Of a stretch of 64,000 nucleotides of DNA, positions 1-64,000 are shown one piece after another (position 1 is the first letter of the stretch; each line of letters begins with the position of its first letter). This stretch comes from Deltaproteobacteria bacterium (lineage in GTDB: Bacteria; Myxococcota_A; UBA9160; SZUA-336). The notes below the pieces were generated by a model. That model had not been told where the DNA came from. It did not search any database and saw nothing but the letters and a program-made list of their open reading frames with translations. The stretch lies in assembly GCA_016875225.1 (NCBI GenBank), contig VGRW01000006.1, positions 1-64,000 on the forward strand, given 5' to 3'. Both the position numbers and the translations under genes were made by a program.

Positions 1-308
1 TTTTCGCCCGCGAAGCGAACGCGGTCGGTGGCCAGGCAGTGCGTTCCCCAGCCTGCGGGCACCGTCAGCGCGCGCTCGGTCCAGCGCAGCGCATCCTCGC
101 CGCTCACCACGGCGGCGACTCCGGGAAGCGACAGCGCTTCGCTCGTATCGACGGACAGGACGCGCGCGTGCGCGTGGGGGCTGCGCAGGATCGCGCAGTG
201 CAGCATGCCCGGAAGCGCGAGGTCGTCGATGAAGCGGGTGCTTCCGGTGAGCAGCTTGGGGTCCTCGACGCGATGGACCGATCGACCGACGAAGCGACCC
301 TCCGCCAC
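1..308 (-). CDS. CoxL-like molybdenum hydroxylase large subunit (N-terminal part)
   Basis: This is the first ~102 codons of the molybdopterin-binding large subunit of the xanthine dehydrogenase/aerobic CO dehydrogenase family; the rest lies beyond the window edge. The N-terminus reads GRSVHRVEDPKLLTG, followed by RFIDDLALPGMLHCAILRSP and HAHARVLSVDTS, which is the standard start of the aldehyde oxidase/xanthine dehydrogenase a/b hammerhead domain. I chose the GTG three bases after the CoxS stop because it is the first start in that frame. The gene is last in a coxM-coxS-coxL order. The active-site loop that separates true CO dehydrogenase from other hydroxylases is outside the window, so the substrate is unknown. 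Confidence 0.85.
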   Translation of the reverse strand, partial: MAEGRFVGRSVHRVEDPKLLTGSTRFIDDLALPGMLHCAILRSPHAHARVLSVDTSEALSLPGVAAVVSGEDALRWTERALTVPAGWGTHCLATDRVRFAGE

Positions 309-311
309 GGC

Positions 312-800
312 TCAGCCCCCGTCCGTCTCGCGCAGCTTCTCCGCCGCGCGCCTCACCGAGGCCAGGATCGACTGGTAGCCCGTGCAGCGGCAGATCTGAC
401 CGCCGAGCGCGTCCCTGATCTCGTCGTCGCTGGGCTCGCGATTGCGCCGCAGCAGCTCGAGCGTGCTGACCAGGAAGCCGGGCGTGCAGAAGCCGCACTG
501 CAGACCGCGCTCCTCCAGAAAGGCGCGCTGGATCGGATGAAGCTCCCCGTCGACCGCGAGGCCCTCGACGGTCTCCACTCTCGCGCCGCTCGCCTGCACC
601 GCGAGCGTGAGACACGAGCGGGCCGGAGCGCCGTCGAGCAGGATCGTGCAGGCGCCGCAGACTCCGTGCTCGCAGCCGACGTGCGTGCCGGTGAGTCCGA
701 GCTCGTGGCGCAGGAAATCGGCGAGAGAGGTGCGGGCCTCCGCGCGCCCCTCGAGCTCGCATCCGTTCACGGAAAGCCGGATGGTGAATGTCTCAGACAC
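312..800 (-). CDS. CoxS-like [2Fe-2S] small subunit of molybdenum hydroxylase
   Basis: This 162-residue electron-transfer subunit carries two [2Fe-2S] clusters between the Mo site of CoxL and the FAD of CoxM. The plant-type ferredoxin motif CEHGVCGACT and a following SCL are near residues 40-60. The helical-domain motif CGFCTPGFL...ICRCTGYQSI lies near residues 100-145. Length matches the family (about 155-170). A GTG start (V-S-E-T-F-T-I-R-L) overlaps the coxM stop by 8 bp (GTGTCTGA), which indicates translational coupling. Confidence 0.93.
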   Translation of the reverse strand: MSETFTIRLSVNGCELEGRAEARTSLADFLRHELGLTGTHVGCEHGVCGACTILLDGAPARSCLTLAVQASGARVETVEGLAVDGELHPIQRAFLEERGLQCGFCTPGFLVSTLELLRRNREPSDDEIRDALGGQICRCTGYQSILASVRRAAEKLRETDGG

Positions 801-1689
801 CGGGCGCGCGCCCCCGGGAGCTCGTGGCTCGCGCGGCCGCCTCGGCGAGCGCGCGCTGCACCAGAACGCGCGTGAGATGCGCGCGGTACTCCGAGGAGGC
901 GTGCGCATCCGACTGCGGCGGCCCGAGCTCCGCGGCGACCCGCTCCGCCGCGCGCAGGTGCAGGGATTCGCCCGGCCGCTCGCCTGCGAGCGCGGCTTCA
1001 GCCGCCCGCGCTCGCACGGGCCGCGGGCCCACGCCGAAGGGGACCAACCGGGCGTCGCAGTAACGGCCCGTGTCGTCGAGCGAGACGCTCGCCACCACGC
1101 CGGCCAGCGCGAAGTCACCGGGCCTGCGGGCGAACTCGAGACACGACCAGCCGCTTCGCGACGGCAGCAGCGGCCAGCGCACCGCGGCCAGAATCTCGCC
1201 GGGCTCGAGCGCGGTCGCGAGAAACCCCTGGAAGAAGTCGTCCGCGACGATCGTCCGCGTCGTGCCCGCGCCGCGGACGCGAAGGGTCGCCCCGAGCGCG
1301 ACCGCGAGCGCGGGGTACTCGGCCGCGGGGTCCGCCTGTACCAGCGATCCGCCGACCGTCCCGCGGCTGCGGATCGGCGCGTGGCCGATCAGACCGGTCG
1401 CCGTGTGCAGGAGCGGGTGGCGCTCGCGCACCAGCGGCGAGTGCTCCACGGTCCGCTTGCGGGTCACCGCGCCGATCTCGAGCGCGCCGTCCGACTCCAC
1501 GACGTAATCGAGCTCGGCGATTCGCGACACGTCGACCAGAACGCTCGGCCGCGCCAGCCGCAAATTCAGCAGCGGCAGCAGGCTCTGCCCGCCCGCGAGG
1601 ATCATCGCGTCGTCGCCGTGCTCCGCGAGCCGAGCGACCGCCTCTTCGGCGCTCGACGCGGCGACGTAGCGGAACGGGACCGGTTTCAT
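793..1689 (-). CDS. CoxM-like FAD-binding middle subunit
   Basis: This 298-residue FAD subunit of a molybdenum hydroxylase accepts electrons from the Fe-S subunit. The first FAD motif AGGQSLLPLL is near residue 32, and TVGGSLVQADPAAE near residue 112 is the second. The C-terminal CO_deh_flav_C domain follows. The order M-S-L is that of coxMSL clusters, but it is also used by nicotinate-, quinoline- and other aldehyde-type hydroxylases. A coxG-like gene lies about 10 kb away (11768-12331). The gene starts at ATG 1689, facing the plus-strand DsrE-like gene across 129 bp. Confidence 0.92.
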   Translation of the reverse strand: MKPVPFRYVAASSAEEAVARLAEHGDDAMILAGGQSLLPLLNLRLARPSVLVDVSRIAELDYVVESDGALEIGAVTRKRTVEHSPLVRERHPLLHTATGLIGHAPIRSRGTVGGSLVQADPAAEYPALAVALGATLRVRGAGTTRTIVADDFFQGFLATALEPGEILAAVRWPLLPSRSGWSCLEFARRPGDFALAGVVASVSLDDTGRYCDARLVPFGVGPRPVRARAAEAALAGERPGESLHLRAAERVAAELGPPQSDAHASSEYRAHLTRVLVQRALAEAAARATSSRGRAPGV

Positions 1690-1818
1690 GCGCAGCCTCG
1701 TCGAGACAGTGCCGGATGCGATTCTACTCGAAGGTCACCGGCGCGTGAATCGCTTGACGAAATCCCCCGGTTCGCGCTCTTCTCGTGCGGCGTCGCAGCG
1801 CGGGAGGCGGGAGGAGCG

Positions 1819-2247
1819 ATGGATCTGCTGCTGATCATCCGTGATGCGCTCGCGAGCTCACTGGCCGGCGCGCTGCTCACCGCGCTGCAGGCGCGCGAGG
1901 CGGGACGGACGGTGGCCGTGCTGCTCACGCAGGAAGCGCTCGAGGCCGCGGCGCGGGGCAGCTTCGGCTGGCCCCGCGAGCTCTCGGGGCCGACGATCCG
2001 GCTCGGCATCGCGGATCGGGCCGCGGCGCAGGGGCTGCCGCTGCTCGGGCGCGGCGCGGGCCGCCAGCTCGATGCGAAGGGGCTGTTCTCGCGCGCGGAG
2101 CGCGCGGGCGTGGAGCTGTACGCGTGCCCGGTGTGGACCACGCTTCTGGGTCTGGAGGAATCGCTCCCGCCGGGGATGCGCAGACTCGACGGCCGCGCTC
2201 TCATCGATCTGCTCCGGAACGCGGGGCGGGTGATCGGGTCACTCTAG
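1819..2247 (+). CDS. DsrE/DsrF-like small protein
   Basis: A 142-residue protein resembling the DsrE/F-like fold: an N-terminal beta strand (MDLLLIIRDAL), alpha-helical ALLTALQAREAGRTVAVLLTQEAL, and a C-terminal region with ELYACPVWTTLLGLEESLPPG, where the Cys corresponds to the sulfur-relay position of some DsrE family members. The ATG at 1819 is preceded by GGAGGAG. It precedes the crotonase at 2276 with a 28-bp gap, so the two probably form a unit. Function is unknown; family assignment rests on pattern only. Confidence 0.6.
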   Translation: MDLLLIIRDALASSLAGALLTALQAREAGRTVAVLLTQEALEAAARGSFGWPRELSGPTIRLGIADRAAAQGLPLLGRGAGRQLDAKGLFSRAERAGVELYACPVWTTLLGLEESLPPGMRRLDGRALIDLLRNAGRVIGSL

Positions 2248-2275
2248 TCAGCCAATCAGGCGGGAGGTGCACGAA

Positions 2276-3163
2276 GTGAGTTGGAGTGACTGGACCCGAG
2301 TCGAAGGGGACGGGCTCGAGTTCGACGAGATCCGCTACGAGAAACGGGTCCACTCCGAGCTCCGCGGCGGCGTGGCTCGCGTCACGATAGCCAAGCCGGG
2401 CAAGTTCAACGTGATGACGCTGCACACCGTCGACGAGATGTTCCGCGCCTTCTACGACGCCAACCACGACGCCTCGATCGGGGCGCTGATCGTCGCGGGC
2501 AGCGGCGACCACTTCGGCACCGGGGGCGACGTCGAGTGGGAGCGCTGGGGCCTGCGCGAGGCGTTCTACAACCGCTACCCGCACAACCGCCTGATCCGGC
2601 TCTCGCGAAAGCCGGTGATCGCCGCGGTGCAGGGCTATTGCCTCGGTGGTCACAATCACATGGCCTACTGCTGCGATTTCACGATCGCCGCCGACGACGC
2701 GATCTTCGGACAGGCCGGACCGCGCGTGTCGAGCCCGGCCGACGGCTTCTTCGTCCCGTATCTGGTGAACGTCGTCGGCGCCAAGCGCGCGCGTGAGATG
2801 TGGATGCTCTGCCGCCGCTACACCGCGCACGAGGCGCTGCAGATGGGGCTGGTGAACCGCGTCGTTCCGCGCGCGCGGCTGGACGCCGAGGTCGACGCCT
2901 GGTGTGAGGAGCTGCTTCTGGCCAGCCCCGGCTGCCTCGAGGTGCTGAAGGCGGCGTTCGACCAGCAGATGGACGGCTATGCGGAGATGGGTGTGATCTC
3001 GAGCCAGCTCTATCCGGATTTCTTCGACCAGCCCGAAGGGAAAGAGGGGGGTGCCGCGTTCTCGCAGCGGCGCACGCCTCGATTCTGGAGCCTGCGCGAG
3101 CGCGAGAGCGCGCTTCGCCGCCGGCTGAGCGAGGAGTACGACGAGAACGCGCCCGAGGAGTGA
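2276..3163 (+). CDS. MenB/BadI-like crotonase (enoyl-CoA hydratase/isomerase family)
   Basis: A 295-residue crotonase-fold protein. The region FGQAGPRV followed by GAKRAREMWMLCRRY and HEALQMGLVN is diagnostic of the MenB/BadI subgroup (dihydroxynaphthoyl-CoA synthase and 2-ketocyclohexanecarboxyl-CoA hydrolase) rather than ordinary hydratases. The loop that reads VGSFDGG in MenB is VSSPADGF here, so the active site is altered. A genuine MenB sits at 62860, so this copy probably acts on a cyclic or branched beta-keto acyl-CoA. I prefer GTG 2276 because GGGAGG precedes it by about 8 nt; an in-frame GTG at 2267 overlaps that site. It converges on the CaiB gene at 3179. Confidence 0.82.
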   Translation: MSWSDWTRVEGDGLEFDEIRYEKRVHSELRGGVARVTIAKPGKFNVMTLHTVDEMFRAFYDANHDASIGALIVAGSGDHFGTGGDVEWERWGLREAFYNRYPHNRLIRLSRKPVIAAVQGYCLGGHNHMAYCCDFTIAADDAIFGQAGPRVSSPADGFFVPYLVNVVGAKRAREMWMLCRRYTAHEALQMGLVNRVVPRARLDAEVDAWCEELLLASPGCLEVLKAAFDQQMDGYAEMGVISSQLYPDFFDQPEGKEGGAAFSQRRTPRFWSLRERESALRRRLSEEYDENAPEE

Positions 3164-3178
3164 GTGCAGGCTTCGCGC

Positions 3179-4387
3179 TCATGGCGCAGCCACCCCGGCC
3201 GCTCCGTCGCGCACCAGCGAGGCGATCTCGTCGGCCGAATAGCCCAGCTCGCCGAGCAGCTCGCTGGTGTGCTGGCCGTGCACCGGGGGCGCGCGCCGCA
3301 CCGAGGCCGGCGTTCCGTGCAGGTGCAGCGGCGTGCCGGTGAGCGAGATCGGACCGAGCCGCGCGTGCTCGACGCTCGCGATCATTCCGTTGTGGCGGAT
3401 CTGCGGATCGCGCACCACGTCGGGCAGCTCGTTCACCGGCGCCGTCAACACGTCACCGGCGACCAGCTTCGCCATGAGCCGCTCGCGGGGCATGGCTGCG
3501 CAGCACTCGCGAAGCAGATCGTCGAGCTCGTCCGCGTGCGCGAGCCTGCGCTCGATGGTCCGGAAGCGCGGATCGTCCGCCCAGCCCACGTCGAGCGAGG
3601 CGCAGAGCTTGCGGAAGAACTTCTCCGAAGGGCAGGTGATCACGACGCTGCCGCCGTCGCTGCAGGGGTAGATCCCGGAGGGCGCGAAGTACTGGCTGCG
3701 GTTTCCGGTTCGCGGCGCGACCTCTCCGGCCACGAGGTAGCCGCCGATCGCGCTCGTCTGCGCGTGGACCAGCGCGTCGAGGAGCGAGAGGTCGATGCGT
3801 TGCCCGCGTCCGCTCGAGCTTCGCGCGTGCAGCGCGGCCAGCGCGGAGGTCGAGACCAGGAGCGACGTCATCACGTCGACGAGCGGCACGGTCACGCGCA
3901 CGGGATCGCCGTCGGGTTCGCCGTTCAGCGCCAGAAGCCCCGCGAACCCCTGCGCGAGGAAGTCGATTCCGGGCCGGCCCGCGTAGGGGCCGTCCGCGCC
4001 GAACGCGGTCACCCCGATCCAGATGATGTCGGGCCGGTGGCGGCACACCTGCTCGTAGCCGAGCTCGAGCCGCGAGAGCGCGGGCTCGCGCACGTTGGTG
4101 ATCAGGATGTCGGTCGTTCCGAGCAGGCGCGCGAAGGCGCTGCGGGCGCTCTCGCGCTGCAGGTCGAGAACGATGCCGCGCTTGTTGCGGTTCAGGCCCA
4201 GGAACGCGGTCCGCTCGCCGTCGCGCTCCGGGCCCAGGTGCCGGCTGTCGTCGCCGAAGTGCGACTCGACCTTGATCACGTCCGCGCCGAGGTCGCCGAG
4301 CAGGGTGGCGCCGTACGGTCCGGCCAGCATCGTGGCCAGGTCCAGCACGCGAATCCCGTCGAGCGGGCCTTTGGCTACACCGCTCAG
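3179..4387 (-). CDS. CaiB/BaiF family CoA-transferase (1 of 3 in row)
   Basis: About 402 residues; a class III CoA-transferase fold. It begins PLDGIRVLDLATMLAGPYGA, has GADVIKVE and NRNKRGIVLDL, and carries the Asp of GQRIDLSLLDA, which matches the acyl-anhydride-forming Asp of formyl-CoA transferase. The family moves CoA between carboxylic acids or, in a subset, racemises alpha-methylacyl-CoA. No ATG, GTG or TTG lies near the conserved N-terminus. The only plausible codon is a CTG overlapping the stop of the upstream gene (CTGA at 4387-4384), so translation may depend on coupling. It is last in the acx-CaiB operon. Confidence 0.87.
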   Translation of the reverse strand: MSGVAKGPLDGIRVLDLATMLAGPYGATLLGDLGADVIKVESHFGDDSRHLGPERDGERTAFLGLNRNKRGIVLDLQRESARSAFARLLGTTDILITNVREPALSRLELGYEQVCRHRPDIIWIGVTAFGADGPYAGRPGIDFLAQGFAGLLALNGEPDGDPVRVTVPLVDVMTSLLVSTSALAALHARSSSGRGQRIDLSLLDALVHAQTSAIGGYLVAGEVAPRTGNRSQYFAPSGIYPCSDGGSVVITCPSEKFFRKLCASLDVGWADDPRFRTIERRLAHADELDDLLRECCAAMPRERLMAKLVAGDVLTAPVNELPDVVRDPQIRHNGMIASVEHARLGPISLTGTPLHLHGTPASVRRAPPVHGQHTSELLGELGYSADEIASLVRDGAAGVAAP

Positions 4388-5595
4388 GGTATGGCCCCCT
4401 TCGCCTTGAACGCCTCGACCTCGTCCCAGTCGTAGCCGAGCGTCTCGGTCAGGATCAGCTCGGTGTCCTGCCCGAGCTCCGGGCCGAGCGTGCGGACCGA
4501 GCCCGGGGACTTCGACAGACCGACCGGCAGGCCGCGCACCTGGACCTTCCGCTGCACCTCCTCGCAGAAGGTCTCGACGAAGTAGTCGTTCGCCCAGGCC
4601 TGCGGGTCGGTGGCCGCGTCGCGCAGGTTCCCGATCGGGCTCGCGACGATCCCGAGCGGGCGGAAGCGCTCCATCCACTCCGCCGACGTGCGCCGCGAGA
4701 GCGACGCGTCGAGTGACTCGACCAGCGCGATCGCGTGCTCGCGGCGGAGCGCCGGGCTCTCGAAGCGCGGGTCGCTGGCGAGCTGCGGATCGTCGAGCGC
4801 TTCGCGCACCCGCCGCCAGCTCGTGTCGCCCTCGGGCATGCACAGGAAGATCCAGCCGTCGCGGGTCGGGTAGCGATTCCAGAGCGGGTTGCGGACGTCC
4901 TTTCGCGAGACCTGCCGCGAGTGGCGCGGGCTTCGCGTGGCCAGGAACGCCGCAAGGCTCGGTGCGGCGAGGAAGAGCTGCGCGCCGTAGAGCGACGCGT
5001 CGATCCGCTGCCCCCGACCGGTGCGCCGGCGGTGCCGCAGCGCGAGCAGGATTCCCAACGCGGCCAGCAGACCGCCGATCGAGTCCCCGGAGCCCATGCC
5101 CAGGTAGATCGGCGGCGCGCCGGGCTCGCCGAGCCGGGCCATGAGCCCGGTCAGCGCCTGCACCGTCATGTCGAAGGACGGCTTGTCGATGCCGCCGAAC
5201 GGGCCGTAGCCGCTGTTCGTCGCGTAGATCAGCCGCGGGTTGATCGAGCGGAGCTTCTCGTACGAGAGCTCCCAGCGCTCGAGATTCTCCGCGCCCAGGT
5301 TGGTGAGGAAGACGTCCGACTTCTCGACCAGCCGGTACAGGATCTCGCGCGCCTCGGGCTTCTTCAGATCGAGCGCGAGCCCCTTCTTGTTGCGGTTGAT
5401 CACCAGGAAGTACTGGTTCCAGTCGCCGACCGGCAGCGCCTTGATGCTGCGCACCCCGCGGCCCTGATCGCCACCCTGCGGGCGCTCGACCTTGATCACC
5501 TCGGCGCCGAAGTCGGCGAGGTGCTGCGCGGCGACCGGTCCCTGGAACCAGACCGTGAGGTCGACGACGCGAATCCCGTCCAGCGCTCCAGCCAT
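4384..5595 (-). CDS. CaiB/BaiF family CoA-transferase (2 of 3)
   Basis: 403 residues, full length for the family. It starts AGALDGIRVVDLTVWFQGP, with GAEVIKVERPQGGDQGRG, NRNKKGLALDL and the catalytic-Asp motif GQRIDASLYGAQ near residue 185. A 3-bp gap separates it from the preceding CaiB gene (5599) and a 4-bp overlap joins it to the next, so all three are one transcription unit with acxABC. Substrate is not predictable from sequence; proximity to a ketone carboxylase suggests it handles the acid made by carboxylation or a downstream acid. Confidence 0.9.
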   Translation of the reverse strand: MAGALDGIRVVDLTVWFQGPVAAQHLADFGAEVIKVERPQGGDQGRGVRSIKALPVGDWNQYFLVINRNKKGLALDLKKPEAREILYRLVEKSDVFLTNLGAENLERWELSYEKLRSINPRLIYATNSGYGPFGGIDKPSFDMTVQALTGLMARLGEPGAPPIYLGMGSGDSIGGLLAALGILLALRHRRRTGRGQRIDASLYGAQLFLAAPSLAAFLATRSPRHSRQVSRKDVRNPLWNRYPTRDGWIFLCMPEGDTSWRRVREALDDPQLASDPRFESPALRREHAIALVESLDASLSRRTSAEWMERFRPLGIVASPIGNLRDAATDPQAWANDYFVETFCEEVQRKVQVRGLPVGLSKSPGSVRTLGPELGQDTELILTETLGYDWDEVEAFKAKGAIP

Positions 5596-5598
5596 CGG

Positions 5599-6801
5599 CT
5601 AGCCCAGGATCCCGCGCTCGGCGAGCGCGTGGATACGCTCCTCGGTGTAGCCGAGGCGCTCGCGCAGGATCTGCGCGCCGTGCTGGCCCGCGCACGGCGC
5701 GAGGCGCTCGAGGACCGCCGGCGTCTCGCTCATGAAGATCGGAAATCCCAACGTCTGGACCCGGCCGAGGCTCGGATGGTCCAGCGAGAGCACGTAGCGG
5801 TTCAGCTCGGCCTGGGCGTCGCCCGCCGGGAACTCGTAGTCCTCGATCACGTCGGCCGAGAGCTGGCGCTCCGCGAAGACGCGCCGCCAGTGTTCGCCGT
5901 CGTGGCGCAGGAACGCCTGCTCGAGCCTGTCGATCAGCTCCAGACGGTTCTGCTCGCAGCGCTTCTCGTGGCTGTCGAAGCGCGGGTCCGCCGGATCGAT
6001 CCCGACCGCCGCGGCCAGCCCCGGCCACCACCGATCGGTGTCGGGCATGGTCAGCGTCAGCCAGCGGCCGTCCCGTGTCGCGTAGAGCATGCCGCTGCCG
6101 CTCATCGGGTTGCCCGAGTCGCGCCGCGCCACGGGCTGGAGCAGGCGCTCTCCTCCCATCGCCAGGTACGCCTGCAGGTCGAGCGCCGCGCCGTACATGT
6201 TCCCGGCGAAGAGGGAGACGTCCACGAGCTGTCCCTCGCAGCTCCGCTCGCGGTGCTCGAGCGCGGCGAGCACCCCGAAGGCCAGCATCACCGTGGTGTA
6301 GATCTGTCCGCTTCCGGTGTAGACCGGCGGCTCTCCGGGCTGCGGCAGGATCGGCATCATGCCGGTGCGCGCGGCCGCGAGCTCGTCGAGCGCGGGCAGC
6401 TCCCGGTCGGGCCCGTTCGGGCCGAATCCGCTCGCGCGCAGGTAGATCAGCCCGGGATTCGTCCGCGCCAGGCTGTCGTAGTCCAAACCGGCCGCGTGGG
6501 CCTCGTTCGTCGGCCAGTCGCAGACGAGGACGTCGGCGCGGCCGACGAGCTCGCGCAGGATCTCGCCGCCCTCGCGCTGGCCGAGGTCGAGCGCGACGCT
6601 GCGCTTGTTGCGGTTGGCGAGCTCCTCGCGGTAGCTCCAGGCGGCGCGCTCCTCGGGATCGGGAGCGGGCGCGAGCGGAGTGCGTCGGGTCTCGACGCGG
6701 ATCACGTCGGCGCCGAAGTCGCCGAGCATCGCGACGCCGAGCGAGGACCAGAACTCCGTCGCGAGGTCGATCACGACCAGCCCGTCGAGAGCGGAGCTCA
6801 T
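5599..6801 (-). CDS. CaiB/BaiF family CoA-transferase (3 of 3)
   Basis: 400 residues. N-terminus SALDGLVVIDLATEFWSSLG, GADVIRVETRRT, ANRNKRSVALDLG, and catalytic-Asp region GQLVDVSLFAGN. It begins with ATGA overlapping the stop of the acetone-carboxylase gamma-like gene, tying the CaiB trio to the carboxylase by translational coupling. The three paralogues are clearly diverged from one another rather than recent duplicates, so they probably differ in substrate or form hetero-oligomers. Confidence 0.9.
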   Translation of the reverse strand: MSSALDGLVVIDLATEFWSSLGVAMLGDFGADVIRVETRRTPLAPAPDPEERAAWSYREELANRNKRSVALDLGQREGGEILRELVGRADVLVCDWPTNEAHAAGLDYDSLARTNPGLIYLRASGFGPNGPDRELPALDELAAARTGMMPILPQPGEPPVYTGSGQIYTTVMLAFGVLAALEHRERSCEGQLVDVSLFAGNMYGAALDLQAYLAMGGERLLQPVARRDSGNPMSGSGMLYATRDGRWLTLTMPDTDRWWPGLAAAVGIDPADPRFDSHEKRCEQNRLELIDRLEQAFLRHDGEHWRRVFAERQLSADVIEDYEFPAGDAQAELNRYVLSLDHPSLGRVQTLGFPIFMSETPAVLERLAPCAGQHGAQILRERLGYTEERIHALAERGILG

Positions 6802-7352
6802 CGCTTTTCACCCGCGGACCAGCCGCGCACCACCTCGAGCGTCCGGTCCTGGTTCGCCTTGCGGTCGGGGAGCCTTCGCCCGAGCCAGGTCTCGTAGAAC
6901 GTGTCCAGGTCGGGCAGGAATTCGAAGTCGGGCGGGCAGCCGCGCGGCACCGCCTCGACCTCGAGCTGCGCGCCGCAGCCGGGGCAGGTGTATTCGCGGA
7001 TCTGGATCCAGGCCGGGTCCGGCTGCTCGCGGCCGCGGTAGACCTCGCGCAGCTGCTCGCGCGTCTCGCGCACGTGGATCAGCGCCGCGAGCTTCCAGTT
7101 CACGCGGTAGTCGCCGAACTCGTGCCCGCAGCGGCACTTCACCACGCGCTCCGCCTGCTTCTGCACGATCGAGAGACAGGGCGTGAGCGGCAGCAGGATC
7201 CGCTCGCTCCACGGCACCCGGCTCTGCAGCACCGCGATCCACTTGTCGAAGCGGTCCGGATCCTTCGCCTCGCGCATGATCTCCTGCACGCGCGACCACG
7301 GAAGCTTTCCGTCGATCAGTCTCTCGATCTCTTCGCTCTCGTACGACGCCAA
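6798..7352 (-). CDS. acxC: Acetone carboxylase gamma-subunit-like protein
   Basis: 184 residues, close to the ~168-residue gamma subunit of acetone carboxylase. Zinc-type cysteines are visible as VKCRCGHEFGDYRVNWKLAA and YTCPGCGAQLEVE, typical of the acetone carboxylase gamma family. In that enzyme the small subunit completes an (abg)2 complex that carboxylates acetone to acetoacetate with ATP. It follows acxB by 12 bp and overlaps the next CaiB gene by 4 bp. Acetophenone-type or other ketone carboxylases share this subunit, so the exact ketone is uncertain. Confidence 0.85.
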   Translation of the reverse strand: MASYESEEIERLIDGKLPWSRVQEIMREAKDPDRFDKWIAVLQSRVPWSERILLPLTPCLSIVQKQAERVVKCRCGHEFGDYRVNWKLAALIHVRETREQLREVYRGREQPDPAWIQIREYTCPGCGAQLEVEAVPRGCPPDFEFLPDLDTFYETWLGRRLPDRKANQDRTLEVVRGWSAGEKR

Positions 7353-7364
7353 GGGGCCTCCGCG

Positions 7365-9575
7365 CTAGAACTCGAAGTCTTCGGGGAGCTGCCAGAAACC
7401 GCGCAGCTCGGCGGCGTAGCCGGGCGATGCCGCGAGCGACGTGCGCCACATCTGCAGCACCGCGGGGTGCATGCCCTCGGAGGCCTGGATCTTGCGGCGC
7501 TCCGCGCTCCACCAGTCGCGAAACGGCACGCCGCGGCGCAGCCGCTCGCGGCGGATCTCGTCGCGGCGCGCCGCGGTCGCCTCCAGGTCGACCGTCCACT
7601 CGCCGCTCGCGGGATCCTGCGCCGCGATCACGCCGTGGACCTGTCGCGCGACCCACTCGCGCGTCCAGCCCTTCGACAGGTCCGCGCGCACGTGCTCCGG
7701 ATCGCGCTCGAGCGGATCGCCCTGCGCCTGCGCTCCCGAGATCGGGTGCACGACCACGTCGTACTCGTGCAGCGGCTCCGGGGTGACGAAGGGCGCCACG
7801 AGGTCGGGCTCCAGCGTCGTCGCGCGCAGGTGCACGGCGAGATCGGGTGCCTCCGGATCGCCGCGCTCGTGCACCAGCGGCAGGCGCGCGTCGATGCGCT
7901 CCTTCAGGTTCGTGCCGCTCGCGTAGCTCGGCCGGTCCGGCGCGGCGGGGTAGGCGCCGAACATCCCGTGGTTCGCGACGATCTTGCTGCGGATTCCCGC
8001 GCAGCCGCACTGGTAGCTGATGCCCGGCGTGTTCATGATCATCCAGACCGCCGTGTGGCCGAGCCCGCCGCGGAACTTCCCGTAGCCGCCGGAGTCGGGC
8101 TCGACGTTCCGCCCCAGGTAGAGCACCGGCTGATAGGACTCGCCGAACTCGGCGTTTCCGAAGTCCCCGTTCGGCGTGTAGATGCACCAGGCGCTGTTCT
8201 CGCCGTCGGCCATGCCGCGGGCGGGCGAGCCGTTGCTCGCCTGATCGAGCGCGAGCGCGGCCGAGAAATTGCCGTACTGGTCGGTGCCGACGAACTCGGC
8301 CGTCATGGTCGTGGCGGCGCCGGCGGCGACCTCCTCGACGTAGCCGCGCATGTAGTAGAGCCGCCCGAACGCCTCGTACAGCGAGCTCATCCACATCACC
8401 GCGGGCGCCCACGCCACGCCCGACGACGCGAAGTAGTTGGCCGGGAACGGATTCGCCCACGAGCCCTCGGGCGGGGTGTCGAGCGTCCACGCGGCCATCG
8501 GCCCGGAGTTGAACATGTCGAAGCCGACCACGTGCGAGTAGCCGTTCAGAAGCGCCGAGACGAGCGCCGTCGGCGTGATGTTCTCGCCGAACGGCACCCA
8601 GCCGCTCGCGCCCTGCAGCGACAAGCGCAGCCTCGCTTCCGCGTCGATCTCGAGCTCGAGCGGAAGATTGAACAGACAGTCGACGTCCTGCTCCGGCAGC
8701 AGCACGCGCTTGCCCGCCATCGCGAGGTCCTTGAAGTTCGACTTGCGCAGCCGGCCCGGGATCGCCTGTGTCTTCACGCGCATCACCGCGTAGCGGCGGC
8801 TGTCCTCGACGTACTCCTGGATCACGTCCCGGAAATAGTCGCGGCCGTACTTCTCGATCACCTCGAGCACGCGCTCGCGGATCGTGATGCAGCCGGCGAG
8901 CCGGCCGCGCGCGTCGCCCATCACCCAGTCGGGCGTGCGCACGCGCGAGCGGATGCGCATCTCGTACCAGGGGTAGAAGCGGTCCTTCGCGCCGATCTTC
9001 TCCATCGTGACGGGAACGCCGTCGCCGAAGACGCTCGGATTCATGAAGCCGATCGAGCCGGGCACGATGTAGCCCGCGTCGTTGGCGTGGCTCACCGCCG
9101 AGGCCCAGGCGACCAGCTCGCCGCGGTGGAAGATCGGGATCGCGGTGTCGAAGTCGACCGGATGGATGCCGCCGTAGTGCGGATCGTTGTTCTCGAACAC
9201 GTCGCCCGCGGCGATGCCGGGGTCCTCCTCGTAGCCGAGCTCGATCAGCGAGCGCACGAAGAGCGCGAGCAGTCCCGGGTGCGCGGTGATTCCGCGCGAG
9301 GTGCAGACGGCCTCGCCGGTGGGCAGGTGCAGCGCCCAGAGCGCGTCGCCGCCCTCGGTCGCGATCGGCGACGACGAGACCTTGCAGCCGACGGTCCAGC
9401 CGGTGTTGCAGATGTTCTGCAGGATCTGCCAGATCGCCTCGTAGCTGCCCGGGTTCTCCTGCTTGCGGCGCAGCTCGCGCAGGCCGAACAGGTGCCCGGT
9501 CTCCTTCAGCAGCCGGTCGTTCTCGACCAGCCGTCCATGGACCGGTCGCTCGGGATTCGGGACGCTCGCGTTCAT
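7365..9575 (-). CDS. acxB: Acetone carboxylase alpha-like subunit (hydantoinase B/HyuB family)
   Basis: 736 residues, against about 770 for acetone carboxylase alpha. This is the HyuB-fold, metal-containing subunit where carboxylation occurs. The motif NNDPHYGGIHPVD near residue 130 and a following VSHANDAG supply the His/Asp ligands typical of the family's metal site. I chose ATG 9575, which overlaps the acxA stop as ATGA and has AAAGGA upstream, over an in-frame codon further up at 9602. Order acxA-acxB-acxC equals that of Xanthobacter acx operons. Presence of a gamma-type subunit argues against 5-oxoprolinase or hydantoinase. Confidence 0.88.
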   Translation of the reverse strand: MNASVPNPERPVHGRLVENDRLLKETGHLFGLRELRRKQENPGSYEAIWQILQNICNTGWTVGCKVSSSPIATEGGDALWALHLPTGEAVCTSRGITAHPGLLALFVRSLIELGYEEDPGIAAGDVFENNDPHYGGIHPVDFDTAIPIFHRGELVAWASAVSHANDAGYIVPGSIGFMNPSVFGDGVPVTMEKIGAKDRFYPWYEMRIRSRVRTPDWVMGDARGRLAGCITIRERVLEVIEKYGRDYFRDVIQEYVEDSRRYAVMRVKTQAIPGRLRKSNFKDLAMAGKRVLLPEQDVDCLFNLPLELEIDAEARLRLSLQGASGWVPFGENITPTALVSALLNGYSHVVGFDMFNSGPMAAWTLDTPPEGSWANPFPANYFASSGVAWAPAVMWMSSLYEAFGRLYYMRGYVEEVAAGAATTMTAEFVGTDQYGNFSAALALDQASNGSPARGMADGENSAWCIYTPNGDFGNAEFGESYQPVLYLGRNVEPDSGGYGKFRGGLGHTAVWMIMNTPGISYQCGCAGIRSKIVANHGMFGAYPAAPDRPSYASGTNLKERIDARLPLVHERGDPEAPDLAVHLRATTLEPDLVAPFVTPEPLHEYDVVVHPISGAQAQGDPLERDPEHVRADLSKGWTREWVARQVHGVIAAQDPASGEWTVDLEATAARRDEIRRERLRRGVPFRDWWSAERRKIQASEGMHPAVLQMWRTSLAASPGYAAELRGFWQLPEDFEF

Positions 9576-11722
9576 CGGCGCGGATCCTTTCGCGACAGCC
9601 AATAGATTTCTCGCTCGTCGATCCGCAGGCTCCAGTCGGACGGCACGAACAGGGTGGTGTTAGGCGCCTCGATCACCGCCAGACCGTCGAGCCGGTTGCC
9701 GGCGCGCAGCTCGCTCATCTCGTAGATCTCTGCCTGCTGCCAGCGACCCTTCTCGAAGACCTGCCGCGATCCCTTGCTCGCCTGCCGCCGCGGCTCGGCC
9801 GCCTCGAGCTCGTGCAGGACGAGCCGCGGCTTCACGGTGTCGACCTGCGCGATCACGCTGACCTCGCTGATCTGGTAGGTGGGCGAGGCGGGCCGGCCCG
9901 CGAGCGTGAACATGCGCGCGAAGGTCTCCTCGAAGCGCGAGAGGAGCTTGCGCACGTCCGACGCGTCGGCCAGGCGCGGGACCGGCGACTCGACCTCGAC
10001 GTCCTCGAGCAGGCCGAAGTAGCGCAGGTAGGCGATCCGCCGCAGCGAGATCTGCTCGCGCCCGAAGCCCTCGGCGAGCAGCTCCTCGAAGAGCTCGGCC
10101 GCCAGCGAGTCCCACGCCGCGCCGACCGGCGCCGCCGCGCGCATCAGCGCCGCATCGTCGGCGCCTGGCGGGATCACGCCCGACACACTTCGGTGGCGGC
10201 GGTGGGCGTAGTCCATGCACGCGCCTCCCCAGGCCGAGAACGCCCCCGCGTGCGGCACGGTGCAGATCGCCTTCCAGGGCGTGTCCCCCGCGTAGCCGAG
10301 CAGATGCAGCGGGCCGCCGCCGCCGTAGCCGAGCAGCGTGTAGTCGCGCACGTCGCGGCCGACCATCAGGCTGCGCACCAGGTGCTCGTGCATGGTCACG
10401 TTGATCAGGTGCAGGCACTGCTCGGCGGCGACGTACGGGTCCAGACCGAGCGGCTTTGCCACGTGGCGCTCGAAGCTCTCGAGCGACTTCTTCGGGTACA
10501 CCTTCACGCGACCGCCGAGGTAGTAGTCCGGATTCAGGATCCCGAGCAGCAGGTTGCAATCGTTCACCGTCGGGATCTCGTTTCCCGTGTCCTGGAAGAC
10601 CGGCCCCGGCATTCCCCCGGCGCTATCGGGCCCGAGCTTGATCCGGCGCGTCTGTGGATCGAGCCGGATGTACGTTCCGGTGCCCGCGCCGATCGAGCGG
10701 ATGTCGAGCATCGGCACGTTCACGTACATCTGCTGGAACGGCGGCTGGCGGTCGATCGGCAGCATTCCCGCGCTGATCGCCGCCGCGTCGAAGCTCGTTC
10801 CGCCGACGTCGGAGCAGACGACGTCGGAGACGCCGATCGTGTTCGCGAGATAGCTCGCGCCCATCAGGCCGCCGACCGGGCCCGACATGACGGTCTCGAA
10901 GAGGCGCGGATAGCGGATGTTCGTGATGCCCCCGTAGGAGAGCACCGTCTTGAGCGAACGGCGGTAGCCGAGCGCCTGGAGCTTTCGCTCGACGCCGAAG
11001 AGCTGCTCGCGCGCCGGCGCGGTCGCGTAGGCCTGGATCACGGTGGAGTTGGCGCGCGAGATCTCGCGCGCGGTGGGCGCGACGTCGCTCGAGACGGCCA
11101 GCGGAATCTCCCGGCCGCGCTCGCGCATCACGCGGCGCGCGATCTCGGCCGCCCGCTGCTCGTGCGCGGGATTGGTGAAGGAGAACAGGAAGACGATCGC
11201 CAGCGACTCGATCCCGAGGTCGAGCAGCTCCGCCACGCCGCGCTCGACCTCGTGCTCGTAGAGCGGGATGACCGGCTTCCCGAACAGGTCGATGCGCTCC
11301 GTCACCCCGCGCGTCAGCCGCCGCGGCACCAGCGGCTCGCGGTGCTTGCGGTACTGCATGTGCGTGATCTCGGGCCAGTGGTAGCCGATGAAGCTCTGCG
11401 AGCCGCGACCTTGGACGATCAGATCCTCGAAGCCGCGCGTCACGATCAGGCCGGTCTCGAGTCCGGACAGATTGATCAGCGCGTTCAACATCGAGGTGCC
11501 GGTGTAGATCGCGGTCTCGACGTCGGCGGCGAAGCCGGCGCCGTCGCGGGCCAGGTCGAGGCCGAGATAGCCCAGCGCCTCGTCGAGCGACTCCATGAAG
11601 CCGATGCTCTCGTCGTGCGGGGTCGTCGGGGCCTTGCCGATCACGCAGCGCCCCGTCTCGTCGACGACGATCACGTCGGTCATCGTGCCGCCGGCGTCGC
11701 AGGCCACGAGATACCGAGGCAT
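9572..11722 (-). CDS. acxA: Acetone carboxylase beta-like subunit (HyuA family ATPase)
   Basis: 716 residues, nearly identical in length to acetone carboxylase beta (~717). It is an ASKHA-fold HyuA protein, which in acetone carboxylase phosphorylates bicarbonate and the ketone enol using ATP. Visible motifs are the N-terminal phosphate loop VACDAGGTMTDVIVVDE, IGAGTGTYIRLD (family: SIGAGGGSIA), CSDVGGTSFDAA, and YGGGGPLHLLGYAG. The ATG at 11722 has AGGAG upstream. First gene of the operon; a 45-bp gap separates it from the co-oriented coxG-like gene. No clear sigma-54 promoter, which controls acx in Xanthobacter, was seen. Confidence 0.88.
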   Translation of the reverse strand: MPRYLVACDAGGTMTDVIVVDETGRCVIGKAPTTPHDESIGFMESLDEALGYLGLDLARDGAGFAADVETAIYTGTSMLNALINLSGLETGLIVTRGFEDLIVQGRGSQSFIGYHWPEITHMQYRKHREPLVPRRLTRGVTERIDLFGKPVIPLYEHEVERGVAELLDLGIESLAIVFLFSFTNPAHEQRAAEIARRVMRERGREIPLAVSSDVAPTAREISRANSTVIQAYATAPAREQLFGVERKLQALGYRRSLKTVLSYGGITNIRYPRLFETVMSGPVGGLMGASYLANTIGVSDVVCSDVGGTSFDAAAISAGMLPIDRQPPFQQMYVNVPMLDIRSIGAGTGTYIRLDPQTRRIKLGPDSAGGMPGPVFQDTGNEIPTVNDCNLLLGILNPDYYLGGRVKVYPKKSLESFERHVAKPLGLDPYVAAEQCLHLINVTMHEHLVRSLMVGRDVRDYTLLGYGGGGPLHLLGYAGDTPWKAICTVPHAGAFSAWGGACMDYAHRRHRSVSGVIPPGADDAALMRAAAPVGAAWDSLAAELFEELLAEGFGREQISLRRIAYLRYFGLLEDVEVESPVPRLADASDVRKLLSRFEETFARMFTLAGRPASPTYQISEVSVIAQVDTVKPRLVLHELEAAEPRRQASKGSRQVFEKGRWQQAEIYEMSELRAGNRLDGLAVIEAPNTTLFVPSDWSLRIDEREIYWLSRKDPRR

Positions 11723-11767
11723 CCGGAACTCCTGTCTCGTTTCGAATTCTACGCTTCGTCGCTTCGC

Positions 11768-12331
11768 TCAGGCGCCCGTTCTACCCAGCAGCGCTCGGAA
11801 CAGCGCGGCGATCCGCTGCCATGCCGTGCGAAGCAGCAGCGGCAGGACGCGCAGGGTTTCCTCTCGCGGCGGCGGCGCCGCCGCCTCGAGCTGCGCGCGC
11901 ACGCGCGCGGCGAACTCCGCGAAGAGCTGCCGCGCCACGCCCTCGATCATTCCGCGGCCGAGCTGCACGATCCGGCCGGAGAGATCGATGCTGGCCTCGG
12001 TCTGCACCTCGGTCCCGCCGCCGGGACGCGCGCGCAGCCGGCTCGAGACCGTGCCGAGCGCGGATCCGCCGCCCGGCTCGCGTCCCTCGGCGAGCATCTC
12101 GACCTCGCGCGCGCTCTCGTCGACGCGAACCAGCCGCACCTGGCCGCGGTAGCTCGCGGTGATCGCGCCGACGCGGAGCTTCACGCTGCCGCGGAACGTG
12201 CGGTCGTCGAGGGCCTCTTCCATCGTGGCCCCCGGCAGACAAGCCGCGACCGAGCGGGGGTCCAGCATGAAGCGCCAGACGTCTTCGAGCGCGGCCGCGA
12301 CCTCGAACGACTCCGCTAGCGCGATCGCCAT
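11768..12331 (-). CDS. CoxG-like SRPBCC-domain protein
   Basis: 187 residues. N-terminal SRPBCC (polyketide cyclase/CoxG) domain: ESFEVAAALEDVWRFMLDP, ACLPGATMEEAL, FRGSVKLRVGAITASYRG. The C-terminal ~40 residues are proline- and arginine-rich with a possible amphipathic tail (VLPLLLRTAWQRIAALFRALL), which in CoxG attaches the protein to the membrane. CoxG recruits aerobic CO dehydrogenase to the membrane and can bind quinone; here it stands apart from coxMSL and is divergent to the EtfD-like oxidoreductase. Its upstream region holds a clear TTGACT/TAAGCT promoter with an operator in the spacer. Confidence 0.82.
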   Translation of the reverse strand: MAIALAESFEVAAALEDVWRFMLDPRSVAACLPGATMEEALDDRTFRGSVKLRVGAITASYRGQVRLVRVDESAREVEMLAEGREPGGGSALGTVSSRLRARPGGGTEVQTEASIDLSGRIVQLGRGMIEGVARQLFAEFAARVRAQLEAAAPPPREETLRVLPLLLRTAWQRIAALFRALLGRTGA

Positions 12332-12390
12332 CTGCTCGCGCCAATTCCGGACTCGTCGCCGCCGGCCGGATCCCGTACCCTCACGGGGCT

Positions 12391-12418
12391 AGCTTACTCA
12401 TGAGTCAGTCGAAGTCAA
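12391..12418 (-). promoter_or_regulatory. Promoter with embedded inverted-repeat operator (CoxG/EtfD intergenic)
   Basis: On the minus strand the -35 is TTGACT (12418-12413) and the -10 is TAAGCT (12396-12391), 16 bp apart. The spacer and the first -10 bases contain CTGACTCATGAGTAAG (12408-12393), a near-perfect palindrome. The identical architecture, with the same 4-bp offset between -35 and palindrome, occurs upstream of the TetR gene (45892-45919). It points toward the CoxG-like gene but lies only 46-73 bp upstream of the EtfD-like TTG start, so a bound repressor could affect both. Confidence 0.7.
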
Positions 12419-12463
12419 CCAATTCGTGCGCCGCGCTCGAGCGGCGGGCGGAACGGAGCCGCG

Positions 12464-14473
12464 TTGCCCACCCGTGAGATCTACTGGAACGTCGTCGGCG
12501 AGGCGCTGATCTATCCGTTCGCGCTGCTCGCGCTGCTGCTCTTCGCGCGCGGGGTCGCTCGGCGGTACGCGCTGTGGCGGAGCGGCCGGCCGCAGGCCCG
12601 CTTCGACCGGCCGCTGCTGCGGCTTCGCGGGCTCCTCGTCGAGGTGTTCGGCGGACGGCGGCAGCTGCGCGATCCGCTCGCGGGCGGCGCGCATCTGCTG
12701 ATCCTCTACGGATTCTGCGCCGAGCTGATCGCCACATCGCTGATCTCGCTCCAGGACTGGAGCGGGGTGCACTTCCTCGAGGGACGCTTCTATCTGGGCT
12801 ATTCGCTCTTCGCCGACCTGTTCGGGATCGCGGGACTGATCGGCGTCGGGATGGCGGTCTGGCGGCGCGCGTTCCTGCGCCCCGCGCACCTGCACACGGT
12901 CTTCGACGACTGGCTGGCGCTCGCGCTGCTCGGGCTCGTTTTCGCGCAGGGCTTCGCGATCGAAGGCGCGCGGATCGCGGTGACCGAGCTCGAGTCGCAG
13001 CCAGGTCTCGCGATCTGGTCGCCCGGCGGCTACGCGGTCGCGCTGCTGCTTCGGCCGCTCTCGGACACCTCGCTCCTGCTCCTGCACCGCGCGCTCTGGT
13101 GGGTGCACGCGCTGACCGCGTTCGGCTTCATCGGCTACGTGGCGTACGGAAAGCTCGAGCACATCGCCTACGGCCTCGCGAACGTCTTCACGCGCAATCT
13201 GGCTCCCTCGGGAAAGCTCGCGCACTTCGACATCGAGGCCGCGCTCGACGCGGATCCGGAATCCGTCGCCGAGCTCGGCGTCGGGCGCATCGGCGCCTTC
13301 ACCTGGAAGGATCTGCTCGATCTGGACGCCTGCACGAACTGCGGTCGCTGCGAATCCGTCTGCCCGGCGCACCAGAGCGGCGTGGCGCTGAGCCCCCGCA
13401 AGCTGATCCGCGACCTGAAGGACCATCTGAGCCAGCCTGGCACGCGCCCGCTCGTCGGCGACGGCCGCGACGGCGCGCCGCTTCCCGCCGTGCTCGAGGC
13501 CGAGGTCTGGGGCTGCCGTACCTGCGGCGCCTGTCAGCAGGAGTGTCCGGTCCTGATCGAGCACGTGCCGAAGCTCGTCGATCTGCGCCGTCACCTGGTC
13601 ATGACCGAGGCGAGGATGCCGGAGCCGCTGCAGCAGATGCTGCGAAGCGTGGACGAGCGGATGCACCCCTGGGCGGGATCGGGGCGGGATCGCGAGCACT
13701 GGTTCGCCGACCTGGATCTGAAGGTCTTCGGCCGTGGCGACACCGCGGAGTACCTGTTCTGGGTCGGCTGCACCGGCGCGATGGTCGACCGCAACGTCGC
13801 GGTCACGCGCGCGACGGCGAAGGTGCTCACGGCTGGTGGCGTCGACTTCGCGGTGCTCGGAGCGGAGGAGGCGTGCAGCGGCGACCCCGCACGGCGGACC
13901 GGCAGCGAGCTCGGCTTCCAGACCTGCGCCAAGACGAACATCGAGACGTTCGCGCGCTACGGCGTGCGCAAGATCATCACCACCTGCCCGCACTGCTTCA
14001 ACACGCTGCGCAACGAGTACCCCGATTTCGACGGCCACTACGAGGTGATCCACCACAGCGTGCTGATCGAGCAGCTGATCCGGGATGGACGCCTGCCGCT
14101 GCGCCGGGAGCTCGAGTCCGTCACGTACCACGATCCGTGCTACCTCGGCCGACACAACGGCGTGTACGACGCGCCGCGAAACGTCGTGGCGGCGCTCGCG
14201 CGGCCGGGCGCGATGCGCGAGCTCGAGCCGGGTGGATCGCGCTCGCGCTGCTGCGGGGCGGGCGGCGGCTACGCCTGGATGGACGACTCGCCGGAGACCC
14301 GCATCAACCACACGCGGATCGAAGACGTGCTGGCCAGCGGCGCCACGACTGCCGCGGTCGGCTGCCCGTTCTGCCTGCAGATGTTCGACGACGGCCTGCG
14401 CGCTCGCGATCCCGCCGGGGGGATCCGCGCGGCGGACCTGGCCGAGCTCGTGGCCGAGGCGCTCGAGAACTGA
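12464..14473 (+). CDS. EtfD-like membrane Fe-S oxidoreductase (ETF:menaquinone type)
   Basis: 669 residues. N-terminal ~230 residues carry about five hydrophobic helices of nitrate-reductase-gamma type. Two [4Fe-4S] ferredoxin motifs follow: CTNCGRCESVCP near residue 292 and CRTCGACQQECPVL near 350. Two CCG (heterodisulfide-reductase B-like) domains close the protein, with TTCPHCFNTL, HDPCYLGRHNGVYD and SRCCGAGGGYAW. This layout matches EtfD (Mycobacterium Rv0338c), which passes electrons from electron-transfer flavoprotein to menaquinone during beta-oxidation. A TTG start has GGAG 7 nt upstream. No etfAB genes are in the window. Confidence 0.82.
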   Translation: MPTREIYWNVVGEALIYPFALLALLLFARGVARRYALWRSGRPQARFDRPLLRLRGLLVEVFGGRRQLRDPLAGGAHLLILYGFCAELIATSLISLQDWSGVHFLEGRFYLGYSLFADLFGIAGLIGVGMAVWRRAFLRPAHLHTVFDDWLALALLGLVFAQGFAIEGARIAVTELESQPGLAIWSPGGYAVALLLRPLSDTSLLLLHRALWWVHALTAFGFIGYVAYGKLEHIAYGLANVFTRNLAPSGKLAHFDIEAALDADPESVAELGVGRIGAFTWKDLLDLDACTNCGRCESVCPAHQSGVALSPRKLIRDLKDHLSQPGTRPLVGDGRDGAPLPAVLEAEVWGCRTCGACQQECPVLIEHVPKLVDLRRHLVMTEARMPEPLQQMLRSVDERMHPWAGSGRDREHWFADLDLKVFGRGDTAEYLFWVGCTGAMVDRNVAVTRATAKVLTAGGVDFAVLGAEEACSGDPARRTGSELGFQTCAKTNIETFARYGVRKIITTCPHCFNTLRNEYPDFDGHYEVIHHSVLIEQLIRDGRLPLRRELESVTYHDPCYLGRHNGVYDAPRNVVAALARPGAMRELEPGGSRSRCCGAGGGYAWMDDSPETRINHTRIEDVLASGATTAAVGCPFCLQMFDDGLRARDPAGGIRAADLAELVAEALEN

Positions 14474-14551
14474 GCCTGGACTCGCGCGATCGATCGAGGG
14501 CACCATCCCGGCAGGCGCGAAGCGATCGACGTGCGGACTGAGGAGCGGAGC

Positions 14552-15328
14552 ATGGCGGGCCCACTGGACCTGACCGGCCGGGTCGTGATCGTCACCGGCG
14601 GGACGCGCGGGATCGGTCGCGGCATCGCCCGGCGTTTTCTCGAAGCGGGTGCCGAGGTCCTGGTCTGCGGCAGAAGCGACGTGGACGAGCTTCCCGCCGC
14701 CGGCTCGCGCCGCGCGCACTTCGCCCGCGCGGACGTGCGCGAGGTCGAGCAGATCGAGTCGGTGATCGGCCTGGCGCTGCAGCGCTTCGCGCGGATCGAC
14801 GTGCTGGTGAACAACGCCGGCGGCTCGCCCCCGGCGGCGGCTGCCACCGCCTCGCCCCGCTTCTCGGAAGCGATCATCCGCCTGAACCTGATCGCGCCGC
14901 TCCACTTCGCGCAAGCCGCAAACGCGGTGATGCAGAAGCAGGAGCAGGGCGGCTCGATCATCAACATCGCGAGCGTGAGCGGAGTGCGGCCCTCCCCCGG
15001 AACGGCCGCGTACGGCGCGGCCAAGGCGGGCCTGCTGAACCTGACCCGGACGCTCGCGGTGGAATGGGCCCCGAGAGTCCGCGTGAACGCGATCACGGTC
15101 GGCATGATCCAGACCGAGCAGGCCGATCTGCACTATGGCGACGCGCGCGGGATCGCCGCGGTCGCCGCCACCGTTCCGCTGGGCCGGCTCGGCCGACCCG
15201 AGGATGTCGGCAACGCCTGCCTGTTCCTCGCCTCGAACCTTGCGGGCTACGTCTCCGGCTCGGCGCTCGAGCTGCACGGCGGCGGCGAGCGGCCCGCGTT
15301 CCTGGGCGCGTCCAACACCGGGAAGTGA
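14552..15328 (+). CDS. Short-chain dehydrogenase/reductase
   Basis: 258 residues. Classical SDR: NAD(P)-binding TGGTRGIGRG near residue 17, NNAGG, catalytic Ser in IINIASVSG, and YGAAKAG (Tyr-x3-Lys). The C-terminus LFLASNLAGYVSGSALELHGG fits the 3-oxoacyl reductase/hydroxyacyl dehydrogenase subgroup. ATG 14552 has GGAGCGGAG just upstream; an in-frame GTG at 14531 is less likely. It follows the EtfD-like gene by 78 bp. Probably oxidises a 3-hydroxyacyl-CoA or steroid hydroxyl; substrate unknown. Confidence 0.88.
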   Translation: MAGPLDLTGRVVIVTGGTRGIGRGIARRFLEAGAEVLVCGRSDVDELPAAGSRRAHFARADVREVEQIESVIGLALQRFARIDVLVNNAGGSPPAAAATASPRFSEAIIRLNLIAPLHFAQAANAVMQKQEQGGSIINIASVSGVRPSPGTAAYGAAKAGLLNLTRTLAVEWAPRVRVNAITVGMIQTEQADLHYGDARGIAAVAATVPLGRLGRPEDVGNACLFLASNLAGYVSGSALELHGGGERPAFLGASNTGK

Positions 15329-15335
15329 CGCGGGA

Positions 15336-16739
15336 TCAAGACTCCGCGGTCGCGCGGAAGATCTCGACGCCGTCGCGAAACGTCGCGACCACCTTCGATT
15401 GCGCGAGCTCGCACCGCACCTGCGACCACGGCCGTTCGAGCAGGCAGAGGTCGGCCCGCGCGCCCGGCTCGACCCGGCGCGGTCGCGATCCCGGCGCCGT
15501 CGCGGACGAGGTGAACAGGCCGAGCGCCCGCTCCGGCGAGAGCCGCTCGTCGGGTCCGAGCACGGCGCCGAAACGGGTGCGCCGATCGACCGCGGCTTGC
15601 ATGGCAAGCCACGGATCGGGCTCGCCGAAGGGCGCGTCGGTTCCGGCGCCGAGCGGGACGCCCGCGTCCAGCAGTCCGCGAAGCCGGTACAGCCACGGGC
15701 GATCGTCGGGCTCGACGTCGACGCGGTAGGCGTCGCCGCGCTCCCAGACCAGCCCCGGCTGGGTCACGACCGCGACCGGCAGCTCCGCGAGCAGGTGTGC
15801 TGCATCGGGCGGGCAGACCGACGCGTGCTCGATCCGGTCGCCCTCGCGCGCGCCCGAAGCTCGGAGCGCGCCCGCCGCGAGCACGAGCTCCGCGAGCGTG
15901 ACGCAGTGGATCGCGGCCGCTCGCCCGGCCTCGTGCGCGCGCGCGATCCGAGCCGCGAGCTCGTCCATGGCCGGCAGCTCGCGCTCGTCGAGCACGAGCT
16001 TCACGGCTCCGCGTTCGACCGAGCCGTGCGCGGGGTCGGGCAGGTCGGGCGTGCCCATCACGACGAGCCGCTGCAGCAGCTCGCCTGCGTCGGACGCCCG
16101 CACGAACGCGCGCAGCTCGGCGCCCGAGTTGCCCGCGGTCGCGTCGGTGAGTCCGGTGACTCCGCGCGAGGCGAGTCGCCGGCTCACGTCGGCCAGGCTC
16201 GGCCAGCCGCCGTCGCGGAGCCGCTCGCGAAGCCAGCCGTCGAGCCGGAACAGCCGCCCCGTCGCGCGCCCCGACGCGTCGCGTTCGACGCCGGGCGGCC
16301 CGAGCTCCAGGTCGAGCCCGAGCCGCTCCACTCCTCGCGAGTTCAGCAGCCAGGCCGAACCCGTGCGGTGTTGGATTCGGATCGGCCGATCCGCGACGAG
16401 CGCGTCGAGCCGATCGCGATCGAGATCGCCGGCGACCGACTCGTGGTAGCCGACGCCGCGAATCCAGTCGCCGCCCGACGCCCCACGCAGCGCGAGTGCG
16501 AGCTGCTCCGCGCCGCTCACCTGCGGGGGGCCGCAGCGGACCGAGCCCATGGCGGCGGCGAGCGCGGAGAGGTGCAGATGGTGGTCGTGCAGGCCGGGAA
16601 GCAGCGCGCCGCCTGCCGCGTCGAGCACGTCCTCGCCGGCGAGCGGCGCGAGATCGCGGCCGATCGCCTCGATGCGGCGATTCGCGAGGCGCACGGCGAG
16701 CGGAGCCACGCCCTCGACCTCGGCGCGCGTGATCAGCAT
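15336..16739 (-). CDS. YtcJ-like metal-dependent amidohydrolase
   Basis: 467 residues. TIM-barrel amidohydrolase of the YtcJ/amidohydrolase_3 type: metal-ligand motif PGLHDHHLHL near residue 48, AAIHCVTLAEL near 265, DRIEHASV near 297 and GAGTDAPF near 370. Such enzymes hydrolyse amide, urethane or ester bonds, and some YtcJ relatives act on N-formyl or aryl substrates. It is convergent with the SDR (7-bp gap) and divergent from the ligase operon at 16829. No neighbour identifies the substrate. Confidence 0.83.
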   Translation of the reverse strand: MLITRAEVEGVAPLAVRLANRRIEAIGRDLAPLAGEDVLDAAGGALLPGLHDHHLHLSALAAAMGSVRCGPPQVSGAEQLALALRGASGGDWIRGVGYHESVAGDLDRDRLDALVADRPIRIQHRTGSAWLLNSRGVERLGLDLELGPPGVERDASGRATGRLFRLDGWLRERLRDGGWPSLADVSRRLASRGVTGLTDATAGNSGAELRAFVRASDAGELLQRLVVMGTPDLPDPAHGSVERGAVKLVLDERELPAMDELAARIARAHEAGRAAAIHCVTLAELVLAAGALRASGAREGDRIEHASVCPPDAAHLLAELPVAVVTQPGLVWERGDAYRVDVEPDDRPWLYRLRGLLDAGVPLGAGTDAPFGEPDPWLAMQAAVDRRTRFGAVLGPDERLSPERALGLFTSSATAPGSRPRRVEPGARADLCLLERPWSQVRCELAQSKVVATFRDGVEIFRATAES

Positions 16740-16770
16740 CTGGACCGACCGGCGATCGCGCGCGCTCGAG

Positions 16771-16784
16771 TCATCTCGAGATGA
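16771..16784. promoter_or_regulatory. 14-bp perfect palindrome in divergent promoter region
   Basis: TCATCTCGAGATGA is a perfect inverted repeat in the 89-bp space between the amidohydrolase (ATG 16739, minus) and the small protein/ligase operon (ATG 16829, plus). Its position suits an operator acting on both transcripts. It differs from the CTGACTCNNGAGTRAG motif seen elsewhere, so a different regulator is implied. Confidence 0.45.
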
Positions 16785-16828
16785 TACGCTGCGCGGCATC
16801 GGCCCAAGAGTGTGAGGTGAGCGCGCTG

Positions 16829-17140
16829 ATGCCCGTGTTGAAGACAGGAAGCCGGCTGAGAAGCGCCGTGTGCGCGACCGAGGTGATGCTGGTGAAGGCG
16901 CCCGCGACCGAGGTCGAGATCTGCTGCGGTGGCGTGCCGATGTTGGACCCGGCAGCGACGAAGCCGTCCGGGCTCGCGATCGCGGCCGACGCGCGAAGCG
17001 GCACCGCGCTCGGCAAGCGCTACGTGAGCGCCTCCGGCGATCTCGAGCTGCTCTGCACCAAGCCGGGCGAGGGCTCGCTCTCGGTCGCCGGAGTGCCGCT
17101 GGTGCTGAAGGAAGCGAAGGCGTTGCCGTCGTCGGACTAG
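16829..17140 (+). CDS. Small conserved protein preceding acyl-CoA ligase
   Basis: 103 residues, no known domain recognised. Sequence features: basic N-terminus MPVLKTGSRLRSAVCATEVM, then VEICCGGVPM, GKRYVSASGDLELLCTKPG, and VPLVLKEAKALPSSD. I recall similar small proteins next to acyl-CoA synthetase genes in other genomes, but not a function. ATG 16829 is preceded at 8 nt by GAGGTGA; an in-frame ATG at 16781 lies in the palindrome and lacks a ribosome site. It ends 4 bp before the ligase, so co-expression is very likely. The paired cysteines could bind metal. Confidence 0.7.
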   Translation: MPVLKTGSRLRSAVCATEVMLVKAPATEVEICCGGVPMLDPAATKPSGLAIAADARSGTALGKRYVSASGDLELLCTKPGEGSLSVAGVPLVLKEAKALPSSD

Positions 17141-17144
17141 TCGA

Positions 17145-18659
17145 ATGAATCTGATGATGCTGCTCGAGATGGCGGCCTCCGGATTCGGGGACCGCGAGGC
17201 GTTCCGGAACGAGGGCGCGTCGCTCAGCTACGCAGATCTGTTCCGTGCCGCCGGCGCGGCCGCGCGTGAGGTCCGGGGCTCGGGCCGCGAGCGGCTCGCG
17301 CTGCTCGACACCAGCAGCCTGGCCTTGCCGGTGGGGCTTTTCGCGAGCGCGTGGGCGGGCGTGCCGTTCGTGCCGCTGAACTATCGGCTCACCGGGAGCG
17401 AGTTGTCGCGGCTCCTGGCCGAAGTCGCGCCTTGCCAGCTCGTGACCGATCCGGAGCGCGCGGGCGCGCTATCGAAGCTCGACGGAAGCCGGGTGCTCTC
17501 GCGCGACGCGTTCCTCTCCTCGGCTCGCGCCGGCGATCCCGGCGAGAGCGACTGGGAGATGGACCCGGACGCGACGGCGGTGCTGCTCTTCACCAGCGGA
17601 ACCACCGGCGCGCCGAAGGCGGCGGTGCTGCGCCACAAGCACCTGGTCTCGTACATCCTCGGCTCGGTCGAGTTCGGCTCGGCCGGCGAGGACGACGCCA
17701 CACTGGTCAGTGTGCCGCCGTACCACGTGGCCGGAATCGCGGCGATGGCGAGCTCCGTCTACGCGGGCCGGCGAATCGTGCAGCTGCCGAGCTTCAGCGC
17801 GGAGGCCTGGGTCGCGCTCGCGCGCAAGGAGCGCGTCACGAGCGCCTTCGTCGTCCCGACCATGCTGGTGCGGATCGTCGAAGCGCTGGCTCGCGAGGGG
17901 AGTCCGCAGCTTCCCGACCTGCGCGCGATCTCCTACGGCGGTGGTCGGATGCCGCAGGAGGTGATCGCGCGCGCGATGGAGCTGCTGCCCGACTGCGACT
18001 TCACCAACGCCTACGGGCTCACCGAGACCAGCTCGACGATCACCGTGCTCGACCCAGAAGACCACCGTGCGGCCGCTTCCAGCGCCGATGCGAAGATCCG
18101 CCGCAGGCTGGGCTCGGTCGGGCGCGCGCTTCCCAGCGTCGAGCTGCAGGTCCGTGGCGAGGGCGGAGCTCCCGTCGAGCCGGAGGAGCGCGGGGAGGTC
18201 TTCGTGCGCGGCGAGCAGGTCTCGGGCGAATACCTGGGGCACGGCTCGCGGCTCGACGCCGACGGCTGGTTCCCGACTCGCGACGCCGGCTGGCTGGACC
18301 GCGACGGCTACCTCTTCGTCGAGGGCCGAATCGACGACGTGATCGTGCGCGGCGGAGAGAACCTCTCGCCCGGCGAGATCGAGGACGTGCTCCGCCAGCA
18401 CCCCGCGGTCGCCGACTGCGCCGTGGTCGGAATCCCCAGCGAGCAGTGGGGCGAGGCGGTCGCCGCGGCGGTCGTGCTCGCGCCGGGCCAGCGCGCGGAA
18501 ACGGCGGAGCTCGCGGAGTGGGTTCGATCGCGCCTGCGCTCGTCGCGCACGCCGGAGCAGATCGAGTTCCGCGCGGAGCTTCCCTACACCGAGACGGGAA
18601 AGCTGCTGCGGCGCCAGGTCCGCGCGGAGCTCGCGCGTTTCGCGAGAGGAACGCCGTAG
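17145..18659 (+). CDS. AMP-forming acyl-CoA synthetase
   Basis: 504 residues, ANL superfamily. P-loop-like LLFTSGTTGAPKAAVLRHKH near residue 150, YGLTETSS near 290, TRDAGWLDRDGYLFVEGR near 380, and the C-terminal catalytic Lys in TETGKLLRRQ. It adenylates a carboxylic acid and makes the CoA thioester. As the first enzyme of an operon with igr-like beta-oxidation genes, it probably activates a steroid side-chain or a similar branched acid; the acid itself cannot be read from sequence. Confidence 0.9.
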   Translation: MNLMMLLEMAASGFGDREAFRNEGASLSYADLFRAAGAAAREVRGSGRERLALLDTSSLALPVGLFASAWAGVPFVPLNYRLTGSELSRLLAEVAPCQLVTDPERAGALSKLDGSRVLSRDAFLSSARAGDPGESDWEMDPDATAVLLFTSGTTGAPKAAVLRHKHLVSYILGSVEFGSAGEDDATLVSVPPYHVAGIAAMASSVYAGRRIVQLPSFSAEAWVALARKERVTSAFVVPTMLVRIVEALAREGSPQLPDLRAISYGGGRMPQEVIARAMELLPDCDFTNAYGLTETSSTITVLDPEDHRAAASSADAKIRRRLGSVGRALPSVELQVRGEGGAPVEPEERGEVFVRGEQVSGEYLGHGSRLDADGWFPTRDAGWLDRDGYLFVEGRIDDVIVRGGENLSPGEIEDVLRQHPAVADCAVVGIPSEQWGEAVAAAVVLAPGQRAETAELAEWVRSRLRSSRTPEQIEFRAELPYTETGKLLRRQVRAELARFARGTP

Positions 18660-18676
18660 CTTCCGCGGACGAGCTC

Positions 18677-19687
18677 GTGATCCTGCCGCTCGGCGAAGCG
18701 CTCGAGCAGCTGGGGTCGCCTGACGCGATGGAGCTCTACTCGCCGCTCTCGGGCGACTCGATCCTGATCGCGGATTTCCACCGATCCTCGGCCGGGCTCG
18801 AGCCGGATGCGATCGACGCGGCGTGCGAGGCGCTCGGGAGACTGCCGTGCCCGTCGCTCGCGCTCTCGGGCGCGCGCCCGGATCCCGCGCTCGGACGCCT
18901 GCTCTCGCGCTTCGACGTGGTCGTGGCCTCGCGCGAGGAGCTCGAGCCGGTCGCCGCGACCGCGGCACGCGCGCCGCTCGCCGCGCAGGCGCTGGTGCAG
19001 CTGCTCCGCCTGGGTGCGCGGCTCGACGTCCACCACGCGCTGATCGCGGAGTCGCTGGTCTACTCGATGCTGCAGAGCGGTCCGGAGTTCGCGCGCTGGC
19101 GCGCCGGGCGCGAGGTCCGACCCGCGCCGCAGGACGACGGCGAGCCGGCGGTGCTCGTGCAGCGCGAGGGCGACCGCCTGCGGCTGCAGCTCAACCGGCC
19201 CCGGCGCCGAAACGCCTTCTCGGCGGCGATGCGCGACGCGCTGGTCGAGGGGCTGCGGCTCGCCGAGCTCGACCCGTCGATCGCCGAGGTGATCCTCTCC
19301 GGTGTCGGGCCGTCGTTCTGCAGCGGCGGCGACCTGGACGAGTTCGGCTCGCGTCCCGACCCGGCCACCGCGCACGCGGTTCGGAGCAGCCGCAGCGCGT
19401 CGGCGCTCATCGCCCGCTGCGCGGCGAGGGTTCGCGCCGAGCTGCACGGGGCCTGCGTCGGCGCGGGCATCGAGCTGCCGGCGTTCGCTTCGCGCGTGGT
19501 CGCACGCGAGGACGCGTTCTTCCAGCTCCCCGAGCTCTCGCTCGGACTGGTTCCCGGCGCGGGCGGAACGGTCAGCCTGCCGCGTCGCATCGGCCGCGAG
19601 CGCACGGCGTGGCTCGCGCTCTCGGGCGCTCGGATCGACGCGCCGACCGCGAGGCGCTGGGGGCTGATCGACGCGATCATTTCCTGA
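18677..19687 (+). CDS. Crotonase-family protein with unusual N-terminal extension
   Basis: 336 residues. The C-terminal ~200 residues are an enoyl-CoA hydratase/isomerase domain: LQLNRPRRRNAFSAAMRDAL, SGVGPSFCSGGDLDEFGS (oxyanion loop), HGACVGAGIELPAFA, FQLPELSLGLVPGAGGTVSL (Glu retained). The first ~140 residues do not match the usual crotonase start and include a region like a degenerate crotonase half (LYSPLSGDSILIADFH...DAACEALGRLPCPSLALSG). GTG 18677 is the best start but has only a weak ribosome site. It sits 17 bp behind the ligase. Confidence 0.75.
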   Translation: MILPLGEALEQLGSPDAMELYSPLSGDSILIADFHRSSAGLEPDAIDAACEALGRLPCPSLALSGARPDPALGRLLSRFDVVVASREELEPVAATAARAPLAAQALVQLLRLGARLDVHHALIAESLVYSMLQSGPEFARWRAGREVRPAPQDDGEPAVLVQREGDRLRLQLNRPRRRNAFSAAMRDALVEGLRLAELDPSIAEVILSGVGPSFCSGGDLDEFGSRPDPATAHAVRSSRSASALIARCAARVRAELHGACVGAGIELPAFASRVVAREDAFFQLPELSLGLVPGAGGTVSLPRRIGRERTAWLALSGARIDAPTARRWGLIDAIIS

Positions 19688-19730
19688 CCGCCTTTCCCCG
19701 GACCGGCCCGAGCTGCCAGAATCCCGGCCG

Positions 19731-20882
19731 ATGACTCGCCCCACGCACCTCGCGCGGCACCGCCAGGCGGCGGTGGTCGGCATCCACGCGCTGCCGTTCT
19801 CGCGCAACATCGGCACGACCGAGCGCCACGGCGGGGCGCTCGCGATCCTGGGCGCGCTCGCGGACGCCGGGCTCAGCGTTCGCGACGTCGACGGGATGTT
19901 CCGGTACGTGTGGGAGAGCACGACCGAGATGGAGATGGCGCGGATCCTCGGCGTCCCGAACTTGAAGATGTTCGGCGAGATCGACTACGGCGGGGGCGCG
20001 GGCGCGCCCACCGTGGGCCTCGCGGCGCTCGCGATCGAGAGCGGCCTGGCCGACGTCGTGGTGGTCTGGCGCTCGCGAAACCGCAGCTCGGGCGGGCGCC
20101 CTTGGGCAAGCCAGCTTCAGGCCACCGGCCAGGACCAGTTCGAGCGCCCGTACGGTCTGGTGCGTCCGGTCGACGGAATGGCGCTCCACGCGCGCTACTG
20201 GATCCACAAGTACGGCTGGACGCCCGAGGTGACCGGCCGCGTCGCGGTGACCCAGCGCCAGCACGCGCAGCGCAATCCCGCGGCGATGATGCGCAAGCCG
20301 CTCTCGATGGACGACTACCTGGGCTCGCGCATGATCGCGGACCCGCTGCGCCTGTTCGACTGCTGCCTGGAGACCGACGGCGCGATGGCCATGGTGCTCA
20401 CCAGCGCGGAGCGGGCGCGCGACCTCGACGTGGTTCCGGTCCACGTCACGGGCTTCGCGATGGGATCGGGCCCGCAAATGACCGCCATGACGTTCTACTA
20501 CGGCGAGGAGCTGGGCCGGACGCCGAATCGCTGGGTCGCCCCCGAGCTCTGGCGCAACACCGGGCTCGCGCCGCGCGACATCGACGTGGTGCAGCTCTAC
20601 GACGCCTTCACGCCGCAGATCCCGCTGGCCTTCGAGGAGTACGGCTTCTGCGGCGAGGGCGAGGCGCCGGCGTACATGGCCGAGGGCCGCAATCCCCCGT
20701 ACAACACCAGCGGCGGCGGCCTGTCCGAGGCCTACGTGCACGGCTTCAATCTTCTGGTCGAAGGCGTTCGCCAGGTTCGCGGCAGCTCCACGTCGCAGGT
20801 CGAGAACGTGCGTCACTGTCTGGTGACGAGCGGGAACGTGGTCCCGACCGGCGCGATCGTGTTCTCGAAGGAGCCGTGGTGA
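19731..20882 (+). CDS. Ltp2-like thiolase-fold protein (probable side-chain retro-aldolase)
   Basis: 383 residues of the SCP2-thiolase-like family. Motifs shared with Ltp2 of cholesterol degraders: YGGGAGAPTVGLAALAIESG, LRLFDCCLETDGAMAMVLTS, VVQLYDAFTPQ, NTSGGGLSEAYVHGFN. The thiolase nucleophilic Cys region is absent, and the usual thiolase His segment is replaced by the SEAYVHG segment whose Tyr is used by Ltp2-type retro-aldolases. Ltp2 cleaves the hydroxylated C3 side chain of steroids to propionyl-CoA and a 17-ketosteroid, with a DUF35 partner; such a partner follows immediately (GTGA overlap). Confidence 0.82.
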   Translation: MTRPTHLARHRQAAVVGIHALPFSRNIGTTERHGGALAILGALADAGLSVRDVDGMFRYVWESTTEMEMARILGVPNLKMFGEIDYGGGAGAPTVGLAALAIESGLADVVVVWRSRNRSSGGRPWASQLQATGQDQFERPYGLVRPVDGMALHARYWIHKYGWTPEVTGRVAVTQRQHAQRNPAAMMRKPLSMDDYLGSRMIADPLRLFDCCLETDGAMAMVLTSAERARDLDVVPVHVTGFAMGSGPQMTAMTFYYGEELGRTPNRWVAPELWRNTGLAPRDIDVVQLYDAFTPQIPLAFEEYGFCGEGEAPAYMAEGRNPPYNTSGGGLSEAYVHGFNLLVEGVRQVRGSSTSQVENVRHCLVTSGNVVPTGAIVFSKEPW

Positions 20883-21328
20883 CGCAGGGCGCCGACGACC
20901 GCTCCCGCGCGTTTCCGGTCCCGGTGCCCGACGCGGACACGCAGCCGTTCTGGGACGGCTGCCGCGGCGGCGAGCTGCGCATCCAGCGCTGCGCGTCGTG
21001 CGGGACGTGGCTCTGGCAGCCGCGGCCGGTCTGCTCGAGCTGCCAGACGCCGGGTCCGGTCTGGACGGCGGTCTCCGGCGACGGCTTCGTCGCGTCCTGG
21101 ACCGTGATGCGTCCGCCCACGCTGCCGGCCTTCGCGGATCGGGTTCCGTACGTGCTCCTGCTCGTGGAGCTCGACGTCGGCGTGCGGCTGATCGGCTACC
21201 TGGTCGACGGCGACGGCCGCTGGCTTCGCAGCGACGGCGCGGCGGAGGGGGTCGAGATCGGCCGGCGGGTCGCGCTGCGCTTCCACGACCAGGCGGGGAC
21301 GCCGCTCCCCTGCTGGACGCTCGTCTAG
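20879..21328 (+). CDS. DUF35 OB-fold/zinc-ribbon partner of Ltp2-like protein
   Basis: 149 residues. N-terminal PFWDGCRGGELRIQRCASCG begins a rubredoxin-like zinc ribbon (CASCG...CSSC, near residues 38-60), followed by an OB-fold with GFVASWTVMRPP and VPYVLLLVELDVGVRLIGYL. DUF35 domains supply acyl-CoA binding for thiolase-like enzymes. In Mycobacterium this domain is fused to the C-terminus of ChsH2, whereas here it is a free-standing gene. GTG start overlaps the ltp2-like stop. Confidence 0.87.
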   Translation: MTQGADDRSRAFPVPVPDADTQPFWDGCRGGELRIQRCASCGTWLWQPRPVCSSCQTPGPVWTAVSGDGFVASWTVMRPPTLPAFADRVPYVLLLVELDVGVRLIGYLVDGDGRWLRSDGAAEGVEIGRRVALRFHDQAGTPLPCWTLV

Positions 21329-21339
21329 ACGCGCGTCCA
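21314..21339 (+). terminator. Near-perfect 26-bp hairpin across the DUF35 stop codon
   Basis: TGGACGC-TC-GTCTAGAC-GC-GCGTCCA forms a stem broken only by one 2x2 mismatch, with CTAG at its centre. It overlaps the last codons and TAG of the DUF35 gene, and there is no T tract after it. It may be an attenuating hairpin, mRNA-end stabiliser or operator ahead of the acyl-CoA dehydrogenase at 21397. Ten central bases, CGTCTAGACG, recur at 32118-32127. Confidence 0.45.
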
Positions 21340-21367
21340 ACGCTTCCGATCTGTGGTAGGTTGGCGT

Positions 21368-21383
21368 CTGACTCGCGAGTGAG
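21368..21383 (+). promoter_or_regulatory. Operator motif CTGACTCGCGAGTGAG upstream of acyl-CoA dehydrogenase
   Basis: This 16-bp inverted repeat matches those at 12393-12408 and 45902-45917 in 14 of 16 positions when the two central bases are ignored. It lies just upstream of the AGGAG site and TTG start at 21397. A possible -10 TAGGTT (21357-21362) would place the transcription start within the repeat. This indicates that the acyl-CoA dehydrogenase and following genes form a separately controlled unit inside the longer plus-strand run. Confidence 0.6.
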
Positions 21384-21396
21384 GAGACGTCGGGCC

Positions 21397-22581
21397 TTGG
21401 ATTTCGACTTCACCGCCGAGCAGAAGGCGTTCGTGGCCGAGGTCGAGCGCTTCCTCGACGAGAACCACGACCCCGAGGTCATGGACCCGAGCCGCGAGAA
21501 CATGGCGCAGCTCGTCGACACGCCGAAGCGCCGGGCGTTCATGAAGAAGCTCGGGCAGCGCGGCTGGCTGGGCATGACCTGGCCGCGCGAGTACGGCGGG
21601 CGCGAGGCCGACGGCATCTTCGAGTTCCTGCTGAACGAGTGCCTGGCCCGGCGCGGCGCGCCGCAGATCGGCAAGGGCGTCGGGATCATCGGCAAGACGC
21701 TGATCCGGCACGGCAGCGAGAAGCTGAAGCGCGAGTTCCTGCCGAAGATCCTCGAGAACGACGTCGAGTTCGCGATCGGCTACAGCGAGCCGCAGGCCGG
21801 CTCCGACGCCGCGGCGATGCAGCTCCGGGCGGTGCGCGAGGGCGACGGCTGGCGGCTCGACGGCCAGAAGATCTTCACCACCTCGGCGCACTTCGCGCAG
21901 TGGTACTGGGTCGGCGCGCGCACGGATCCCGACCGGGCCAAGCACGACGGAATCAGCCTGTTCCTGCTGCCGATGGACGCGAAGGGCCTCACGGTCCACG
22001 CGATGCCGACGATCGGCGAGCGCGAGATCACCAACCAGGTCTTCTTCGACTCGGTCTTCGTGCCCGACGACTACCGCGTCGGCGAGCTGAACCGGGGCTT
22101 CCAGTACATCTCGGAAGCGCTCGATCTGGAACGGTTCACCATGTTCACGTTCTCGCCGATCCAGGGCCGGGTCGAGCTGCTCTGCGACTACGTCGCGCGC
22201 GCGCAGCGCGACGGCCGCCCGCTGCGCGAGGACCCGGTGATCCGCGCGCGGATCGCGCAGCTCCTGACCGAGACCGAGGTGGCGCGCGTGCTGGGCTTCA
22301 GCTTCGTCGCGAAGTCGATGAAGGGCGGGGCCGCGCCGACGGTCGAGGCCTCGGAGTACAAGCTCTACGCGACGCAGCTCTCGCAGCGAGTGGCCAACGC
22401 GTCGCTCGACATCGGCGGGCCCGCCGCGCAGCTCCGCGTCGGCGAGGCGGACGCGCCGATGAACGGCCGCGCCGACACCAGCTATCGCTGCACGGTGGTC
22501 GAGACGATCGGCGGCGGCGCGTCCGAGATCCAGAAGAACATCATCGCGCGGCGCAAGCTCGGGCTGCCGCGCAACTTCTAA
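21397..22581 (+). CDS. Acyl-CoA dehydrogenase (FadE/ChsE type)
   Basis: 394 residues. FAD/substrate motifs IGYSEPQAGSDAAAMQLRA and GQKIFTTSAHFAQWYWVGAR near residues 128-175. The usual MCAD catalytic position is GGGASEIQKN with no Glu, while Glu245 in EALDLERFTMF occupies the isovaleryl-CoA-dehydrogenase-type position. Steroid ChsE enzymes are heterotetramers of one catalytic and one partner subunit; the second FadE at 24816 could be that partner. TTG 21397 has AGGAG upstream; an in-frame GTG at 21379 is inside the operator. Confidence 0.9.
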   Translation: MDFDFTAEQKAFVAEVERFLDENHDPEVMDPSRENMAQLVDTPKRRAFMKKLGQRGWLGMTWPREYGGREADGIFEFLLNECLARRGAPQIGKGVGIIGKTLIRHGSEKLKREFLPKILENDVEFAIGYSEPQAGSDAAAMQLRAVREGDGWRLDGQKIFTTSAHFAQWYWVGARTDPDRAKHDGISLFLLPMDAKGLTVHAMPTIGEREITNQVFFDSVFVPDDYRVGELNRGFQYISEALDLERFTMFTFSPIQGRVELLCDYVARAQRDGRPLREDPVIRARIAQLLTETEVARVLGFSFVAKSMKGGAAPTVEASEYKLYATQLSQRVANASLDIGGPAAQLRVGEADAPMNGRADTSYRCTVVETIGGGASEIQKNIIARRKLGLPRNF

Positions 22582-22587
22582 CGGGCC

Positions 22588-23757
22588 GTGGCGGCGGTGC
22601 CTCTCCTCTCCGGGTACAAGGTGCTGGACTTCTCGAGCGTGGGGCCGGCGTCGCGCTGCTCGCGCATCCTCGCCGACTACGGCGCGGAGGTGATCAAGGT
22701 CGCTCCGCCGCCGGCGAAGGCCGCGGCGCAGATCCAGCCGCCGTTCCACAGCTACGGCGCGGGCCGCGGCATGAAGTGGCTGCGCGTGGACCTGAAGCAG
22801 CCCGCGGGCCGCGACGCGCTGCTCCGCGTGCTGCGAACCGCGGACGTGCTGATCGAGAGCTTCCGCCCCGGCGTCGCCTCACGGCTGGGTCTGGGCTACG
22901 AGGCCCTGCGCGAGCTGAATCCCGGGATCGTCTACTGCTCGACCAGCGGCTACGGCCAGACGGGGCCCTACGCGCAGTGGGCCGGGCACGACCTGAACTA
23001 TCTGGCGCTCGGCGGGTATCTCGCGTGCTCGGGCCGCCGCGCGGATGGAGCGCCGGCGCTGCCGGGCGCGAGCGTCGCCGACGCGGCCGGCGGTGGGATG
23101 CACGCGGCGATCGCGATCCTGGCCGCGCTTCTCGAGCGCGGGCGCTCGTCGCGCGGGGCTCATCTGGACGTCTCGGCCACCGACGGCGTGCTCTCGCTGA
23201 TGTCGCTCGCCATCGACGGGTACCTGGCGACCGGAGACGAGCCGGGACCGGGATCCGACCTCCTGACCGGGCGCTACGCGTGCTACGACGTGTACCCGGC
23301 GCGCGACGGCCGCTTCCTGGCGGTGGCGGCGATCGAGCCTGCGTTCTACGCGAACCTGTGTCGCGCGCTCTCGCTCGAGGCGTGGATTGCGCACCAGCTC
23401 GACGACGCCCGACAGGACGAGATCCGCGCCGCGTTCCGCGCGGCCTTCGCGCGCCGCGATCGCGACGAGTGGATCGCGGAGCTCGCGCCGCGCGACACCT
23501 GCGTCTCGCCGGTCTACACGGTTTCCGAGCTGGCTCGCGACGCGCACCTCGCCGAGCGCCGCTCCTTCCAATCCGCCGTGCACGCGGAGCGCGGCACGCT
23601 TCGCCAGCTCGCGCCGATCCTGGCCGGTGCGAGCCGCGAGCCGTCGGGCCGGCCGCTCGGCGCGGATTCCGGCGGCGAAGCGATCGAGCTTCTGCGCGCC
23701 GCGGGCCTGGCCGAGGCGGAGATCGAGCGCCTGCGCCGCGACGGGGTGGTCGCGTGA
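22588..23757 (+). CDS. CaiB/BaiF family CoA-transferase
   Basis: 389 residues. N-terminus LLSGYKVLDFSSVGPASRCS, GAEVIKVAPPP, and GAHLDVSATDGVLSL carrying the Asp expected at the catalytic position. Six bases separate it from the acyl-CoA dehydrogenase. Within an igr-like operon it could transfer CoA between steroid acids or, as an alpha-methylacyl-CoA racemase relative, epimerise a methyl-branched side chain. The racemase His/Asp pair was not identified with confidence. GTG start. Confidence 0.87.
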   Translation: MAAVPLLSGYKVLDFSSVGPASRCSRILADYGAEVIKVAPPPAKAAAQIQPPFHSYGAGRGMKWLRVDLKQPAGRDALLRVLRTADVLIESFRPGVASRLGLGYEALRELNPGIVYCSTSGYGQTGPYAQWAGHDLNYLALGGYLACSGRRADGAPALPGASVADAAGGGMHAAIAILAALLERGRSSRGAHLDVSATDGVLSLMSLAIDGYLATGDEPGPGSDLLTGRYACYDVYPARDGRFLAVAAIEPAFYANLCRALSLEAWIAHQLDDARQDEIRAAFRAAFARRDRDEWIAELAPRDTCVSPVYTVSELARDAHLAERRSFQSAVHAERGTLRQLAPILAGASREPSGRPLGADSGGEAIELLRAAGLAEAEIERLRRDGVVA

Positions 23758-23784
23758 CGCGGCACGACGCGAAGGAATACCGCG

Positions 23785-24306
23785 ATGGCTGAGCTCTCCG
23801 AGATCCCCGAACACGTGCGCGCCTGGATCGGCGTGCCGCTCGTCGAGGACGAGGGCGAGTTCGAGATCGAGCGCGGCTACATCGCGACGAGCCTGGCCTC
23901 GGTCGAGAACGGCAATCCGCTGTTCTGGGACGACGCGGTGGCGCGCGAGATCAGCGGCGGCCCGATCGCGCCGCCGAGCATGCTCTCGGTCTGGCTGCGC
24001 CCGCACCACTGGGCGCCGGGCCGGCGCGAGGAGCGCTTGCCGCTCGAGATGCACTTCCGGCTGAAGCGCGAGCTCGCGCTGCCGGAGGCGATCATCGCCG
24101 ACAACGAGCTCTCGTTCGGCGAGCCGGTGCGGCCGGGCGATCGACTGCGCAGCCGGCAGACGCTGCGCTCGATCTCGGAGCCGCGGACCAACCGGCTCGG
24201 CACCGGCCGCTTCTGGGTGATCGAGGTCGAGTACACCAATCAGCGTGGCGAGTGGGTGGGCACCGAGAGCTACAACTGTTACGGCTACCGGAGGGACGGC
24301 GCGTGA
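23785..24306 (+). CDS. MaoC-like dehydratase subunit (ChsH2 N-domain-like)
   Basis: 173 residues with a hotdog fold of the MaoC_dehydrat_N type: FEIERGYIATSLASVENGNPLFWDD, GGPIAPPSMLSVWLRPHHW, and FGEPVRPGDRLRSRQTL. It lacks the catalytic Asp/His pair seen in its partner, as does the structural ChsH2 half of the ChsH1-ChsH2 hydratase. Length corresponds to the MaoC half of ChsH2; the DUF35 half is encoded separately at 20879. Overlaps the next gene by GTGA. Confidence 0.82.
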   Translation: MAELSEIPEHVRAWIGVPLVEDEGEFEIERGYIATSLASVENGNPLFWDDAVAREISGGPIAPPSMLSVWLRPHHWAPGRREERLPLEMHFRLKRELALPEAIIADNELSFGEPVRPGDRLRSRQTLRSISEPRTNRLGTGRFWVIEVEYTNQRGEWVGTESYNCYGYRRDGA

Positions 24307-24785
24307 CCGCGCAGCTCGCGGCCCTGACAGCGGATCGAGTGAAGCCGGGCGACGCGCTCCCGCCGCTCTCCGTCGCCGTGACCGCCACCACCGTCGTGCT
24401 CGGGGCGCTGGCCGCGCGCGACTGGCGGCCGATGCACCACGATCGCGACTTCGCCCAGAACCAGGGCGTGCGCGACATCTTCCTGAACACCCCCAACATG
24501 GTGGCGTGGTTCGAGCGCTACCTGACCGACTGGACCGGTCCGCTCGGCCGGCTCGGCCGCATGAAGTTCAAGATCAAGAAATCCGTGTGCCCCGGTGACA
24601 CCATGGTGTTTCAAGGGCGCGTCGACGGCGTCGCGAGCGACGAGACCGGCTGTGTCTGGGCGAGCGTCTCGATCGATCTGACCGTGAAGGGGGACAGCAT
24701 GATGAGCTGCAGCGCGCGCATCGCTCTGCCCACGGACGCGTCCGACAACCCCTGGCGGCGGCGCGGGCGCGACTGGCGGCCGTAG
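24303..24785 (+). CDS. MaoC-like enoyl-CoA hydratase (ChsH1-like, catalytic)
   Basis: 160 residues. Hotdog-fold hydratase with the catalytic Asp-x4-His arrangement in ARDWRPMHHDRDFAQ, then NTPNMVAWFERYLTDW and KKSVCPGDTMVFQGRV. Together with the preceding MaoC protein it probably forms a heteromeric hydratase that adds water to the unsaturated side-chain acyl-CoA made by the acyl-CoA dehydrogenases, giving the hydroxyacyl-CoA that the Ltp2-like aldolase cleaves. GTG start overlaps the upstream stop. Confidence 0.85.
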   Translation: MTAQLAALTADRVKPGDALPPLSVAVTATTVVLGALAARDWRPMHHDRDFAQNQGVRDIFLNTPNMVAWFERYLTDWTGPLGRLGRMKFKIKKSVCPGDTMVFQGRVDGVASDETGCVWASVSIDLTVKGDSMMSCSARIALPTDASDNPWRRRGRDWRP

Positions 24786-24815
24786 CAACGCGGCCGGGGC
24801 GAAGAGGGAGTGGCG

Positions 24816-25949
24816 ATGGATCTCGACTGGAGCGAAGAGCAGCAGATGCTTCGGGAGATGGTGCGCGGCGTCTGTCGCCACCACTCTCCGATCGCCGTGG
24901 TTCGCGCCTTGGAGGACGATCCGATCGGCTACCCGGCGGAGCTCTGGAAGAAGATGGGCGAGCTCGGGCTGATCGGGCTGCAGATCCCCGAATCATTTGG
25001 CGGCGGCGGGCAGACGCTGCTCGAGAGCGCGGTCGTCTTCGAGGAGCTCGGCCGCGCGCTCGCGCCCGTGCCGCTGCTCGGCAGCGCCGTGCTCGGCGCG
25101 GGCGCGCTGCTGCGCGCGGGCGACGAGGCGCAGAAGCAGAGCCTGCTGCCGGGCCTGGCCTCGGGCGCGAGCATCGTCGCACCCGCATGGCTCGAGCCCG
25201 AGCGCGGCTTCGGACCGGACGGCGTGCAGCTCGAGGGGGCGCGCGTGGGCGACGAGTACAGGCTGCGCGGCACCAAGCTGCACGTGCCGTTCGCGCGCGC
25301 GGCCACGCAGCTTCTGGTCCTCGCGCGCACGGGCCCGGCGCGAGACGCGATCGACCTCTTCCTGGTCGATCCGTCGCAATCCGGTGTCGGGCTCGCGCAG
25401 CAGCACAGCCTGGCCTCGGACACCCAGTACCGCGTCGAGCTCGACGGCGTGCGCGTGCCCGCGTCTTCGCGCGTCGGTGCGCCCGGCTCGGGCTGGGCGA
25501 CCTGGAATCGAGTCATGCTCGACGCGATCGTGCTGCTCGCCGCGCAGGCGATGGGCGGTGCCGAGCGCGCGCTCGAGATCACCGCCGAGTACGCCAAGGA
25601 GCGCAAGCAGTTCGACAAGCCGCTCGGCGCGTTCCAGGCGATCGCGCACTACCTGGCCGACGCCGTGACCCGGATCGACGGTGGCAAGGCTCTGGTGTAC
25701 GAGGCGGCCTGGGCGATCGCGACCGGACGGCCGAGCGAGCGGCTCGCGCCGATGGCGAAGCTCTTCGCCTGCCAGACCTACCGCGACGTGACCGCGACCA
25801 TGGTGCAGATCTGGGGCGGCGTCGGATTCATCGCGGAGTACGACATCCAGCTCTACTTCCGCCGCGCGAAGCAGCTGCAGCTCTCGTACTGGGACACGCG
25901 CTACCTCGAAGAACTCGTCGCGGCGTCCGCGCTGGACGGGGGACGGTGA
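24816..25949 (+). CDS. Acyl-CoA dehydrogenase (second, ChsE1-like partner)
   Basis: 377 residues. Acyl-CoA dehydrogenase fold with LWKKMGELGLIGLQIPESFGG, AQAMGGAERALEITAEYAKE, RKQFDKPLGAFQAIAH, and C-terminal QIWGGVGFIAEYDIQLYFR. The N-terminal and middle domains are shortened (LLGSAVLGAGALLRAG), typical of the partner subunit of heterotetrameric steroid acyl-CoA dehydrogenases. ATG 24816 has AGGGAG at 7 nt; GTG 24810 is too close to it. Overlaps the next gene (GTGA). Confidence 0.87.
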   Translation: MDLDWSEEQQMLREMVRGVCRHHSPIAVVRALEDDPIGYPAELWKKMGELGLIGLQIPESFGGGGQTLLESAVVFEELGRALAPVPLLGSAVLGAGALLRAGDEAQKQSLLPGLASGASIVAPAWLEPERGFGPDGVQLEGARVGDEYRLRGTKLHVPFARAATQLLVLARTGPARDAIDLFLVDPSQSGVGLAQQHSLASDTQYRVELDGVRVPASSRVGAPGSGWATWNRVMLDAIVLLAAQAMGGAERALEITAEYAKERKQFDKPLGAFQAIAHYLADAVTRIDGGKALVYEAAWAIATGRPSERLAPMAKLFACQTYRDVTATMVQIWGGVGFIAEYDIQLYFRRAKQLQLSYWDTRYLEELVAASALDGGR

Positions 25950-28393
25950 CGGTCGCGAAGTCGAGCGGCGCCCTGCACGGCAGGCGCGTGCTCGACCTCG
26001 CGGACGCGAGCGGGGCGTACTGCGGCAAGCTTCTCGCCGACCTGGGCGCCGACGTGATCAAGGTCGAGCCGCCCGACGGCGATCCCTCGCGGCGGCACCC
26101 GCCGTTCCGCGCTCGCGTCGCCCATCCCGACGCGAGCCTGTTCTTCCTGTACATGAACACGAGCAAGCGCGGCGTCGTGCTCGACCTCGCGGAGGCGCGC
26201 GATCGCGAGCGCCTGCTCGAGCTCGCGCGCGGCTCGGATCTCCTGATCGAGGCCTTCCCGCCCGGGCAACTCGACGCGCTCGGCCTCGGCTACGCTGCCC
26301 TGTGTCGCGCGAATCCGAGGCTCGTGCTCACCTCGATCACGGGCTTCGGCCAGACGGGGCCGCGCCGCGGCTGGAAGTCCTCGGACCTGGTCGCGACCGC
26401 GCTCGGCGGCGCGGCCGGCGTGATCGGCGAGGCCGAGGACCCGCCGGTGCGGCTCGCCGGCGAGCAGGCGCACGTGTCGGCGTCGCTGGTCGCCGCGGCG
26501 AGCAGCCTGATCGCGCTCCACCAGCGCGACCGGACCGGGCAGGGCCGGCACGTCGACGTCTCGATCCAGGAGGCGGTGCTCTCGCTCAGTCACATCACCG
26601 GGGTCGGCAAGTACCTCGACGACGGAATCGTGCCGCGCAGGCGCGGCGCGGGGCTGTTCGCATCGGTCCCGTCCGGCACGTATCGGTGTCGCGACGGGCT
26701 CGTCTACCTGATGATCAACCGCCCCGCGCACTGGCAGGCGCTGGCGCGCTGGGTCCACGAGGTGACCGGCAACGAGGAGGTGCTCGCGCCGATCTTCGAC
26801 GGGCCGTCGTCCAATCGCATCGAGTACCGCGAGCTGCTCGACCTGTTCATCGCCGAGCTGACCGAGCGCTTCACGGTGCAGGAGGTCTACCGCGAGGGTC
26901 AGCGCCGCCACATCGCGTTCACTCCGGTGAACGGCGCCGCGGCGCTGATCGAAGACCCGCAGCTCGAAGCGCGCGGATTCTTCGCCGAGCTCGCGCACCC
27001 CGTGGCGGGGGCGATGCGCATGCCCGGCGCTCCGTACCGGCTCTCGCGCACGCCCTGGCGGATGACTCGGCCGGCGCCGCGTCCGGGCGAGCACCAGACC
27101 GAGATCCTCGGCGGCGAGCCGCCGCTGCGTGCGCGCACGTACGCCGCTGCCGCGGAATCGGGCGCGGAGCTCGAGGGCCTGCGCGTGCTCGAGTTCAGCT
27201 CCGCGATGGCCGGGCCGTGGATCGGCCGCTTCATGGCGCACTGCGGGGCCGAGGTGATCCGCGTCGAGTCGCGAAAGCGCCCCGACGTGGTGCGCCTGTA
27301 CGTTCCGCCGCGCGCGCCCGAGCTCGGCACCCAGCCGCAGCTCTCGCCGTGGTTCACCGACTGGAACGCGGGCAAGCGCTTCGTCGCGCTCGATCTCGCG
27401 AATCCGCTCGGCGCAGAGCTGGCCCGACGACTGGCCGCCGCCTGCGGCGTGGTGATCGAGAACCAGCGCGCCGGCGTGATGGAGAAGCTGGGACTCGGCT
27501 ACCGCGAGCTCGCACGCGCCCGCCCCGACCTGGTCATGCTCTCGAGCTCGGGCTTCGGCGACACCGGCCCGTGTCGCAGCTACGTCACCTGGGGCCCGAA
27601 CATCGAGGCGCTCTCCGGCCTCGCGGAGCTCTCCGGCTTTGCCGGCCGCTCCTGCACCATGACCCAGTACGCCTACCCCGACGGCCTCTCCGCGCTTCAC
27701 GGCCTGGTCGCGCTGATGGCCGCGCTCGATCACCGCGCGCGAACGGGCGAGGGCCAGCACATCGACCTGTCTCAGCTCGAGGCGACCGTTGCCTCGATCG
27801 GCCACGCGCTGCTCGAGCAGCTCGCCGACGGAGTCACGCCCGCACGGCGCGGCAACCGCTCGACCTGGGCCGCCCCGCACGACTGCTATCCCTGCCGCGG
27901 CGAAGACCGGTGGTGCGCGATCGCGGTGACGAGCGACGCGGAGTGGGCCGCGCTCTGCCGCGCGATCGGCCGTCCCGACTGGGCCGCGGATTCGCGCCTG
28001 GCGCACGCGGCGGGCCGCCTCGCGCACGCCGACGAGCTCGACGCCGGCATCTCGGCCTGGACCCGCGAGCGCGACGACATTCAAGTGATGGATCTGCTGC
28101 AGCGCGCCGGAGTTCCCGCCGGCGCGGTGCAGGACACCCGCGACCAGCACGAGCGCGACCCCCACCTGGCCGCACGCGGATTCTTCGAGGAGCTCGAGCA
28201 CTACAAGAAGGGAAGGGTGACCGCGACCGGAATCCCGCTCGGCCTGGGCCCGCGAACCCGCCCGCGTCTCCCCGCCGGCGCCGCCCTGGGCCAGGACAAC
28301 ACGTACGTGTTCCGCGAAATCCTCGGCCTGTCGGCCGACGAGTTCCGCGAGCACGTCGAGGCCGGCGCGATCGAGATGTCCGACGCCGAGTGA
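25946..28393 (+). CDS. Tandem double-domain CaiB/BaiF CoA-transferase
   Basis: 815 residues, two complete CaiB/BaiF domains in one chain. Domain 1 (about 10-395): HGRRVLDLADASGAY, GADVIKVEPPDGD, catalytic Asp204 in GRHVDVSIQEA. Domain 2 (from about 407): EGLRVLEFSSAMAGPW, GAEVIRVESRKRPD, Asp607 in GQHIDLSQLEA. Class III CoA-transferases are interlocked dimers, so a fused pair can make an intramolecular dimer. Both Asp residues are present. Last gene of the igr-like operon, followed by a convergent SDR. A related fusion is at 49122. Confidence 0.9.
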   Translation: MTVAKSSGALHGRRVLDLADASGAYCGKLLADLGADVIKVEPPDGDPSRRHPPFRARVAHPDASLFFLYMNTSKRGVVLDLAEARDRERLLELARGSDLLIEAFPPGQLDALGLGYAALCRANPRLVLTSITGFGQTGPRRGWKSSDLVATALGGAAGVIGEAEDPPVRLAGEQAHVSASLVAAASSLIALHQRDRTGQGRHVDVSIQEAVLSLSHITGVGKYLDDGIVPRRRGAGLFASVPSGTYRCRDGLVYLMINRPAHWQALARWVHEVTGNEEVLAPIFDGPSSNRIEYRELLDLFIAELTERFTVQEVYREGQRRHIAFTPVNGAAALIEDPQLEARGFFAELAHPVAGAMRMPGAPYRLSRTPWRMTRPAPRPGEHQTEILGGEPPLRARTYAAAAESGAELEGLRVLEFSSAMAGPWIGRFMAHCGAEVIRVESRKRPDVVRLYVPPRAPELGTQPQLSPWFTDWNAGKRFVALDLANPLGAELARRLAAACGVVIENQRAGVMEKLGLGYRELARARPDLVMLSSSGFGDTGPCRSYVTWGPNIEALSGLAELSGFAGRSCTMTQYAYPDGLSALHGLVALMAALDHRARTGEGQHIDLSQLEATVASIGHALLEQLADGVTPARRGNRSTWAAPHDCYPCRGEDRWCAIAVTSDAEWAALCRAIGRPDWAADSRLAHAAGRLAHADELDAGISAWTRERDDIQVMDLLQRAGVPAGAVQDTRDQHERDPHLAARGFFEELEHYKKGRVTATGIPLGLGPRTRPRLPAGAALGQDNTYVFREILGLSADEFREHVEAGAIEMSDAE

Positions 28394-28422
28394 CTCAGGC
28401 GCCGAGGAAGTCGGGCCGCTCG

Positions 28423-29220
28423 CTACGACCAGGTCGCGGTGGTGCCGCCATCGACCACGAGGATGGCGCCGTTGACGTAGCTCGCCTCCTCGGAGGCGAG
28501 GAACAGGCAGGCGCTCGCGATCTCGTCCGGCCGCGCGACGCGCCCGAGCGGCGAGACCATGAAGCGCGTGGCGTCGGCGAGGTGCGGGTCGCCGGCCGCG
28601 CTCAGTCGGTGGCGGATCATCTTGGTCTCGATGCTGCCCGGCGCGACACAGTTGGTGCGCACGCCCTTGGGACCGTAGGCGACCGCCATCGAGCGGGTCA
28701 GGTTCACCATTCCGCCCTTGGCGGCGCTGTAGGCATGGGCGTCGGCCATGCCCATGACGCCGCCGATGCTCGCGACGTTCACGACCGCCCCGCCGCCGGC
28801 CGCGAAAATGTGCGGCAGCGCGTGGCGGCACACGTTGTAGACCGAGCTCAGGTTGATGGCGATCACGTCCTGCCAGCTGGCGGGCGGCGTCGACGCGAGG
28901 TCGGCCATGGCGCCGGGGTGGGTGAGCTCGTAGTCGTAGCCGACGCCCGCGTTGTTGACGACGATGTCGAGCCCGCCGAGCCGCTCGACGATCGCGGCGA
29001 CCAGGCGGCCGCAGTCCCCGTCGCTCGAGACGTCCGCCGCGACGGCCAGACCCTCGCCCCCCGCGGCGCGGACGGCCGCGATCGTCTCCTCGACCCGTGC
29101 CGCGTTCCTGCCACACGCGGCGACCCGCGCGCCCTCGCGCGCGAACATCTCGACCGCGGCCCGTCCCACTCCACTGCCGCCGCCCGTGACGAGGGCGACT
29201 TTTCCTGCAAGGCGTCGCAT
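28423..29220 (-). CDS. Short-chain dehydrogenase/reductase
   Basis: 265 residues. Cofactor motif TGGGSGVGRAA, NNAGVGYDYE, catalytic NVASIGGVMG and YSAAKGGMVNL (Tyr-x3-Lys), and C-terminal ASYVNGAILVVDGG. Classical fabG-like SDR, probably a hydroxyacyl-CoA or alcohol dehydrogenase. A TATACT -10 candidate (minus, 29236-29231) lies so close to ATG 29220 that the transcript would be nearly leaderless; no Shine-Dalgarno is seen. Confidence 0.88.
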   Translation of the reverse strand: MRRLAGKVALVTGGGSGVGRAAVEMFAREGARVAACGRNAARVEETIAAVRAAGGEGLAVAADVSSDGDCGRLVAAIVERLGGLDIVVNNAGVGYDYELTHPGAMADLASTPPASWQDVIAINLSSVYNVCRHALPHIFAAGGGAVVNVASIGGVMGMADAHAYSAAKGGMVNLTRSMAVAYGPKGVRTNCVAPGSIETKMIRHRLSAAGDPHLADATRFMVSPLGRVARPDEIASACLFLASEEASYVNGAILVVDGGTTATWS

Positions 29221-29230
29221 AGGGCGGCGG

Positions 29231-29236
29231 AGTATA
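29231..29236 (-). promoter_or_regulatory. Candidate -10 element TATACT of the SDR gene
   Basis: TATACT on the minus strand ends 11 bp before ATG 29220. No good -35 sequence is present at 16-18 bp. If used, the 5' untranslated region would be about four bases or none. Confidence 0.35.
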
Positions 29237-29319
29237 GAGGAACGCGCCCCCCATCAGCGTCTTCGCGTTCGAGCGCTTCCAGCAGCTGCGACATTCAACC
29301 GGAATTCTCGGATCTCGGT

Positions 29320-29603
29320 CACCGCCGCTCGCGCGTCCGCTCCCGCAGGATGACGAAGGCCATGCCGACCTCGCCGGGGCGCTCGTCGGGGATGCCGATC
29401 ACGGCGCCTGGCCGACGCCGGGCAGGCCGAGCGGCGCGCTCTCGATCGCGGCGGAGTAGTAGTTGAAGCCGCCGACGATGAACATGTCCTTGATCCGGTC
29501 GCTGATGCTCATGTAGCCGCGCCCGTCCATACTGCCGACGTCGCTAGCGTGGAGCCTTGTAGCCGCGCACCACGATCTCGCCGGGGGAGGCGCACGGGAC
29601 CTT
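29320..29603 (-). pseudogene. Decayed duplicate of the fadD3 3' coding region
   Basis: This stretch is clearly homologous at nucleotide level to the C-terminal coding part of fadD3 (32213 onward), in the same orientation. Shared runs include GCTCCCGCAG, AAGGCCATGCCGACCTCGCC, GCTCGTCGGGGATGCCGATC, TTGAAGCCGCCGACGATGAA and GTAGCCGCGCACCACGATCT. Relative to fadD3 it lacks about 130 bp (equivalent to ~32250-32381) and about 60 bp (~32595-32655), and it carries point changes. No open frame survives. After about 29603 similarity stops. Confidence 0.85.
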
Positions 29604-29790
29604 GGTGCCTGAATCCGGGGTGGTTCGACAAGGCGAGGGGCTTCTCTCGCGAGAAGCGGGTCGATTCACGAGGAAGGCAGGGCACGCCACGCTCCGACGA
29701 GCTGTGCGGGGGCGTCCGCACGCCTCGTTCCGTTCATCCACCTCAAATCAGGGCAAGATCAACCCGTATTGAGGTAGGTGCAGGATTCAG
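29604..29790. other. Intergenic stretch with stem-loop and inverted repeat
   Basis: No gene is supported here. It contains a stem-loop, GCTTCTC-TCGC-GAGAAGC (29640-29657), and an inverted repeat with arms ACCTCAA (29740-29746) and TTGAGGT (29769-29775). The second lies 15 bp upstream of the winged-helix GTG start and may be its own operator, as expected for antitoxin-like autoregulators. Confidence 0.4.
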
Positions 29791-30120
29791 GTGCTCGAAG
29801 GTCTGGTCGGCAATGCGACGGTCGAGAAGGCGCTCCTGTATCTCGATCAGTTCGAGCAGGGATACCCGAGCGAGATCGCGCGCGCGTTCGACCTTCCCGT
29901 AGCAATGGTGCAGCGCCAGCTCGATCGGCTCGAGCGCGGCCGGATCGTGGTGAGCCGGTTGCGCGGGCGAACTCGTCTCTTCGAGTGGAATCCAGCATTC
30001 CCCTTTCGGGACGAGCTGCGCGCACTCCTACGAAAGGCCCTCCGGGCCCTGCCTGCGAGGGAGCGCAAGCGATTCCTGCCGGAGCGGCGTCGCCCGTGGC
30101 CGACGGGGAAGCGGATGTGA
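29791..30120 (+). CDS. Winged-helix DNA-binding protein (antitoxin-like)
   Basis: 109 residues. Winged helix-turn-helix: VEKALLYLDQFEQGYPSEIA, RAFDLPVAMVQRQLDRLERG (recognition helix), RIVVSRLRGRTRLFEWNP (wing), then a basic C-terminal tail RERKRFLPERRRPW. Small regulators of this shape commonly precede nucleotidyltransferase toxins of the AbiEii type. GTG start; the stop overlaps the GTG of the following nucleotidyltransferase remnant (GTGA). The partner gene is broken, so this may be a solitary remnant. Confidence 0.72.
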   Translation: MLEGLVGNATVEKALLYLDQFEQGYPSEIARAFDLPVAMVQRQLDRLERGRIVVSRLRGRTRLFEWNPAFPFRDELRALLRKALRALPARERKRFLPERRRPWPTGKRM

Positions 30121-30370
30121 GCTCGATCGGCCCGAGGACCTCGACCGAGGACTTAGCAGGGCTGGTCTGCGGGACGCTGGAGAGACACGGTGTCGAGGTT
30201 GTGCTCTCGGGCGGGGCCGTCGTCTCGATCTAGTCGGAGAACGCTTACCCGTCGCACGATCTGGACTTCATTCCGGTGGGCCTGTCCGGCAAGGTCGCGG
30301 ATGCGGTGAAGCTCTTCTGCACGAACTCGGCGTCTCGGCGTCGGGGTTCGCGGCCTGTGTGTACGAGAGA
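30117..30370 (+). pseudogene. Broken nucleotidyltransferase (AbiEii-like) remnant
   Basis: Starting at GTG 30117 the frame reads 38 residues ending VEVVLSGGAVVSI, then an amber TAG (30231-30233), then SENAYPSHDLDFIPVGLSG in the same frame. The intact family pattern is GG-x-VxSIYSEN...SxDLDFI, so TAG probably replaces a Tyr codon. Farther on the frame appears to shift near 30300 (another frame reads EALLHELGVSASG), and homology is then lost. The GGAVVS and DLDF motifs are the nucleotidyltransferase active-site strands. The gene is inactive as read. Confidence 0.7.
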
Positions 30371-30593
30371 AGGGCCCAGCCTAATCGCCGCGGAGCGCAC
30401 GCGGCTGATCGAGGCAGGCGCCTGCGGCGCGCCCGCATATCTGCTCGACTCCGAGGTCCTGCAGGGCCGCCAGCACCTGCCGCTGATCGCGCTGCTCCCG
30501 CGTCCGCAGATTTCGCGCGTGCGCTCCGAAGGGACTGATGTCGACACACGCGCCCCAGCAAAGCCCGCGCCGGGCCGACGCGCCGGTCGAGGT
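30371..30593. other. Unassigned stretch between broken gene and lipoprotein
   Basis: Open frames on both strands are short and have no recognisable motif. It may hold further decayed parts of the nucleotidyltransferase or of another lost gene. No promoter, repeat or RNA structure was recognised. Confidence 0.3.
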
Positions 30594-31928
30594 TCAATCC
30601 TCAGCGTGCTCCCCCTGCAACGTCGCAAGGGCGTCGCGCGATTCGAGCAACGCCTTCTGTGCATCGACAATCGCCTTCTCGGCTTCGATCTCGGCCGTCT
30701 CCTGACTCGAGTGGTCGATCTTGAGCTGGAACATCTCGGCGGGGACGGAGATCAGCTCCTTCGCGACGCGACCCGGAAACCGCGCCAGCTCAAGGAACTG
30801 ACTTGGCTGCTCCGACTCGACGAACGTCAGCATGCCCTGGTCGAACTTCATCGATTGTTTGTTCGTCACCAGCCACGGGTCGGGTACCGGCAACAAGTCG
30901 ATCGGGGCGCCGTTCGGGAGAGCGACGCGGGTCTCGTGAAGGAGTGAGCCGTCCGCTCTGAGGATCGAGAGTCCGTACGGAATCGGGCGGCGGTAGTAGA
31001 GACCGTCGGAGCTGTCGATGCGGCACCCCCCCAGCCACCTGACGATGGTTCCTCGCACGCCGCCGAAGCATTTCTGCTGAGGTGGCTCGAGCTCCTTCGA
31101 AGGACTAGCCGACAATTTGACATCGAGATCCACGCCCCAGGTGTCGAGCACCTGGTTCAGCGTCGCCAGATCCGAACGCTTGGGATCCGGGTCGAATATG
31201 TGCTCCTTGCGAAATGGCACGCAGGCGGGCTTCTTGTCGTCGGGCATTGTCTCCCGCGAGAGCGTCGCCAGGGTCGTTCCCGCCTTCGCAACGAGCGCCG
31301 CGGAGCGGACGACCTCCACGACGATGTCGGCGCTACGGTCGGTGAGGACGACGTCCGCACTGCTGAGCAGGCCCGCCGGTGTAGTGGCGATCGTCCACTT
31401 GTCGTCGCGTGATGCCGAATGCCCGAGCTGCGCGACGTAGCGAAGGCTTGGGTCTGGCTCAGGCGGGAGGACCGCGAGTGCGATCGCATCCGCGCAGTCA
31501 GTGCTCTTGTCCTCGGCCATCTTCTGTTCGAGCTGCTTGATCTCCAGCGCCTTGTTGTCGATCGCGGCCTTCTGGACCGTCAGCGCGGTCGACGCTTCCT
31601 CGACGCGGGCGTCGACCGCCTTGACCGCTTCCACGGCCCTCGGCCCAGGCGCGAGCTTGAGCCGCTCGCGCAGCTTCTGCAGATCGACAATAACCTTGTC
31701 GACCGTCTCCAAGGCCTTCTCTGCCGCTGTCTTCTCGGCCTTCAGGTTCGCGAGGTACTGCACCCGCTGGGTCTTGTCCGTGCGCGTGACCGTGAGCTTG
31801 AGGAGCTGCCGGGGCAGGAAGTAGGAGACTCCCGCTCCCGGTTCACCGGGCGACAGACGCGACTCGAGTGGCGTGGCACAGGACACCAGGCAGAGGCACA
31901 ACAAGGACTTCGTTAGCTTCTGAGTCAT
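30594..31928 (-). CDS. Predicted coiled-coil lipoprotein of unknown function
   Basis: 444 residues. N-terminal signal MTQKLTKSLLCLCLVSCATP with lipobox LVSC, so probably a lipid-anchored envelope protein. Residues ~50-150 are rich in Ala, Lys, Glu and Leu with heptad character (LKAEKTAAEKALETVDKVIV, KALEIKQLEQKMAEDK), predicting a coiled coil; a second lies at the C-terminus. The middle contains GVRGTIVRWLGGCRIDSSDG and YYRRPIPYGLSILRADG. ATG 31928 has AGGAG at 5 nt. Base composition is visibly less GC-rich than neighbours. I do not recognise the family. Confidence 0.7.
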   Translation of the reverse strand: MTQKLTKSLLCLCLVSCATPLESRLSPGEPGAGVSYFLPRQLLKLTVTRTDKTQRVQYLANLKAEKTAAEKALETVDKVIVDLQKLRERLKLAPGPRAVEAVKAVDARVEEASTALTVQKAAIDNKALEIKQLEQKMAEDKSTDCADAIALAVLPPEPDPSLRYVAQLGHSASRDDKWTIATTPAGLLSSADVVLTDRSADIVVEVVRSAALVAKAGTTLATLSRETMPDDKKPACVPFRKEHIFDPDPKRSDLATLNQVLDTWGVDLDVKLSASPSKELEPPQQKCFGGVRGTIVRWLGGCRIDSSDGLYYRRPIPYGLSILRADGSLLHETRVALPNGAPIDLLPVPDPWLVTNKQSMKFDQGMLTFVESEQPSQFLELARFPGRVAKELISVPAEMFQLKIDHSSQETAEIEAEKAIVDAQKALLESRDALATLQGEHAED

Positions 31929-32028
31929 CACTTCTCCTGAGTCGATACGGCGCCGACCTTAGTGCAATCGCCGTACCTTGAGCGGGAGCGGGTTTCACGG
32001 ACTCCTGAGCTGCTCGGGGCACGAATGC

Positions 32029-32066
32029 GTCCAATGCGCCGGACGCGAGAATCCGGTCTATTGGAC
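32029..32066 (-). terminator. Compound hairpin downstream of fadD3
   Basis: Outer arms GTCCAAT/ATTGGAC (7 bp, perfect), then a 3x3 internal loop, then inner arms CCGGA/TCCGG (5 bp) around an 8-nt loop. It lies 147-184 nt past the fadD3 stop in the direction of transcription. No T tract follows on either strand, so it may be an mRNA 3'-end structure rather than an intrinsic terminator. Confidence 0.4.
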
Positions 32067-32115
32067 GGACGCGGTCACCGAACGCGCGGCTGAATCGCCG
32101 CGGATTCGCCGGAGG

Positions 32116-32129
32116 CTCGTCTAGACGAG
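32116..32129. promoter_or_regulatory. Perfect 14-bp palindrome CTCGTCTAGACGAG
   Basis: Located 84-97 nt past the fadD3 stop. Its central ten bases CGTCTAGACG also form the centre of the hairpin at 21314-21339. It is either an operator half-site pair or the stem of a short hairpin. Confidence 0.35.
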
Positions 32130-32212
32130 TCCATGACGCCGTAGCCGAGTGTGGTTTCGCCTGCCGCATGGGTCTTCGGCTGACCTGAGTCGCGTGGGCG
32201 TCTCGGCTTGAT

Positions 32213-33850
32213 TCACCGTCGCTCGCGCGCCCGCTCCCGCAGCACGAACTTCGTGACCTTGCCGGTGGCGTTCATGGGCAGCGAGTCGACGATCTCGACG
32301 TGGCGGGGGACTTTGAAGTTGGCCATCTGCTCGCGACACCAAGCGGTGACGGTGGCGGGGTCGAGGCTGGCGCCGGGGCGGGGGACGAGGAAGGCCATGC
32401 CGACCTCGCCCAGGCGCTCGTCGGGGATGCCGATCACGGCGGCCTGGGCGACGCCGGGCAGGCCGAGCAGCGCGTTCTCGATCTCGGCGGGGTAGCAGTT
32501 GAAGCCGCCGACGATGAACATGTCCTTGATGCGGTCGGTGATGCGCAGGTAGCCGCGCGCGTCCATCACGCCGACGTCGCCGGTGTGGAGCCAGCCGCCC
32601 GCGTCGATCGCGTCGCGCGTGGCGGCGGGGTCGTCCAGGTAGCCGAGCATCACGTTGTAGCCGCGCACCACGATCTCGCCGGGCTGGCCGCGCGGGACTT
32701 CCGCGCCGTCCTCGGCGACGCAACGCACTTCGACGTCCGGGATCGCGCGGCCCGACGTCGTGGCGATCGTCTCGGGGTCGTCTTCGGGGCGGCACATGCT
32801 GACCACGCCCGTGCTCTCGGTGAGTCCGTAGCCGGTGATCACCGTCTCGAAGCCGAGCTCGCGGCGCATGCGGTGGACGAGCTCGACCGGGATCACGGCG
32901 GCGCCGGTCACGGCCAGGCGCAGCGGCGACAGGTCGTAGCGGGACAGGTCGGGCGTGGCGAGGATCGACTGGTACAGGGTGGGCGGACCGGGCAGCACGC
33001 TGATCCGCTCGCGGGCGATCCGCTCCAGCACCGCGGGCGGGTCGAAGACGGCGTGCGGGATCACCGTGGCTCCGCGCATGAAGGCGGAGAGCCAGCCGGC
33101 CTTGTAGCCGAAGCCGTGGAAGAAGGGATTCACGACCAGATAGCGGTCCGAGTCACGCAGCCCGACGATCTCGCTCCAGGCCGCGAAGCAGCGCAGGTTC
33201 TGCGCGTGGGTCGTCATCACGCCCTTCGGCTTTCCGGTGGTGCCGGACGTGAAGAGGATGTCGGAGAGCGCGTCGGGCGGGACCGACTCCGCTCGGTGTC
33301 GGGCGTCGATCGCGGCGACGCGGTGGCCGCGCGCGAGGAACTCGGACCAGGCCTCGACGCCCGGCTCGATTGCTGCGCCGTCCGCGCCGCGCAGCACCGC
33401 GATCCGCTCGAGCTTCGGCAGGCCCGCGACCGGCCGACCCGCGGCGGCGCCGCCGAGCGCGCGCTGCAGAAGCTCGACGTAGTCGACGCCGAGGAAGCCC
33501 CGCACCGTGCAGAGGACGCGCGCGCCGCTCTTCTCGAGCACGTAGCCGGCCTCGAGTCCCTTGAGCCGGGTGTTCAGCGGGACGAGCACGGCCCCCGCGG
33601 CCTGCAGGCCCAGCGCCGCCGTGATCCACTCCCAGAGGTTGGGCGCCCAGATCGCGACGCGGTCGCCCGGGCCGATGCCCGCGGCCATGAAGGCGCGCGC
33701 GGCGTCTAGCATCGCCTCGGCGAGCGCTGCGTAGCCGAGCGCGACGGGGCCGTCCTCGATCGCGATCTTCCCGCCTCGGCGCGCGCCCGCGTCGAGGAGC
33801 AGGCGCGGGATCGTCTCGGCGAGCGGGTCGGTCGGGGTCATCGCGGCCAT
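32213..33850 (-). CDS. fadD3: FadD3: HIP-CoA synthetase (steroid C/D-ring ligase)
   Basis: 545 residues. ANL-family ligase closely resembling mycobacterial FadD3, which attaches CoA to the propionate chain of 3aa-H-4a(3'-propanoate)-7ab-methylhexahydro-1,5-indanedione (HIP), the two-ring steroid remnant. Shared segments include DRVAIWAPNLWEW, SDILFTSGTTGKPKGVMTTH, NPFFHGFGYKAGWL, VLPGPPTLYQSIL, RITDRIKDMFIVGGFNCYPA and C-terminal NATGKVTKF. Start is either ATG 33850 or ATG 33841; a TATTAT -10 (33857-33852) favours the second as a nearly leaderless start. Divergent from the MFS gene with only 15 bp between. Confidence 0.92.
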   Translation of the reverse strand: MAAMTPTDPLAETIPRLLLDAGARRGGKIAIEDGPVALGYAALAEAMLDAARAFMAAGIGPGDRVAIWAPNLWEWITAALGLQAAGAVLVPLNTRLKGLEAGYVLEKSGARVLCTVRGFLGVDYVELLQRALGGAAAGRPVAGLPKLERIAVLRGADGAAIEPGVEAWSEFLARGHRVAAIDARHRAESVPPDALSDILFTSGTTGKPKGVMTTHAQNLRCFAAWSEIVGLRDSDRYLVVNPFFHGFGYKAGWLSAFMRGATVIPHAVFDPPAVLERIARERISVLPGPPTLYQSILATPDLSRYDLSPLRLAVTGAAVIPVELVHRMRRELGFETVITGYGLTESTGVVSMCRPEDDPETIATTSGRAIPDVEVRCVAEDGAEVPRGQPGEIVVRGYNVMLGYLDDPAATRDAIDAGGWLHTGDVGVMDARGYLRITDRIKDMFIVGGFNCYPAEIENALLGLPGVAQAAVIGIPDERLGEVGMAFLVPRPGASLDPATVTAWCREQMANFKVPRHVEIVDSLPMNATGKVTKFVLRERARERR

Positions 33851-33865
33851 GATAATAGAGAGGCG

Positions 33866-35158
33866 ATGCAGACGGATCGCGGCGCGAGCTCCCCGGCCTA
33901 CCCGCGCTACGTGCTCGGCGTGCTCTGGCTGGTCTACGTGGCGAACTTCGTCGACCGGCAGGTGATCGCGATCCTGCTCGAGCCGATCAAGCGCGAGCTC
34001 GGCGCCTCCGACACCGCGATGGGCTTCCTGTCCGGGTTCGCGTTCGCGCTCTTCTACACGTTTGCGGGCATCCCCGTGGCGCGCTGGGCCGACCGCAGCT
34101 CGCGAACCGCGATCCTCGCCGCGGGCGTGGCGGTCTGGAGCCTGTTCACCGCCGCGTCGGGTCTGGCGCGGAGCTTCGCGGAGCTTGCGTTGGCGCGGGT
34201 GGGCGTGGGCATCGGCGAGGCCGCGGGCACGCCGCCCTCGCACTCGCTGATCTCGGCCTACTTCCCGCCGGGCTCGCGCGCGACGGCGCTGTCCATCTAC
34301 GCCTCGGGCGTGTACGTCGGCTCGATGCTCGCGTATCTCGGCGGGAGCTGGGTGCTCACTCACTTCGACTGGCGCACGGTCTACCTGCTGGTCGGCCTGC
34401 CGGGAATCGCGCTCGCTCTCCTGGTGCGCTTCACGGTGCGCGAGCCGCCGCGCGCGGCGCCGAGCGGCGCGGTCACGGGGCAGGGGGCCGCGCCCGGGAC
34501 GCTCGCGGTGATCCGCGAGCTGCTCTCGCGGCGCTCGTTCGTGTTCATCGTTCTCGCGGGCTCCTGCCAGTCACTCTCGGGCTACGCGACGCTGGCCTGG
34601 GGCCCCGCGTTCCTCGGCCGCGTGCACGGGCTCGCGCCGGTCGAGATCGGCGCGTGGCTCGGGCTCGTGATCGGCATCGGCGGGTCGCTCGGCGTGTTCC
34701 TCGGCGGGATGCTCGCCGACCGGCTCGGCGCGATCGATCCGCGCTGGGTGCCGCGGCTCTGCGCGCTGCAGTGTCTGTCCTCGTTCCCGTTCCTGCTCGG
34801 GTTCCTTCTGCTCGGAACGCCGCGAGCGGCGCTGCTCTGCTTCGCGCCGGCCTACACGCTGGCGGCGATGTACGTCGGCCCGATGCTCGCGATGGTGCAG
34901 GGGATCGCGCGGCCCGAGACCCGCGCGACCGCCTCGGCGCTGCACCTCTTCATCCTGAACATGGTGGGGCTGGGCGCGGGGCCGCTGCTGGTCGGGCTCG
35001 GGGACGACCGCGTCTTCGCGGCCTTCGGCTCCCACGCGATCCGCTACTCGCTGGTGAGCGCCGGGGTGATCGCGGCGCTCGGGAGCCTCGTCTTCCTGCT
35101 CGTGGCGCGCACGCTGCGCGCGGACCTCGCGGATGCGTCGGAGCCCGCGCGGCGCTAG
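33866..35158 (+). CDS. MFS transporter, spinster-like
   Basis: 430 residues, about 12 membrane helices. N-terminal helix LGVLWLVYVANFVDRQVIAI, then the cytoplasmic MFS motif ARWADRSSRTAILAAG (loop 2-3) and GVGIGEAAGTPPSHSLISAY in helix 4. Its closest resemblance is to bacterial spinster (Spns)-type facilitators, which move lipids or organic acids. Sitting between FadD3 and a FATP-type ligase, it may import a steroid acid or export an intermediate. ATG 33866 has weak GAGAGG upstream. Convergent with the next ligase, 5-bp gap. Confidence 0.85.
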   Translation: MQTDRGASSPAYPRYVLGVLWLVYVANFVDRQVIAILLEPIKRELGASDTAMGFLSGFAFALFYTFAGIPVARWADRSSRTAILAAGVAVWSLFTAASGLARSFAELALARVGVGIGEAAGTPPSHSLISAYFPPGSRATALSIYASGVYVGSMLAYLGGSWVLTHFDWRTVYLLVGLPGIALALLVRFTVREPPRAAPSGAVTGQGAAPGTLAVIRELLSRRSFVFIVLAGSCQSLSGYATLAWGPAFLGRVHGLAPVEIGAWLGLVIGIGGSLGVFLGGMLADRLGAIDPRWVPRLCALQCLSSFPFLLGFLLLGTPRAALLCFAPAYTLAAMYVGPMLAMVQGIARPETRATASALHLFILNMVGLGAGPLLVGLGDDRVFAAFGSHAIRYSLVSAGVIAALGSLVFLLVARTLRADLADASEPARR

Positions 35159-35163
35159 CCGGC

Positions 35164-36966
35164 TCAGCCGGCGTCGCCCGCGAACGGGCGCAGCGACAGT
35201 CGCGCGAGGTTCTTCGCGTTCACGGGCACGTAGTCGCGCGCGGACGGGTCCCTGACGAAGAGCGGATCGCGGATGCGCTGCGGATCGTAGCCGTCGCGCT
35301 GCAGCTCGAACTTCTTCAGCTTGAAGGTCGAGGTGATGTCGGCGCTCGACGACAGGCGCACGAAGACCGGCGCGGCGTAGCTCGGCAAACGCTCCTCGGT
35401 GTAGGCGTAGAACGCGCGGCCGTCGAAAGCCGCGGGGTCGCGCAGCACCAGCGCCGCCATTCCCGCGCGGCCCTCCGTCCCGGGCACGCGCACGCCGAAA
35501 ACGTTGGCGATCTCCAGGCCCGGGAACGCGCCCAGCGACTCCGCGACCTCCTGGGTCGAGACGTTCTCGCTCTTCCAGCGGAACGTGTCGCCGATCCGGT
35601 CCACGAAGTAGTAGTAGCCGTCCTCGTCGCAGCGCAGCAGGTCGCCGGAGCGGTAGCAGCGGTCGCCCTTGCGCAGCACGTCGACCAGGATCTTCGCATC
35701 GGTGGCTTCGCTCGACGTGTAGCCCTCGAAGCGGCCCGCGCCCGAGTCGGGAAGATCCGGAATCACGCCGATGAACTCGCCGATCTCCCCGGGGGCGCAT
35801 AGCTGGTACAGCCCGTCCGAGCCGCGCGGGTGAACGCCGGTCTCGTCGTCGTAACGGATCAAGCGACCGTTGTGATAGTCGGGGAAGGGGATCCGCCCGC
35901 ACGAGCCGACTTTGTTGTCGACGTTCAGAAGCGACGTGTTCGCCTCGGTCGAGCTCCAGCCCTCGAGGATCTGCTCGATGCCGAAGCGCTGCTGGAAGGC
36001 CGGCCAGATGTCGCGGCCGAGGCCCGCTCCCATCATCACGCGGATCTTGTGCGCGCGGTCGAGCGGGCTCTCGGGCTGGCTCAGCAGGTACCGGCAGATC
36101 TCTCCGATGTACTGGAACGCAGTGGTGCCGTAGCGAACGGCGTCGCTCCAGAACTGACTCGCGCTGAATCGGCGCCGCAGCGCGATGGCCCCGCCGTGGT
36201 GCAGCGCGCACGACACGACCACCATTCCCGCGGCTCCGTGGAAGAGCGGGAGCACGCAGGCGATCACCTCGTCGCGGCCGTACCCCGCGACGGCCGACAT
36301 TCCGTCGCCCACGCCCAGAAACCGCATGTGGCTGAGCCGCGCCGCCTTCGGAAGCCCGGTCGTTCCGGAGGTGAAGATGTGGAACAGGTCGTCGCCCGCG
36401 ACGAGACCCGCGCGCAGGCCCGGATCGGGATTCCGTTCGGACCCTCGCTCCAGCGCGTCCGAGAGACTCCACGCCCCGCGCGGTAGCTCCGCGGGGTGAT
36501 CCGGGTCCAGATCGACCGCGACCACTCGATCGGCTCCCGAGACTCCCTCGAGCTTGTCGAGACACTCGCTGCCGACGATCAGGTGGCGCGCGCGCGCGGT
36601 GTCGAGCACGTGGGCGAGCGCGTCCCCGCGAAGCTGGGTGTTGATCAGCGCGGTCGTCACGCCGAGCTTCGCGAGCCCCGCCCAGGTCGAGATGAACTCC
36701 GGGCGGTTCTCCATCAAGAGCGAGACGACGTCCCCGCGGCGAAGGCCCAGCGATAGCGCGGCCGAGGCGACGCGATTCGCGCGCCGGTTCAGCTCGCCGT
36801 AGCTCACCCGCCGGTCCTCGAAGAGCACGAAGACCCGATCCGGATCCGCCGCCGCGCGCTCCTCGATCCGGTCCGCGACGGTGAACTTCTGGCTGGGCGT
36901 GTAGCGCAGCGTTCCGGCCGAGAGCACCGCGAGACGCTTCTGGGTCACCTCTCGGGGCACGCTCAT
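35164..36966 (-). CDS. FATP-type long-chain/very-long-chain acyl-CoA synthetase
   Basis: 600 residues. The AMP motif is HIFTSGTTGLPKAARLSHMR near residue 215. The FATP/VLACS signature appears as YRSGDLLRCDEDGYYYFVDR followed by IGDTFRWKSENVSTQEVAE. This group activates long or very-long-chain fatty acids and, in animals, bile acids. ATG overlaps the MaoC stop (ATGA), so it is co-translated with the MaoC and thiolase-like genes. A role on a steroid side chain is possible but not shown by sequence. Confidence 0.87.
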   Translation of the reverse strand: MSVPREVTQKRLAVLSAGTLRYTPSQKFTVADRIEERAAADPDRVFVLFEDRRVSYGELNRRANRVASAALSLGLRRGDVVSLLMENRPEFISTWAGLAKLGVTTALINTQLRGDALAHVLDTARARHLIVGSECLDKLEGVSGADRVVAVDLDPDHPAELPRGAWSLSDALERGSERNPDPGLRAGLVAGDDLFHIFTSGTTGLPKAARLSHMRFLGVGDGMSAVAGYGRDEVIACVLPLFHGAAGMVVVSCALHHGGAIALRRRFSASQFWSDAVRYGTTAFQYIGEICRYLLSQPESPLDRAHKIRVMMGAGLGRDIWPAFQQRFGIEQILEGWSSTEANTSLLNVDNKVGSCGRIPFPDYHNGRLIRYDDETGVHPRGSDGLYQLCAPGEIGEFIGVIPDLPDSGAGRFEGYTSSEATDAKILVDVLRKGDRCYRSGDLLRCDEDGYYYFVDRIGDTFRWKSENVSTQEVAESLGAFPGLEIANVFGVRVPGTEGRAGMAALVLRDPAAFDGRAFYAYTEERLPSYAAPVFVRLSSSADITSTFKLKKFELQRDGYDPQRIRDPLFVRDPSARDYVPVNAKNLARLSLRPFAGDAG

Positions 36967-37430
36967 GACGACTCCTCGGCGTAGTAGCGGCTGATCGTGT
37001 CGATCACGCAGCCTGGGCGGCTCCCGCCCTCGATCTCGACGGTGACCCGGATCGTCGCCTGCACGCCCCCCGCGACCGGCTCGGCGCGGAGCAGCTCCGC
37101 GCCGCCGCGCACCCGCGAGCCCACCGGAACCGGCGCGGGGAAACGCAGCCGGTCGGCGCCGTAGTTCACGCCCATCGAGGTGCCGCGCACCTCGACGATC
37201 TGCGGCAGGAACAGATTGACCAGGGACTGGGTCAGGTAGCCGTGGGCGATGCAGCGGCCGAACGGCCCGCTCGCCGCGCGCTCCGGATCGACGTGGATCC
37301 ACTGCCGATCCCCGGTCGCCTCCGCGAAGCGGTCGATTCGGTCCTGCTCGATCTGGAGCCAGTCGCTGTAGCCCAGGTGGCGGCCCACCGCGCCGATCAG
37401 CTGGTTCGGTGACTCGAAGATGGTCGCCAT
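36963..37430 (-). CDS. MaoC-like (R)-specific enoyl-CoA hydratase
   Basis: 155 residues. Single hotdog MaoC domain with the catalytic Asp/His motif ATGDRQWIHVDPERAASGPFG and AHGYLTQSLVNLFLPQI. Full length for NodN/MaoC-type hydratases. It lies 17 bp after the thiolase-like gene and overlaps the FATP-type ligase. Likely hydrates a trans-enoyl-CoA of an aliphatic or side-chain substrate. Confidence 0.9.
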   Translation of the reverse strand: MATIFESPNQLIGAVGRHLGYSDWLQIEQDRIDRFAEATGDRQWIHVDPERAASGPFGRCIAHGYLTQSLVNLFLPQIVEVRGTSMGVNYGADRLRFPAPVPVGSRVRGGAELLRAEPVAGGVQATIRVTVEIEGGSRPGCVIDTISRYYAEESS

Positions 37431-37447
37431 TCCGAGGCTCTCGGCTC

Positions 37448-38947
37448 TCACTCGGGCTCGAAGCGGCCGAGCTCCCCGTCGCGCGAGAGCCGTCCCTTGC
37501 GCCCGACCTGCTCGCCCGCGACGAAGCGCTCCAGAAGCGCCCGGTCGGCGGGCGTGTTCGCGATGAAGCGCTGGTCCTCGTCGGTCCTCCCGATCACGAT
37601 CCCGCGCGCCGGCGCGCCCTCGCGGTCGTACACCACCGTGTAGCCCTCGATGCGCCCTGTCCCGCGAGACGCCACGACGACCGGGAGCGGAGCGGGAAGC
37701 GGATCTGCGGCGTTCGGGCCCGGGTCCACGCCGTCGCCGGTCGGGCGCTCGGTCGACCAGACACAGCCCGAGTGCTTGGTCAGATACCAGCCGTTGCCCG
37801 TGACCAGACCCTTCTCGCCCGGGTGACTGCGCAGCAGATCCGCCATCGCGGCGAGCGAGTGCAGCGTGTAGTTGTTCGCGGGCCCGCCCGCGTAGGGCAG
37901 GCCACCGGTCACGGTGAGCGCGCGCGGGTCGCCGTCCGCGACCCCGTACGACTCCGCGGCCGACTGCACCGCGACCGGGAAGCAGCTGTAGAAGTCGATC
38001 CGGTCGATGTCGTCGATCGTCACGTTCGCGCTTCCCAGCGTCCGTCGCGCGCACTCGGCCATGGCCGGAGCCCGCGAGAGATCCGGGCGCTCGCTCACGA
38101 ACCAGGCACGCTCCTTGGTGTAGGCGCCGCCCCACCAGTAGAGCCAGCGGTCCTCGGCGATCCCGAGCTCGCGCGCGGCGCCCGCCGACATCAGCAGGAC
38201 GCCGGCGGCCTGATCGGTCTCGAGCACGGCGTTCAGGTACTTCGTGTACGGGAACGCGATCATGCGGTTCTCCGCCGTCGGCGTGACGAGCTCGGCGGCG
38301 CTGCGGCGCACCGGAAACCAGGCGTAGGGGTTCTTCGCCGCGGTCTCCGTGAACGGGGCGAACAGCCGGCCCAGCCGCTCGCGGTGCTTCTCGAGCGAGA
38401 GCCCGAGGCGCGCGCGGAGCGCGTTCTCGAGCACCGGGTAGTTCTGGACCGGCATGTCGAGACCGTGCTGCTGCTCGAGCGGGTTGTTCCCCAGCGACGG
38501 CTCGGCGATCACCTCGGCCTGGCCCGATCCGCCGATCTTCCAGTCGAGCTTGACCTGCCGCTGCCGGGCGCGCTTCAGCGTGTGCATGTTGTTGCAGCCG
38601 ACCGCGAGCGCGATCCGCGACTCGCCGCTCGCGATCCGACGCGCGAGCCGGTTCACCATCGTGAGCGGGGCCTCGCCGCCGAGCCCGGAAGCGAGCTCGC
38701 AGCGACTGGTCGCGCCGAGCTGCTCGGCGAGGAACCGGCCGCCGTTCGGCGCCAGCCATCCGGCCACGTCGACCAGCCCCACGCTGTCGATCCCGCGCAA
38801 CGCCCGGTCACCGGTCCCCGCGTTCTGCGCGGCATCACGCGCCATCTGCAGGAGCATCGCGAGGGGCTCGGGCGCCTCGCGCGGATCCGCGTCCCGAACC
38901 ACGAGCTGAGCCGTTCCCACCAATACCGGCCGGTTGTCCTCGTTCAC
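37448..38947 (-). CDS. Thiolase-like protein with C-terminal OB-type domain (TLP1-like)
   Basis: 499 residues, longer than ordinary thiolases (~390). Thiolase fold with NEDNRPVLVGTAQLVVRD, LAVGCNNMHTLKRARQR, VTIDDIDRIDFYSCFPVAVQ and LVTGNGWYLTKHSGCVWST. The last ~80 residues (GRIEGYTVVYDREGAPARGIVIG) form an extra domain as in the monomeric mycobacterial thiolase-like protein type 1. The classical nucleophilic Cys context is not obvious, so catalysis is uncertain. GTG start with GGAGGAGG upstream; heads the unit with MaoC and FATP-type ligase. Confidence 0.82.
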   Translation of the reverse strand: MNEDNRPVLVGTAQLVVRDADPREAPEPLAMLLQMARDAAQNAGTGDRALRGIDSVGLVDVAGWLAPNGGRFLAEQLGATSRCELASGLGGEAPLTMVNRLARRIASGESRIALAVGCNNMHTLKRARQRQVKLDWKIGGSGQAEVIAEPSLGNNPLEQQHGLDMPVQNYPVLENALRARLGLSLEKHRERLGRLFAPFTETAAKNPYAWFPVRRSAAELVTPTAENRMIAFPYTKYLNAVLETDQAAGVLLMSAGAARELGIAEDRWLYWWGGAYTKERAWFVSERPDLSRAPAMAECARRTLGSANVTIDDIDRIDFYSCFPVAVQSAAESYGVADGDPRALTVTGGLPYAGGPANNYTLHSLAAMADLLRSHPGEKGLVTGNGWYLTKHSGCVWSTERPTGDGVDPGPNAADPLPAPLPVVVASRGTGRIEGYTVVYDREGAPARGIVIGRTDEDQRFIANTPADRALLERFVAGEQVGRKGRLSRDGELGRFEPE

Positions 38948-39046
38948 CTTCCGCCTCCTCCCGAAGACCTCTCATATACCACGAGCGGGGCCCCTCGCGA
39001 TCGACGCCGCACGCCGCAGCCGCGATCCGATACCATCTCGGCGACG
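38948..39046. promoter_or_regulatory. Divergent promoter region of thiolase-like gene and ipdF
   Basis: A 99-bp space between divergent starts. A TATATG -10 candidate for the minus strand lies at 38978-38973. A GATACCAT sequence just upstream of ipdF may serve the plus strand. No KstR2-type operator (CAAG-N2-CTTG) is present here. Confidence 0.3.
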
Positions 39047-39829
39047 ATGAGCCGCGAGCTTCCCCCTTACCCCCCGGGCCGCAATCTCCTGGCCGGCAAG
39101 ACCGTGCTGGTCACTGCGGCCGCGGGCGCCGGAATCGGCTTCGCCGCCGCGCGCCGCTGCGCGGAAGAGGGCGCGCGCGTGATGATCAGCGACATCCACG
39201 AGCGGCGTCTGCGCGAGGCGGCCGACGAGCTGGAGCGAGAGCTGGGAACGCGGCCGCCCACACGGCTCTGTGACGTCACGCGCGAGCCGGAGGTCCGGGC
39301 GCTCGTGGACGCCGCGATCGCCGAGCTGGGCCGGATCGACGTGCTGATCAACAACGCGGGCCTGGGCGGGACGGCGCGGATCGTCGAGATGCGCGACGAG
39401 GAGTGGAGCCGCGTGCTCGACGTCACGCTGAACGGAACCTTCCGCATGATGCGCGCGGTGCTCCCGCACATGCTCGAGCGGCGCAGCGGCGCGATCGTGA
39501 ACAACGCCTCGGTGCTCGGCTGGCGCGCGCAGGCCGGGCAGGCGCACTACGCGGCGGCGAAGGCGGGCGTCATGGCGCTCACGCGTTGCGCCGCGATCGA
39601 GGCGGCGGAGGCGGGCGTGCGCGTGAACGCGGTCTCGCCGAGCCTGGCGATGCACCGCTTTCTGTCCAAGACGATGCCCGAGGCCGAGCTCGCGGAGCTG
39701 GAGAGTCGAGAAGCCTTCCAGCGCGCGGCCGCGCCCTGGGAGGTGGCGAACGTGATGGTGTTCCTGGCCAGCGACTACGCGTCGTACATGACCGGCGAGG
39801 TCGTCGCCGTGAGCTCGCAGCGCGCGTAG
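39047..39829 (+). CDS. ipdF: IpdF-like SDR of HIP degradation
   Basis: 260 residues. SDR with LAGKTVLVTAAAGAGIGFAA, SDIHERRLREAADELE, NNAGLGGTA, NNASVLGWRAQAGQAHYAAA and the C-terminus SYMTGEVVAVSSQRA, all closely matching mycobacterial IpdF (Rv3559c). In the C/D-ring pathway IpdF oxidises the 5-hydroxyl of the CoA-bound two-ring acid, working with IpdC. Ser, Tyr and Lys of the SDR triad are present. Starts at ATG 39047; convergent with the next SDR. Confidence 0.9.
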   Translation: MSRELPPYPPGRNLLAGKTVLVTAAAGAGIGFAAARRCAEEGARVMISDIHERRLREAADELERELGTRPPTRLCDVTREPEVRALVDAAIAELGRIDVLINNAGLGGTARIVEMRDEEWSRVLDVTLNGTFRMMRAVLPHMLERRSGAIVNNASVLGWRAQAGQAHYAAAKAGVMALTRCAAIEAAEAGVRVNAVSPSLAMHRFLSKTMPEAELAELESREAFQRAAAPWEVANVMVFLASDYASYMTGEVVAVSSQRA

Positions 39830-39847
39830 CCACGGCACACGCCGGAG

Positions 39848-40756
39848 TCAGGCTCCGTACACCGGCTCGGGCGCGGCGGCCTTGGCCAGGATCTCCGCGA
39901 CCGCGGCGCCGATCTCGTCGGGCTCCCAGCGCGAGCCCTTGTCCACGCCCGGGCCGTGTCGCCAGCCGTCGGCGAGAGAGATCTTCCCGCCCTCGACCTC
40001 GAAGACGCGTCCGGTGACTGCGTGTGACTCGGCGCTTCCCAGCCAGACCACCAGCGGCGCGACGTTCTCCGGCGCCATCGCGTCGAAGCGGCCCGGCTCG
40101 GGCTTGGCCATGGTCTGCGCGAAGACCGCCTCGGTCATGCGCGTGCGCGCGGCCGGCGCGATCGCGTTCGCGGTCACGCCGTAGCGCGCGAGCTCGGCGG
40201 CCTGCACCAGGGTGAGCGCGGCGATCCCCGCCTTCGCGGCCGAGTAGGCGCTCTGGCCGACGCTGCCGAGAAGTCCCGCGCCCGAGCTGGTATTGATGAT
40301 CCGCGCGTCCACGCGCTGGCCCGCCTTGCTCTGCTCGCGCCAGTGGGCCGCCGCGTGGCGCGAGGTGCAGAAGTGACCGCGCAGGTGCACGCGCATGACC
40401 GCGTCCCACTCCTCGGGGGAGCCGCTCGCGAACATGCGATCGCGCAGGATGCCGGCGTTGTTGACCACGACGTCGAGCCGGCCCCATTCGCGGAGCGCCT
40501 CGCCGACCAGGCGACCCGCGCCGTCCCAGTCCGCGACGTCCTCGGCGTTTGCGATCGCGACTCCGCCGGCGGCGCGGATCGAGGCGAGCACCTCGCCGAC
40601 GGGACCGTCCGAGCCGCCGCTCCCGTCGAGCTCGGCGCCGACGTCGTTCACGATCACGCGCGCGCCCTGGCGCGCGAACTCGAGCGCGTGGGCGCGGCCG
40701 ATCCCGCGCCCCGCGCCGGTCACGATCACCACCCGGTCGTCGCAGATCCCCGGCAT
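39848..40756 (-). CDS. SDR resembling Rv3548c of the steroid C/D-ring cluster
   Basis: 302 residues. Motifs CDDRVVIVTGAGRGIGRAHA, VNNAGILRDRM, VHLRGHF, RIINTSSGAGLLGSVGQSAY, ARTRMTEAVF, and long C-terminal extension TGRVFEVEGGKISLADGW typical of multifunctional-enzyme-type 3-hydroxyacyl-CoA dehydrogenases. Mycobacterium has a very similar SDR next to the same genes. It is the last gene of the fadA6-echA20-ipdC-ipdB-ipdA minus-strand unit. Confidence 0.9.
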   Translation of the reverse strand: MPGICDDRVVIVTGAGRGIGRAHALEFARQGARVIVNDVGAELDGSGGSDGPVGEVLASIRAAGGVAIANAEDVADWDGAGRLVGEALREWGRLDVVVNNAGILRDRMFASGSPEEWDAVMRVHLRGHFCTSRHAAAHWREQSKAGQRVDARIINTSSGAGLLGSVGQSAYSAAKAGIAALTLVQAAELARYGVTANAIAPAARTRMTEAVFAQTMAKPEPGRFDAMAPENVAPLVVWLGSAESHAVTGRVFEVEGGKISLADGWRHGPGVDKGSRWEPDEIGAAVAEILAKAAAPEPVYGA

Positions 40757-40776
40757 CTCCGCGCTCCGCCGCCGGC

Positions 40777-41931
40777 CTAGGACAGCCGCTCGATGATCGT
40801 CACGTTCGCCTGGCCGCCGCCCTCGCACATCGTCTGCAGCCCGTAGCGCCCGCCGGTCCGCTCGAGCTCGTGCAGCAGCGTCGTCATCAGCTTTGCGCCG
40901 GTCGCGCCGAGCGGGTGGCCCAGCGCGATCGCGCCGCCGTTCACGTTCACGCGCTCGGGGTCGGCGCCGGTCTCTTTCAGCCACGCGAGCACGACCGGCG
41001 CGAACGCCTCGTTGATCTCGACCAGGTCGATCTGGTCGAGCTTCATGCCGCTGCGTTCCAGCGCGTGCGCCGTGGCCGGGATCGGCGCCGTGAGCATCCA
41101 GATCGGATCCGCGCCGCGCACCGACAGATGGTGGATCCGCGCGCGCGGCGTGAGGCCGTGCTGCTTCACCGCGCGTTCGGACGCGATCAGCAGCGCGCTC
41201 GACGCGTCGCAGATCTGGCTCGAGACCGCCGCCGTGAGTCGGCCGCCTGCCTGGAGCGGCGCGAGCGCCGCCATCTTCTCGAGCGAGGTGCCGCGCCGCG
41301 GCGTCTCGTCGGTCGTGACGCCTTCCAGCGGCACGATCTCGCGAGCGAAGCGCCCCTCGTCGATCGCGCGGATCGCGCGCTCGTGGCTGCGCAGCGCGAA
41401 CTCCTCCATCTCGCGCCGCGAGCAGCTCCACTTCTCGGCGATCATCTCGGCCGAGCGGAACTGCGAGACCTCCTGCGTGCCGTAGCGCGAGACCCAGCCC
41501 TTCGAGGTGGAGAACGGGTCCTTGAACCCGAGCGGCTCGGCGACGGTCATCGCCGACGAGATCGGGATCAGACTCATGTTCTGCACGCCGCCGGCGATCA
41601 CGACGTCGCTGGTGCCGCTCATCACGGCCTGCGCGGCGAAGTGGACCGCCTGCTGCGACGATCCGCACTGGCGGTCGACGGTCGTTCCCGGAACCTCGTC
41701 GGGAAGTCCGGCCGCGAGCCAGCAGGTGCGCGCGATGTCCCCCGCCTGCGGGCCGATCGTGTCGACGCAGCCGAAGACCACGTCCTCGACGATCGACGGG
41801 TCGATTCCGCTTCGCTCGACGATCGCCGCGAGCACGTGCGCGCCGAGGTCCGCGGGGTGCACCCGCGCGAGCCCTCCGCCGCGCCGCCCCGTCGGGCTGC
41901 GTAGCGCGTCGATGATGTAGGCCTCCGGCAT
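40777..41931 (-). CDS. fadA6: FadA6: thiolase of steroid C/D-ring degradation
   Basis: 384 residues. Type II thiolase with nucleophilic Cys89 in TVDRQCGSSQQAVHFAAQAV, VNGGAIALGHPLGATGAKLM (His) and QTMCEGGGQANVTI (second Cys). Long stretches such as GGVQNMSLIPISSAMTV and INEAFAPVVLAWLKE match mycobacterial FadA6 closely. FadA6 cleaves the last beta-keto acyl-CoA formed after ring opening, releasing acetyl-CoA. Follows echA20 by 15 bp. Confidence 0.94.
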   Translation of the reverse strand: MPEAYIIDALRSPTGRRGGGLARVHPADLGAHVLAAIVERSGIDPSIVEDVVFGCVDTIGPQAGDIARTCWLAAGLPDEVPGTTVDRQCGSSQQAVHFAAQAVMSGTSDVVIAGGVQNMSLIPISSAMTVAEPLGFKDPFSTSKGWVSRYGTQEVSQFRSAEMIAEKWSCSRREMEEFALRSHERAIRAIDEGRFAREIVPLEGVTTDETPRRGTSLEKMAALAPLQAGGRLTAAVSSQICDASSALLIASERAVKQHGLTPRARIHHLSVRGADPIWMLTAPIPATAHALERSGMKLDQIDLVEINEAFAPVVLAWLKETGADPERVNVNGGAIALGHPLGATGAKLMTTLLHELERTGGRYGLQTMCEGGGQANVTIIERLS

Positions 41932-41946
41932 CTCGGTCCCCTCCGC

Positions 41947-42705
41947 TTACTTGGTTTCCTGGAACTTCGCTCCGCGCTTCTCGACGAAGGCGTCGCGCGC
42001 CTCCTGAGAGTCGGGCGAGGTGTACAGCTCCAGCGTGAAGCCCTGCTCGAAGCGGTAGCTGGTCTTCACGTCGAGCAGCTCGATCCCGTTCATGCACTCC
42101 TTCGCGAGGCGGATCGCGCGCGGGCTCTTCGCGGCGATCGACGCCGCGATGGCGCGCGCCCGCGGCAGGAGCTCGTCCCGGTCGACCAGCGCCTCGATCG
42201 CGCCCAGACGATACGCCTCGGCGGCGGGGATCGGCTCGCCGGTGAAGAGCATCTTGCGCACCTTCTGGATCGGGAACATCCGCATCAGGTGCGACGCGGC
42301 GCCCAGCGCCCCGCGATCGATCTCGGGCAGCCCGAAGCTCGCGTCGTGCGAGGCCACGATGATGTCGCACGAGCCGACCAGGCCGATGCCGCCGCCCAAC
42401 ACGAATCCGTGGCAGGCGGCGATCACCGGGACCGGGCAGTCGTGCACGGCCGCGAACGCGTCGAAGCAGGCGCGGTTCACGCGCGTGATCCGGCTCGAGT
42501 CCGCGGCGAGCTCCTTGATGTCGACGCCGGCGCAGAAGCCGCGGCCCTTCGCGCCGAGCACCACCGCGCGCGCCTCGCCGCCGCGTCCCAGCGACGCGAG
42601 CGTCTCGGCCAGTTTCGACCAGCCCGCGCTATCCAGTGCGTTCACGGGCGGATGGTCGAGCAGGAGCTCGGCCACGCCGTCTCGGATCTCGAGCGCAAGC
42701 GTCAT
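41947..42705 (-). CDS. echA20: EchA20: D-ring-opening crotonase
   Basis: 252 residues. Crotonase with DHPPVNALDSAGW, AKGRGFCAGVDIKELA (oxyanion loop), CHGFVLGGGIGLVGSCDIIV and SFGLPEIDRGALGAASHL, plus C-terminal TSYRFEQGFTLELY. These match mycobacterial EchA20, which hydrolyses the five-membered D ring of the CoA-bound indene-dione. Co-directional with ipdC and fadA6, with short gaps of 10 and 15 bp. Confidence 0.92.
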   Translation of the reverse strand: MTLALEIRDGVAELLLDHPPVNALDSAGWSKLAETLASLGRGGEARAVVLGAKGRGFCAGVDIKELAADSSRITRVNRACFDAFAAVHDCPVPVIAACHGFVLGGGIGLVGSCDIIVASHDASFGLPEIDRGALGAASHLMRMFPIQKVRKMLFTGEPIPAAEAYRLGAIEALVDRDELLPRARAIAASIAAKSPRAIRLAKECMNGIELLDVKTSYRFEQGFTLELYTSPDSQEARDAFVEKRGAKFQETK

Positions 42706-42715
42706 CGCGCAATCC

Positions 42716-43771
42716 TCATCGTTGGAGTGACTCGAGCGTCTGCTCGGCCTCGCGCATGATGCGCTCGACCAGCTCCGCGCAGCTCGGCCGATCCGAGATC
42801 ACGCCGGCCACCGTGCCGCTGGGCAGGACGCCCTCGGCCGGCCGCCCCTCGACCATCGCGGCCTGGATCAGGATCGGGGAGTTCGCCGCCATCAGGGTCT
42901 CGGCGCGCGAGAGCTTCTCGCTGCGACGCAGCGCGAACGCAGCGCGCAGGAGCTCCGGGATCGATGCGCCGGAGAGCCTGCGGTAGGCGAGAGCGCTGCG
43001 CAGCGCGCGCAGCAGCAGCGCCGCGCGGCTGCTCGCTTCGAGCTCGCGAACCAGCTCGTTCACGATCACGCGGTGGCTCATCCCGTCGATTCGCGTGGTC
43101 ACGATCAGGTCGTCCACGCCCGCCTGGAAGTAGCGCTCGGCGGTGGCCGCGGGAACCGGGCTCTCTCGGGTCAGCAGGAAGCGCGTGCCCATCGCGATCC
43201 CGACCGCCCCGAAGGCCAGCGCAGCGACGAGCCCGCGTCCGTCGTGGAAGCCGCCCGCGGCGACGACCGGCCGGTCGACGGCGTCGACGACCTGCGAGAC
43301 CAGGATCGACGTAGGGACGCTTCCGGTGTGGCCGCCGCCCTCGCCGCCCTGGATCACGATCACGTCGGCGCCGAGCTGGACGGCCTTCTGCGCGTGTCGC
43401 ACCGCGCCGCAGGTGGGAATGCAGAGGATCCCGGCCTGCTTGAAGCGCTTGATGAAGTCGGGATTCGGCGCGCGGCTGTAGCTCGCCGCGCGAACGCGCT
43501 GGCCGATCATCGCGTCGACGATCTGCTCCGCTCCGGGCGCCTCCATCAGCAGGTTCACGCCGAACGGGCGATCGGTGAGCTGCTTCACGCGATCGATCTC
43601 CCGGTCCACCTCGTCGGGCCGCAGGTTCGCGGTGGCGAGGAATCCCATCGCGCCCGCGTTCGAGCTCGCGGCCACGAGCTCCGGCGTGGCGATCCAGCCC
43701 ATCGCGGTCTGCAGGATCGGATGGCGGATCCCCAGGATCGAACACAGCTCGGTATCGAGTGGTGAGGCCAT
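42716..43771 (-). CDS. ipdC: IpdC: flavin-dependent reductase (nitronate monooxygenase fold)
   Basis: 351 residues. FMN-binding TIM barrel: SILGIRHPILQTAMGWIATP, VIQGGEGGGHTGSVPTSI, VAAGGFHDGRGLVAALAFGA and GTRFLLTRESPVP. The annotation nitronate monooxygenase would be misleading; order and similarity match mycobacterial IpdC, which acts with IpdF to introduce the double bond/keto form needed before D-ring opening. Eight bases separate it from ipdB. Confidence 0.92.
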   Translation of the reverse strand: MASPLDTELCSILGIRHPILQTAMGWIATPELVAASSNAGAMGFLATANLRPDEVDREIDRVKQLTDRPFGVNLLMEAPGAEQIVDAMIGQRVRAASYSRAPNPDFIKRFKQAGILCIPTCGAVRHAQKAVQLGADVIVIQGGEGGGHTGSVPTSILVSQVVDAVDRPVVAAGGFHDGRGLVAALAFGAVGIAMGTRFLLTRESPVPAATAERYFQAGVDDLIVTTRIDGMSHRVIVNELVRELEASSRAALLLRALRSALAYRRLSGASIPELLRAAFALRRSEKLSRAETLMAANSPILIQAAMVEGRPAEGVLPSGTVAGVISDRPSCAELVERIMREAEQTLESLQR

Positions 43772-43778
43772 CGCCGGG

Positions 43779-44543
43779 CTAGCCCCCGAGTTCCTTCTGG
43801 CCGGCTCCGAGCGGGTCGAGCCGCGTGCGCAGAATCTCGAGCTCGAGGTCGGTCGGCGATCGCGTCTCGGGCACGTCGCGCGCGATCTCGAGTGCGAAGC
43901 CCGTGCTCTCGACGACCTGTGCGACGGAGACGCCCGGGTGGACCGACGCGAGCCGCATGGTCCGGCTCGACGTCGCGAAGTCGAACACGCCCAGATTCGA
44001 GACGACGCGGCGAATCTCGTGGAAGCGGCGGGCGCGCTCGCCGAGCCGGGCCGCGCGGTCGTAGCCGACGCCCGAGACCACGTCGACCTTCTCGACGAAG
44101 ACGCGCGGGCCGTGGTTGGGCACCCAGTAGCTGGTCGGGTGGTTCAGCGTATTCCCCGGCGCGCCACGCATGCCGAGCAGCTGCGCCTTCGGCCGCGCGA
44201 ACGGGCCGATGCAGGCGATGTTCTGGTTGCCGAAGCGATCGACCTGCGTCGCGCCCATCATGACGTGGCGACGCCCGGCCCAGAGCGTGTCGAAGACGCT
44301 GCGATAGGGCAGCCAGCCCTCGACCACCGGCGGCTCGTGCGGCTCGCCGCCAAGCGGCGGAACGCTGGCCAGCAGCATGGCGACTCCGTCGGTGAGCAGC
44401 AGGTCCGGCTCGAACGTGAGCCGCGCCAGCCGCGCGCCGATGCTCGGCAACGTCCCGATCGGACTCACGAGTGTCTCGCCATCGCCGCGGAAGGTCTCTG
44501 CGATCGCGACGGCGCAGATCTCGGCGCGGGTTGCGCCCGTCAT
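43779..44543 (-). CDS. ipdB: IpdB: beta subunit of COCHEA-CoA hydrolase
   Basis: 254 residues. Class I CoA-transferase-like beta subunit: FEPDLLLTDGVAMLLA, GRRHVMMGATQVDRFGNQNI, GNTLNHPTSYWVPNHGPRVF, VDVVSGVGYDR and SNLGVFDF, closely matching IpdB. With IpdA it hydrolyses the six-membered C ring of the (R)-2-(2-carboxyethyl)-3-methyl-6-oxocyclohex-1-ene-1-carboxyl-CoA intermediate; it does not transfer CoA. Starts ATGA overlapping the ipdA stop. Confidence 0.94.
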   Translation of the reverse strand: MTGATRAEICAVAIAETFRGDGETLVSPIGTLPSIGARLARLTFEPDLLLTDGVAMLLASVPPLGGEPHEPPVVEGWLPYRSVFDTLWAGRRHVMMGATQVDRFGNQNIACIGPFARPKAQLLGMRGAPGNTLNHPTSYWVPNHGPRVFVEKVDVVSGVGYDRAARLGERARRFHEIRRVVSNLGVFDFATSSRTMRLASVHPGVSVAQVVESTGFALEIARDVPETRSPTDLELEILRTRLDPLGAGQKELGG

Positions 44544-45397
44544 CGCGCGCGCACCGCGCGCTGATAGGCCGCTTCGTCGGGAAGCTCCAGATACGTCTTC
44601 TTGAACGTCTCCCACTGGCCGGGATCACGCGCGGTGGCCGCGTACTCGCGCTGGAAGGCCTCGTCGCGCCCGTAGTCGGGCGGACATTCGGTGAAGTGCG
44701 CGCCGTTGGGCGCCTCGACCACGCCGTCGATCATCGAGCGGTTGATGCGGAGCGTGTGGAACGTCCCCTCGCGCAGCAGCTCGCCGCTCTCGACGATCCG
44801 CTCGCAGCTCATGAAGCGCTCGCGCGCCGCGCCGCAGAACAGGTCGTCGAAGTACAGGTCGGGACCGAGATACTGGCCGTTGCCGCGCGCGTCGGCGCGG
44901 TTCATGTGGATCAGCGCCGCATCGAGCTCGATCGCGGGCATGGCCACCAGCTCCTCGCCGTCCGCGTACGGTGACCGCACGAGCGAGAGGTGCGGGTTGA
45001 TCGTGAGCACGTCCGAGCCGAGACCCGCGCGCGTGGGCAGGAAGGGCAGGCGAAGCGACGCGGCGTACAGGCCCCACTGCAGCATGCCCTCGTCGTACTC
45101 GACCGCCTCGATGCGCCCCTCTTCGCGCGCCCGCCGGAAGTGCGGCTCGAGCGGAATGGAGTCCAGCGAGACGAAGCCGTAGACCACGCGCCTCGCCTTT
45201 CCGGAGGCGCAGAGCAGCCCGACGTCCGGGCCGCCGTAGGAGACGATCGTCAGGTCGCGCAGCTGCGAGCGCAGGATCGCGCGGACCAGCGACATCGGCT
45301 TGCGTCGCGAGCCCCAGCCACCGATGCCGATGGTCATGCCGTCGCGAAGCCGGGCCACGACGTCGGCCTCGCTCATGCGCTTGTCCTGCCTGGCCAT
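44540..45397 (-). CDS. ipdA: IpdA: alpha subunit of COCHEA-CoA hydrolase
   Basis: 285 residues. Very high motif agreement with IpdA: DGMTIGIGGWGSRRKPMSLV, VSYGGPDVGLLCASGKARRV, YGFVSLDS, DEGMLQWGL and VEAPNGAHFTECPPDYGRD. The Glu of the DEGML motif (residue 103) is, as far as I can align it, the catalytic Glu reported for IpdAB. ATG 45397; a TATACT -10 lies about 45 bp upstream. First gene of the ipdA-ipdB-ipdC-echA20-fadA6-SDR unit. Confidence 0.95.
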   Translation of the reverse strand: MARQDKRMSEADVVARLRDGMTIGIGGWGSRRKPMSLVRAILRSQLRDLTIVSYGGPDVGLLCASGKARRVVYGFVSLDSIPLEPHFRRAREEGRIEAVEYDEGMLQWGLYAASLRLPFLPTRAGLGSDVLTINPHLSLVRSPYADGEELVAMPAIELDAALIHMNRADARGNGQYLGPDLYFDDLFCGAARERFMSCERIVESGELLREGTFHTLRINRSMIDGVVEAPNGAHFTECPPDYGRDEAFQREYAATARDPGQWETFKKTYLELPDEAAYQRAVRAR

Positions 45398-45441
45398 CCG
45401 GTCTCTCAGTTTTCGGCGAGGGGCGCTCCAGCGCGCGCGGT

Positions 45442-45447
45442 AGTATA
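45442..45447 (-). promoter_or_regulatory. Candidate -10 element of the ipdA operon
   Basis: TATACT on the minus strand, 45 bp before ATG 45397, in the 78-bp space shared with the divergent SnoaL-like gene. No good -35 is seen at 16-18 bp. It resembles the SDR promoter at 29231 (CTATACT with CCG nearby), suggesting a shared -10-only promoter type. Confidence 0.35.
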
Positions 45448-45475
45448 GGCTGCAATGCAATGAAGGTGGAAGGAC

Positions 45476-45895
45476 GTGAGTGAGAATCCCGCGAGAACGG
45501 CGTCGCGCCGGTCGGTACACATCGTAGAGACACGCCCGGAGAACGCGAAGCAGCAGTGGCTCGAGCTCTTCGCGGACGATGCGATCGTCGAGGATCCGGT
45601 CGGGCGCTCGCCGCTCGACCCGCAGGGAAGCGGGCACCGGGGCAAGCAGGAGATCGGCGCGTTCTGGGACCGCACGATCGCGCCGGTCCGTGTGAAGTTC
45701 GAGCTCCGCGACTCGTACGCCTGCGGCGACGAGGTCGCCAACGTCGCGAAGATCAGCACCACGCTCCCCGACGGCTCGCGTTTCCGCACCGAGGGCGTGT
45801 TCGTGTACCGCGTGGATGCGGCGGGGAAGATCGTCTCGTTGCGCGCGTTCTGGGAGTTCGATCGCATGGGGGCCAGCGTCGAGAAATCCGGTTGA
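45476..45895 (+). CDS. SnoaL/ketosteroid-isomerase-like (NTF2-fold) protein
   Basis: 139 residues. Cone-shaped NTF2 fold pattern: NAKQQWLELFADDAIVEDPV, GHRGKQEIGAFWDRTI, VAKISTTLPDGSRFRTEGVF and VSLRAFWEFDRMG. The WLELFADDAIVEDPVG segment is typical of proteins annotated as steroid delta-isomerase-like. The location, divergent from ipdA and just before the TetR and KstD-like genes, makes a steroid isomerase role reasonable, but the catalytic Tyr/Asp were not assigned. GTG start with GGAAGGA. Confidence 0.78.
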   Translation: MSENPARTASRRSVHIVETRPENAKQQWLELFADDAIVEDPVGRSPLDPQGSGHRGKQEIGAFWDRTIAPVRVKFELRDSYACGDEVANVAKISTTLPDGSRFRTEGVFVYRVDAAGKIVSLRAFWEFDRMGASVEKSG

Positions 45896-45919
45896 CAGTG
45901 CCTGACTCCCGAGTAAGAT
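45892..45919 (+). promoter_or_regulatory. TetR gene promoter with embedded operator
   Basis: -35 TTGACA (45892-45897), 16-bp spacer, -10 TAAGAT (45914-45919). The spacer and -10 contain CTGACTCCCGAGTAAG (45902-45917), same motif and same geometry as upstream of the CoxG-like gene. Predicted transcription start is about 45926, within two bases of ATG 45928, so the TetR mRNA may be leaderless. Autoregulation by TetR binding over the -10 is the simplest reading. Confidence 0.72.
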
Positions 45920-45927
45920 AGCGGGAC

Positions 45928-46575
45928 ATGGCGGCGAGCCAACCCGCGAGCCCCAGGCGGGCGGCCCAGGCGGGCGAGGGAATGCGCGAGCAGATTCTCG
46001 CGGCCGCCGAGCAGGAGTTCGCAGCGCGCGGATTCGCGCCCGCACGGCTGGAGGACATCGCCGAGCGGATCGGAATCACGCGCGCCGCGGTGATCTACCA
46101 CTTCCGCGACAAGCAGACGCTCTACGAGGGCGTGCTGGAGTCGGCCTTCACGCCGCTCCTGCAGCGCATCCGTGAAGCGCTCGAGAGCGACGATTCCCAT
46201 GCCGCGCGGATCGAGGCGATGGTCGACGCCTGGATCCGCTACGCCGGCGAGCGGCCGACGCTGGCCCGGCTCTTCATGCGCGAGGTGGCCGACTCGGCGG
46301 GCGAGCTGCGCCCGGGCGTGCGTCGCCTCGTCGACCCGATGTACGCGATGGTCCTGCAGGGGATCGAGCAGGGCCAGAAGGAGGGCGCCGTGCGCAAGGT
46401 GACTCCCGCGCACCTCGTCAGCATCCTGGCCGGCGCGACGGTCTGGTTCGTGACCGGCGACCCGCTCCTGCAGCGGCGAAATCGCGGCAAGCCGCCGAGC
46501 GCCGCGCGGCTCGAGGCCTTCCGCGAGGACGTGCTCGGCGTCACGCGCTTCCTGCTGCGCGGAAAGAGGAGCTGA
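45928..46575 (+). CDS. TetR-family transcriptional regulator
   Basis: 215 residues. N-terminal HTH: MREQILAAAEQEFAARGFAP, LEDIAERIGITRAAVIYHF and DKQTLYEGVLESAF. The C-terminal ligand domain has PTLARLFMREVADSAGELRP and LAGATVWFVTGDPLLQRRN. Sequence is not especially like KstR or KstR2, the usual steroid regulators. It is followed after 4 bp by the KstD-like gene and is preceded by its probable operator; the same operator at two distant promoters suggests it is the local regulon repressor, sensing an acyl-CoA or steroid. Confidence 0.9.
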   Translation: MAASQPASPRRAAQAGEGMREQILAAAEQEFAARGFAPARLEDIAERIGITRAAVIYHFRDKQTLYEGVLESAFTPLLQRIREALESDDSHAARIEAMVDAWIRYAGERPTLARLFMREVADSAGELRPGVRRLVDPMYAMVLQGIEQGQKEGAVRKVTPAHLVSILAGATVWFVTGDPLLQRRNRGKPPSAARLEAFREDVLGVTRFLLRGKRS

Positions 46576-46579
46576 GTCG

Positions 46580-48304
46580 ATGGACGACGCGGCCTGGGAC
46601 GAGACGGTCGACGTGCTGGTGATCGGCTCCGGGGCCGGCGCGATGACGGCGGCGCTCACCGCCCACGATCACGGCGCGCGGACGCTCCTGATCGAGAAGT
46701 CCGACCGGTACGGCGGATCGTCCGCGATGTCGGGTGGGGGCTTCTGGATCCCGAACAACCACCTGATGGGCCCCGCCGGCGTTCCGGACACCCCGGAGGA
46801 GGCCTGGACCTACCTTCGCGAGCTGACACGCGGAAGTGTCGGTGACGATCGGATCCGGGCGTACCTCGAGAAGGGCCCGGAGATGGTCCGCTTCCTGTGC
46901 GAGCGCACGCGGCTGCGCATGGTGGCGCTGCCCGAGTACGCCGACTACTACCCGCGCGTTCCGGGCAGCAAGCCCGGCGGCCGGTCGATCGAGCCGGCGA
47001 GCTGGAACGCCTCGATTCTCGGCGACGAGCTGCTGCGCATGCGCGATCAGAGCCCGCAGATGCTGATCATGAGCCGGATCTTCATGACGATCCCCGAAGC
47101 TCGCGCGCTGCTGACGCGATCGCCGGGCTGGATCGCGCTCACCCTGAAGCTCGTGTCGCGCTACGCGCTCGATCTGCCCTGGCGCCTCAAGTCCAGGCGC
47201 GACCGGAACCTGGCGATGGGAAACGCCCTGGTCGGGATGCTTCGCGCGTCGCTTCTCGACCGCGAGATCCCGCTCTGGCTCGAAACTCCGGCGCGCGAGC
47301 TGCTGCGCGAGGGCGGCCGCGTCGTCGGCGTGCGCGCGGAGCGCGGCGGACGCGCCGTCCGGATCCGGGCGCTGCGCGGCGTCGTGATGGCCGCGGGCGG
47401 GTTCGAGGCCGATCCGGCGCTGCGCGAGCAGTATCTGCCCGCGCCGACGAGCGCCGAGTGGTCCTGCGCGAATCCGAACAACACCGGGGACGCGCTGCGG
47501 ATGGGCGAGGGCATCGGCGCGGCCAAGGATCTGATGGACGAGGCGTGGTGGACGCCGACCACGCTGGTTCCGGGCGAGGCGCGCGCGCGGCTGCTCGTGA
47601 TCGAGAAGTCGCTGCCCGGAAGCATCCTGGTGAACGGAAGCGGCGAGCGCTTCGTGAACGAGGCCGCGCCCTACACCGACGTCGTGAACGCGATGTACCA
47701 GAAGCACGGCGCGAACTCGCCCTGCATCCCAGCGTACCTGATCTTCGACGCGACCTTCCGCAAGAAGTACCCGTGCGGCCCGCTGCTGCCGGGCGCGCAG
47801 CAGCCGGACAGGATGCTGCCGAAGCGGCTCACGCAGGGGTACCTGCGCAAGGCCGACACGATCTCGGGACTGGCGACCCAGCTCGGCCTGGACCCGGCGC
47901 GACTGGTGGCCACGGTCGAGAAGGTGAACGCCTACGCGCGGACCGGAAAAGATCTGGACTTCCACCGCGGAGAGACGGAGTACGACCGCTACTACGGCGA
48001 CGCCGAGGTGACACCGAACCCGTGTCTCGCGCCGCTCGAGACACCGCCGTTCTACGCGCTGGTCGCGCATCCCGGCGAGCTCGGCACCAAGGGAGGGCTC
48101 TCGACCGACGCGCACGCGCGGGTTCTAGACCGCACCGGCGCGCCGATCGCGGGCCTGTACGCGATCGGGAACTGCTCGGCATCGGTCATGGGCCGCACGT
48201 ACCCTGGCGCGGGCGCGACGCTGGGCCCGGCCTGCACGTTCGGCTACGTCGCCGCGCTGCACGCGATCGGCGCGACGGACCGCGAATCACGAGGGAAGCC
48301 ATGA
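46580..48304 (+). CDS. 3-ketosteroid delta1-dehydrogenase-like FAD flavoprotein
   Basis: 574 residues. FAD Rossmann motif VDVLVIGSGAGAMTAALTAH near residue 10, then GGSSAMSGGGFWIPNNH, PNNTGDALRMGEGIGAA, GSGERFVNEAAPY, and C-terminal YAIGNCSASVMGRTYPGAGA followed by TLGPACTFGYVAA. The RTYPGAGAT-GPA-TFGY segment is the KstD/FAD_binding_2 signature with the conserved Tyr and Gly near the 3-keto binding site. It probably introduces a double bond into a 3-ketosteroid ring or related cyclic ketone using FAD. Co-transcribed with TetR and the crotonase. Confidence 0.85.
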   Translation: MDDAAWDETVDVLVIGSGAGAMTAALTAHDHGARTLLIEKSDRYGGSSAMSGGGFWIPNNHLMGPAGVPDTPEEAWTYLRELTRGSVGDDRIRAYLEKGPEMVRFLCERTRLRMVALPEYADYYPRVPGSKPGGRSIEPASWNASILGDELLRMRDQSPQMLIMSRIFMTIPEARALLTRSPGWIALTLKLVSRYALDLPWRLKSRRDRNLAMGNALVGMLRASLLDREIPLWLETPARELLREGGRVVGVRAERGGRAVRIRALRGVVMAAGGFEADPALREQYLPAPTSAEWSCANPNNTGDALRMGEGIGAAKDLMDEAWWTPTTLVPGEARARLLVIEKSLPGSILVNGSGERFVNEAAPYTDVVNAMYQKHGANSPCIPAYLIFDATFRKKYPCGPLLPGAQQPDRMLPKRLTQGYLRKADTISGLATQLGLDPARLVATVEKVNAYARTGKDLDFHRGETEYDRYYGDAEVTPNPCLAPLETPPFYALVAHPGELGTKGGLSTDAHARVLDRTGAPIAGLYAIGNCSASVMGRTYPGAGATLGPACTFGYVAALHAIGATDRESRGKP

Positions 48305-49128
48305 CGAAGCGAGATCACGTCCTCTTCGAGCTAGCCGACGGCGTAGGCGTGGTCACGCTGAACCGGCCCGATCGCCTGAACGCGGTCACCTGGGACATGG
48401 CCGGAGACGTGGCGCAGCTGTTTCGCGAGATCCGGCAGCGCGACGAGGTCCGCGCTGTGGTGCTCACCGGCGCCGGCCGCGCGTTCTGCTCCGGCGGCGA
48501 CGCGGAGTTCCTGAGCGGATCGGGCGATCGACCGCTGCCCGGGCTCTCGGACCCGAACCAGCCGATGCCGCGCTACCAGCGCAAGACGCCGGCCGGCACG
48601 TTCGCGGACGTGACGAGGATGATCGTCGAAGTGGAGAAGCCCGTGATCGCGGCGATCGCGGGCCCCGCGGTGGGCGCGGGGCTGGCCTACGCGCTGGCCT
48701 GCGATCGCCGCTTCGCCGACACGACGGCGCGAACATCGGCGATCTTCGTGCGGCTCGGCTTCAGCCCCGACTGCGGGCTCAGCTACTTCCTGCCGCGGAT
48801 TGCGGGTGTTTCGAACGCGCTCATGATGGTCGCGACGGGCGACGTCTACGACGCGAAGACATCGCAGTCGATGGGCCTGATCGACGAGCTGGTGCCGGAA
48901 GGGCAGGCGCTCCCGGCCGCGATGGAGTACGCGCGCAGGCTCGCGCGTGGCCCGAGCGTCGCGATCGATCTCGCGCGGCGCGTGATCCACAAGTCCCTCA
49001 CCTCGAGCCTCGAGGAGATGCTCGACTACGAGGCGGTGGTCGCGACGCTCACCGCCGCGACGCGCGACGCGCGAGAGGGAACCTCGTCGTTCGTCGAGAA
49101 GCGCAAGCCGGACTTCAAGGGTTACTGA
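48301..49128 (+). CDS. Enoyl-CoA hydratase/isomerase family protein
   Basis: 275 residues. Crotonase with GVVTLNRPDRLNAVTWDMAG, TGAGRAFCSGGDAEFLSGSG, IAGPAVGAGLAYALACDRRF, FVRLGFSPDCGLSYFLPRI and a C-terminal TSSFVEKRKPDFKG. At the usual second catalytic Glu position the sequence is SPDCG, where Asp may act, as in several hydrolase or isomerase subgroups. ATG overlaps the KstD-like stop. Its 3' end overlaps the convergent CaiB gene by 7 bp. Confidence 0.88.
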   Translation: MTKRDHVLFELADGVGVVTLNRPDRLNAVTWDMAGDVAQLFREIRQRDEVRAVVLTGAGRAFCSGGDAEFLSGSGDRPLPGLSDPNQPMPRYQRKTPAGTFADVTRMIVEVEKPVIAAIAGPAVGAGLAYALACDRRFADTTARTSAIFVRLGFSPDCGLSYFLPRIAGVSNALMMVATGDVYDAKTSQSMGLIDELVPEGQALPAAMEYARRLARGPSVAIDLARRVIHKSLTSSLEEMLDYEAVVATLTAATRDAREGTSSFVEKRKPDFKGY

Positions 49129-51323
49129 TCCAGCTCCTCGAGCTCGCGCATCACCTCGGCGTCGTGCTGCCCCAGGCACGGCGCCGGCCTCCGGTAGCTG
49201 GCGGGAGTCTCGGAGAGGCGGATCGCGCAGCCGGGGGCGTAGCGCAGGCCCGTCTCGGGATGCTCGAGCGCGACCCAGAATCCGCGCGAGGCGAGCTGAG
49301 GATCCCGCGCGAGATCGCGGGCGTCGGCGAGCGCCGCCGCGGTGACTCCGGCGCTCTGCAGCAGGTTCATGAGCGCGATCGGGTCCGAGCTCCGGGTCCA
49401 GGCCGAGATCGCGGCGTCGATCTCGTCGTGGCGGTCGCGTCGCGCCGCCAGTCCGAGCGCCGCCAGCTCCGCGCCAAGCCCGGCGCAGCGGCAGAGCGCG
49501 GCCCACTCGGCGTCGCTCTCGACGCTGATCGCGATCCAGCGATCGCGACCCGCGCACGGGTAGCAGCCCTGCGGCGCACGCTGCGGGCTGCGGTTTCCGG
49601 CGCGGGCGGGGCTGGCGCCGCGGAGCTGCGCCTCCAGAAGCAGATCGCTCGTGAAGTAGAGGCTCGCCTCGAGCATCGACACGTCGACGTGTCGCCCGGG
49701 CCGATCCGGCCGCGCGTCGCGTTCGTGGAGCGCGACCAGCGCTCCGGCGACGGCGACCAGCCCCGACACGGGATCCGGCCAGGCGACACCGGAGCGGATC
49801 GGGCCGGAATCGGCATGACCCATCGAGAGCGAGAATCCGCTGCCCGCCTCGATGGTCGGCCCGAACGCCTTGCGGCTGCTGTGCGGTCCGGTGCTTCCGT
49901 ACCCGGAGATCGAGACGTGCACGATCGCGGGGTCGATCTGGCGCAGCCGCTCGAAGCCCAGCCCCAGGCCGGCCATCACCCCCGGGGCGAAGTTCTCGAT
50001 CACGACGTCGGCGTGTCTCACGAGCCGCTCGAAGACGCGCTTCGCCTCGGCGCGTCTCAGGTCCAGAGTGACTCCGCGCCGGTTGCGCGCCAGCTCGTTG
50101 AATCCACCGTTGCGATTCCACGGCCGCTCGCCCGGCTCGTCGTCGGGATACAGGTGCGTGAGCCGAGCGAGCTCTGGAGCGAGCGCACCGACCCCGCGGG
50201 CGTGCGGCGCCTCGACCAGGATCACGTCCGCGCCGAGATCGCCGAGCAGGCGCGAAGCGAAGGGCCCGGCCCAGACTCGCGACAGGTCCAGCACGCGCAG
50301 TCCGGCGAGCGGACCCGCGCTCGACACGCACGCGGGCGGCGCGGCTGCGGGCTCTGGCACGGACGGTCCCGCGCTCTCGCGCTCGCCGAGCGGGAAGGGG
50401 CTCCGTGGCCGGCGAAGCGCTCGGGCGCTGCCGTCCTCGCGCCAGAAGCCGCGCGCGCGGAGCTGGGGGTCGCCCAGCAGCGCGAGCAGCGGGGGCACGG
50501 GACCGCACGCGCCGCCGGCCGACTGGACGATGCTCGCGATCTCCTCCGCGGCTCGCGCTGCGAGCCACGGCGCGATCGCGGCGTCGAACGCAGCCTTGTT
50601 CCGCGCGATCGAGAGGTCATCGGCGAAGCGCGGGTCGAGCACGAGCTCCGGCATTCCCGCGGCGGCGAGGAACGCGTCGCGCATCGGCTGCGAGGGCAGC
50701 GCGAGCTGCACGAAACCGTCCCGGCACGGGTAGATCCCGACCGGGTGGGGCAAGCCCGGCTGCCGGTTCCCCTCGCGCTCGAGCACGTGCCGCCCGTGCG
50801 ACCACATCGCGTGGGTGTGCTGGTGCATTCCGACCAGGCCCTCGAAGTGACTCACCTCGACGATCTGGCCGCGCCCGGTGCGCTCGCGGACGCGAAGAGC
50901 CGCCAGCGCGCCGATGAACGCTTGTGCGCCGGCCTGGTGCTGAGAAATCCGACCGGGCCGGGCCAACGGCTCGCGCCCGCGCTCGCCGGCGAGCCACGTG
51001 TGGCCGCTGATTGCGTCGTCGGTGAACTCGTTGGAGAGGAAGCGCGCGTAGGGGCCGCTCGAGCCGAACGGCGAGATGCGCACGCGAATCAGCGCCGGAA
51101 GCTCGATCGTATCCGAGAGCGGCGACAGCGGCCCGGGCGCTTCGCTCTCGATCACGACGTCGCAGCGCCCGAGCGCTCGCTCGAACGCCGCGCGCTCGCA
51201 GCGCCTGCCCGGCCGCTCGAGACGGGTCGCGTCCGCTCCGCAGTCGGAGAAGAGCCGGGCCGCGAAGGCGCCGGCCGGCGAGCCCGCGATCTCGAGGATC
51301 CGCAGCGCTTCGAAGGGCTTCAC
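49122..51323 (-). CDS. Tandem CaiB/BaiF CoA-transferase with degenerate N-domain
   Basis: 733 residues with two CaiB/BaiF domains. Domain 1 (1-~345) starts KPFEALRILEIAGSPAGAFA and is shortened between residues 40 and 80. At the catalytic position it has GRGQIVEVSHFEG, i.e. Glu156 instead of Asp. Domain 2 (from ~355) starts AGLRVLDLSRVWAGPFASRL and retains Asp in GRHVDVSMLEASL. So the N-terminal half is probably non-catalytic, giving a pseudo-heterodimer. Weak GTG start. Divergent from the DUF1214 gene by 93 bp. Confidence 0.88.
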   Translation of the reverse strand: MKPFEALRILEIAGSPAGAFAARLFSDCGADATRLERPGRRCERAAFERALGRCDVVIESEAPGPLSPLSDTIELPALIRVRISPFGSSGPYARFLSNEFTDDAISGHTWLAGERGREPLARPGRISQHQAGAQAFIGALAALRVRERTGRGQIVEVSHFEGLVGMHQHTHAMWSHGRHVLEREGNRQPGLPHPVGIYPCRDGFVQLALPSQPMRDAFLAAAGMPELVLDPRFADDLSIARNKAAFDAAIAPWLAARAAEEIASIVQSAGGACGPVPPLLALLGDPQLRARGFWREDGSARALRRPRSPFPLGERESAGPSVPEPAAAPPACVSSAGPLAGLRVLDLSRVWAGPFASRLLGDLGADVILVEAPHARGVGALAPELARLTHLYPDDEPGERPWNRNGGFNELARNRRGVTLDLRRAEAKRVFERLVRHADVVIENFAPGVMAGLGLGFERLRQIDPAIVHVSISGYGSTGPHSSRKAFGPTIEAGSGFSLSMGHADSGPIRSGVAWPDPVSGLVAVAGALVALHERDARPDRPGRHVDVSMLEASLYFTSDLLLEAQLRGASPARAGNRSPQRAPQGCYPCAGRDRWIAISVESDAEWAALCRCAGLGAELAALGLAARRDRHDEIDAAISAWTRSSDPIALMNLLQSAGVTAAALADARDLARDPQLASRGFWVALEHPETGLRYAPGCAIRLSETPASYRRPAPCLGQHDAEVMRELEELDQ

Positions 51324-51416
51324 GGCTGCGAGCTTTGCCGGTCCCGGGCCTCCGCGCAAAGGCGGAGCCGATTCGCGCGCGTCTGCGGTAGGCTGGTGCA
51401 CACGGAGGGCGCGGCC

Positions 51417-52523
51417 ATGGGCGACGCGGACGGGTCGGAGCAGCGGATCGTCGACGGCCGCGCCTGGAGCGATTTCTGCGACGCGCTGAAGTCCGCCGGC
51501 GCGGTCGTGCTCGACGACGCCGCGCCCGCGGACCCGCTCACCCGCGCCGAGGGTTTCCGCTATCTGACCCGGCTCACGCGCGCCGCGTTCGAGACACTCG
51601 TCGAGGCCTCCGATCCGCAGGCGCCGGAGCTGCGCCGGACCGCGCACGAGACGATCAAGATGGGCCTCGACAATCCGGACAACATCTACCAGAGCGCGCC
51701 GATCCACGGCAGCTGCCGCTATCGCATCACCGGCGTTCGCGGCACCGTGCACTACTTGGGCTTCGGCACGCAGAAGGGCGGCTACGGCTCGACCGGCTCG
51801 CTGCAGACCACCGGCTACCTCGAGGGCCGGGATCTCGAGCTCCGCGGCGACGGAAGCTTCGAGATCGCCGTGAGCGCGGAGCCCCAGCCCGGGAACTGGC
51901 TGCGCATGGAGCCGGAGAGCCGGATGCTGATCGTCCGCCAGACCCGGCTCGACCACGCGCGCGAGGTCCCCGCGCAGATCCGGATCGAGCGCGTCGACGG
52001 GCCGCACCGGCCGCGCCGGTTCAGCCCCGCGCAGCTCGAGCGCTCGCTCGCAGGCGCCGCGGCGTTCGTGCACGGCTGCGCGAGGCTTTTCGCGGGCTGG
52101 GCGGGCGATTTCCAGAAGCACGCGAACCGCCTGCCGCGCTTCGACCCCGAGAAGGCGCTTCGCGCCGGTGGGGATCCGAACATCGCCTACTTCCACAGCT
52201 ACTGGAAGCTCGCGCCGGACGAGGCGCTCGTGATCGAGGCGACCCCGCCGAAGTGCGACTACTGGAACTTCCAGCTCGCCAATCACTGGCTCGAGTCACT
52301 CGACTACCGCTACGACCGAATCCACCTGAACCCGTTCACGGCGAAGCTGCGCGCGGACGGCTCCGTGCGGGTGGTGGTCGCGCACTCGGATCCGGGCGTC
52401 GAGAACTGGCTCGACACCTGCGGACACGCGCAGGGGACGATGTGCTGGCGCTGGGTCGGCGCTGCTGAATTCCCGGAGCCGCAGACGCGGTTGGTCCGGC
52501 GGGCCGAGCTGCGCGGTGAGTGA
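51417..52523 (+). CDS. DUF1214 domain protein
   Basis: 368 residues. The C-terminal half fits DUF1214: PNIAYFHSYWKLAPDEALVI, CDYWNFQLANHWLESLDY and VVAHSDPGVENWLDTCGHAQ. The N-terminal ~150 residues (IKMGLDNPDNIYQSAPIHG, YRITGVRGTVHYLGFGTQKG) belong to the same family. Biochemical function of DUF1214 is not established to my knowledge; such genes are frequent next to sulfotransferases and lipid-modifying enzymes in environmental genomes. GGAGG precedes ATG 51417. Overlaps the sulfotransferase by 8 bp. Confidence 0.82.
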   Translation: MGDADGSEQRIVDGRAWSDFCDALKSAGAVVLDDAAPADPLTRAEGFRYLTRLTRAAFETLVEASDPQAPELRRTAHETIKMGLDNPDNIYQSAPIHGSCRYRITGVRGTVHYLGFGTQKGGYGSTGSLQTTGYLEGRDLELRGDGSFEIAVSAEPQPGNWLRMEPESRMLIVRQTRLDHAREVPAQIRIERVDGPHRPRRFSPAQLERSLAGAAAFVHGCARLFAGWAGDFQKHANRLPRFDPEKALRAGGDPNIAYFHSYWKLAPDEALVIEATPPKCDYWNFQLANHWLESLDYRYDRIHLNPFTAKLRADGSVRVVVAHSDPGVENWLDTCGHAQGTMCWRWVGAAEFPEPQTRLVRRAELRGE

Positions 52524-53643
52524 ATTCGCGCTCACCGAGGAGGCGGTGCTCGACGCCGCGCGCGCCGCCACCGGGCTCTCGGACTTCGGCGATCCGTCCT
52601 TCCGCCCCGGACTGCGCATTCTGCTCGAGACCTACGATCGCGGCGCGGGGCTCGACGAGCTGGGCCGGAAGCTCGCCTTCCGCCGCGTGGTGCAGCTGCT
52701 CGGCACGCGGCTCCGCGTCGAGCAGGCTTTGCGGACCTCGCCCCAGATCCGCGAGCAGAAGATCCGCCGGCCGCTGTACCTGACCGGGCTGCCGCGCACC
52801 GGCACCTCTGCGCTCTTCAATCTTCTCGGCTGCGATCCGAACGCCCGCCCGCTTCTGCTCTGGGAGGGATTCTTTCCCGATCCGCTTCCCGGTCACCCGC
52901 CCGGCGCTCCCGATCCGCGCTACCTGGCGGTGAAGGGCGCCTACGAGCGCATGCGCGAGCGCGACGGCGGCTTCGCGAAGATCCACTTCGCCAGCGCCGA
53001 CACTCCGGAGGAGTGCGTGCTCCTGCTCGCGCACGCGTTCTGCGACGTGCAGATGGGGATCGAGGTGCTGGTCGAGCCGTACGCCTCGTGGTTCAGGCAG
53101 CAGGATCTGCGCCCGGCCTACCGCTACTACCTGGATCTGCTGCGCATGCTGCAGCTGCAGCGCCCCGGAGCGCGCTGGCTGCTCAAATCGCCCGCGCATC
53201 TCTGGGCGATCGACGTGCTGCTCGAGCAGATCCCGGACGCGTGCATCGTCTTCACGCACCGCGACCCGCGCGAGTGCGTGGCGTCGTACTGCAGCATGCT
53301 CGAGTCGCTGCTCGAGTCGCGGCACTTCGCGCCTCTCTCCGATCTGGGGCCGCGCGTGCTCGAGTACCTCGAAGCGAGCCAGGCGCGGGCGCTCGCGCAG
53401 CGAGCTCGCGCCCCGTCGGAGCACTTCTTCGACGTGGCCTACGGAGACTTCGTCGCCGATCCGCTCCGGACCGCGCGGCAGATCCACGCGCACTTCGGCC
53501 TCGACTTCTCCGCCGGGGTCGAACGCGCAATGCGCGAGCACGTCGCGGCCCATCCGCAGGGAGAGCACGGCGCGCACGAGTACGAGCTCGCGCGCTTCGG
53601 GCTCGAGGAAGCAGACGTGTTGGACCGGCTCGGCACGGACTGA
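52516..53643 (+). CDS. PAPS-dependent sulfotransferase family protein
   Basis: 375 residues. The 5'-phosphosulfate loop LTGLPRTGTSALFNLLGCD is near residue 93 and the 3'-phosphate motif CIVFTHRDPRECVASYCSM near residue 243; LLKSPAHLWAID lies between. This is the Sulfotransfer_3 type, common in mycobacteria and marine bacteria (Stf-like). It would transfer sulfate from PAPS to a hydroxyl on a lipid, sterol or glycan. GTG start overlapping the DUF1214 stop, so the pair is coupled. Confidence 0.88.
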   Translation: MSEFALTEEAVLDAARAATGLSDFGDPSFRPGLRILLETYDRGAGLDELGRKLAFRRVVQLLGTRLRVEQALRTSPQIREQKIRRPLYLTGLPRTGTSALFNLLGCDPNARPLLLWEGFFPDPLPGHPPGAPDPRYLAVKGAYERMRERDGGFAKIHFASADTPEECVLLLAHAFCDVQMGIEVLVEPYASWFRQQDLRPAYRYYLDLLRMLQLQRPGARWLLKSPAHLWAIDVLLEQIPDACIVFTHRDPRECVASYCSMLESLLESRHFAPLSDLGPRVLEYLEASQARALAQRARAPSEHFFDVAYGDFVADPLRTARQIHAHFGLDFSAGVERAMREHVAAHPQGEHGAHEYELARFGLEEADVLDRLGTD

Positions 53644-53654
53644 CGGAGGAGACG

Positions 53655-54578
53655 ATGTTGCGAGGCGAGAAGATCCTGGTGGCCGGTCCGACGGGTCAGG
53701 TCGGCGGGCCGCTCGCAGTCGCGCTCGCGCGCGAGAACGAGGTCTGGGGCGTCGCGCGCTTCGGCGACGCGCGCGCCCGCTCGCGGCTCGAGGCGGCCGG
53801 GGTGCGCTGCGTGGCAGCGGATCTCGCCAGCGGCGATCTCGCGAAGCTGCCGGACGACTTCAGCTACGCGCTCAACTTCTCGGTCGCGAAGACCCACGAC
53901 TGGGACCGCGACCTCGCGGCGAACGCGGAAGGCACCGGGTTCCTCATGCACCACTGCCGGAGCGCGCGCGCGTTCCTGCACTGCTCGTCGACGGCGGTCT
54001 ACGCGCCGAACGGCCACGAGCGCTTGCGCGAGACCTCGCCGCTCGGCGACAACCACGCGGCGTTCGGCTTCCTGCCGACCTACAGCATCTGCAAGATCGC
54101 GGCGGAAGGAGTCGCCCGCTTCTCCGCGCGGCAGCTCGGGCTGCCGACGCTGATCGCGCGCCTGAACGTGCCCTACGGCGATGCGGGCGGCTGGCCGGCA
54201 GTCCACCTGGAGCTGATGCGCGCGGGAAAGCCGATCGCCGTGCACGAGAACGCCCCGAGCCTGTTCAATCCGATCCACGAGGACGACCTGCTCGCCAGCC
54301 TGCCGCGACTGCTCGCGGTCGCGTCGGTGCCTGCGACGATCGTGAACTGGGGCGGCAGCGAGGCCGTGAGCATCGAGGACTGGTGTGCGTGGCTGGGAGA
54401 GCTGACCGGGCTCGAGCCCGTCTTTGCCCCGACGCGCCGGACGATCGAGAGCACCTGCATCGACACCACGCGAATGCACGAGCTGATCGGGCCGACGCAG
54501 GTGCCCTGGCGCGACGGCTTCCGGCGCATGGTCGCCGCCCGTCGCCCGGAGCTGCTGCGCGCGACCGTGGTAGGCTGA
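53655..54578 (+). CDS. NAD(P)-dependent epimerase/dehydratase family protein
   Basis: 307 residues. Extended SDR: GEKILVAGPTGQVGGPLAVA (Rossmann glycine motif), SSTAVYAPNGHERLRETSPL, TYSICKIAAEGVARF (Tyr-x3-Lys), RLNVPYGDAGG and NPIHEDDLLASLPRLL. Most like sugar-nucleotide or steroid 3-beta-type extended SDRs. The ATG has CGGAGGAG upstream, 11 bp after the sulfotransferase. Substrate unknown; perhaps it prepares the hydroxyl used by the sulfotransferase. Confidence 0.85.
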   Translation: MLRGEKILVAGPTGQVGGPLAVALARENEVWGVARFGDARARSRLEAAGVRCVAADLASGDLAKLPDDFSYALNFSVAKTHDWDRDLAANAEGTGFLMHHCRSARAFLHCSSTAVYAPNGHERLRETSPLGDNHAAFGFLPTYSICKIAAEGVARFSARQLGLPTLIARLNVPYGDAGGWPAVHLELMRAGKPIAVHENAPSLFNPIHEDDLLASLPRLLAVASVPATIVNWGGSEAVSIEDWCAWLGELTGLEPVFAPTRRTIESTCIDTTRMHELIGPTQVPWRDGFRRMVAARRPELLRATVVG

Positions 54579-54597
54579 TCGAGAAGGAGGCCGCACG

Positions 54598-55173
54598 ATG
54601 GCATTCGAGAACAAGGAGTTCGAGCTGCGCGGGATCAACCACCTGGCGCTGGTCTGCAAGGACATGGCGCGGACGGTCGACTTCTACACCAACGTGCTCG
54701 GCATCCCGCTGATCAAGACGCTCGATCTGCCGGGCGGAATGGGCCAGCACTTCTTCTTCGACATCGGAAACGGGAACCTGCTCGCGTTCTTCTGGTTCCC
54801 GGACTCCCCGCCCGCGGCGCCGGGCATCGCCGCGCCGGGCGACCGGGGACTGGTGACCGCGCACGGCTCGATGAACCACGTCGCGTTCGACGTGGCGCCC
54901 GAGAAGATCGAGGAGTACCGCGCGAAGCTCGTCGCCAAGGGGATCGCGGTCACCGAGCTCGTCGATCACGACGAGTCCGAGACTCAGGTCGCCAAGAAGA
55001 TGCACCCGGGCGTGTGGATCCGCTCGATCTACTTCAAGGACCCGGACGGCATCCTGCTCGAGTTCGCCTCGCTCACGCGCAGCATCGGCCCCGGCGAGGT
55101 GAAGCACCCCGGCGCCACGCCGAAGAACCGCGAGCGCTACCTGGCGCAGCGCGAAGCCGCGCCCAAGCGCTGA
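54598..55173 (+). CDS. VOC (glyoxalase/extradiol dioxygenase-fold) protein
   Basis: 191 residues. Two bab-bbb modules: GINHLALVCKDMARTVDFYT begins the first and GSMNHVAFDVAPEKIEEYRA the second. Metal-ligand candidates are His of INHLAL, His of MNHVAF and Glu of DPDGILLEFAS. It could be a glyoxalase-like isomerase, epimerase or dioxygenase. AAGGAGG precedes the ATG. Fourth gene of the DUF1214-sulfotransferase-epimerase-VOC run. Confidence 0.87.
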   Translation: MAFENKEFELRGINHLALVCKDMARTVDFYTNVLGIPLIKTLDLPGGMGQHFFFDIGNGNLLAFFWFPDSPPAAPGIAAPGDRGLVTAHGSMNHVAFDVAPEKIEEYRAKLVAKGIAVTELVDHDESETQVAKKMHPGVWIRSIYFKDPDGILLEFASLTRSIGPGEVKHPGATPKNRERYLAQREAAPKR

Positions 55174-55187
55174 CCGAAGCCAGCCTC

Positions 55188-55508
55188 GTGGCGTTCGGGC
55201 GCAGCAGGTACTCCGAGAAGCAGAAGGCGGAGTTCAGGGCCCCCCTCATCCGGAAGCAGCGCTACCAGGTGGCCTGCCTGGTGCCGCTGGCCGGCGCGGT
55301 GGCGCTGGTGATCATGGGCTCGCCGTTCGTCCCCGACATCGGTGTGAACGCCGTGATCACGATCGCGCTCGGCGCGGTCGTGCTGGTCCTGTCAGGCGTG
55401 GGCTGCTCCTGGCTGGTCTGGCGCTGCCCGGCGTGCGGCCGGTACCTGGGACGGAGCCTCTCGCCGAAGCAGTGCCCGCACTGCGGAGTACCGCTCGCCG
55501 CGCGCTAG
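55188..55508 (+). CDS. Small two-helix membrane protein with zinc ribbon
   Basis: 106 residues. A basic N-terminus (RSRYSEKQKAEFR), two hydrophobic helices (QVACLVPLAGAVALVIMG and NAVITIALGAVVLVLSGVG), and a C-terminal zinc ribbon RCPACGRYL...QCPHCGVPL. GTG 55188 is the only reasonable start, 15 bp after the VOC stop. Two-helix zinc-ribbon proteins of this form are widespread but of unknown function. Confidence 0.7.
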   Translation: MAFGRSRYSEKQKAEFRAPLIRKQRYQVACLVPLAGAVALVIMGSPFVPDIGVNAVITIALGAVVLVLSGVGCSWLVWRCPACGRYLGRSLSPKQCPHCGVPLAAR

Positions 55509-55625
55509 CCGCCGGCCGGAAGTGCGGATTGTCATAGTTGTGTCGAGAAGCCGCGCCCCCGCTTGAACGGGCGCCCCCGACGCAACAACCTGAGTCGCGC
55601 CTACCCCCGAAAACAAAGTGCGACC

Positions 55626-56513
55626 ATGCTGAATTCGCTGCTTACGCGGTACGACCGAGCGCCGGACGAGCGCGTGAACTGGGTGCGCAGCACCCCGTTC
55701 ATCCTGGTGCACCTGCTCCCGCTCGCCGCCATCTGGACCGGCGTCACGAGCTTCGACGTTGCGCTCTGCGGCGTGCTCTTCGCGCTGAAGATGTTCTTCG
55801 TCACCGCGGGCTACCACCGCTACTTCTCGCACCGCGCCTTCAAGACCAGCCGTGCGATGCAATTCCTGCTCGCCTTCGGCGGAGGCATCGCGGCGCAGAA
55901 GGGCGCGCTCTGGTGGGCGGCCCATCACCGGCACCACCATCGCTTCTCGGATCAGCCCGAGGACATCCACTCGCCCATGAAGGGCTTCTGGTGGAGCCAC
56001 ATCGGCTGGATCACCTGCGACCGCTACAACGACACGGAGTACGGCGCGATCCGCGACTTCGCGCGCTACCCCGAGCTGCGCTTCCTGGACACGTATCACT
56101 ACGTTCCGCCGATCGTGCTCGGCGCGATCTGCTTTGCGCTGGGTGGCTGGAGCGCGCTCTGGATCGGCTTCTTCGGCTCGACCGTGCTGACCTACCACTC
56201 GACGTTCCTGATCAACTCCGTGACGCACATGTTCGGGCGCCGTCGCTACGCGCTCACCGACACGAGCCGCAACTCGCTGATCATGGCCCTGCTCACCTTC
56301 GGCGAGGGGTGGCACAACAACCACCACCACTACCAGGGCTCCGCGAACATGGGCTTCTACTGGTGGGAGATCGACATCTCCTACTACGTGTTGAAGGCCT
56401 TGAGCTACGTCGGACTGGTCTGGGATCTGCGCCTGCCGCCGGCCTCGGCCCTGGAGGAGAACCGCGTCGCGGACGGCCATCCCGACCTCGCGATGGCTGC
56501 CCTCCAGGACTGA
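55626..56513 (+). CDS. Acyl-CoA (delta-9 type) fatty-acid desaturase
   Basis: 295 residues. Membrane di-iron desaturase with the three His boxes: HRYFSHR near residue 65, AHHRHHHRFSD near 102, and GEGWHNNHHHYQG near 238. Four membrane helices are visible (ILVHLLPLAAIWTGVT, VALCGVLFALKMFFVT and others). It inserts a cis double bond into acyl-CoA using O2 and an external reductase. ATG 55626 is preferred to an in-frame codon 63 bp upstream because the protein begins like relatives (MLNSLLTRYDRAPDERVNW). Convergent with the BVMO, 15 bp. Confidence 0.92.
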   Translation: MLNSLLTRYDRAPDERVNWVRSTPFILVHLLPLAAIWTGVTSFDVALCGVLFALKMFFVTAGYHRYFSHRAFKTSRAMQFLLAFGGGIAAQKGALWWAAHHRHHHRFSDQPEDIHSPMKGFWWSHIGWITCDRYNDTEYGAIRDFARYPELRFLDTYHYVPPIVLGAICFALGGWSALWIGFFGSTVLTYHSTFLINSVTHMFGRRRYALTDTSRNSLIMALLTFGEGWHNNHHHYQGSANMGFYWWEIDISYYVLKALSYVGLVWDLRLPPASALEENRVADGHPDLAMAALQD

Positions 56514-56528
56514 GGCTCGGGCTCTCGC

Positions 56529-58025
56529 TCAGCGGTAGATGAACTCCTTGCCGTCGAGGTCGATGGCGGGGATCGCGACCTTCTCCGTCCAGTAGTCCTG
56601 CGTGTGCTGCCACTCGGGCTTGTCGCCGCGCCGCGGCAGCAGGTGCATGGCGCGCATCAGGTAGCCGGGATTGAAGTTGTTCGGGTCGATCCAGCCGGAG
56701 ATCGGCATGTCCTTGTCCTCGGGCCGGAGCGTGACCTCGACCTGCTTCTTGCCCTTCTTTTCCAGGTGGCTCAGCAGCCGGCAGACGAAGTCGGAGAGCA
56801 GGTCCACGCGGAGCGTCCAGCTGGCGCGGAAGTAGCCGAAGATCCAGAGCAGGTTCGGCATCCCGGTGAACATCATCCCGCGGTAGGTCACCGAGTCGTG
56901 CAGGTCGATCGGCTTGCCGTCGACGCTGAACGCGATGTCGCCCAGCACGCAGATGTTGAAGCCGGTGGCCGCGATGATGATGTCGGCCTGGATCTCCTTG
57001 CCCGACTGCGTCAGCACGCCCTTCTCGGTGAAGCGGTCGACCTCGTCGGTGATCACCGAGGCCTTGCCGGCCAGGATGCCCTTGAACAGGTCGCCGTCGG
57101 GCACGAACGCCAGGCGCTGCTGCCAGGGCCGGTACTTCGGCGTGAAGTTGGCCTTGACCTCCTCCTCGGGCAGGTACGCGCGCACGCCGGCGAGCAGCTG
57201 CTCCGTCGCCAGGTCGGGGAAGTCGATGCAGAGCTTCGTCATCACCTGCTGGTCGTGCAGGATCTTCCGGCGCACGATCTCGTGGATCCAGCTCTCGTCG
57301 ATGTCGAGCTCGCGCAGCATGTCGGCGACCTCGTTCTTGTTGGGCGCCGGGTAGAAGTAGGTCGGAGAGCGCTGCAGCACCATCGTGTGCTCCGTGTCGG
57401 CCGCGATCGCGGGCACCACCGTGGCCGTGGTCGCCCCGGACCCGATCACCAGCACCTTCTTGTTCCGGTAGTCCACATCCTTCCGCCAGTTCTGGGCGTG
57501 GATCAGCGTGCCCTTGTAGAGCTCCATGTCCTTCCACTCCGGCGTGTAGCCCTTGTCGTGGTGGTAGTAGCCCTGGCACATCCAGAGGAAGTTCGTGGTG
57601 AAGCGCAGCTGCTCTCCGGTGTCGAGGCGCGTGGCGTCGACGGTCCAGAGCTTGTCCTGGCTCGACCACTTCGCCGTCGTGATCTTGTGCCGGTAGCGGA
57701 TGTGCTTGGCGAGGTCGTTCTCGTCGATCACCTCGCCCATGTACTTCAGGATCTCGTCGGCCGTCGCCACCGGAGCGGTCGTCCAGGGCTTGAAGCGATA
57801 GCCGAAGGTGTACAGGTCGCTGTCCGAGCGGATGCCCGGGTAGGTGTGCGTGAGCCAGGTGCCGCCGTAGCTCTCGAGCGAGTCGAGCACGACGAAGCTC
57901 TTGCCGGGGCACTGCTGCTGCAGGTGGTAGGCGCCGCCGACGCCGGAGATGCCTGCGCCGACGATGAGCACGTCGAAGTGCTCCGCGCGCTGGCCCGCCG
58001 CTGCCGATCCACTGACCGTCGCCAT
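56529..58025 (-). CDS. EthA-like flavin-containing Baeyer-Villiger monooxygenase
   Basis: 498 residues. FAD motif VLIVGAGISGVGGAYHLQQQ near residue 19, YPGIRSDSDLYTFGYRFKPW, and the BVMO-type YKGTLIHAQNWRKDVDY preceding a second Rossmann motif VLVIGSGATTATVVPAIA; C-terminal DIIIAATGF. Closely resembles mycobacterial EthA, which oxidises ketones to esters. In this context it could oxidise a long-chain or cyclic ketone. ATG has AGGAGGG upstream. Divergent from the LLM monooxygenase across 96 bp with a palindrome. Confidence 0.9.
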   Translation of the reverse strand: MATVSGSAAAGQRAEHFDVLIVGAGISGVGGAYHLQQQCPGKSFVVLDSLESYGGTWLTHTYPGIRSDSDLYTFGYRFKPWTTAPVATADEILKYMGEVIDENDLAKHIRYRHKITTAKWSSQDKLWTVDATRLDTGEQLRFTTNFLWMCQGYYHHDKGYTPEWKDMELYKGTLIHAQNWRKDVDYRNKKVLVIGSGATTATVVPAIAADTEHTMVLQRSPTYFYPAPNKNEVADMLRELDIDESWIHEIVRRKILHDQQVMTKLCIDFPDLATEQLLAGVRAYLPEEEVKANFTPKYRPWQQRLAFVPDGDLFKGILAGKASVITDEVDRFTEKGVLTQSGKEIQADIIIAATGFNICVLGDIAFSVDGKPIDLHDSVTYRGMMFTGMPNLLWIFGYFRASWTLRVDLLSDFVCRLLSHLEKKGKKQVEVTLRPEDKDMPISGWIDPNNFNPGYLMRAMHLLPRRGDKPEWQHTQDYWTEKVAIPAIDLDGKEFIYR

Positions 58026-58047
58026 TCCTGGTACCCTCCTGCGTTGG

Positions 58048-58064
58048 TTTGAATTGTATTCGAA
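58048..58064. promoter_or_regulatory. Near-perfect palindrome between BVMO and LLM monooxygenase
   Basis: TTTGAAT-TGT-ATTCGAA is an inverted repeat with one mismatch, AT-rich against a GC-rich background, in the middle of the divergent intergenic region. A TTGGTT/TATGCC pair spaced by 16 bp (plus) and TACAAT (minus) overlap it, so it could control both oxygenases. Confidence 0.55.
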
Positions 58065-58121
58065 CTATGCCACGGCTCGCCTGCGTTTTTCCACTCAAGG
58101 TCGCGATCGGGAGGGAACACC

Positions 58122-59333
58122 ATGAGGTTCGGCGTCTTCTACGAGCTGCAGCTGCCCAAGCCCTGGGCACCGGATTCCGAGCACAAGCTGATCCAGGAGG
58201 CCATCGCGCAGGTCCAGCTCGCCGACCGGATCGGCATCGACTACGCCTGGGCGGTCGAGCACCACTTCCTGGACGAGTACTCCCACTGCTCCGCGTCCGA
58301 GGTCTTCCTGACGGCGCTGGCCGCGAAGACCGAGCGGATCCGGATCGGCTTCGGAATCCGGCAGGTGATCCCGAACTACAACCACCCGTCGCGAACCGCT
58401 GAAGCGGTGGCCATGCTCGACCTGGTCTCGAACGGCCGCGTCGAGTTCGGAATCGGCGAGGGCGCCACGCGCCTCGAGCTGCACGGCTACGGCATCGACG
58501 CCAAGCGCAAGCAGGCGATCTCGTTCGAGGCGGCCGAGCAGATCGCCAACATGATGGTGATGGAGCCGTACCCCGGATATCAGGGCGAGGGATTCTCGAT
58601 GCCCTGCCGGAACGTCCTGCCCAAGCCGCTGCAGAAGCCGCACCCGCCGATGTGGCTGGCCTGCACGAACCGCAAGACGATCGAGATCGCGGCTCGAAAC
58701 GGACTGGGGGCGCTCGCGTTCACGTTCCTCGACCCGGCCGAGGCCCGCACCTGGGCGGACCTCTACTACTCGATCATCAAGAGCGAGCAGTGCGTACCGC
58801 TGGGCCACAGCGTGAACGCGAACATCGCGATGGTCGCCGGGTTCTCGCTGCACCACGACGCGGCCGAAGCGCACCGGCGCGGCATGGACGGCTTCGCGTT
58901 CTTCCGGTACGCGATCAACGCGCTGGTCGCGAACGACGCCGTGCCGGGCCGCAGCCGCCTCTGGGAGGAGTACCAGGAGCTCAAGGGCCGCGAGCTGCCG
59001 ACCATCGGCGCGCCCGGGATCGGCACGCCCGCCGACTACCGCGAGCTGGTGAAGGGGTTCGGCGACGTGGGCGTCGACCAGATCATCTTCCTGCAGCAGG
59101 GCGGGAAGAACCGCCACGATCACATCTGCGAGAGCCTCGATCTGTTCGGCCGCGAGGTGCTGCCGCACTTCGTCGAGGGCCGCGAGGAGCGCGAGGCGCG
59201 AAAGGCGCGCGAGCTCGCGCCGCACATCGAGAAGGCGCTGGCGCGAAAGCGCCGGATGCCCGCGCTCTCCGACGCCGAGATCCCGGTGGTCAAGGCCTCG
59301 CGCGAGCGCGAGGCGTTCTACTACAAAGAATGA
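58122..59333 (+). CDS. Luciferase-like (LLM-class) flavin-dependent monooxygenase
   Basis: 403 residues. Bacterial-luciferase TIM barrel: MRFGVFYELQLPKPW, IDYAWAVEHHFLDEYSHCSA, RIRIGFGIRQVIPNYNHP, VSNGRVEFGIGEGATRLEL and PPMWLACTNRKTIEIAARNG. Such enzymes use FMNH2 and O2 to oxidise alkanes, aldehydes or sulfonates. GGGAGG precedes ATG 58122. Coupled by divergent promoter to the BVMO, so the two may act on the same substrate class. 3' end overlaps menE by 13 bp. Confidence 0.9.
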   Translation: MRFGVFYELQLPKPWAPDSEHKLIQEAIAQVQLADRIGIDYAWAVEHHFLDEYSHCSASEVFLTALAAKTERIRIGFGIRQVIPNYNHPSRTAEAVAMLDLVSNGRVEFGIGEGATRLELHGYGIDAKRKQAISFEAAEQIANMMVMEPYPGYQGEGFSMPCRNVLPKPLQKPHPPMWLACTNRKTIEIAARNGLGALAFTFLDPAEARTWADLYYSIIKSEQCVPLGHSVNANIAMVAGFSLHHDAAEAHRRGMDGFAFFRYAINALVANDAVPGRSRLWEEYQELKGRELPTIGAPGIGTPADYRELVKGFGDVGVDQIIFLQQGGKNRHDHICESLDLFGREVLPHFVEGREEREARKARELAPHIEKALARKRRMPALSDAEIPVVKASREREAFYYKE

Positions 59334-60808
59334 GCGTGATCGCCGCGCGCCTGCTCTGCTAGCTCTCGCCTCACCAGCTTGCCGCTCGCGTTTCGCGGCA
59401 GCTCGCGCACGAAGCGCCAGCTGCGCGGCAGCTTGTAGCTCGCGAGGCGCGCGCGCGCGAACGACTCGAGGTCCGCCGCGCCCGCGACCGCGCCGGGCGC
59501 GAGCACGACCCAGGCGGCGACGCGCTGGCCGTAGTCGGGATCGGGCAGGCCCGCGACCGCGACCTCGATCACGTCCGGGTGCTCGGCGAGCGCGGCCTCG
59601 ACCTCCGCCGGGTGCACGTTCTCTCCTCCCGTGACCAGCATGTCGTCCGCGCGACCCACCACCGCGAGACCTCCGAGGGAATCGCGAACGCCGAGGTCGC
59701 CGGTGTGGAGCCAGCCGTCGGCCAGCGCTCGCGCGCTCGCTTCGGGATTGCGCCAGTAGCCGGGAGTGACGGTCGCGCCGCGCACGAGGATCTCGCCGGG
59801 GGTGCCGTCGGGAAGCTCGGCGCCGAGCTCGTCGCAGATGCGAACCTCGACGCCGAAGAGCGGCCGCAATCCGCCCCCATCGCTGCGCAACGGCGCTCCG
59901 GGCGGAAGCGTCGCGACCTGCGAGGCGGCCTCCGAGAGGCCGTAGGTCGGCAGCACCGGCCAGCCGGTCTTCGCCGCACGCTCGAGCAGCGGGGCGGGCG
60001 CGGCCGCGCCGCCGAGCAGGATCGCGCGAAGCGACGCGGGCGGCGCAGCCTCGCCGCGCACGTCGAGAACGCGCGCGAGCATGGTCGGCACGAAGGAGAC
60101 GAGCGAGATCGCGTCCGAATCGAGCGCGCGCGAGACCTCGAGCGGGTCGAAGCGCTCGTGCAGCACCACCGCGCTTCCTGCGAGCGTGCTGCGCACGAGG
60201 ATCGCGAGCCCGCCGACGTGGAAGAGCGGCAGCGTCGCCAGCCAGCGGTCCGCCGGAAGCGCACCCAGGTGCAGGATCGAGCCGATCGCGCTCGCGAGCA
60301 GATTTCCGAAGCTGAGCACGACGCCCTTCGCATCGCCGCTGGTGCCGGAGGTGAAGATCAGGGCCGCGGGATGCGCCGGATCCAGATCCGCGGGAGGCGC
60401 AGCCGCGGAGCCCTGCGCGAGCTCGGACGAGCTCACCGCGCGCAAGCTCGCAGAGAGCGCGGTGACCGCGTGCGCGGCCGCGGCGACGGTCGGTTCGTCG
60501 GCGTGCACGAGCAGGTGCGCGCCGGCATGGTCGAGCTGGCGCGCGTGCTCGGCCGGGGTGAGACGCGCGTTCAGCGGCACCAGCACGACGCGCGCGCGAG
60601 CCGCCGCGTGCAGCCACTCGACGAAGGCCGGGTCGTTGCCGAAGAGCGCGCCGACGCGATCTCCCGGTGCGCACCCCCGGGCGCGCAGCGCGCCCGCGCG
60701 CCGCTCCGCGCGCGCGTTCAGCTCGCCGTAGGAGATCCGCGCGCCGCGCGCCTCGAGCGCGAGCGCGTCCGGAGTTCGAGCCGCGCGCTCCCAGAGCCAG
60801 GGCTTCAC
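59321..60808 (-). CDS. menE: MenE: o-succinylbenzoate-CoA ligase
   Basis: 495 residues. ANL ligase: AALIFTSGTSGDAKGVVLSF, LPTYGLSEAASQVATL, HTGDLGVRDSLGGLAVVGRA, and C-terminal NASGKLVRREL. On its own it could be any small acyl-CoA ligase, but it lies directly downstream of menC and within a menH-menB-menA-menC set, so it should activate o-succinylbenzoate for MenB. GTG 60808 overlaps the menC stop as GTGA. Confidence 0.9.
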   Translation of the reverse strand: MKPWLWERAARTPDALALEARGARISYGELNARAERRAGALRARGCAPGDRVGALFGNDPAFVEWLHAAARARVVLVPLNARLTPAEHARQLDHAGAHLLVHADEPTVAAAAHAVTALSASLRAVSSSELAQGSAAAPPADLDPAHPAALIFTSGTSGDAKGVVLSFGNLLASAIGSILHLGALPADRWLATLPLFHVGGLAILVRSTLAGSAVVLHERFDPLEVSRALDSDAISLVSFVPTMLARVLDVRGEAAPPASLRAILLGGAAAPAPLLERAAKTGWPVLPTYGLSEAASQVATLPPGAPLRSDGGGLRPLFGVEVRICDELGAELPDGTPGEILVRGATVTPGYWRNPEASARALADGWLHTGDLGVRDSLGGLAVVGRADDMLVTGGENVHPAEVEAALAEHPDVIEVAVAGLPDPDYGQRVAAWVVLAPGAVAGAADLESFARARLASYKLPRSWRFVRELPRNASGKLVRRELAEQARGDHAHSL

Positions 60809-61938
60809 GCCGCCACCTCGAGCGGGACGCCGTCGCTGCAGGACGCGAGCCTCGCGTCGTCGAGAACGACGCCGAGCCCGGGCGTGCGCGACAGCGCGAC
60901 CTCGCCGCGCACGACGACCGGGACGTCTGCGAGATCGCGCGCGAGCAGGTCGCCGGTCGCGAGACCGCAGGCGAGCAGCGGCTCCGGCAGGGCCGCTGCG
61001 ACCGCGAGAGCCGCGGCCCGCGCGACCGCGCCGTCGAGAAGCGTGGTCGCGAACGCCGCGAGGCCCGCGGATCGAGCTCTCGCGGCCGCGGCGAGCGCGT
61101 CCGTCGCTCCTCCGAGCGCGCTCGGCTTGAGCACGATCACGTCGGCGGCGCGGAGCCGGAGCACGCGCTCGAGCGAGTCGGGGTCGACGGCCGACTCGTC
61201 GGCCGCGATCCGGATCGGCGAGCGATCGCGAAGCGACGCGAGCGCCGCGAGCGCGGCCGCGGGCACCGGCTGCTCGACCAGCTCGATCGCGAACGGCGCC
61301 AGCCGCTCGAGCGCCTCGAGCGCGCGCGCTGCGTCGGGAAAGATTCCGTTCGCGTCGAGCCGCAGGAGAATCCCGCTTCCGAGGGATTCGCGCGCGGCCG
61401 CGACGCGCTCGAGCTCGCGCTCGAACGGGCCCGCGCCGAGCTTCAGCTTCGCGCAGGTGAAGCCCGCGTCTCGCGCGACACGCGCGGATTCGACGAGCTC
61501 GTCCAGCGTGCGGCCGCGGAGCAGCGCCGAGACGGAGACCGTGTCTCGCATCGCCCGTCCGCAGCGACGCGCGAGCAGCTCGGCGACCGGAATGCCCTGG
61601 GCCTGCGCCTCCAGGTCGAGGAGCGCGCTGTCGAGCGCGCCGCGCGCGCACGGCGCGAATGCCCCGAGCGCCGCGGCGCGCGAGCGCAGTGCGGCCGGCT
61701 CGCGCGGATCACAGCCGAGCGCGAGTCCGGCCAGCGCGGGAAGAATCGCGCGCGCGGCCTGGTGCGATTCGAGCCCGAAGCCCGCGATCGGCGTGGCCTC
61801 GCCCAGGCCCACGCGTCCGTCGTCGCACTCGAGCACGAGCAGGGCGCCGCGGCGGACCTCGATCGTCTCGTGCGCGGTCGCGAGCGGCGCGCGCAGCGGA
61901 AGCGCGATCGGGTACACGCGCGCGCGCGCGATCTTCAC
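60805..61938 (-). CDS. menC: MenC: o-succinylbenzoate synthase
   Basis: 377 residues. Enolase-superfamily barrel: N-terminal cap ARVYPIALPLRAPLATAHET, CAKLKLGAG (KxK catalytic Lys), LRLDANGIFPDAARALE, ELVEQPVP, RIAADESAV and VLKPSALGGATDALA (second Lys). It dehydrates SHCHC to o-succinylbenzoate in menaquinone synthesis. ATG overlaps the menA stop (ATGA). Confidence 0.92.
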   Translation of the reverse strand: MKIARARVYPIALPLRAPLATAHETIEVRRGALLVLECDDGRVGLGEATPIAGFGLESHQAARAILPALAGLALGCDPREPAALRSRAAALGAFAPCARGALDSALLDLEAQAQGIPVAELLARRCGRAMRDTVSVSALLRGRTLDELVESARVARDAGFTCAKLKLGAGPFERELERVAAARESLGSGILLRLDANGIFPDAARALEALERLAPFAIELVEQPVPAAALAALASLRDRSPIRIAADESAVDPDSLERVLRLRAADVIVLKPSALGGATDALAAAARARSAGLAAFATTLLDGAVARAAALAVAAALPEPLLACGLATGDLLARDLADVPVVVRGEVALSRTPGLGVVLDDARLASCSDGVPLEVAA

Positions 61939-62858
61939 GCCGCGGCCCAGAGCGCGGCCCCGAGCGCGACCCCGAACAGCGCGGTGAGCCGCGCGGTTCG
62001 CGCCAGCAGCGGATTCAGCGCCTCGCCGCTCGCCCCGGCGCGAAGCGAGCCCGCGATCGCCAGCGCCTCGGGTGCGAGCACGAGCGGAAACAGGGCGGCC
62101 ACACCTGCCTGCGGCGCGGACGCCAGCGCGGGCAGCGCGGCGAAGGCGAGCGCGAGCAGCGCGATCGGCCAGATGCGCGCGGCCCGTTCGCTGCTGCGCA
62201 CCGCGAGCGTGCGCTTTCCGGCGCGCGCATCGCCCTCGCGGTCGCGCAGGTTGTTCAGCGCCAGGATCGCGGTCGCCAGCGCTCCGATCGGCACCGAAGC
62301 GGCGAGCGCGAGGAGGCTCGGCTCACCGGCCTGGACGAAGTGCGAGCCCGCCACGCCCACCACGCCGAAGAACGCGAACACCGCGACGTCTCCCAGCCCG
62401 TGGTAGGCCAGCGGCCACGGTCCGCCCGTGTAGCCCCAGGCGGCGAGCAGCGCGAGCGCACCGGCGAGCAAGATCGGCCAGCCGCCCGCGGCGACCAGCC
62501 CGACACCGGAAAGCGTCGCCGCGGCGAGCACGCTCGCGAGCCCGAGCCGGAGCGCCCGCGGCGAGAGCAGTCCGAGCTGCGCGGCGCGAGGCGGGCCGAG
62601 CCGCGCGCCCGAATCCGTGCCGCGCTCGAAGTCGAACACGTCGTTCGCCAGATTCGCGGCGAGCTGCAGGAGCAGCGCGGTGGCGAAGCAGAGCGCCGCG
62701 AGTCCGAGCCGCGCGCGGCCCTCCACCGCGGCCACGCCGGTTCCCGCCGCGATCGGCGCGAGCGCCGCGGGAAGCGTGCGCGGGCGCGAGGCGAGCCACC
62801 ACGCGCCGAACGATCCGGCGCGCGGAAGGCTCGGCGCGCTCGAGGCCGGCGCGCTCAT
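61935..62858 (-). CDS. menA: MenA: 1,4-dihydroxy-2-naphthoate polyprenyltransferase
   Basis: 307 residues. UbiA-family membrane prenyltransferase with two Asp-rich motifs: NLANDVFDFERGTDS near residue 70 and NNLRDREGDARAGKRTLAVR near 207; RPRTLPAALAPIAAGTG near residue 25 is typical of MenA. Eight or nine membrane helices. It attaches the isoprenoid tail to dihydroxynaphthoate. One base separates it from menB. Confidence 0.92.
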   Translation of the reverse strand: MSAPASSAPSLPRAGSFGAWWLASRPRTLPAALAPIAAGTGVAAVEGRARLGLAALCFATALLLQLAANLANDVFDFERGTDSGARLGPPRAAQLGLLSPRALRLGLASVLAAATLSGVGLVAAGGWPILLAGALALLAAWGYTGGPWPLAYHGLGDVAVFAFFGVVGVAGSHFVQAGEPSLLALAASVPIGALATAILALNNLRDREGDARAGKRTLAVRSSERAARIWPIALLALAFAALPALASAPQAGVAALFPLVLAPEALAIAGSLRAGASGEALNPLLARTARLTALFGVALGAALWAAA

Positions 62859-62859
62859 C

Positions 62860-63705
62860 TCACGGTCGCCACGGGAAGCGCGCGAAGTCGGGCTTGCGCT
62901 TCTGCACGTAGGCGTTGCGGCCCTCCTGGGCCTCCTCGGTCATGTAGAACAGCAGCGTCGCGTTTCCCGCCAGCTCCTGGATTCCCGCCTGGCCGTCGCA
63001 GTCCGCGTTGAACGCCGACTTCAGGCAGCGGATCGCCAGCGGGCTGTGCTCGAGGATCCGCCGCGCCCACTCGACGCCGGCGCTCTCGAGATCGGCGAGC
63101 GGGACGACCTTGTTCACCAGTCCCATCTCGCGCGCCTCCTGCGCGTCGTACTGCTCGCACAGGTACCAGATCTCGCGCGCCTTCTTCTGGCCGACGATTC
63201 GCGCCAGGTACGAAGAGCCGAAGCCCCCGTCGAACGAGCCCACGCGCGGACCGGTCTGGCCGAAGCGCGCGTTCTCGGCCGCGATCGTCAGGTCGCAGAC
63301 GATGTGCAGCACGTGGCCGCCGCCGATCGCGTAGCCCGCGACCAACGCGATCACCGGCTTGGGCATCGAGCGGATCAGCTTCTGCAGATCGAGCACGTTG
63401 AGCCGCGGCACGCCGTCGTCGCCGACGTAGCCGGCGTCCCCGCGCACGCGCTGATCGCCGCCCGAGCAGAACGCGTCCGGCCCTTCGCCGGTGAAGAGCA
63501 CGCAGCCCACCTCGGGGTCCTCGCGCACGCGGGAGAAGGCGTCGATCAGCTCGAAGAGCGTCTTGGGCCGGAAGGCGTTTCGCACCTCGGGCCGGCAGAT
63601 CGTGATCTTGGCGATTCCCTCGGCCTGCTCGTATTTCACGTCGTCGTAGCGGCGGATCAGCTTCCAGTCGGGCAGGCGGGAGGGCGTCGGGGGCGTCTGG
63701 GACAT
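62860..63705 (-). CDS. menB: MenB: 1,4-dihydroxy-2-naphthoyl-CoA synthase
   Basis: 281 residues. Diagnostic MenB segments: [79 protein letters not shown] and [20 protein letters not shown]. It closes the second ring of the naphthoquinone from o-succinylbenzoyl-CoA. ATG at 63705 has GAGGAGAAT upstream (minus). Compare the diverged homologue at 2276. Confidence 0.96.
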
Positions 63706-63723
63706 CGGAATTCTCCTCGGATC

Positions 63724-64000
63724 TCAGGGATCGTGGTGGGTCTGCAACAGAAACTCGGTCGTCACGGCGAGGAACGCGGCCGGGTTCTCGATCTGTGCGG
63801 CGTGGCCGGCGTCGGGAATCGCGGCGACGCGAGCATCCGGCAGTCGCGCGGCCAGGTCGTGCGCGATCGCGCGGAACTTCGCGTCCTCCGCGCCGTGCAC
63901 GAGCAGGACCGGAAGCGCGAGCCGCGCGAGATCCTCGTGCAGCGCCGGCTGCACGCCGGTGCCCAGGCCGCGAAGCGAGCCGGCCAGCCCGGCCGCGGAG
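63724..64000 (-). CDS. menH: MenH-like alpha/beta hydrolase (C-terminal part)
   Basis: The C-terminal ~91 residues of an alpha/beta hydrolase; the start lies beyond the window. LAGSLRGLGTG followed by QPALHEDL and LPVLLVHGAEDAKFRAIAHD resembles MenH (SHCHC synthase), and the catalytic His is in IPDAGHAAQIENPAAF. Position upstream of menB in a men cluster supports MenH. The catalytic Ser region is not visible. Confidence 0.8.
   Translation of the reverse strand, partial: SAAGLAGSLRGLGTGVQPALHEDLARLALPVLLVHGAEDAKFRAIAHDLAARLPDARVAAIPDAGHAAQIENPAAFLAVTTEFLLQTHHDP

Follow-up and report, generated by a model that had tools for sequence, protein, structure and literature searches.

The stretch of DNA that was analysed, referred to below as the window, is 64 kb long and contains a tetR-kstD gene pair. 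The tetR gene (45928-46575, plus strand) encodes a predicted TetR-family repressor of 215 residues (P0001), in which Pfam recognized TetR_N (E 1.1e-13) and, above its cut-off, TetR_C_24, as befits a member of this family. The kstD gene (46580-48304, plus strand) starts 4 bp past tetR and encodes a 3-ketosteroid delta-1-dehydrogenase, the best PDB match being the 3-oxosteroid 1-dehydrogenase 7p18 (E 7.9e-187). The promoter of the pair (45892-45919, plus strand) consists of TTGACA (45892-45897), a 16-bp spacer and TAAGAT (45914-45919), with 10/12 matches in a promoter scan. It includes the sequence CTGACTCCCGAGTAAG (45902-45917, plus strand), an exact match to the motif CTGACTCNNGAGTRAG.

A second exact match, CTGACTCATGAGTAAG (12393-12408, minus strand), lies in a promoter that faces coxG (12391-12418, minus strand) and was read from the sequence as TTGACT (12418-12413), 16 bp and TAAGCT (12396-12391). 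The gene order on the minus strand is coxG (11768-12331; a CoxG-like protein of 187 residues, Pfam COXG, E 1.3e-19), a gene for a HyuA/acetone carboxylase beta-like subunit (9572-11722; Pfam, and PDB 5m45_B with E 9.5e-153), a gene for a HyuB-like subunit (7365-9602; Hydantoinase_B, E 3.4e-64), a gene for an acetone carboxylase gamma-like subunit (6798-7352; Acetone_carb_G, E 6.6e-38) and two genes for class III CoA-transferases, caiB2 (5599-6801) and caiB1 (4384-5595), both recognized by Pfam CoA_transf_3. Subunits of the HyuA, HyuB and gamma types are thus all encoded in the operon, as in the acetone/acetophenone carboxylase group. No named enzyme could be assigned, ApcA-D and CapA/CapB all scoring far below the NCBIfam equivalog cut-offs. 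An Fe-S protein gene (12464-14473, plus strand; Pfam CCG and Fer4), for which we keep the name etfD from the first-pass annotation, is divergent from coxG in the window, and 4 of 6 related genomes show the same arrangement. That annotation had treated the site as a joint CoxG/EtfD promoter; the site does face the coxG operon, but etfD is only its divergent neighbour and its control by the operator is uncertain.

At these two sites the arrangement is the same, as had been claimed: TTGACT or TTGACA is followed after 4 bp by the 16-mer, and the final four bases of the 16-mer also begin the -10 hexamer (TAAGCT or TAAGAT). Of the three sites, a simple promoter scan called the tetR promoter only, with no call at the coxG promoter or at the third place where the motif matches exactly, CTGACTCGCGAGTGAG (21368-21383, plus strand). 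This candidate third operator ends in GAGTGAG, a form shared with several background matches described below, and no -35 or -10 was seen around it. It lies 29 bp before the TTG start codon of an acyl-CoA dehydrogenase gene (21397-22581, plus strand; Pfam, PDB 6wy8 with E 9e-62 and 4x28 with E 3.8e-57) and overlaps the gene's ribosome-binding region. This gene, whose product we take to be ChsE-like, is likely the first of an operon with caiB3 (22588-23757), maoC1 (23785-24306) and maoC2 (24252-24785), all on the plus strand and recognized by Pfam; maoC2 also matched the ChsH hydratase chains 4w78_B/4wnb_B (E 2e-14).

The motif had been proposed to mark three distant promoters, and all three positions, 12408-12393, 21368-21383 and 45902-45917, matched it exactly, with no further exact match in the window. 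Scanning the whole 3.87-Mb assembly (97.8% complete, 182 contigs) with CTNACTCNNGAGTNAG returned the same three sites and no others. From the composition of the window itself, a first-order model predicted 0.0024 exact matches per 64 kb and 0.15 per 3.87 Mb, as compared with 3 and 3 observed. Random scatter through the genome, which the first-pass annotation had named as evidence against a regulon, was not what we found, all three exact matches of the source genome lying on one 88-kb contig. As the pattern is near-palindromic, each site also matches on the opposite strand. The signal is confined to the exact form of the motif: with two mismatches allowed, the window contained 4 places versus 2.02 expected, and with three it contained 11 versus a chance mean of 11.24, so that the loosest form was dropped. 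The core BACTCNNGAGTV occurred at 15 places in the genome (2 for the reversed control), four of which share the contig of the window, including one within an ipdB-like gene at 44462. The 12 places beyond the three sites matched 8 to 11 of 12 fixed positions; TTGAC was not placed as in the operator geometry at any of them, and the majority fell in long open frames; they were rejected as sites on these grounds, though there may be weak sites among them. Also set aside were a one-mismatch match on contig C36, which overlaps a start codon, and eight one-mismatch matches close to the ends of seven contigs, which represent one repeat.

Conservation was assessed in 90 genomes of the class, the window's included. 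A TetR orthologue was present in 8 of them, i.e., in 7 of the 89 others, with 48-53% identity (at most 33 candidates were scored per genome). A second listing, which excluded the window's own genome, gave at least six loci at 50-53%; by position these belong to six of the seven relatives above and hence add no independent evidence. The order tetR then kstD was found in all seven relatives; kstD had not been named in the first-pass annotation. The 8 genomes with the orthologue contained 17 exact motif matches, namely one at each of the 8 tetR promoters, one at each of 7 coxG promoters, the site at 21368 and one more locus (L072). A search of 12 genomes for coxG found the gene in 7, the window's among them, all of which hold the TetR orthologue; the operator was present at every coxG promoter found, including those of all six relatives with this gene. 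The 82 genomes without the orthologue contained 7 matches, a background level of about 0.09 per genome, and the reversed control pattern occurred 9 times in all 90 genomes. All 15 tetR and coxG sites shared TTGAC, 5 nt, the operator and a -10 beginning with TAAG, TTGAC and TAAG being invariant in the 8 tetR and the 7 coxG promoters alike. Six positions were invariant across the 30 half-sites. Neither TTGAC at the corresponding place nor the GAGTAAG form was seen in any of the 8 other matches (the 7 background ones and L072).

Downstream of coxG, all six relatives with this gene have caiB2 (54-56% identical), and the four that were read that far have caiB1 (62-64% identical). By this comparison, the conserved core is tetR-kstD and coxG with the CoA-transferases, the acetone-carboxylase-like trio occurring in some genomes only. 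The relatives are not independent of one another, four of the seven belonging to genus g43 and two to g14. Their sites carry a second half-site exactly 19 bp downstream (GAGTYAR in 12 of 13, AAGTTAG in 1 of 13). It was not found at either window site, and the window's operators may therefore work differently. One relative, G015, has the tetR site and a tetR frame broken by a TGA; coxG was not found in it. The congener G010 lacks the motif, and searches of it for TetR (at E 1e-20) and coxG (at 1e-15) found no match.

The recognition helix of the window protein and its seven orthologues reads GITRAA(V/I)IYHF and is paired with the ACTCnnGAGT palindrome. Of 22 weaker homologues (34-46% identity), 15 have a GI(R/K)RAS helix, and all of these carry the palindrome CTACCTGC..GCAGGTAG or a variant close to it; no such palindrome goes with the different helices of the remaining 7. 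These observations suggest that helix and operator have changed in concert. Most of the ACTC operators escaped the automatic palindrome finder, owing to their variable third position and centre, and were identified by eye and by pattern. Every match of the window protein to a named NCBIfam TetR equivalog was far below cut-off and was rejected. An AlphaFold model showed nine helices with low confidence (mean pLDDT 63, about 45 in the helix-turn-helix region) and its fold matches were generic TetR proteins; because of the weakness of this model, we make no statement on the ligand pocket.

These findings suggest that TetR would act as a dimeric repressor and that its operator would be the palindrome CTnACTCnnGAGTnAG. 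At the tetR and coxG promoters the palindrome occupies the spacer between -35 and -10 and extends into the -10 hexamer, so that a bound dimer would exclude RNA polymerase and thereby repress both tetR-kstD and the coxG/CoA-transferase operon. Release would most likely be brought about by a steroid catabolite of the ketosteroid or the steroid acyl-CoA type binding to the C-terminal domain. Repression of these two operons through the shared palindrome appears very probable from the sequence comparisons, an estimate that is confined to them and excludes the acyl-CoA dehydrogenase operon. Of the regulon put forward by the first-pass annotation, the comparison thus supports tetR autoregulation and control of the coxG promoter, and gives no such support for etfD or the acyl-CoA dehydrogenase.

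We considered the possibility that the palindrome belongs to another regulator, the TetR gene being merely one of its targets, since a site in the promoter of a regulator's gene is no proof of binding by that regulator. Yet the pair of tetR and coxG sites is restricted to genomes with this TetR orthologue, and the recognition helix covaries with the palindrome of the homologues' own promoters. Moreover, the operators of KstR and KstR2 were found in these regulators' own promoters and binding was then demonstrated (PMC1995591, PMC3068626). We consider this possibility unlikely. It is still harder to believe that the 16-mer is no operator at all, but a conserved promoter element or a chance similarity. 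Its TAAG part does belong to the -10, and all 15 conserved sites are in promoters. However, the left half (CTnACTC) falls within the spacer and nevertheless mirrors the right half, with six positions invariant in 15 sites, and the scarcity of the reversed control pattern argues against chance similarity. Repression by TetR thus remains the preferred reading for the two conserved promoters.

The third site is a separate matter, as a chance palindrome at 21368, which would place the acyl-CoA dehydrogenase operon outside the regulon, is compatible with TetR binding at the tetR and coxG sites. Conservation does not support the control of this operon that had been proposed, because the orthologues of the acyl-CoA dehydrogenase gene in five relatives (62-69% identical) carry a different element, TACGNNNCGTATCGTA, and no operator. 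The site also has no promoter geometry and shares its GAGTGAG form with background matches, while the genome-wide expectation and the rate in class genomes without the regulator are such that an occasional match may occur. Against chance stand its location in the same steroid cluster, so close to a start codon, the very low expectation per 64 kb, and the finding that a search tolerating one mismatch did not detect this TACG-type element in the genome of the window. The operon may therefore have come under another regulator there. In this search only exact matches were used to place elements; the reversed control was not clean and, both strands taken together, gave 1 match in G017, 8 in G074, 2 in G075 and 1 in G076. 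The third site may thus be a lineage-specific addition or chance. We give chance slightly less than an even likelihood, and regard the recruitment of the operon to the regulon in the source genome as about an even bet.

The proposed switch is of a familiar kind. KstR2 (Rv3557c) of mycobacteria and rhodococci is a self-regulated TetR repressor of steroid catabolism that acts at three promoter regions through a 14-bp 6+2+6 palindrome, AnCAAGnnCTTGnT (PMC3068626), and targets the HIP genes (PMC5380842). The present regulator would resemble it in autoregulation and in its use of a palindrome, but the operator is TnACTCnnGAGTnA and the predicted targets are kstD and coxG with the CoA-transferases. 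KstR (Rv3574) is likewise a self-regulated TetR repressor; the 14-bp palindrome in its promoter, TnnAACnnGTTnnA, extends over part of the -10 (PMC1995591), an arrangement resembling the one for which repression is predicted here. KstR controls 83 genes in Mycobacterium smegmatis (PMC3068626), as compared with two conserved promoters, at most three, in the present case. Neither operator matched anywhere in the window (0 matches each), which bears out the assertion that the motif is unlike both. KstR2 appeared as a fold match of the window protein (20% identity, from the weak model), and neither KstR2 nor KstR was among the best 60 of its 115 sequence matches.

Two other systems are similar in layout. 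In Pimelobacter (Nocardioides) simplex, the genes for the TetR protein SRTF1 and for a ketosteroid dehydrogenase are neighbours; SRTF1 binds a palindrome between them, from which progesterone releases it (PMC7062782, PMC7807495). The window has the same adjacency and a palindrome at the promoter; going by the descriptions, SRTF1 differs in that its palindrome measures 22 bp and lies between divergent genes, whereas the present one is 16 bp long and tetR and kstD run in the same direction. EdcR of Caenibius tardaugens is a TetR repressor of steroid (estrogen) degradation whose palindrome extends over the -10 box (PMC8700777), as the one here does at the tetR and coxG promoters; its operator, TnnCnnTACnAnTnGTAnnGnnA, and its different targets set it apart, again by description.

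The self-regulating TetR switch is probably real and so far undescribed. In the literature searched, which lacked most subscription papers, we found no occurrence of the operator letters ACTCNNGAGT, no precedent for the activation of a steroid ketone through carboxylation plus CoA transfer, and no paper combining three of the four terms hydantoinase, steroid, CoA-transferase and CoxG. The literature matches listed did not mention Binatota with steroid degradation or a TetR regulon, Myxococcota with steroid degradation or TetR regulons, or acetone carboxylase in connection with steroids.

A more far-reaching proposal is that this TetR is steroid-responsive and couples KstD to an ATP-dependent ketone-carboxylase/CoA-transferase operon, and that the window's lineage rewired its side-chain acyl-CoA dehydrogenase operon from the TACG-type element to the operator. 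We consider it doubtful as a whole; if true, carboxylation and CoA transfer may serve to activate a steroid ketone in some of these uncultured bacteria. Regulators tied to steroid degradation make up a very short list, as stated in PMC8700777, to which a precise operator and a regulon in uncultured bacteria would be added. The shared operator also points to a part in steroid metabolism for the coxG/CoA-transferase operon, which in some genomes includes the acetone-carboxylase-like trio, a link that could not be deduced from the enzyme sequences alone. By analogy with SRTF1 and EdcR, a TetR protein with so well-defined an operator would be a natural candidate for a steroid biosensor.

The first-pass annotation had read a 16-bp motif at three distant promoters as the operator of a TetR regulon. 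Exact copies of CTGACTCNNGAGTRAG are indeed found at 12408-12393 (minus strand, coxG promoter), 21368-21383 (plus strand, before the acyl-CoA dehydrogenase gene at 21397) and 45902-45917 (plus strand, tetR-kstD promoter), with no further exact match in the window. The coxG and tetR copies have the common geometry noticed at the time, TTGACT or TTGACA being followed by 4 bp, the 16-mer and a -10 element (TAAGCT or TAAGAT) that begins within the motif; a simple promoter scan called only the tetR promoter among the three sites. This arrangement is missing at the 21368 copy, which overlaps the ribosome-binding region of the TTG start at 21397. Under a first-order model of the window, exact CTNACTCNNGAGTNAG is expected 0.0024 times per 64 kb and 0.15 times per genome of this size. 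The proposed whole-genome scan found it three times in the window and nowhere else in the 3.87-Mb assembly, where the reversed control pattern had no match. Looser forms of the motif were indistinguishable from noise, and the operator geometry was absent at 12 further places with a shorter core.

The candidate repressor, encoded at 45928..46575 (plus strand), is a member of the TetR family; none of the named NCBIfam equivalogs fits it. Orthologues with 48-53% identity are present in seven others of the 90 genomes of its class, its own included (G013, G015, G017 and G073-G076). At least six loci of named genomes share 50-53% identity with it and correspond, by position, to six of these seven; their titles are delta-proteobacterial in five cases (one isolate being named Myxococcota) and only 'bacterium' in one. 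Plesiocystis pacifica comes next among the matches listed (39%), and the motif was absent from the 18.6 kb of its sequence that were covered. Among the 10 other genomes of its own family, E-values of 1e-20 or better were obtained in G006 and G002 only, with 35-39% identity. An in-frame TGA breaks the tetR orthologue of G015 (L040, contig C74).

The eight genomes with a TetR orthologue contain 17 matches to CTNACTCNNGAGTNAG. Eight lie in the tetR promoter, one per genome, and seven in the coxG promoter, one for each coxG-bearing genome (coxG was found in 7 of 12 genomes searched); in G015, which is 85% complete, neither coxG nor a second site was detected. The remaining two are the window's copy at 21368 and L072 in G075, which adjoins no homologue of window genes. 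The 82 genomes without an orthologue hold 7 matches in total, and the reversed control pattern has 9 across all 90. The tetR and coxG sites share a contig in G074 (46 kb apart) and G076 (32 kb apart). All 15 tetR and coxG sites consist of TTGAC, 5 nt, the operator and a -10 element starting TAAG, and C1, T2, A4, C5, T6 and C7 are invariant in their 30 half-sites. Neither the GAGTAAG form nor TTGAC in place occurs in any of the eight other matches (7 background matches and L072).

A second half-site lies exactly 19 bp downstream of GAGTAAG in all 13 operators of the relatives (GAGTYAR in 12, AAGTTAG in 1), at tetR (L061, L062, L064, L065, L067, L069, L037) and coxG (L063, L066, L068, L070, L071, L073); it is absent at 45902 and 12393 in the window. 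The pattern looks as though another dimer bound there. At tetR this half-site overlaps the first codons, and protein constraint may contribute to it.

The window protein and its seven orthologues have the recognition helix GITRAAVIYHF or GITRAAIIYHF together with an ACTCnnGAGT palindrome. Upstream regions were also read by eye for 22 weaker homologues (34-46%). A GIRRAS or GIKRAS helix occurs in 15 of them, in each case with TCTACCTGCnnGCAGGTAGA or a near variant upstream; the other seven show other palindromes in five cases (for example CTTACTGGCGAGTAAG in L031) and none that could be seen in L051 and L056. This covariation of helix and operator supports the view that each protein would bind the palindrome in its own promoter. 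In a second TetR clade from class relatives (15 of the 22 read; L032, L041-L046, L050, L052-L055, L057, L058, L060), the upstream regions carry TCTACCTGCGCGCAGGTAGA or a closely similar palindrome; the window contains no match to it even at 3 mismatches.

The three-site regulon originally proposed held up in part: its tetR and coxG sites are kept in the relatives, but the site at 21368 is not kept at orthologues of the acyl-CoA dehydrogenase. In G013, G017, G074, G075 and G076 the closest relative of the 21397 dehydrogenase (62-69%) carries the element TACGNNNCGTATCGTA instead of this operator. Neither sequence is present at additional copies with 57-61% identity in G013 and G074 (L163, L164). 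A close orthologue is lacking in G015 and G073, where the best matches reach 37% and 32%. With one mismatch allowed, TACGNNNCGTATCGTA is absent from the window's genome and its congener, in a search whose reversed control was unclean in four relatives. We would give an even chance to the reading that the window's lineage moved the 21397 operon under the KstD repressor. The alternative to such rewiring is that the site at 21368 is a chance match; its letters resemble background because it has the GAGTGAG form.

Exact TACGNNNCGTATCGTA occurs at 15 loci of the relatives G013, G015, G017 and G073-G076 (L189-L196, L198-L201, L204-L206), before acyl-CoA dehydrogenase, CoA-transferase-MaoC and acyl-CoA ligase genes, namely orthologues of the 21397 dehydrogenase, caiB3-maoC1 and the 32213 ligase and more distant acyl-CoA dehydrogenases. 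These loci perhaps form a second steroid regulon.

The gene kstD starts 4 bp after tetR in the window and is the next gene in all seven relatives; its best PDB match is 7p18, a 3-oxosteroid 1-dehydrogenase (E 7.9e-187). A SnoaL-like protein is encoded immediately upstream of tetR. The window's coxG operon runs coxG, HyuA, HyuB, acetone carboxylase gamma and two class III CoA-transferases, an order kept whole in G013 and G017. The divergent gene etfD stands beside coxG in the window and in G073-G076, and lies about 1.9 kb off in G017; in G013 the 2 kb examined upstream of coxG showed no copy of it. Binding and repression by the TetR protein are inferred, as are its effector and the part that the coxG operon plays in metabolism. 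By homology to acetone and acetophenone carboxylases, a ketone carboxylase and the CoA-transferases could convert a steroid ketone to a beta-ketoacyl-CoA; in four of six relatives (G073-G076) a CoA-transferase directly follows coxG, with no carboxylase trio between. An enoyl-CoA hydratase-family gene at 2267-3163 (plus strand) has counterparts of unusually high identity (76-78%) in G013, G074 and G076, close to the coxG operon.

Other window proteins match CoA-transferase chains 6co6/6con (the protein we take to be IpdB), ChsH hydratase chains 4w78/4wnb, and acyl-CoA dehydrogenases 6wy8 and 4x28 (presumably ChsE). The window further contains genes for an NMO-family protein, which has a FabK-type match, as well as for an enoyl-CoA hydratase and a thiolase. 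The actinobacterial KstR2 regulon for HIP catabolism is described, in a section of PMC5380842, as including ipdAB, ipdC (best hit FabK) and fadA6. A 1068-aa frame at 25187-28393 (plus strand) has class III CoA-transferase matches in two stretches, and is either a fusion of two CoA-transferases or a pair of genes appearing as a single frame.

According to passages of PMC1995591 and PMC3068626, KstR and KstR2 recognize palindromes of 14 bp (6+2+6) within their own promoters. The window operator has the same layout but different letters and, as the first-pass annotation had maintained, is distinct from both, neither known motif having a match in the window. SRTF1, in the portion of PMC7062782 that describes it, is a TetR protein whose gene neighbours one for a ketosteroid dehydrogenase; it binds a 22-bp palindrome and is released by steroid. 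Given the KstR/KstR2 layout and the SRTF1 parallel, the present system is therefore best regarded as an additional regulator of an already known type.

A repeat ending in AGGCTCCTAG is found at the ends of seven contigs of the window's genome (C9, C45, C46, C75, C88, C134, C140; L004, L006-L012), with unrelated sequence after it. The four longest copies, when compared, were identical over 127 bp; the repeat is perhaps a mobile-element end or an assembly artefact.

Follow-up and report, generated by a model that had tools for sequence, protein, structure and literature searches.

A probable single-chain BbsEF-type class III CoA-transferase with one working composite site

One gene of the window, which is the whole 64,000-nucleotide stretch of deltaproteobacterial DNA that was analysed, most likely encodes a single-chain class III CoA-transferase of the BbsEF type, whose two fused halves would fold like an interlocked dimer and form one working composite site. 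The catalytic aspartate column of the family is occupied by Gln128 in the N-domain and by Asp517 in the C-domain, and the two halves group with the separate subunits BbsE and BbsF, respectively. This arrangement occurs widely, and its broad features were known before.

Gene and domain architecture

The gene is one uninterrupted reading frame of 733 residues, and its GTG start agrees with the start positions in its relatives. The CoA_transf_3 profile (PF02515) matched the protein in two stretches with an E-value of 1.7e-148 and a score of 495 bits, against a gathering score of 23.3. This match lies far beyond chance; the gene is real and belongs to CoA-transferase family III, as the first-pass annotation had recognized in describing two CaiB/BaiF domains in one chain. 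The features of the gene are listed in Table 1.

Table 1. Features of the fused CoA-transferase gene (positions in the window)
Feature	Position	Strand	Basis
Whole gene, fused two-domain class III CoA-transferase, 733 aa	49122..51323	-	GTG start, stop included
N-domain, residues 1-330, putative BbsE-type pseudo-subunit	50334..51323	-	Best solved match 9fn0_A (BbsE), E 8e-27; groups with BbsE
C-domain, residues 334-733, putative BbsF-type catalytic subunit	49125..50324	-	Best solved match 9fn0_B (BbsF), E 1.6e-52; groups with BbsF
Inter-domain linker, residues 315-334	50322..50381	-	Low AlphaFold2 model confidence
Junction residues 37-43 (RPGRRCE), site of about 38 missing residues including the NxxKR segment	51195..51215	-	Alignment
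Gln128, catalytic-Asp column of the N-domain (probable dead site)	50940..50942	-	Alignment
Glu156, residue named in the first-pass annotation, outside the catalytic column	50856..50858	-	Alignment
Gln188, aligned with YfdE His233 (partner-supplied, opposite the catalytic Asp); same residue in 12/12 orthologues	50760..50762	-	Alignment; PMC3720670
Asp517, catalytic residue of the C-domain, present in 43/43 fused proteins	49773..49775	-	Alignment

The AlphaFold2 model of the fused chain, built from a 40-row alignment, had a mean pLDDT of 90.7 and a pTM of 0.93, and only the linker fell below 50. In the Foldseek search with this model, the first three matches were BbsEF chains, with target-normalised TM values of single chains of up to 0.91. 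The structure prediction proposed in the first-pass annotation thus yielded a confident model with BbsEF as its best fold match.

The N-domain had also been described as shortened, and rightly so, since it lacks about 38 residues that are present in its nearest relative (L038). Among them is the NxxKR segment, which is presumed to contact CoA. This segment is retained in the window C-domain, YfdE, YfdW, and BbsF, and it is lost gradually across the relatives of the window N-domain. In the whole genome G000 (3.87 Mb), 32 CoA_transf_3 matches were found, several of which were adjacent or fused pairs.

Catalytic column and composite site

The catalytic column was read from a domain alignment of 148 rows, in which the E. 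coli reference proteins came from the MG1655 record and BbsE and BbsF were included as partial sequences. Residue 173 of YfdE and residue 169 of YfdW are both Asp in the MG1655 record, and the alignment placed them in one column with Asp178 of BbsF and with Gln128 and Asp517 of the window protein. Covalent catalysis at Asp173 of YfdE was shown through an orthologue mutant, as UctC D177A is inactive (PMC3720670). BbsE carries Tyr171 at the same column, and the PDB entry 9fol bears the title 'BbsEF, D178-CoA adduct'. With Gln128 against Asp517 at this column, the active site of the N-domain is very probably dead and that of the C-domain live. The catalytic Asp is confined to the BbsF-type half, as in BbsEF.

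The first-pass annotation had arrived at the same conclusion, a probably dead N-domain site within an intramolecular pseudo-heterodimer, but for a reason that does not hold. It had pointed to a Glu, correctly numbered 156, as the substitute for the catalytic Asp of the family. In the alignment, this column contains Thr in the active YfdW, Ser207 in BbsF, and Asp in YfdE, and Glu156 was ruled out as the catalytic position. Homologues with Asp at residue 156, which had been named as evidence against the earlier reading, do occur (22 of 43 fused proteins) and have no bearing on catalysis. At the corresponding C-domain position, 33 of these 43 proteins have Glu, and the catalytic Asp is kept in all 43. 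Judging from these columns, Glu156 is uninformative about catalysis. Similarly, the C-domain was rightly said to keep its Asp, but the residue is Asp517, not Asp547 of the GRHVDVS motif.

The same column was compared across 48 fused proteins, a reduced set; both this set and the orthologous group of the window were picked by similarity to the window protein and do not represent a census. The C-domain had Asp in 48/48, whereas the N-domain had Asp in only 6/48. The other N-domains contained Glu (24), Ser (4), His (3), Ala (3), Leu (2), and Tyr (2), with single cases of Pro, Gly, Thr, and Gln. Since six N-domains keep Asp, the loss is not universal. Glu, the commonest residue, often lies within a GGRxxEWxxG motif (e.g., L056, L024, and L063).

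Both sites could work if the N-domain were an active transferase that used another nucleophile, either Glu156 or Gln128 itself. An acidic residue is indeed often kept, as shown by the 24 N-domains with Glu at the catalytic column of the wider set and by the acidic residue at position 156 in most members. However, position 156 lies off the active Asp column, the catalytic column itself conserves nothing in the orthologous group of the window (Gln in the window; Pro, His, Thr, Ser, or Glu in its closest relatives), and the NxxKR segment is absent from the window N-domain. A second active site is therefore very improbable. For the Asp169-to-Glu mutant of formyl-CoA transferase (PDB 1vgr), which could have served as a control for Glu at this column, the literature search found no activity data.

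In YfdE, each active site combines Asp173 of one subunit with His233 of the other (PMC3720670), and the pocket of mesaconyl-CoA transferase is likewise shared by two subunits (PMC9196870). By analogy with YfdE, Asp517 should face the N-domain loop that holds Gln188 in the fused chain. The large domain of the C-half would provide the nucleophile Asp517 to the single composite site, and the small domain of the N-half would provide the facing loop, R183-x-G-N-x-Q188-x-G-x-x-H193-P194. At the mirror site, where Gln128 would lie opposite the C-half loop at Ser579, an aspartyl intermediate would be impossible and the presumed CoA pocket would be partly lost.

Conservation of the loops was consistent with this geometry within the orthologous group. 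From the wide set to the orthologues, the 40-residue stretch with the largest rise in conservation was residues 162-201, which contain the Gln188 loop, while the mirror loop position Ser579 in the C-half was variable. In the wider set, the GNR loop of the C-domain was better conserved than the N-domain loop, and the argument from loop asymmetry is therefore limited to the orthologous group.

Lineage and retention of the two halves

In the domain tree, a quick tree without bootstrap, one branch (SH-aLRT 99) united 48/48 N-domains with BbsE and the first genes of split pairs, and another (SH-aLRT 100) united 48/48 C-domains with BbsF and the second genes of split pairs. Both halves of the window protein thus have the lineage of a BbsEF-type heteromeric transferase. 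Pairwise distances of the N- and C-halves were correlated (r 0.955; 0 of 2000 permutations as high), with a correlation of 0.80 among distant pairs. The fused or split label required at least three changes on the N side and at least four on the C side.

Among the fourteen closest Chloroflexota orthologue pairs, dN ranged from 0.067 to 0.167 for the N-domain and from 0.049 to 0.107 for the C-domain, and dS from 0.6 to 1.5. The N-domain is under purifying selection in these relatives; it is retained, though it changes faster. Its shortening, together with a divergence faster than that of the C-domain in 98.6% of pairs, might be taken to indicate a decaying remnant without a role. This reading is scarcely credible, as dN/dS lies far below 1 in close relatives, no N-domain segment is better conserved among orthologues than the loop region, the histories of the two halves match as closely as the correlation above indicates, and interlocked dimers require a partner. 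The N-half of the one-site enzyme would instead be retained for folding and substrate recognition.

More tentatively, the BbsE-type half may represent an ancient line of pseudoenzymes whose catalytic activity was lost early; it would have accompanied the BbsF-type half through repeated fusions and splits as the half for substrate recognition. The orthologous group of the window could then form a specificity class of its own, with the invariant Gln188 loop reading the acid. Such a long-standing lineage of pseudo-subunits, fused or split several times, would be the useful point of the comparison. It proposes a testable division of labour, with the nucleophile in the C-half and recognition in the N-half. 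The comparison also indicates that many proteins labelled simply as CoA transferase are heteromers, in one chain or as pairs, with a single working site. This bears on the way in which they should be annotated and studied by kinetics and mutagenesis.

Known systems, genomic context and possible reaction

The closest known system is BbsEF, the succinyl-CoA:benzylsuccinate CoA-transferase. It resembles the window protein in having the catalytic Asp in one half only and in the lineage of its halves, but it consists of two chains instead of one, the identity in the fold match is about 26-32%, and the window N-domain is shortened. YfdE, YfdW, and formyl-CoA transferase, which are oxalate-linked class III enzymes, share the fold, the catalytic Asp, and the two-subunit active site (PMC3720670); they differ in being homodimers of single-domain chains with two live sites.

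DddD, the DMSP CoA-transferase/lyase, is a published double-CaiB fusion in one chain (PMC7174347). It was represented in the comparison by a DddD-like protein of S. fredii NGR234 (837 aa), picked only for its double-domain architecture and because this strain carries dddD. In DddD itself, Asp602 is the catalytic residue. The DddD-like protein resembles the window protein in having Ser169 in its N-domain and Asp599 in its C-domain. In the tree, both of its domains fall outside the clades of BbsE and BbsF type, although on long branches, and DddD is therefore probably a separate fusion, with the window protein outside its lineage.

The fused DddD acts as both transferase and lyase (PMC7174347, PMC8163506), and alpha-methylacyl-CoA racemase is among the related folds, so the window protein might be an acyl-CoA racemase, an isomerase, or a CoA-transferase/lyase and not a plain transferase. 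This is unlikely. The His of the GHD motif, which racemase-like rows contain, is replaced by Phe487 in the C-domain and by Asn98 in the N-domain; the C-domain matches BbsF far better than racemase (1.6e-52 vs 2.5e-24); and a lyase like DddD is disfavoured by the separate branching of the DddD-like domains. The reaction of the one-site enzyme is probably CoA transfer, with an acyl-CoA as donor and a carboxylic acid as acceptor, via aspartyl anhydride and thioester intermediates.

The CoA-transferase gene and a convergent enoyl-CoA hydratase gene share 7 bases where their 3' ends meet (49122-49128); on its other side, the CoA-transferase gene is divergent from a DUF1214 gene. Other near genes encode a 3-ketosteroid-dehydrogenase-like flavoprotein, two class I CoA-transferase subunits, a TetR regulator, a sulfotransferase, and a glyoxalase-family protein. 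The near neighbours examined included no recognizable toluene-pathway gene, and they suggest acyl-CoA chemistry other than that of benzylsuccinate. Around five orthologue loci, whose flanking genes were annotated with Pfam for clues to the substrate, further CoA-transferase genes were the only neighbour family in common. The seven NCBIfam models that matched the fused protein all scored below their own cut-offs.

CoA-transferase matches were found in 60/60 relatives searched, many covering both domains, and 438 plasmid records contained a region that spanned 80% or more of the query, some of these being gene pairs and not fusions. The possible new subfamily proposed in the first-pass annotation gains little from this distribution, as the architecture is common and has counterparts in the solved two-chain BbsEF and the published fusion DddD. 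Since these two had already revealed the architecture and the pattern of one live site, the gain from the single gene is small. The orthologous group itself includes four further close members in the class of the window (44-57% identity) and thirteen in Chloroflexota (46-53% identity in the best segment). The orthologue in L011 lies in two overlapping frames (5992-7119 and 7022-8428), reflecting either a true gene pair or a sequencing frameshift.

Further CoA-transferase genes were observed in the window. A second fused CoA_transf_3 pair, at about 25973-28390 on the forward strand, has His at the catalytic column of the N-domain and Asp at that of the C-domain. Three CoA-transferase genes lie in a row at 3182-6807 on the reverse strand. 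One gene in this stretch (5602-6807, reverse strand) is without the catalytic Asp, with a gap and Gln in its place, and branches apart from the BbsE-type clade; its product may be an independent pseudo-subunit.
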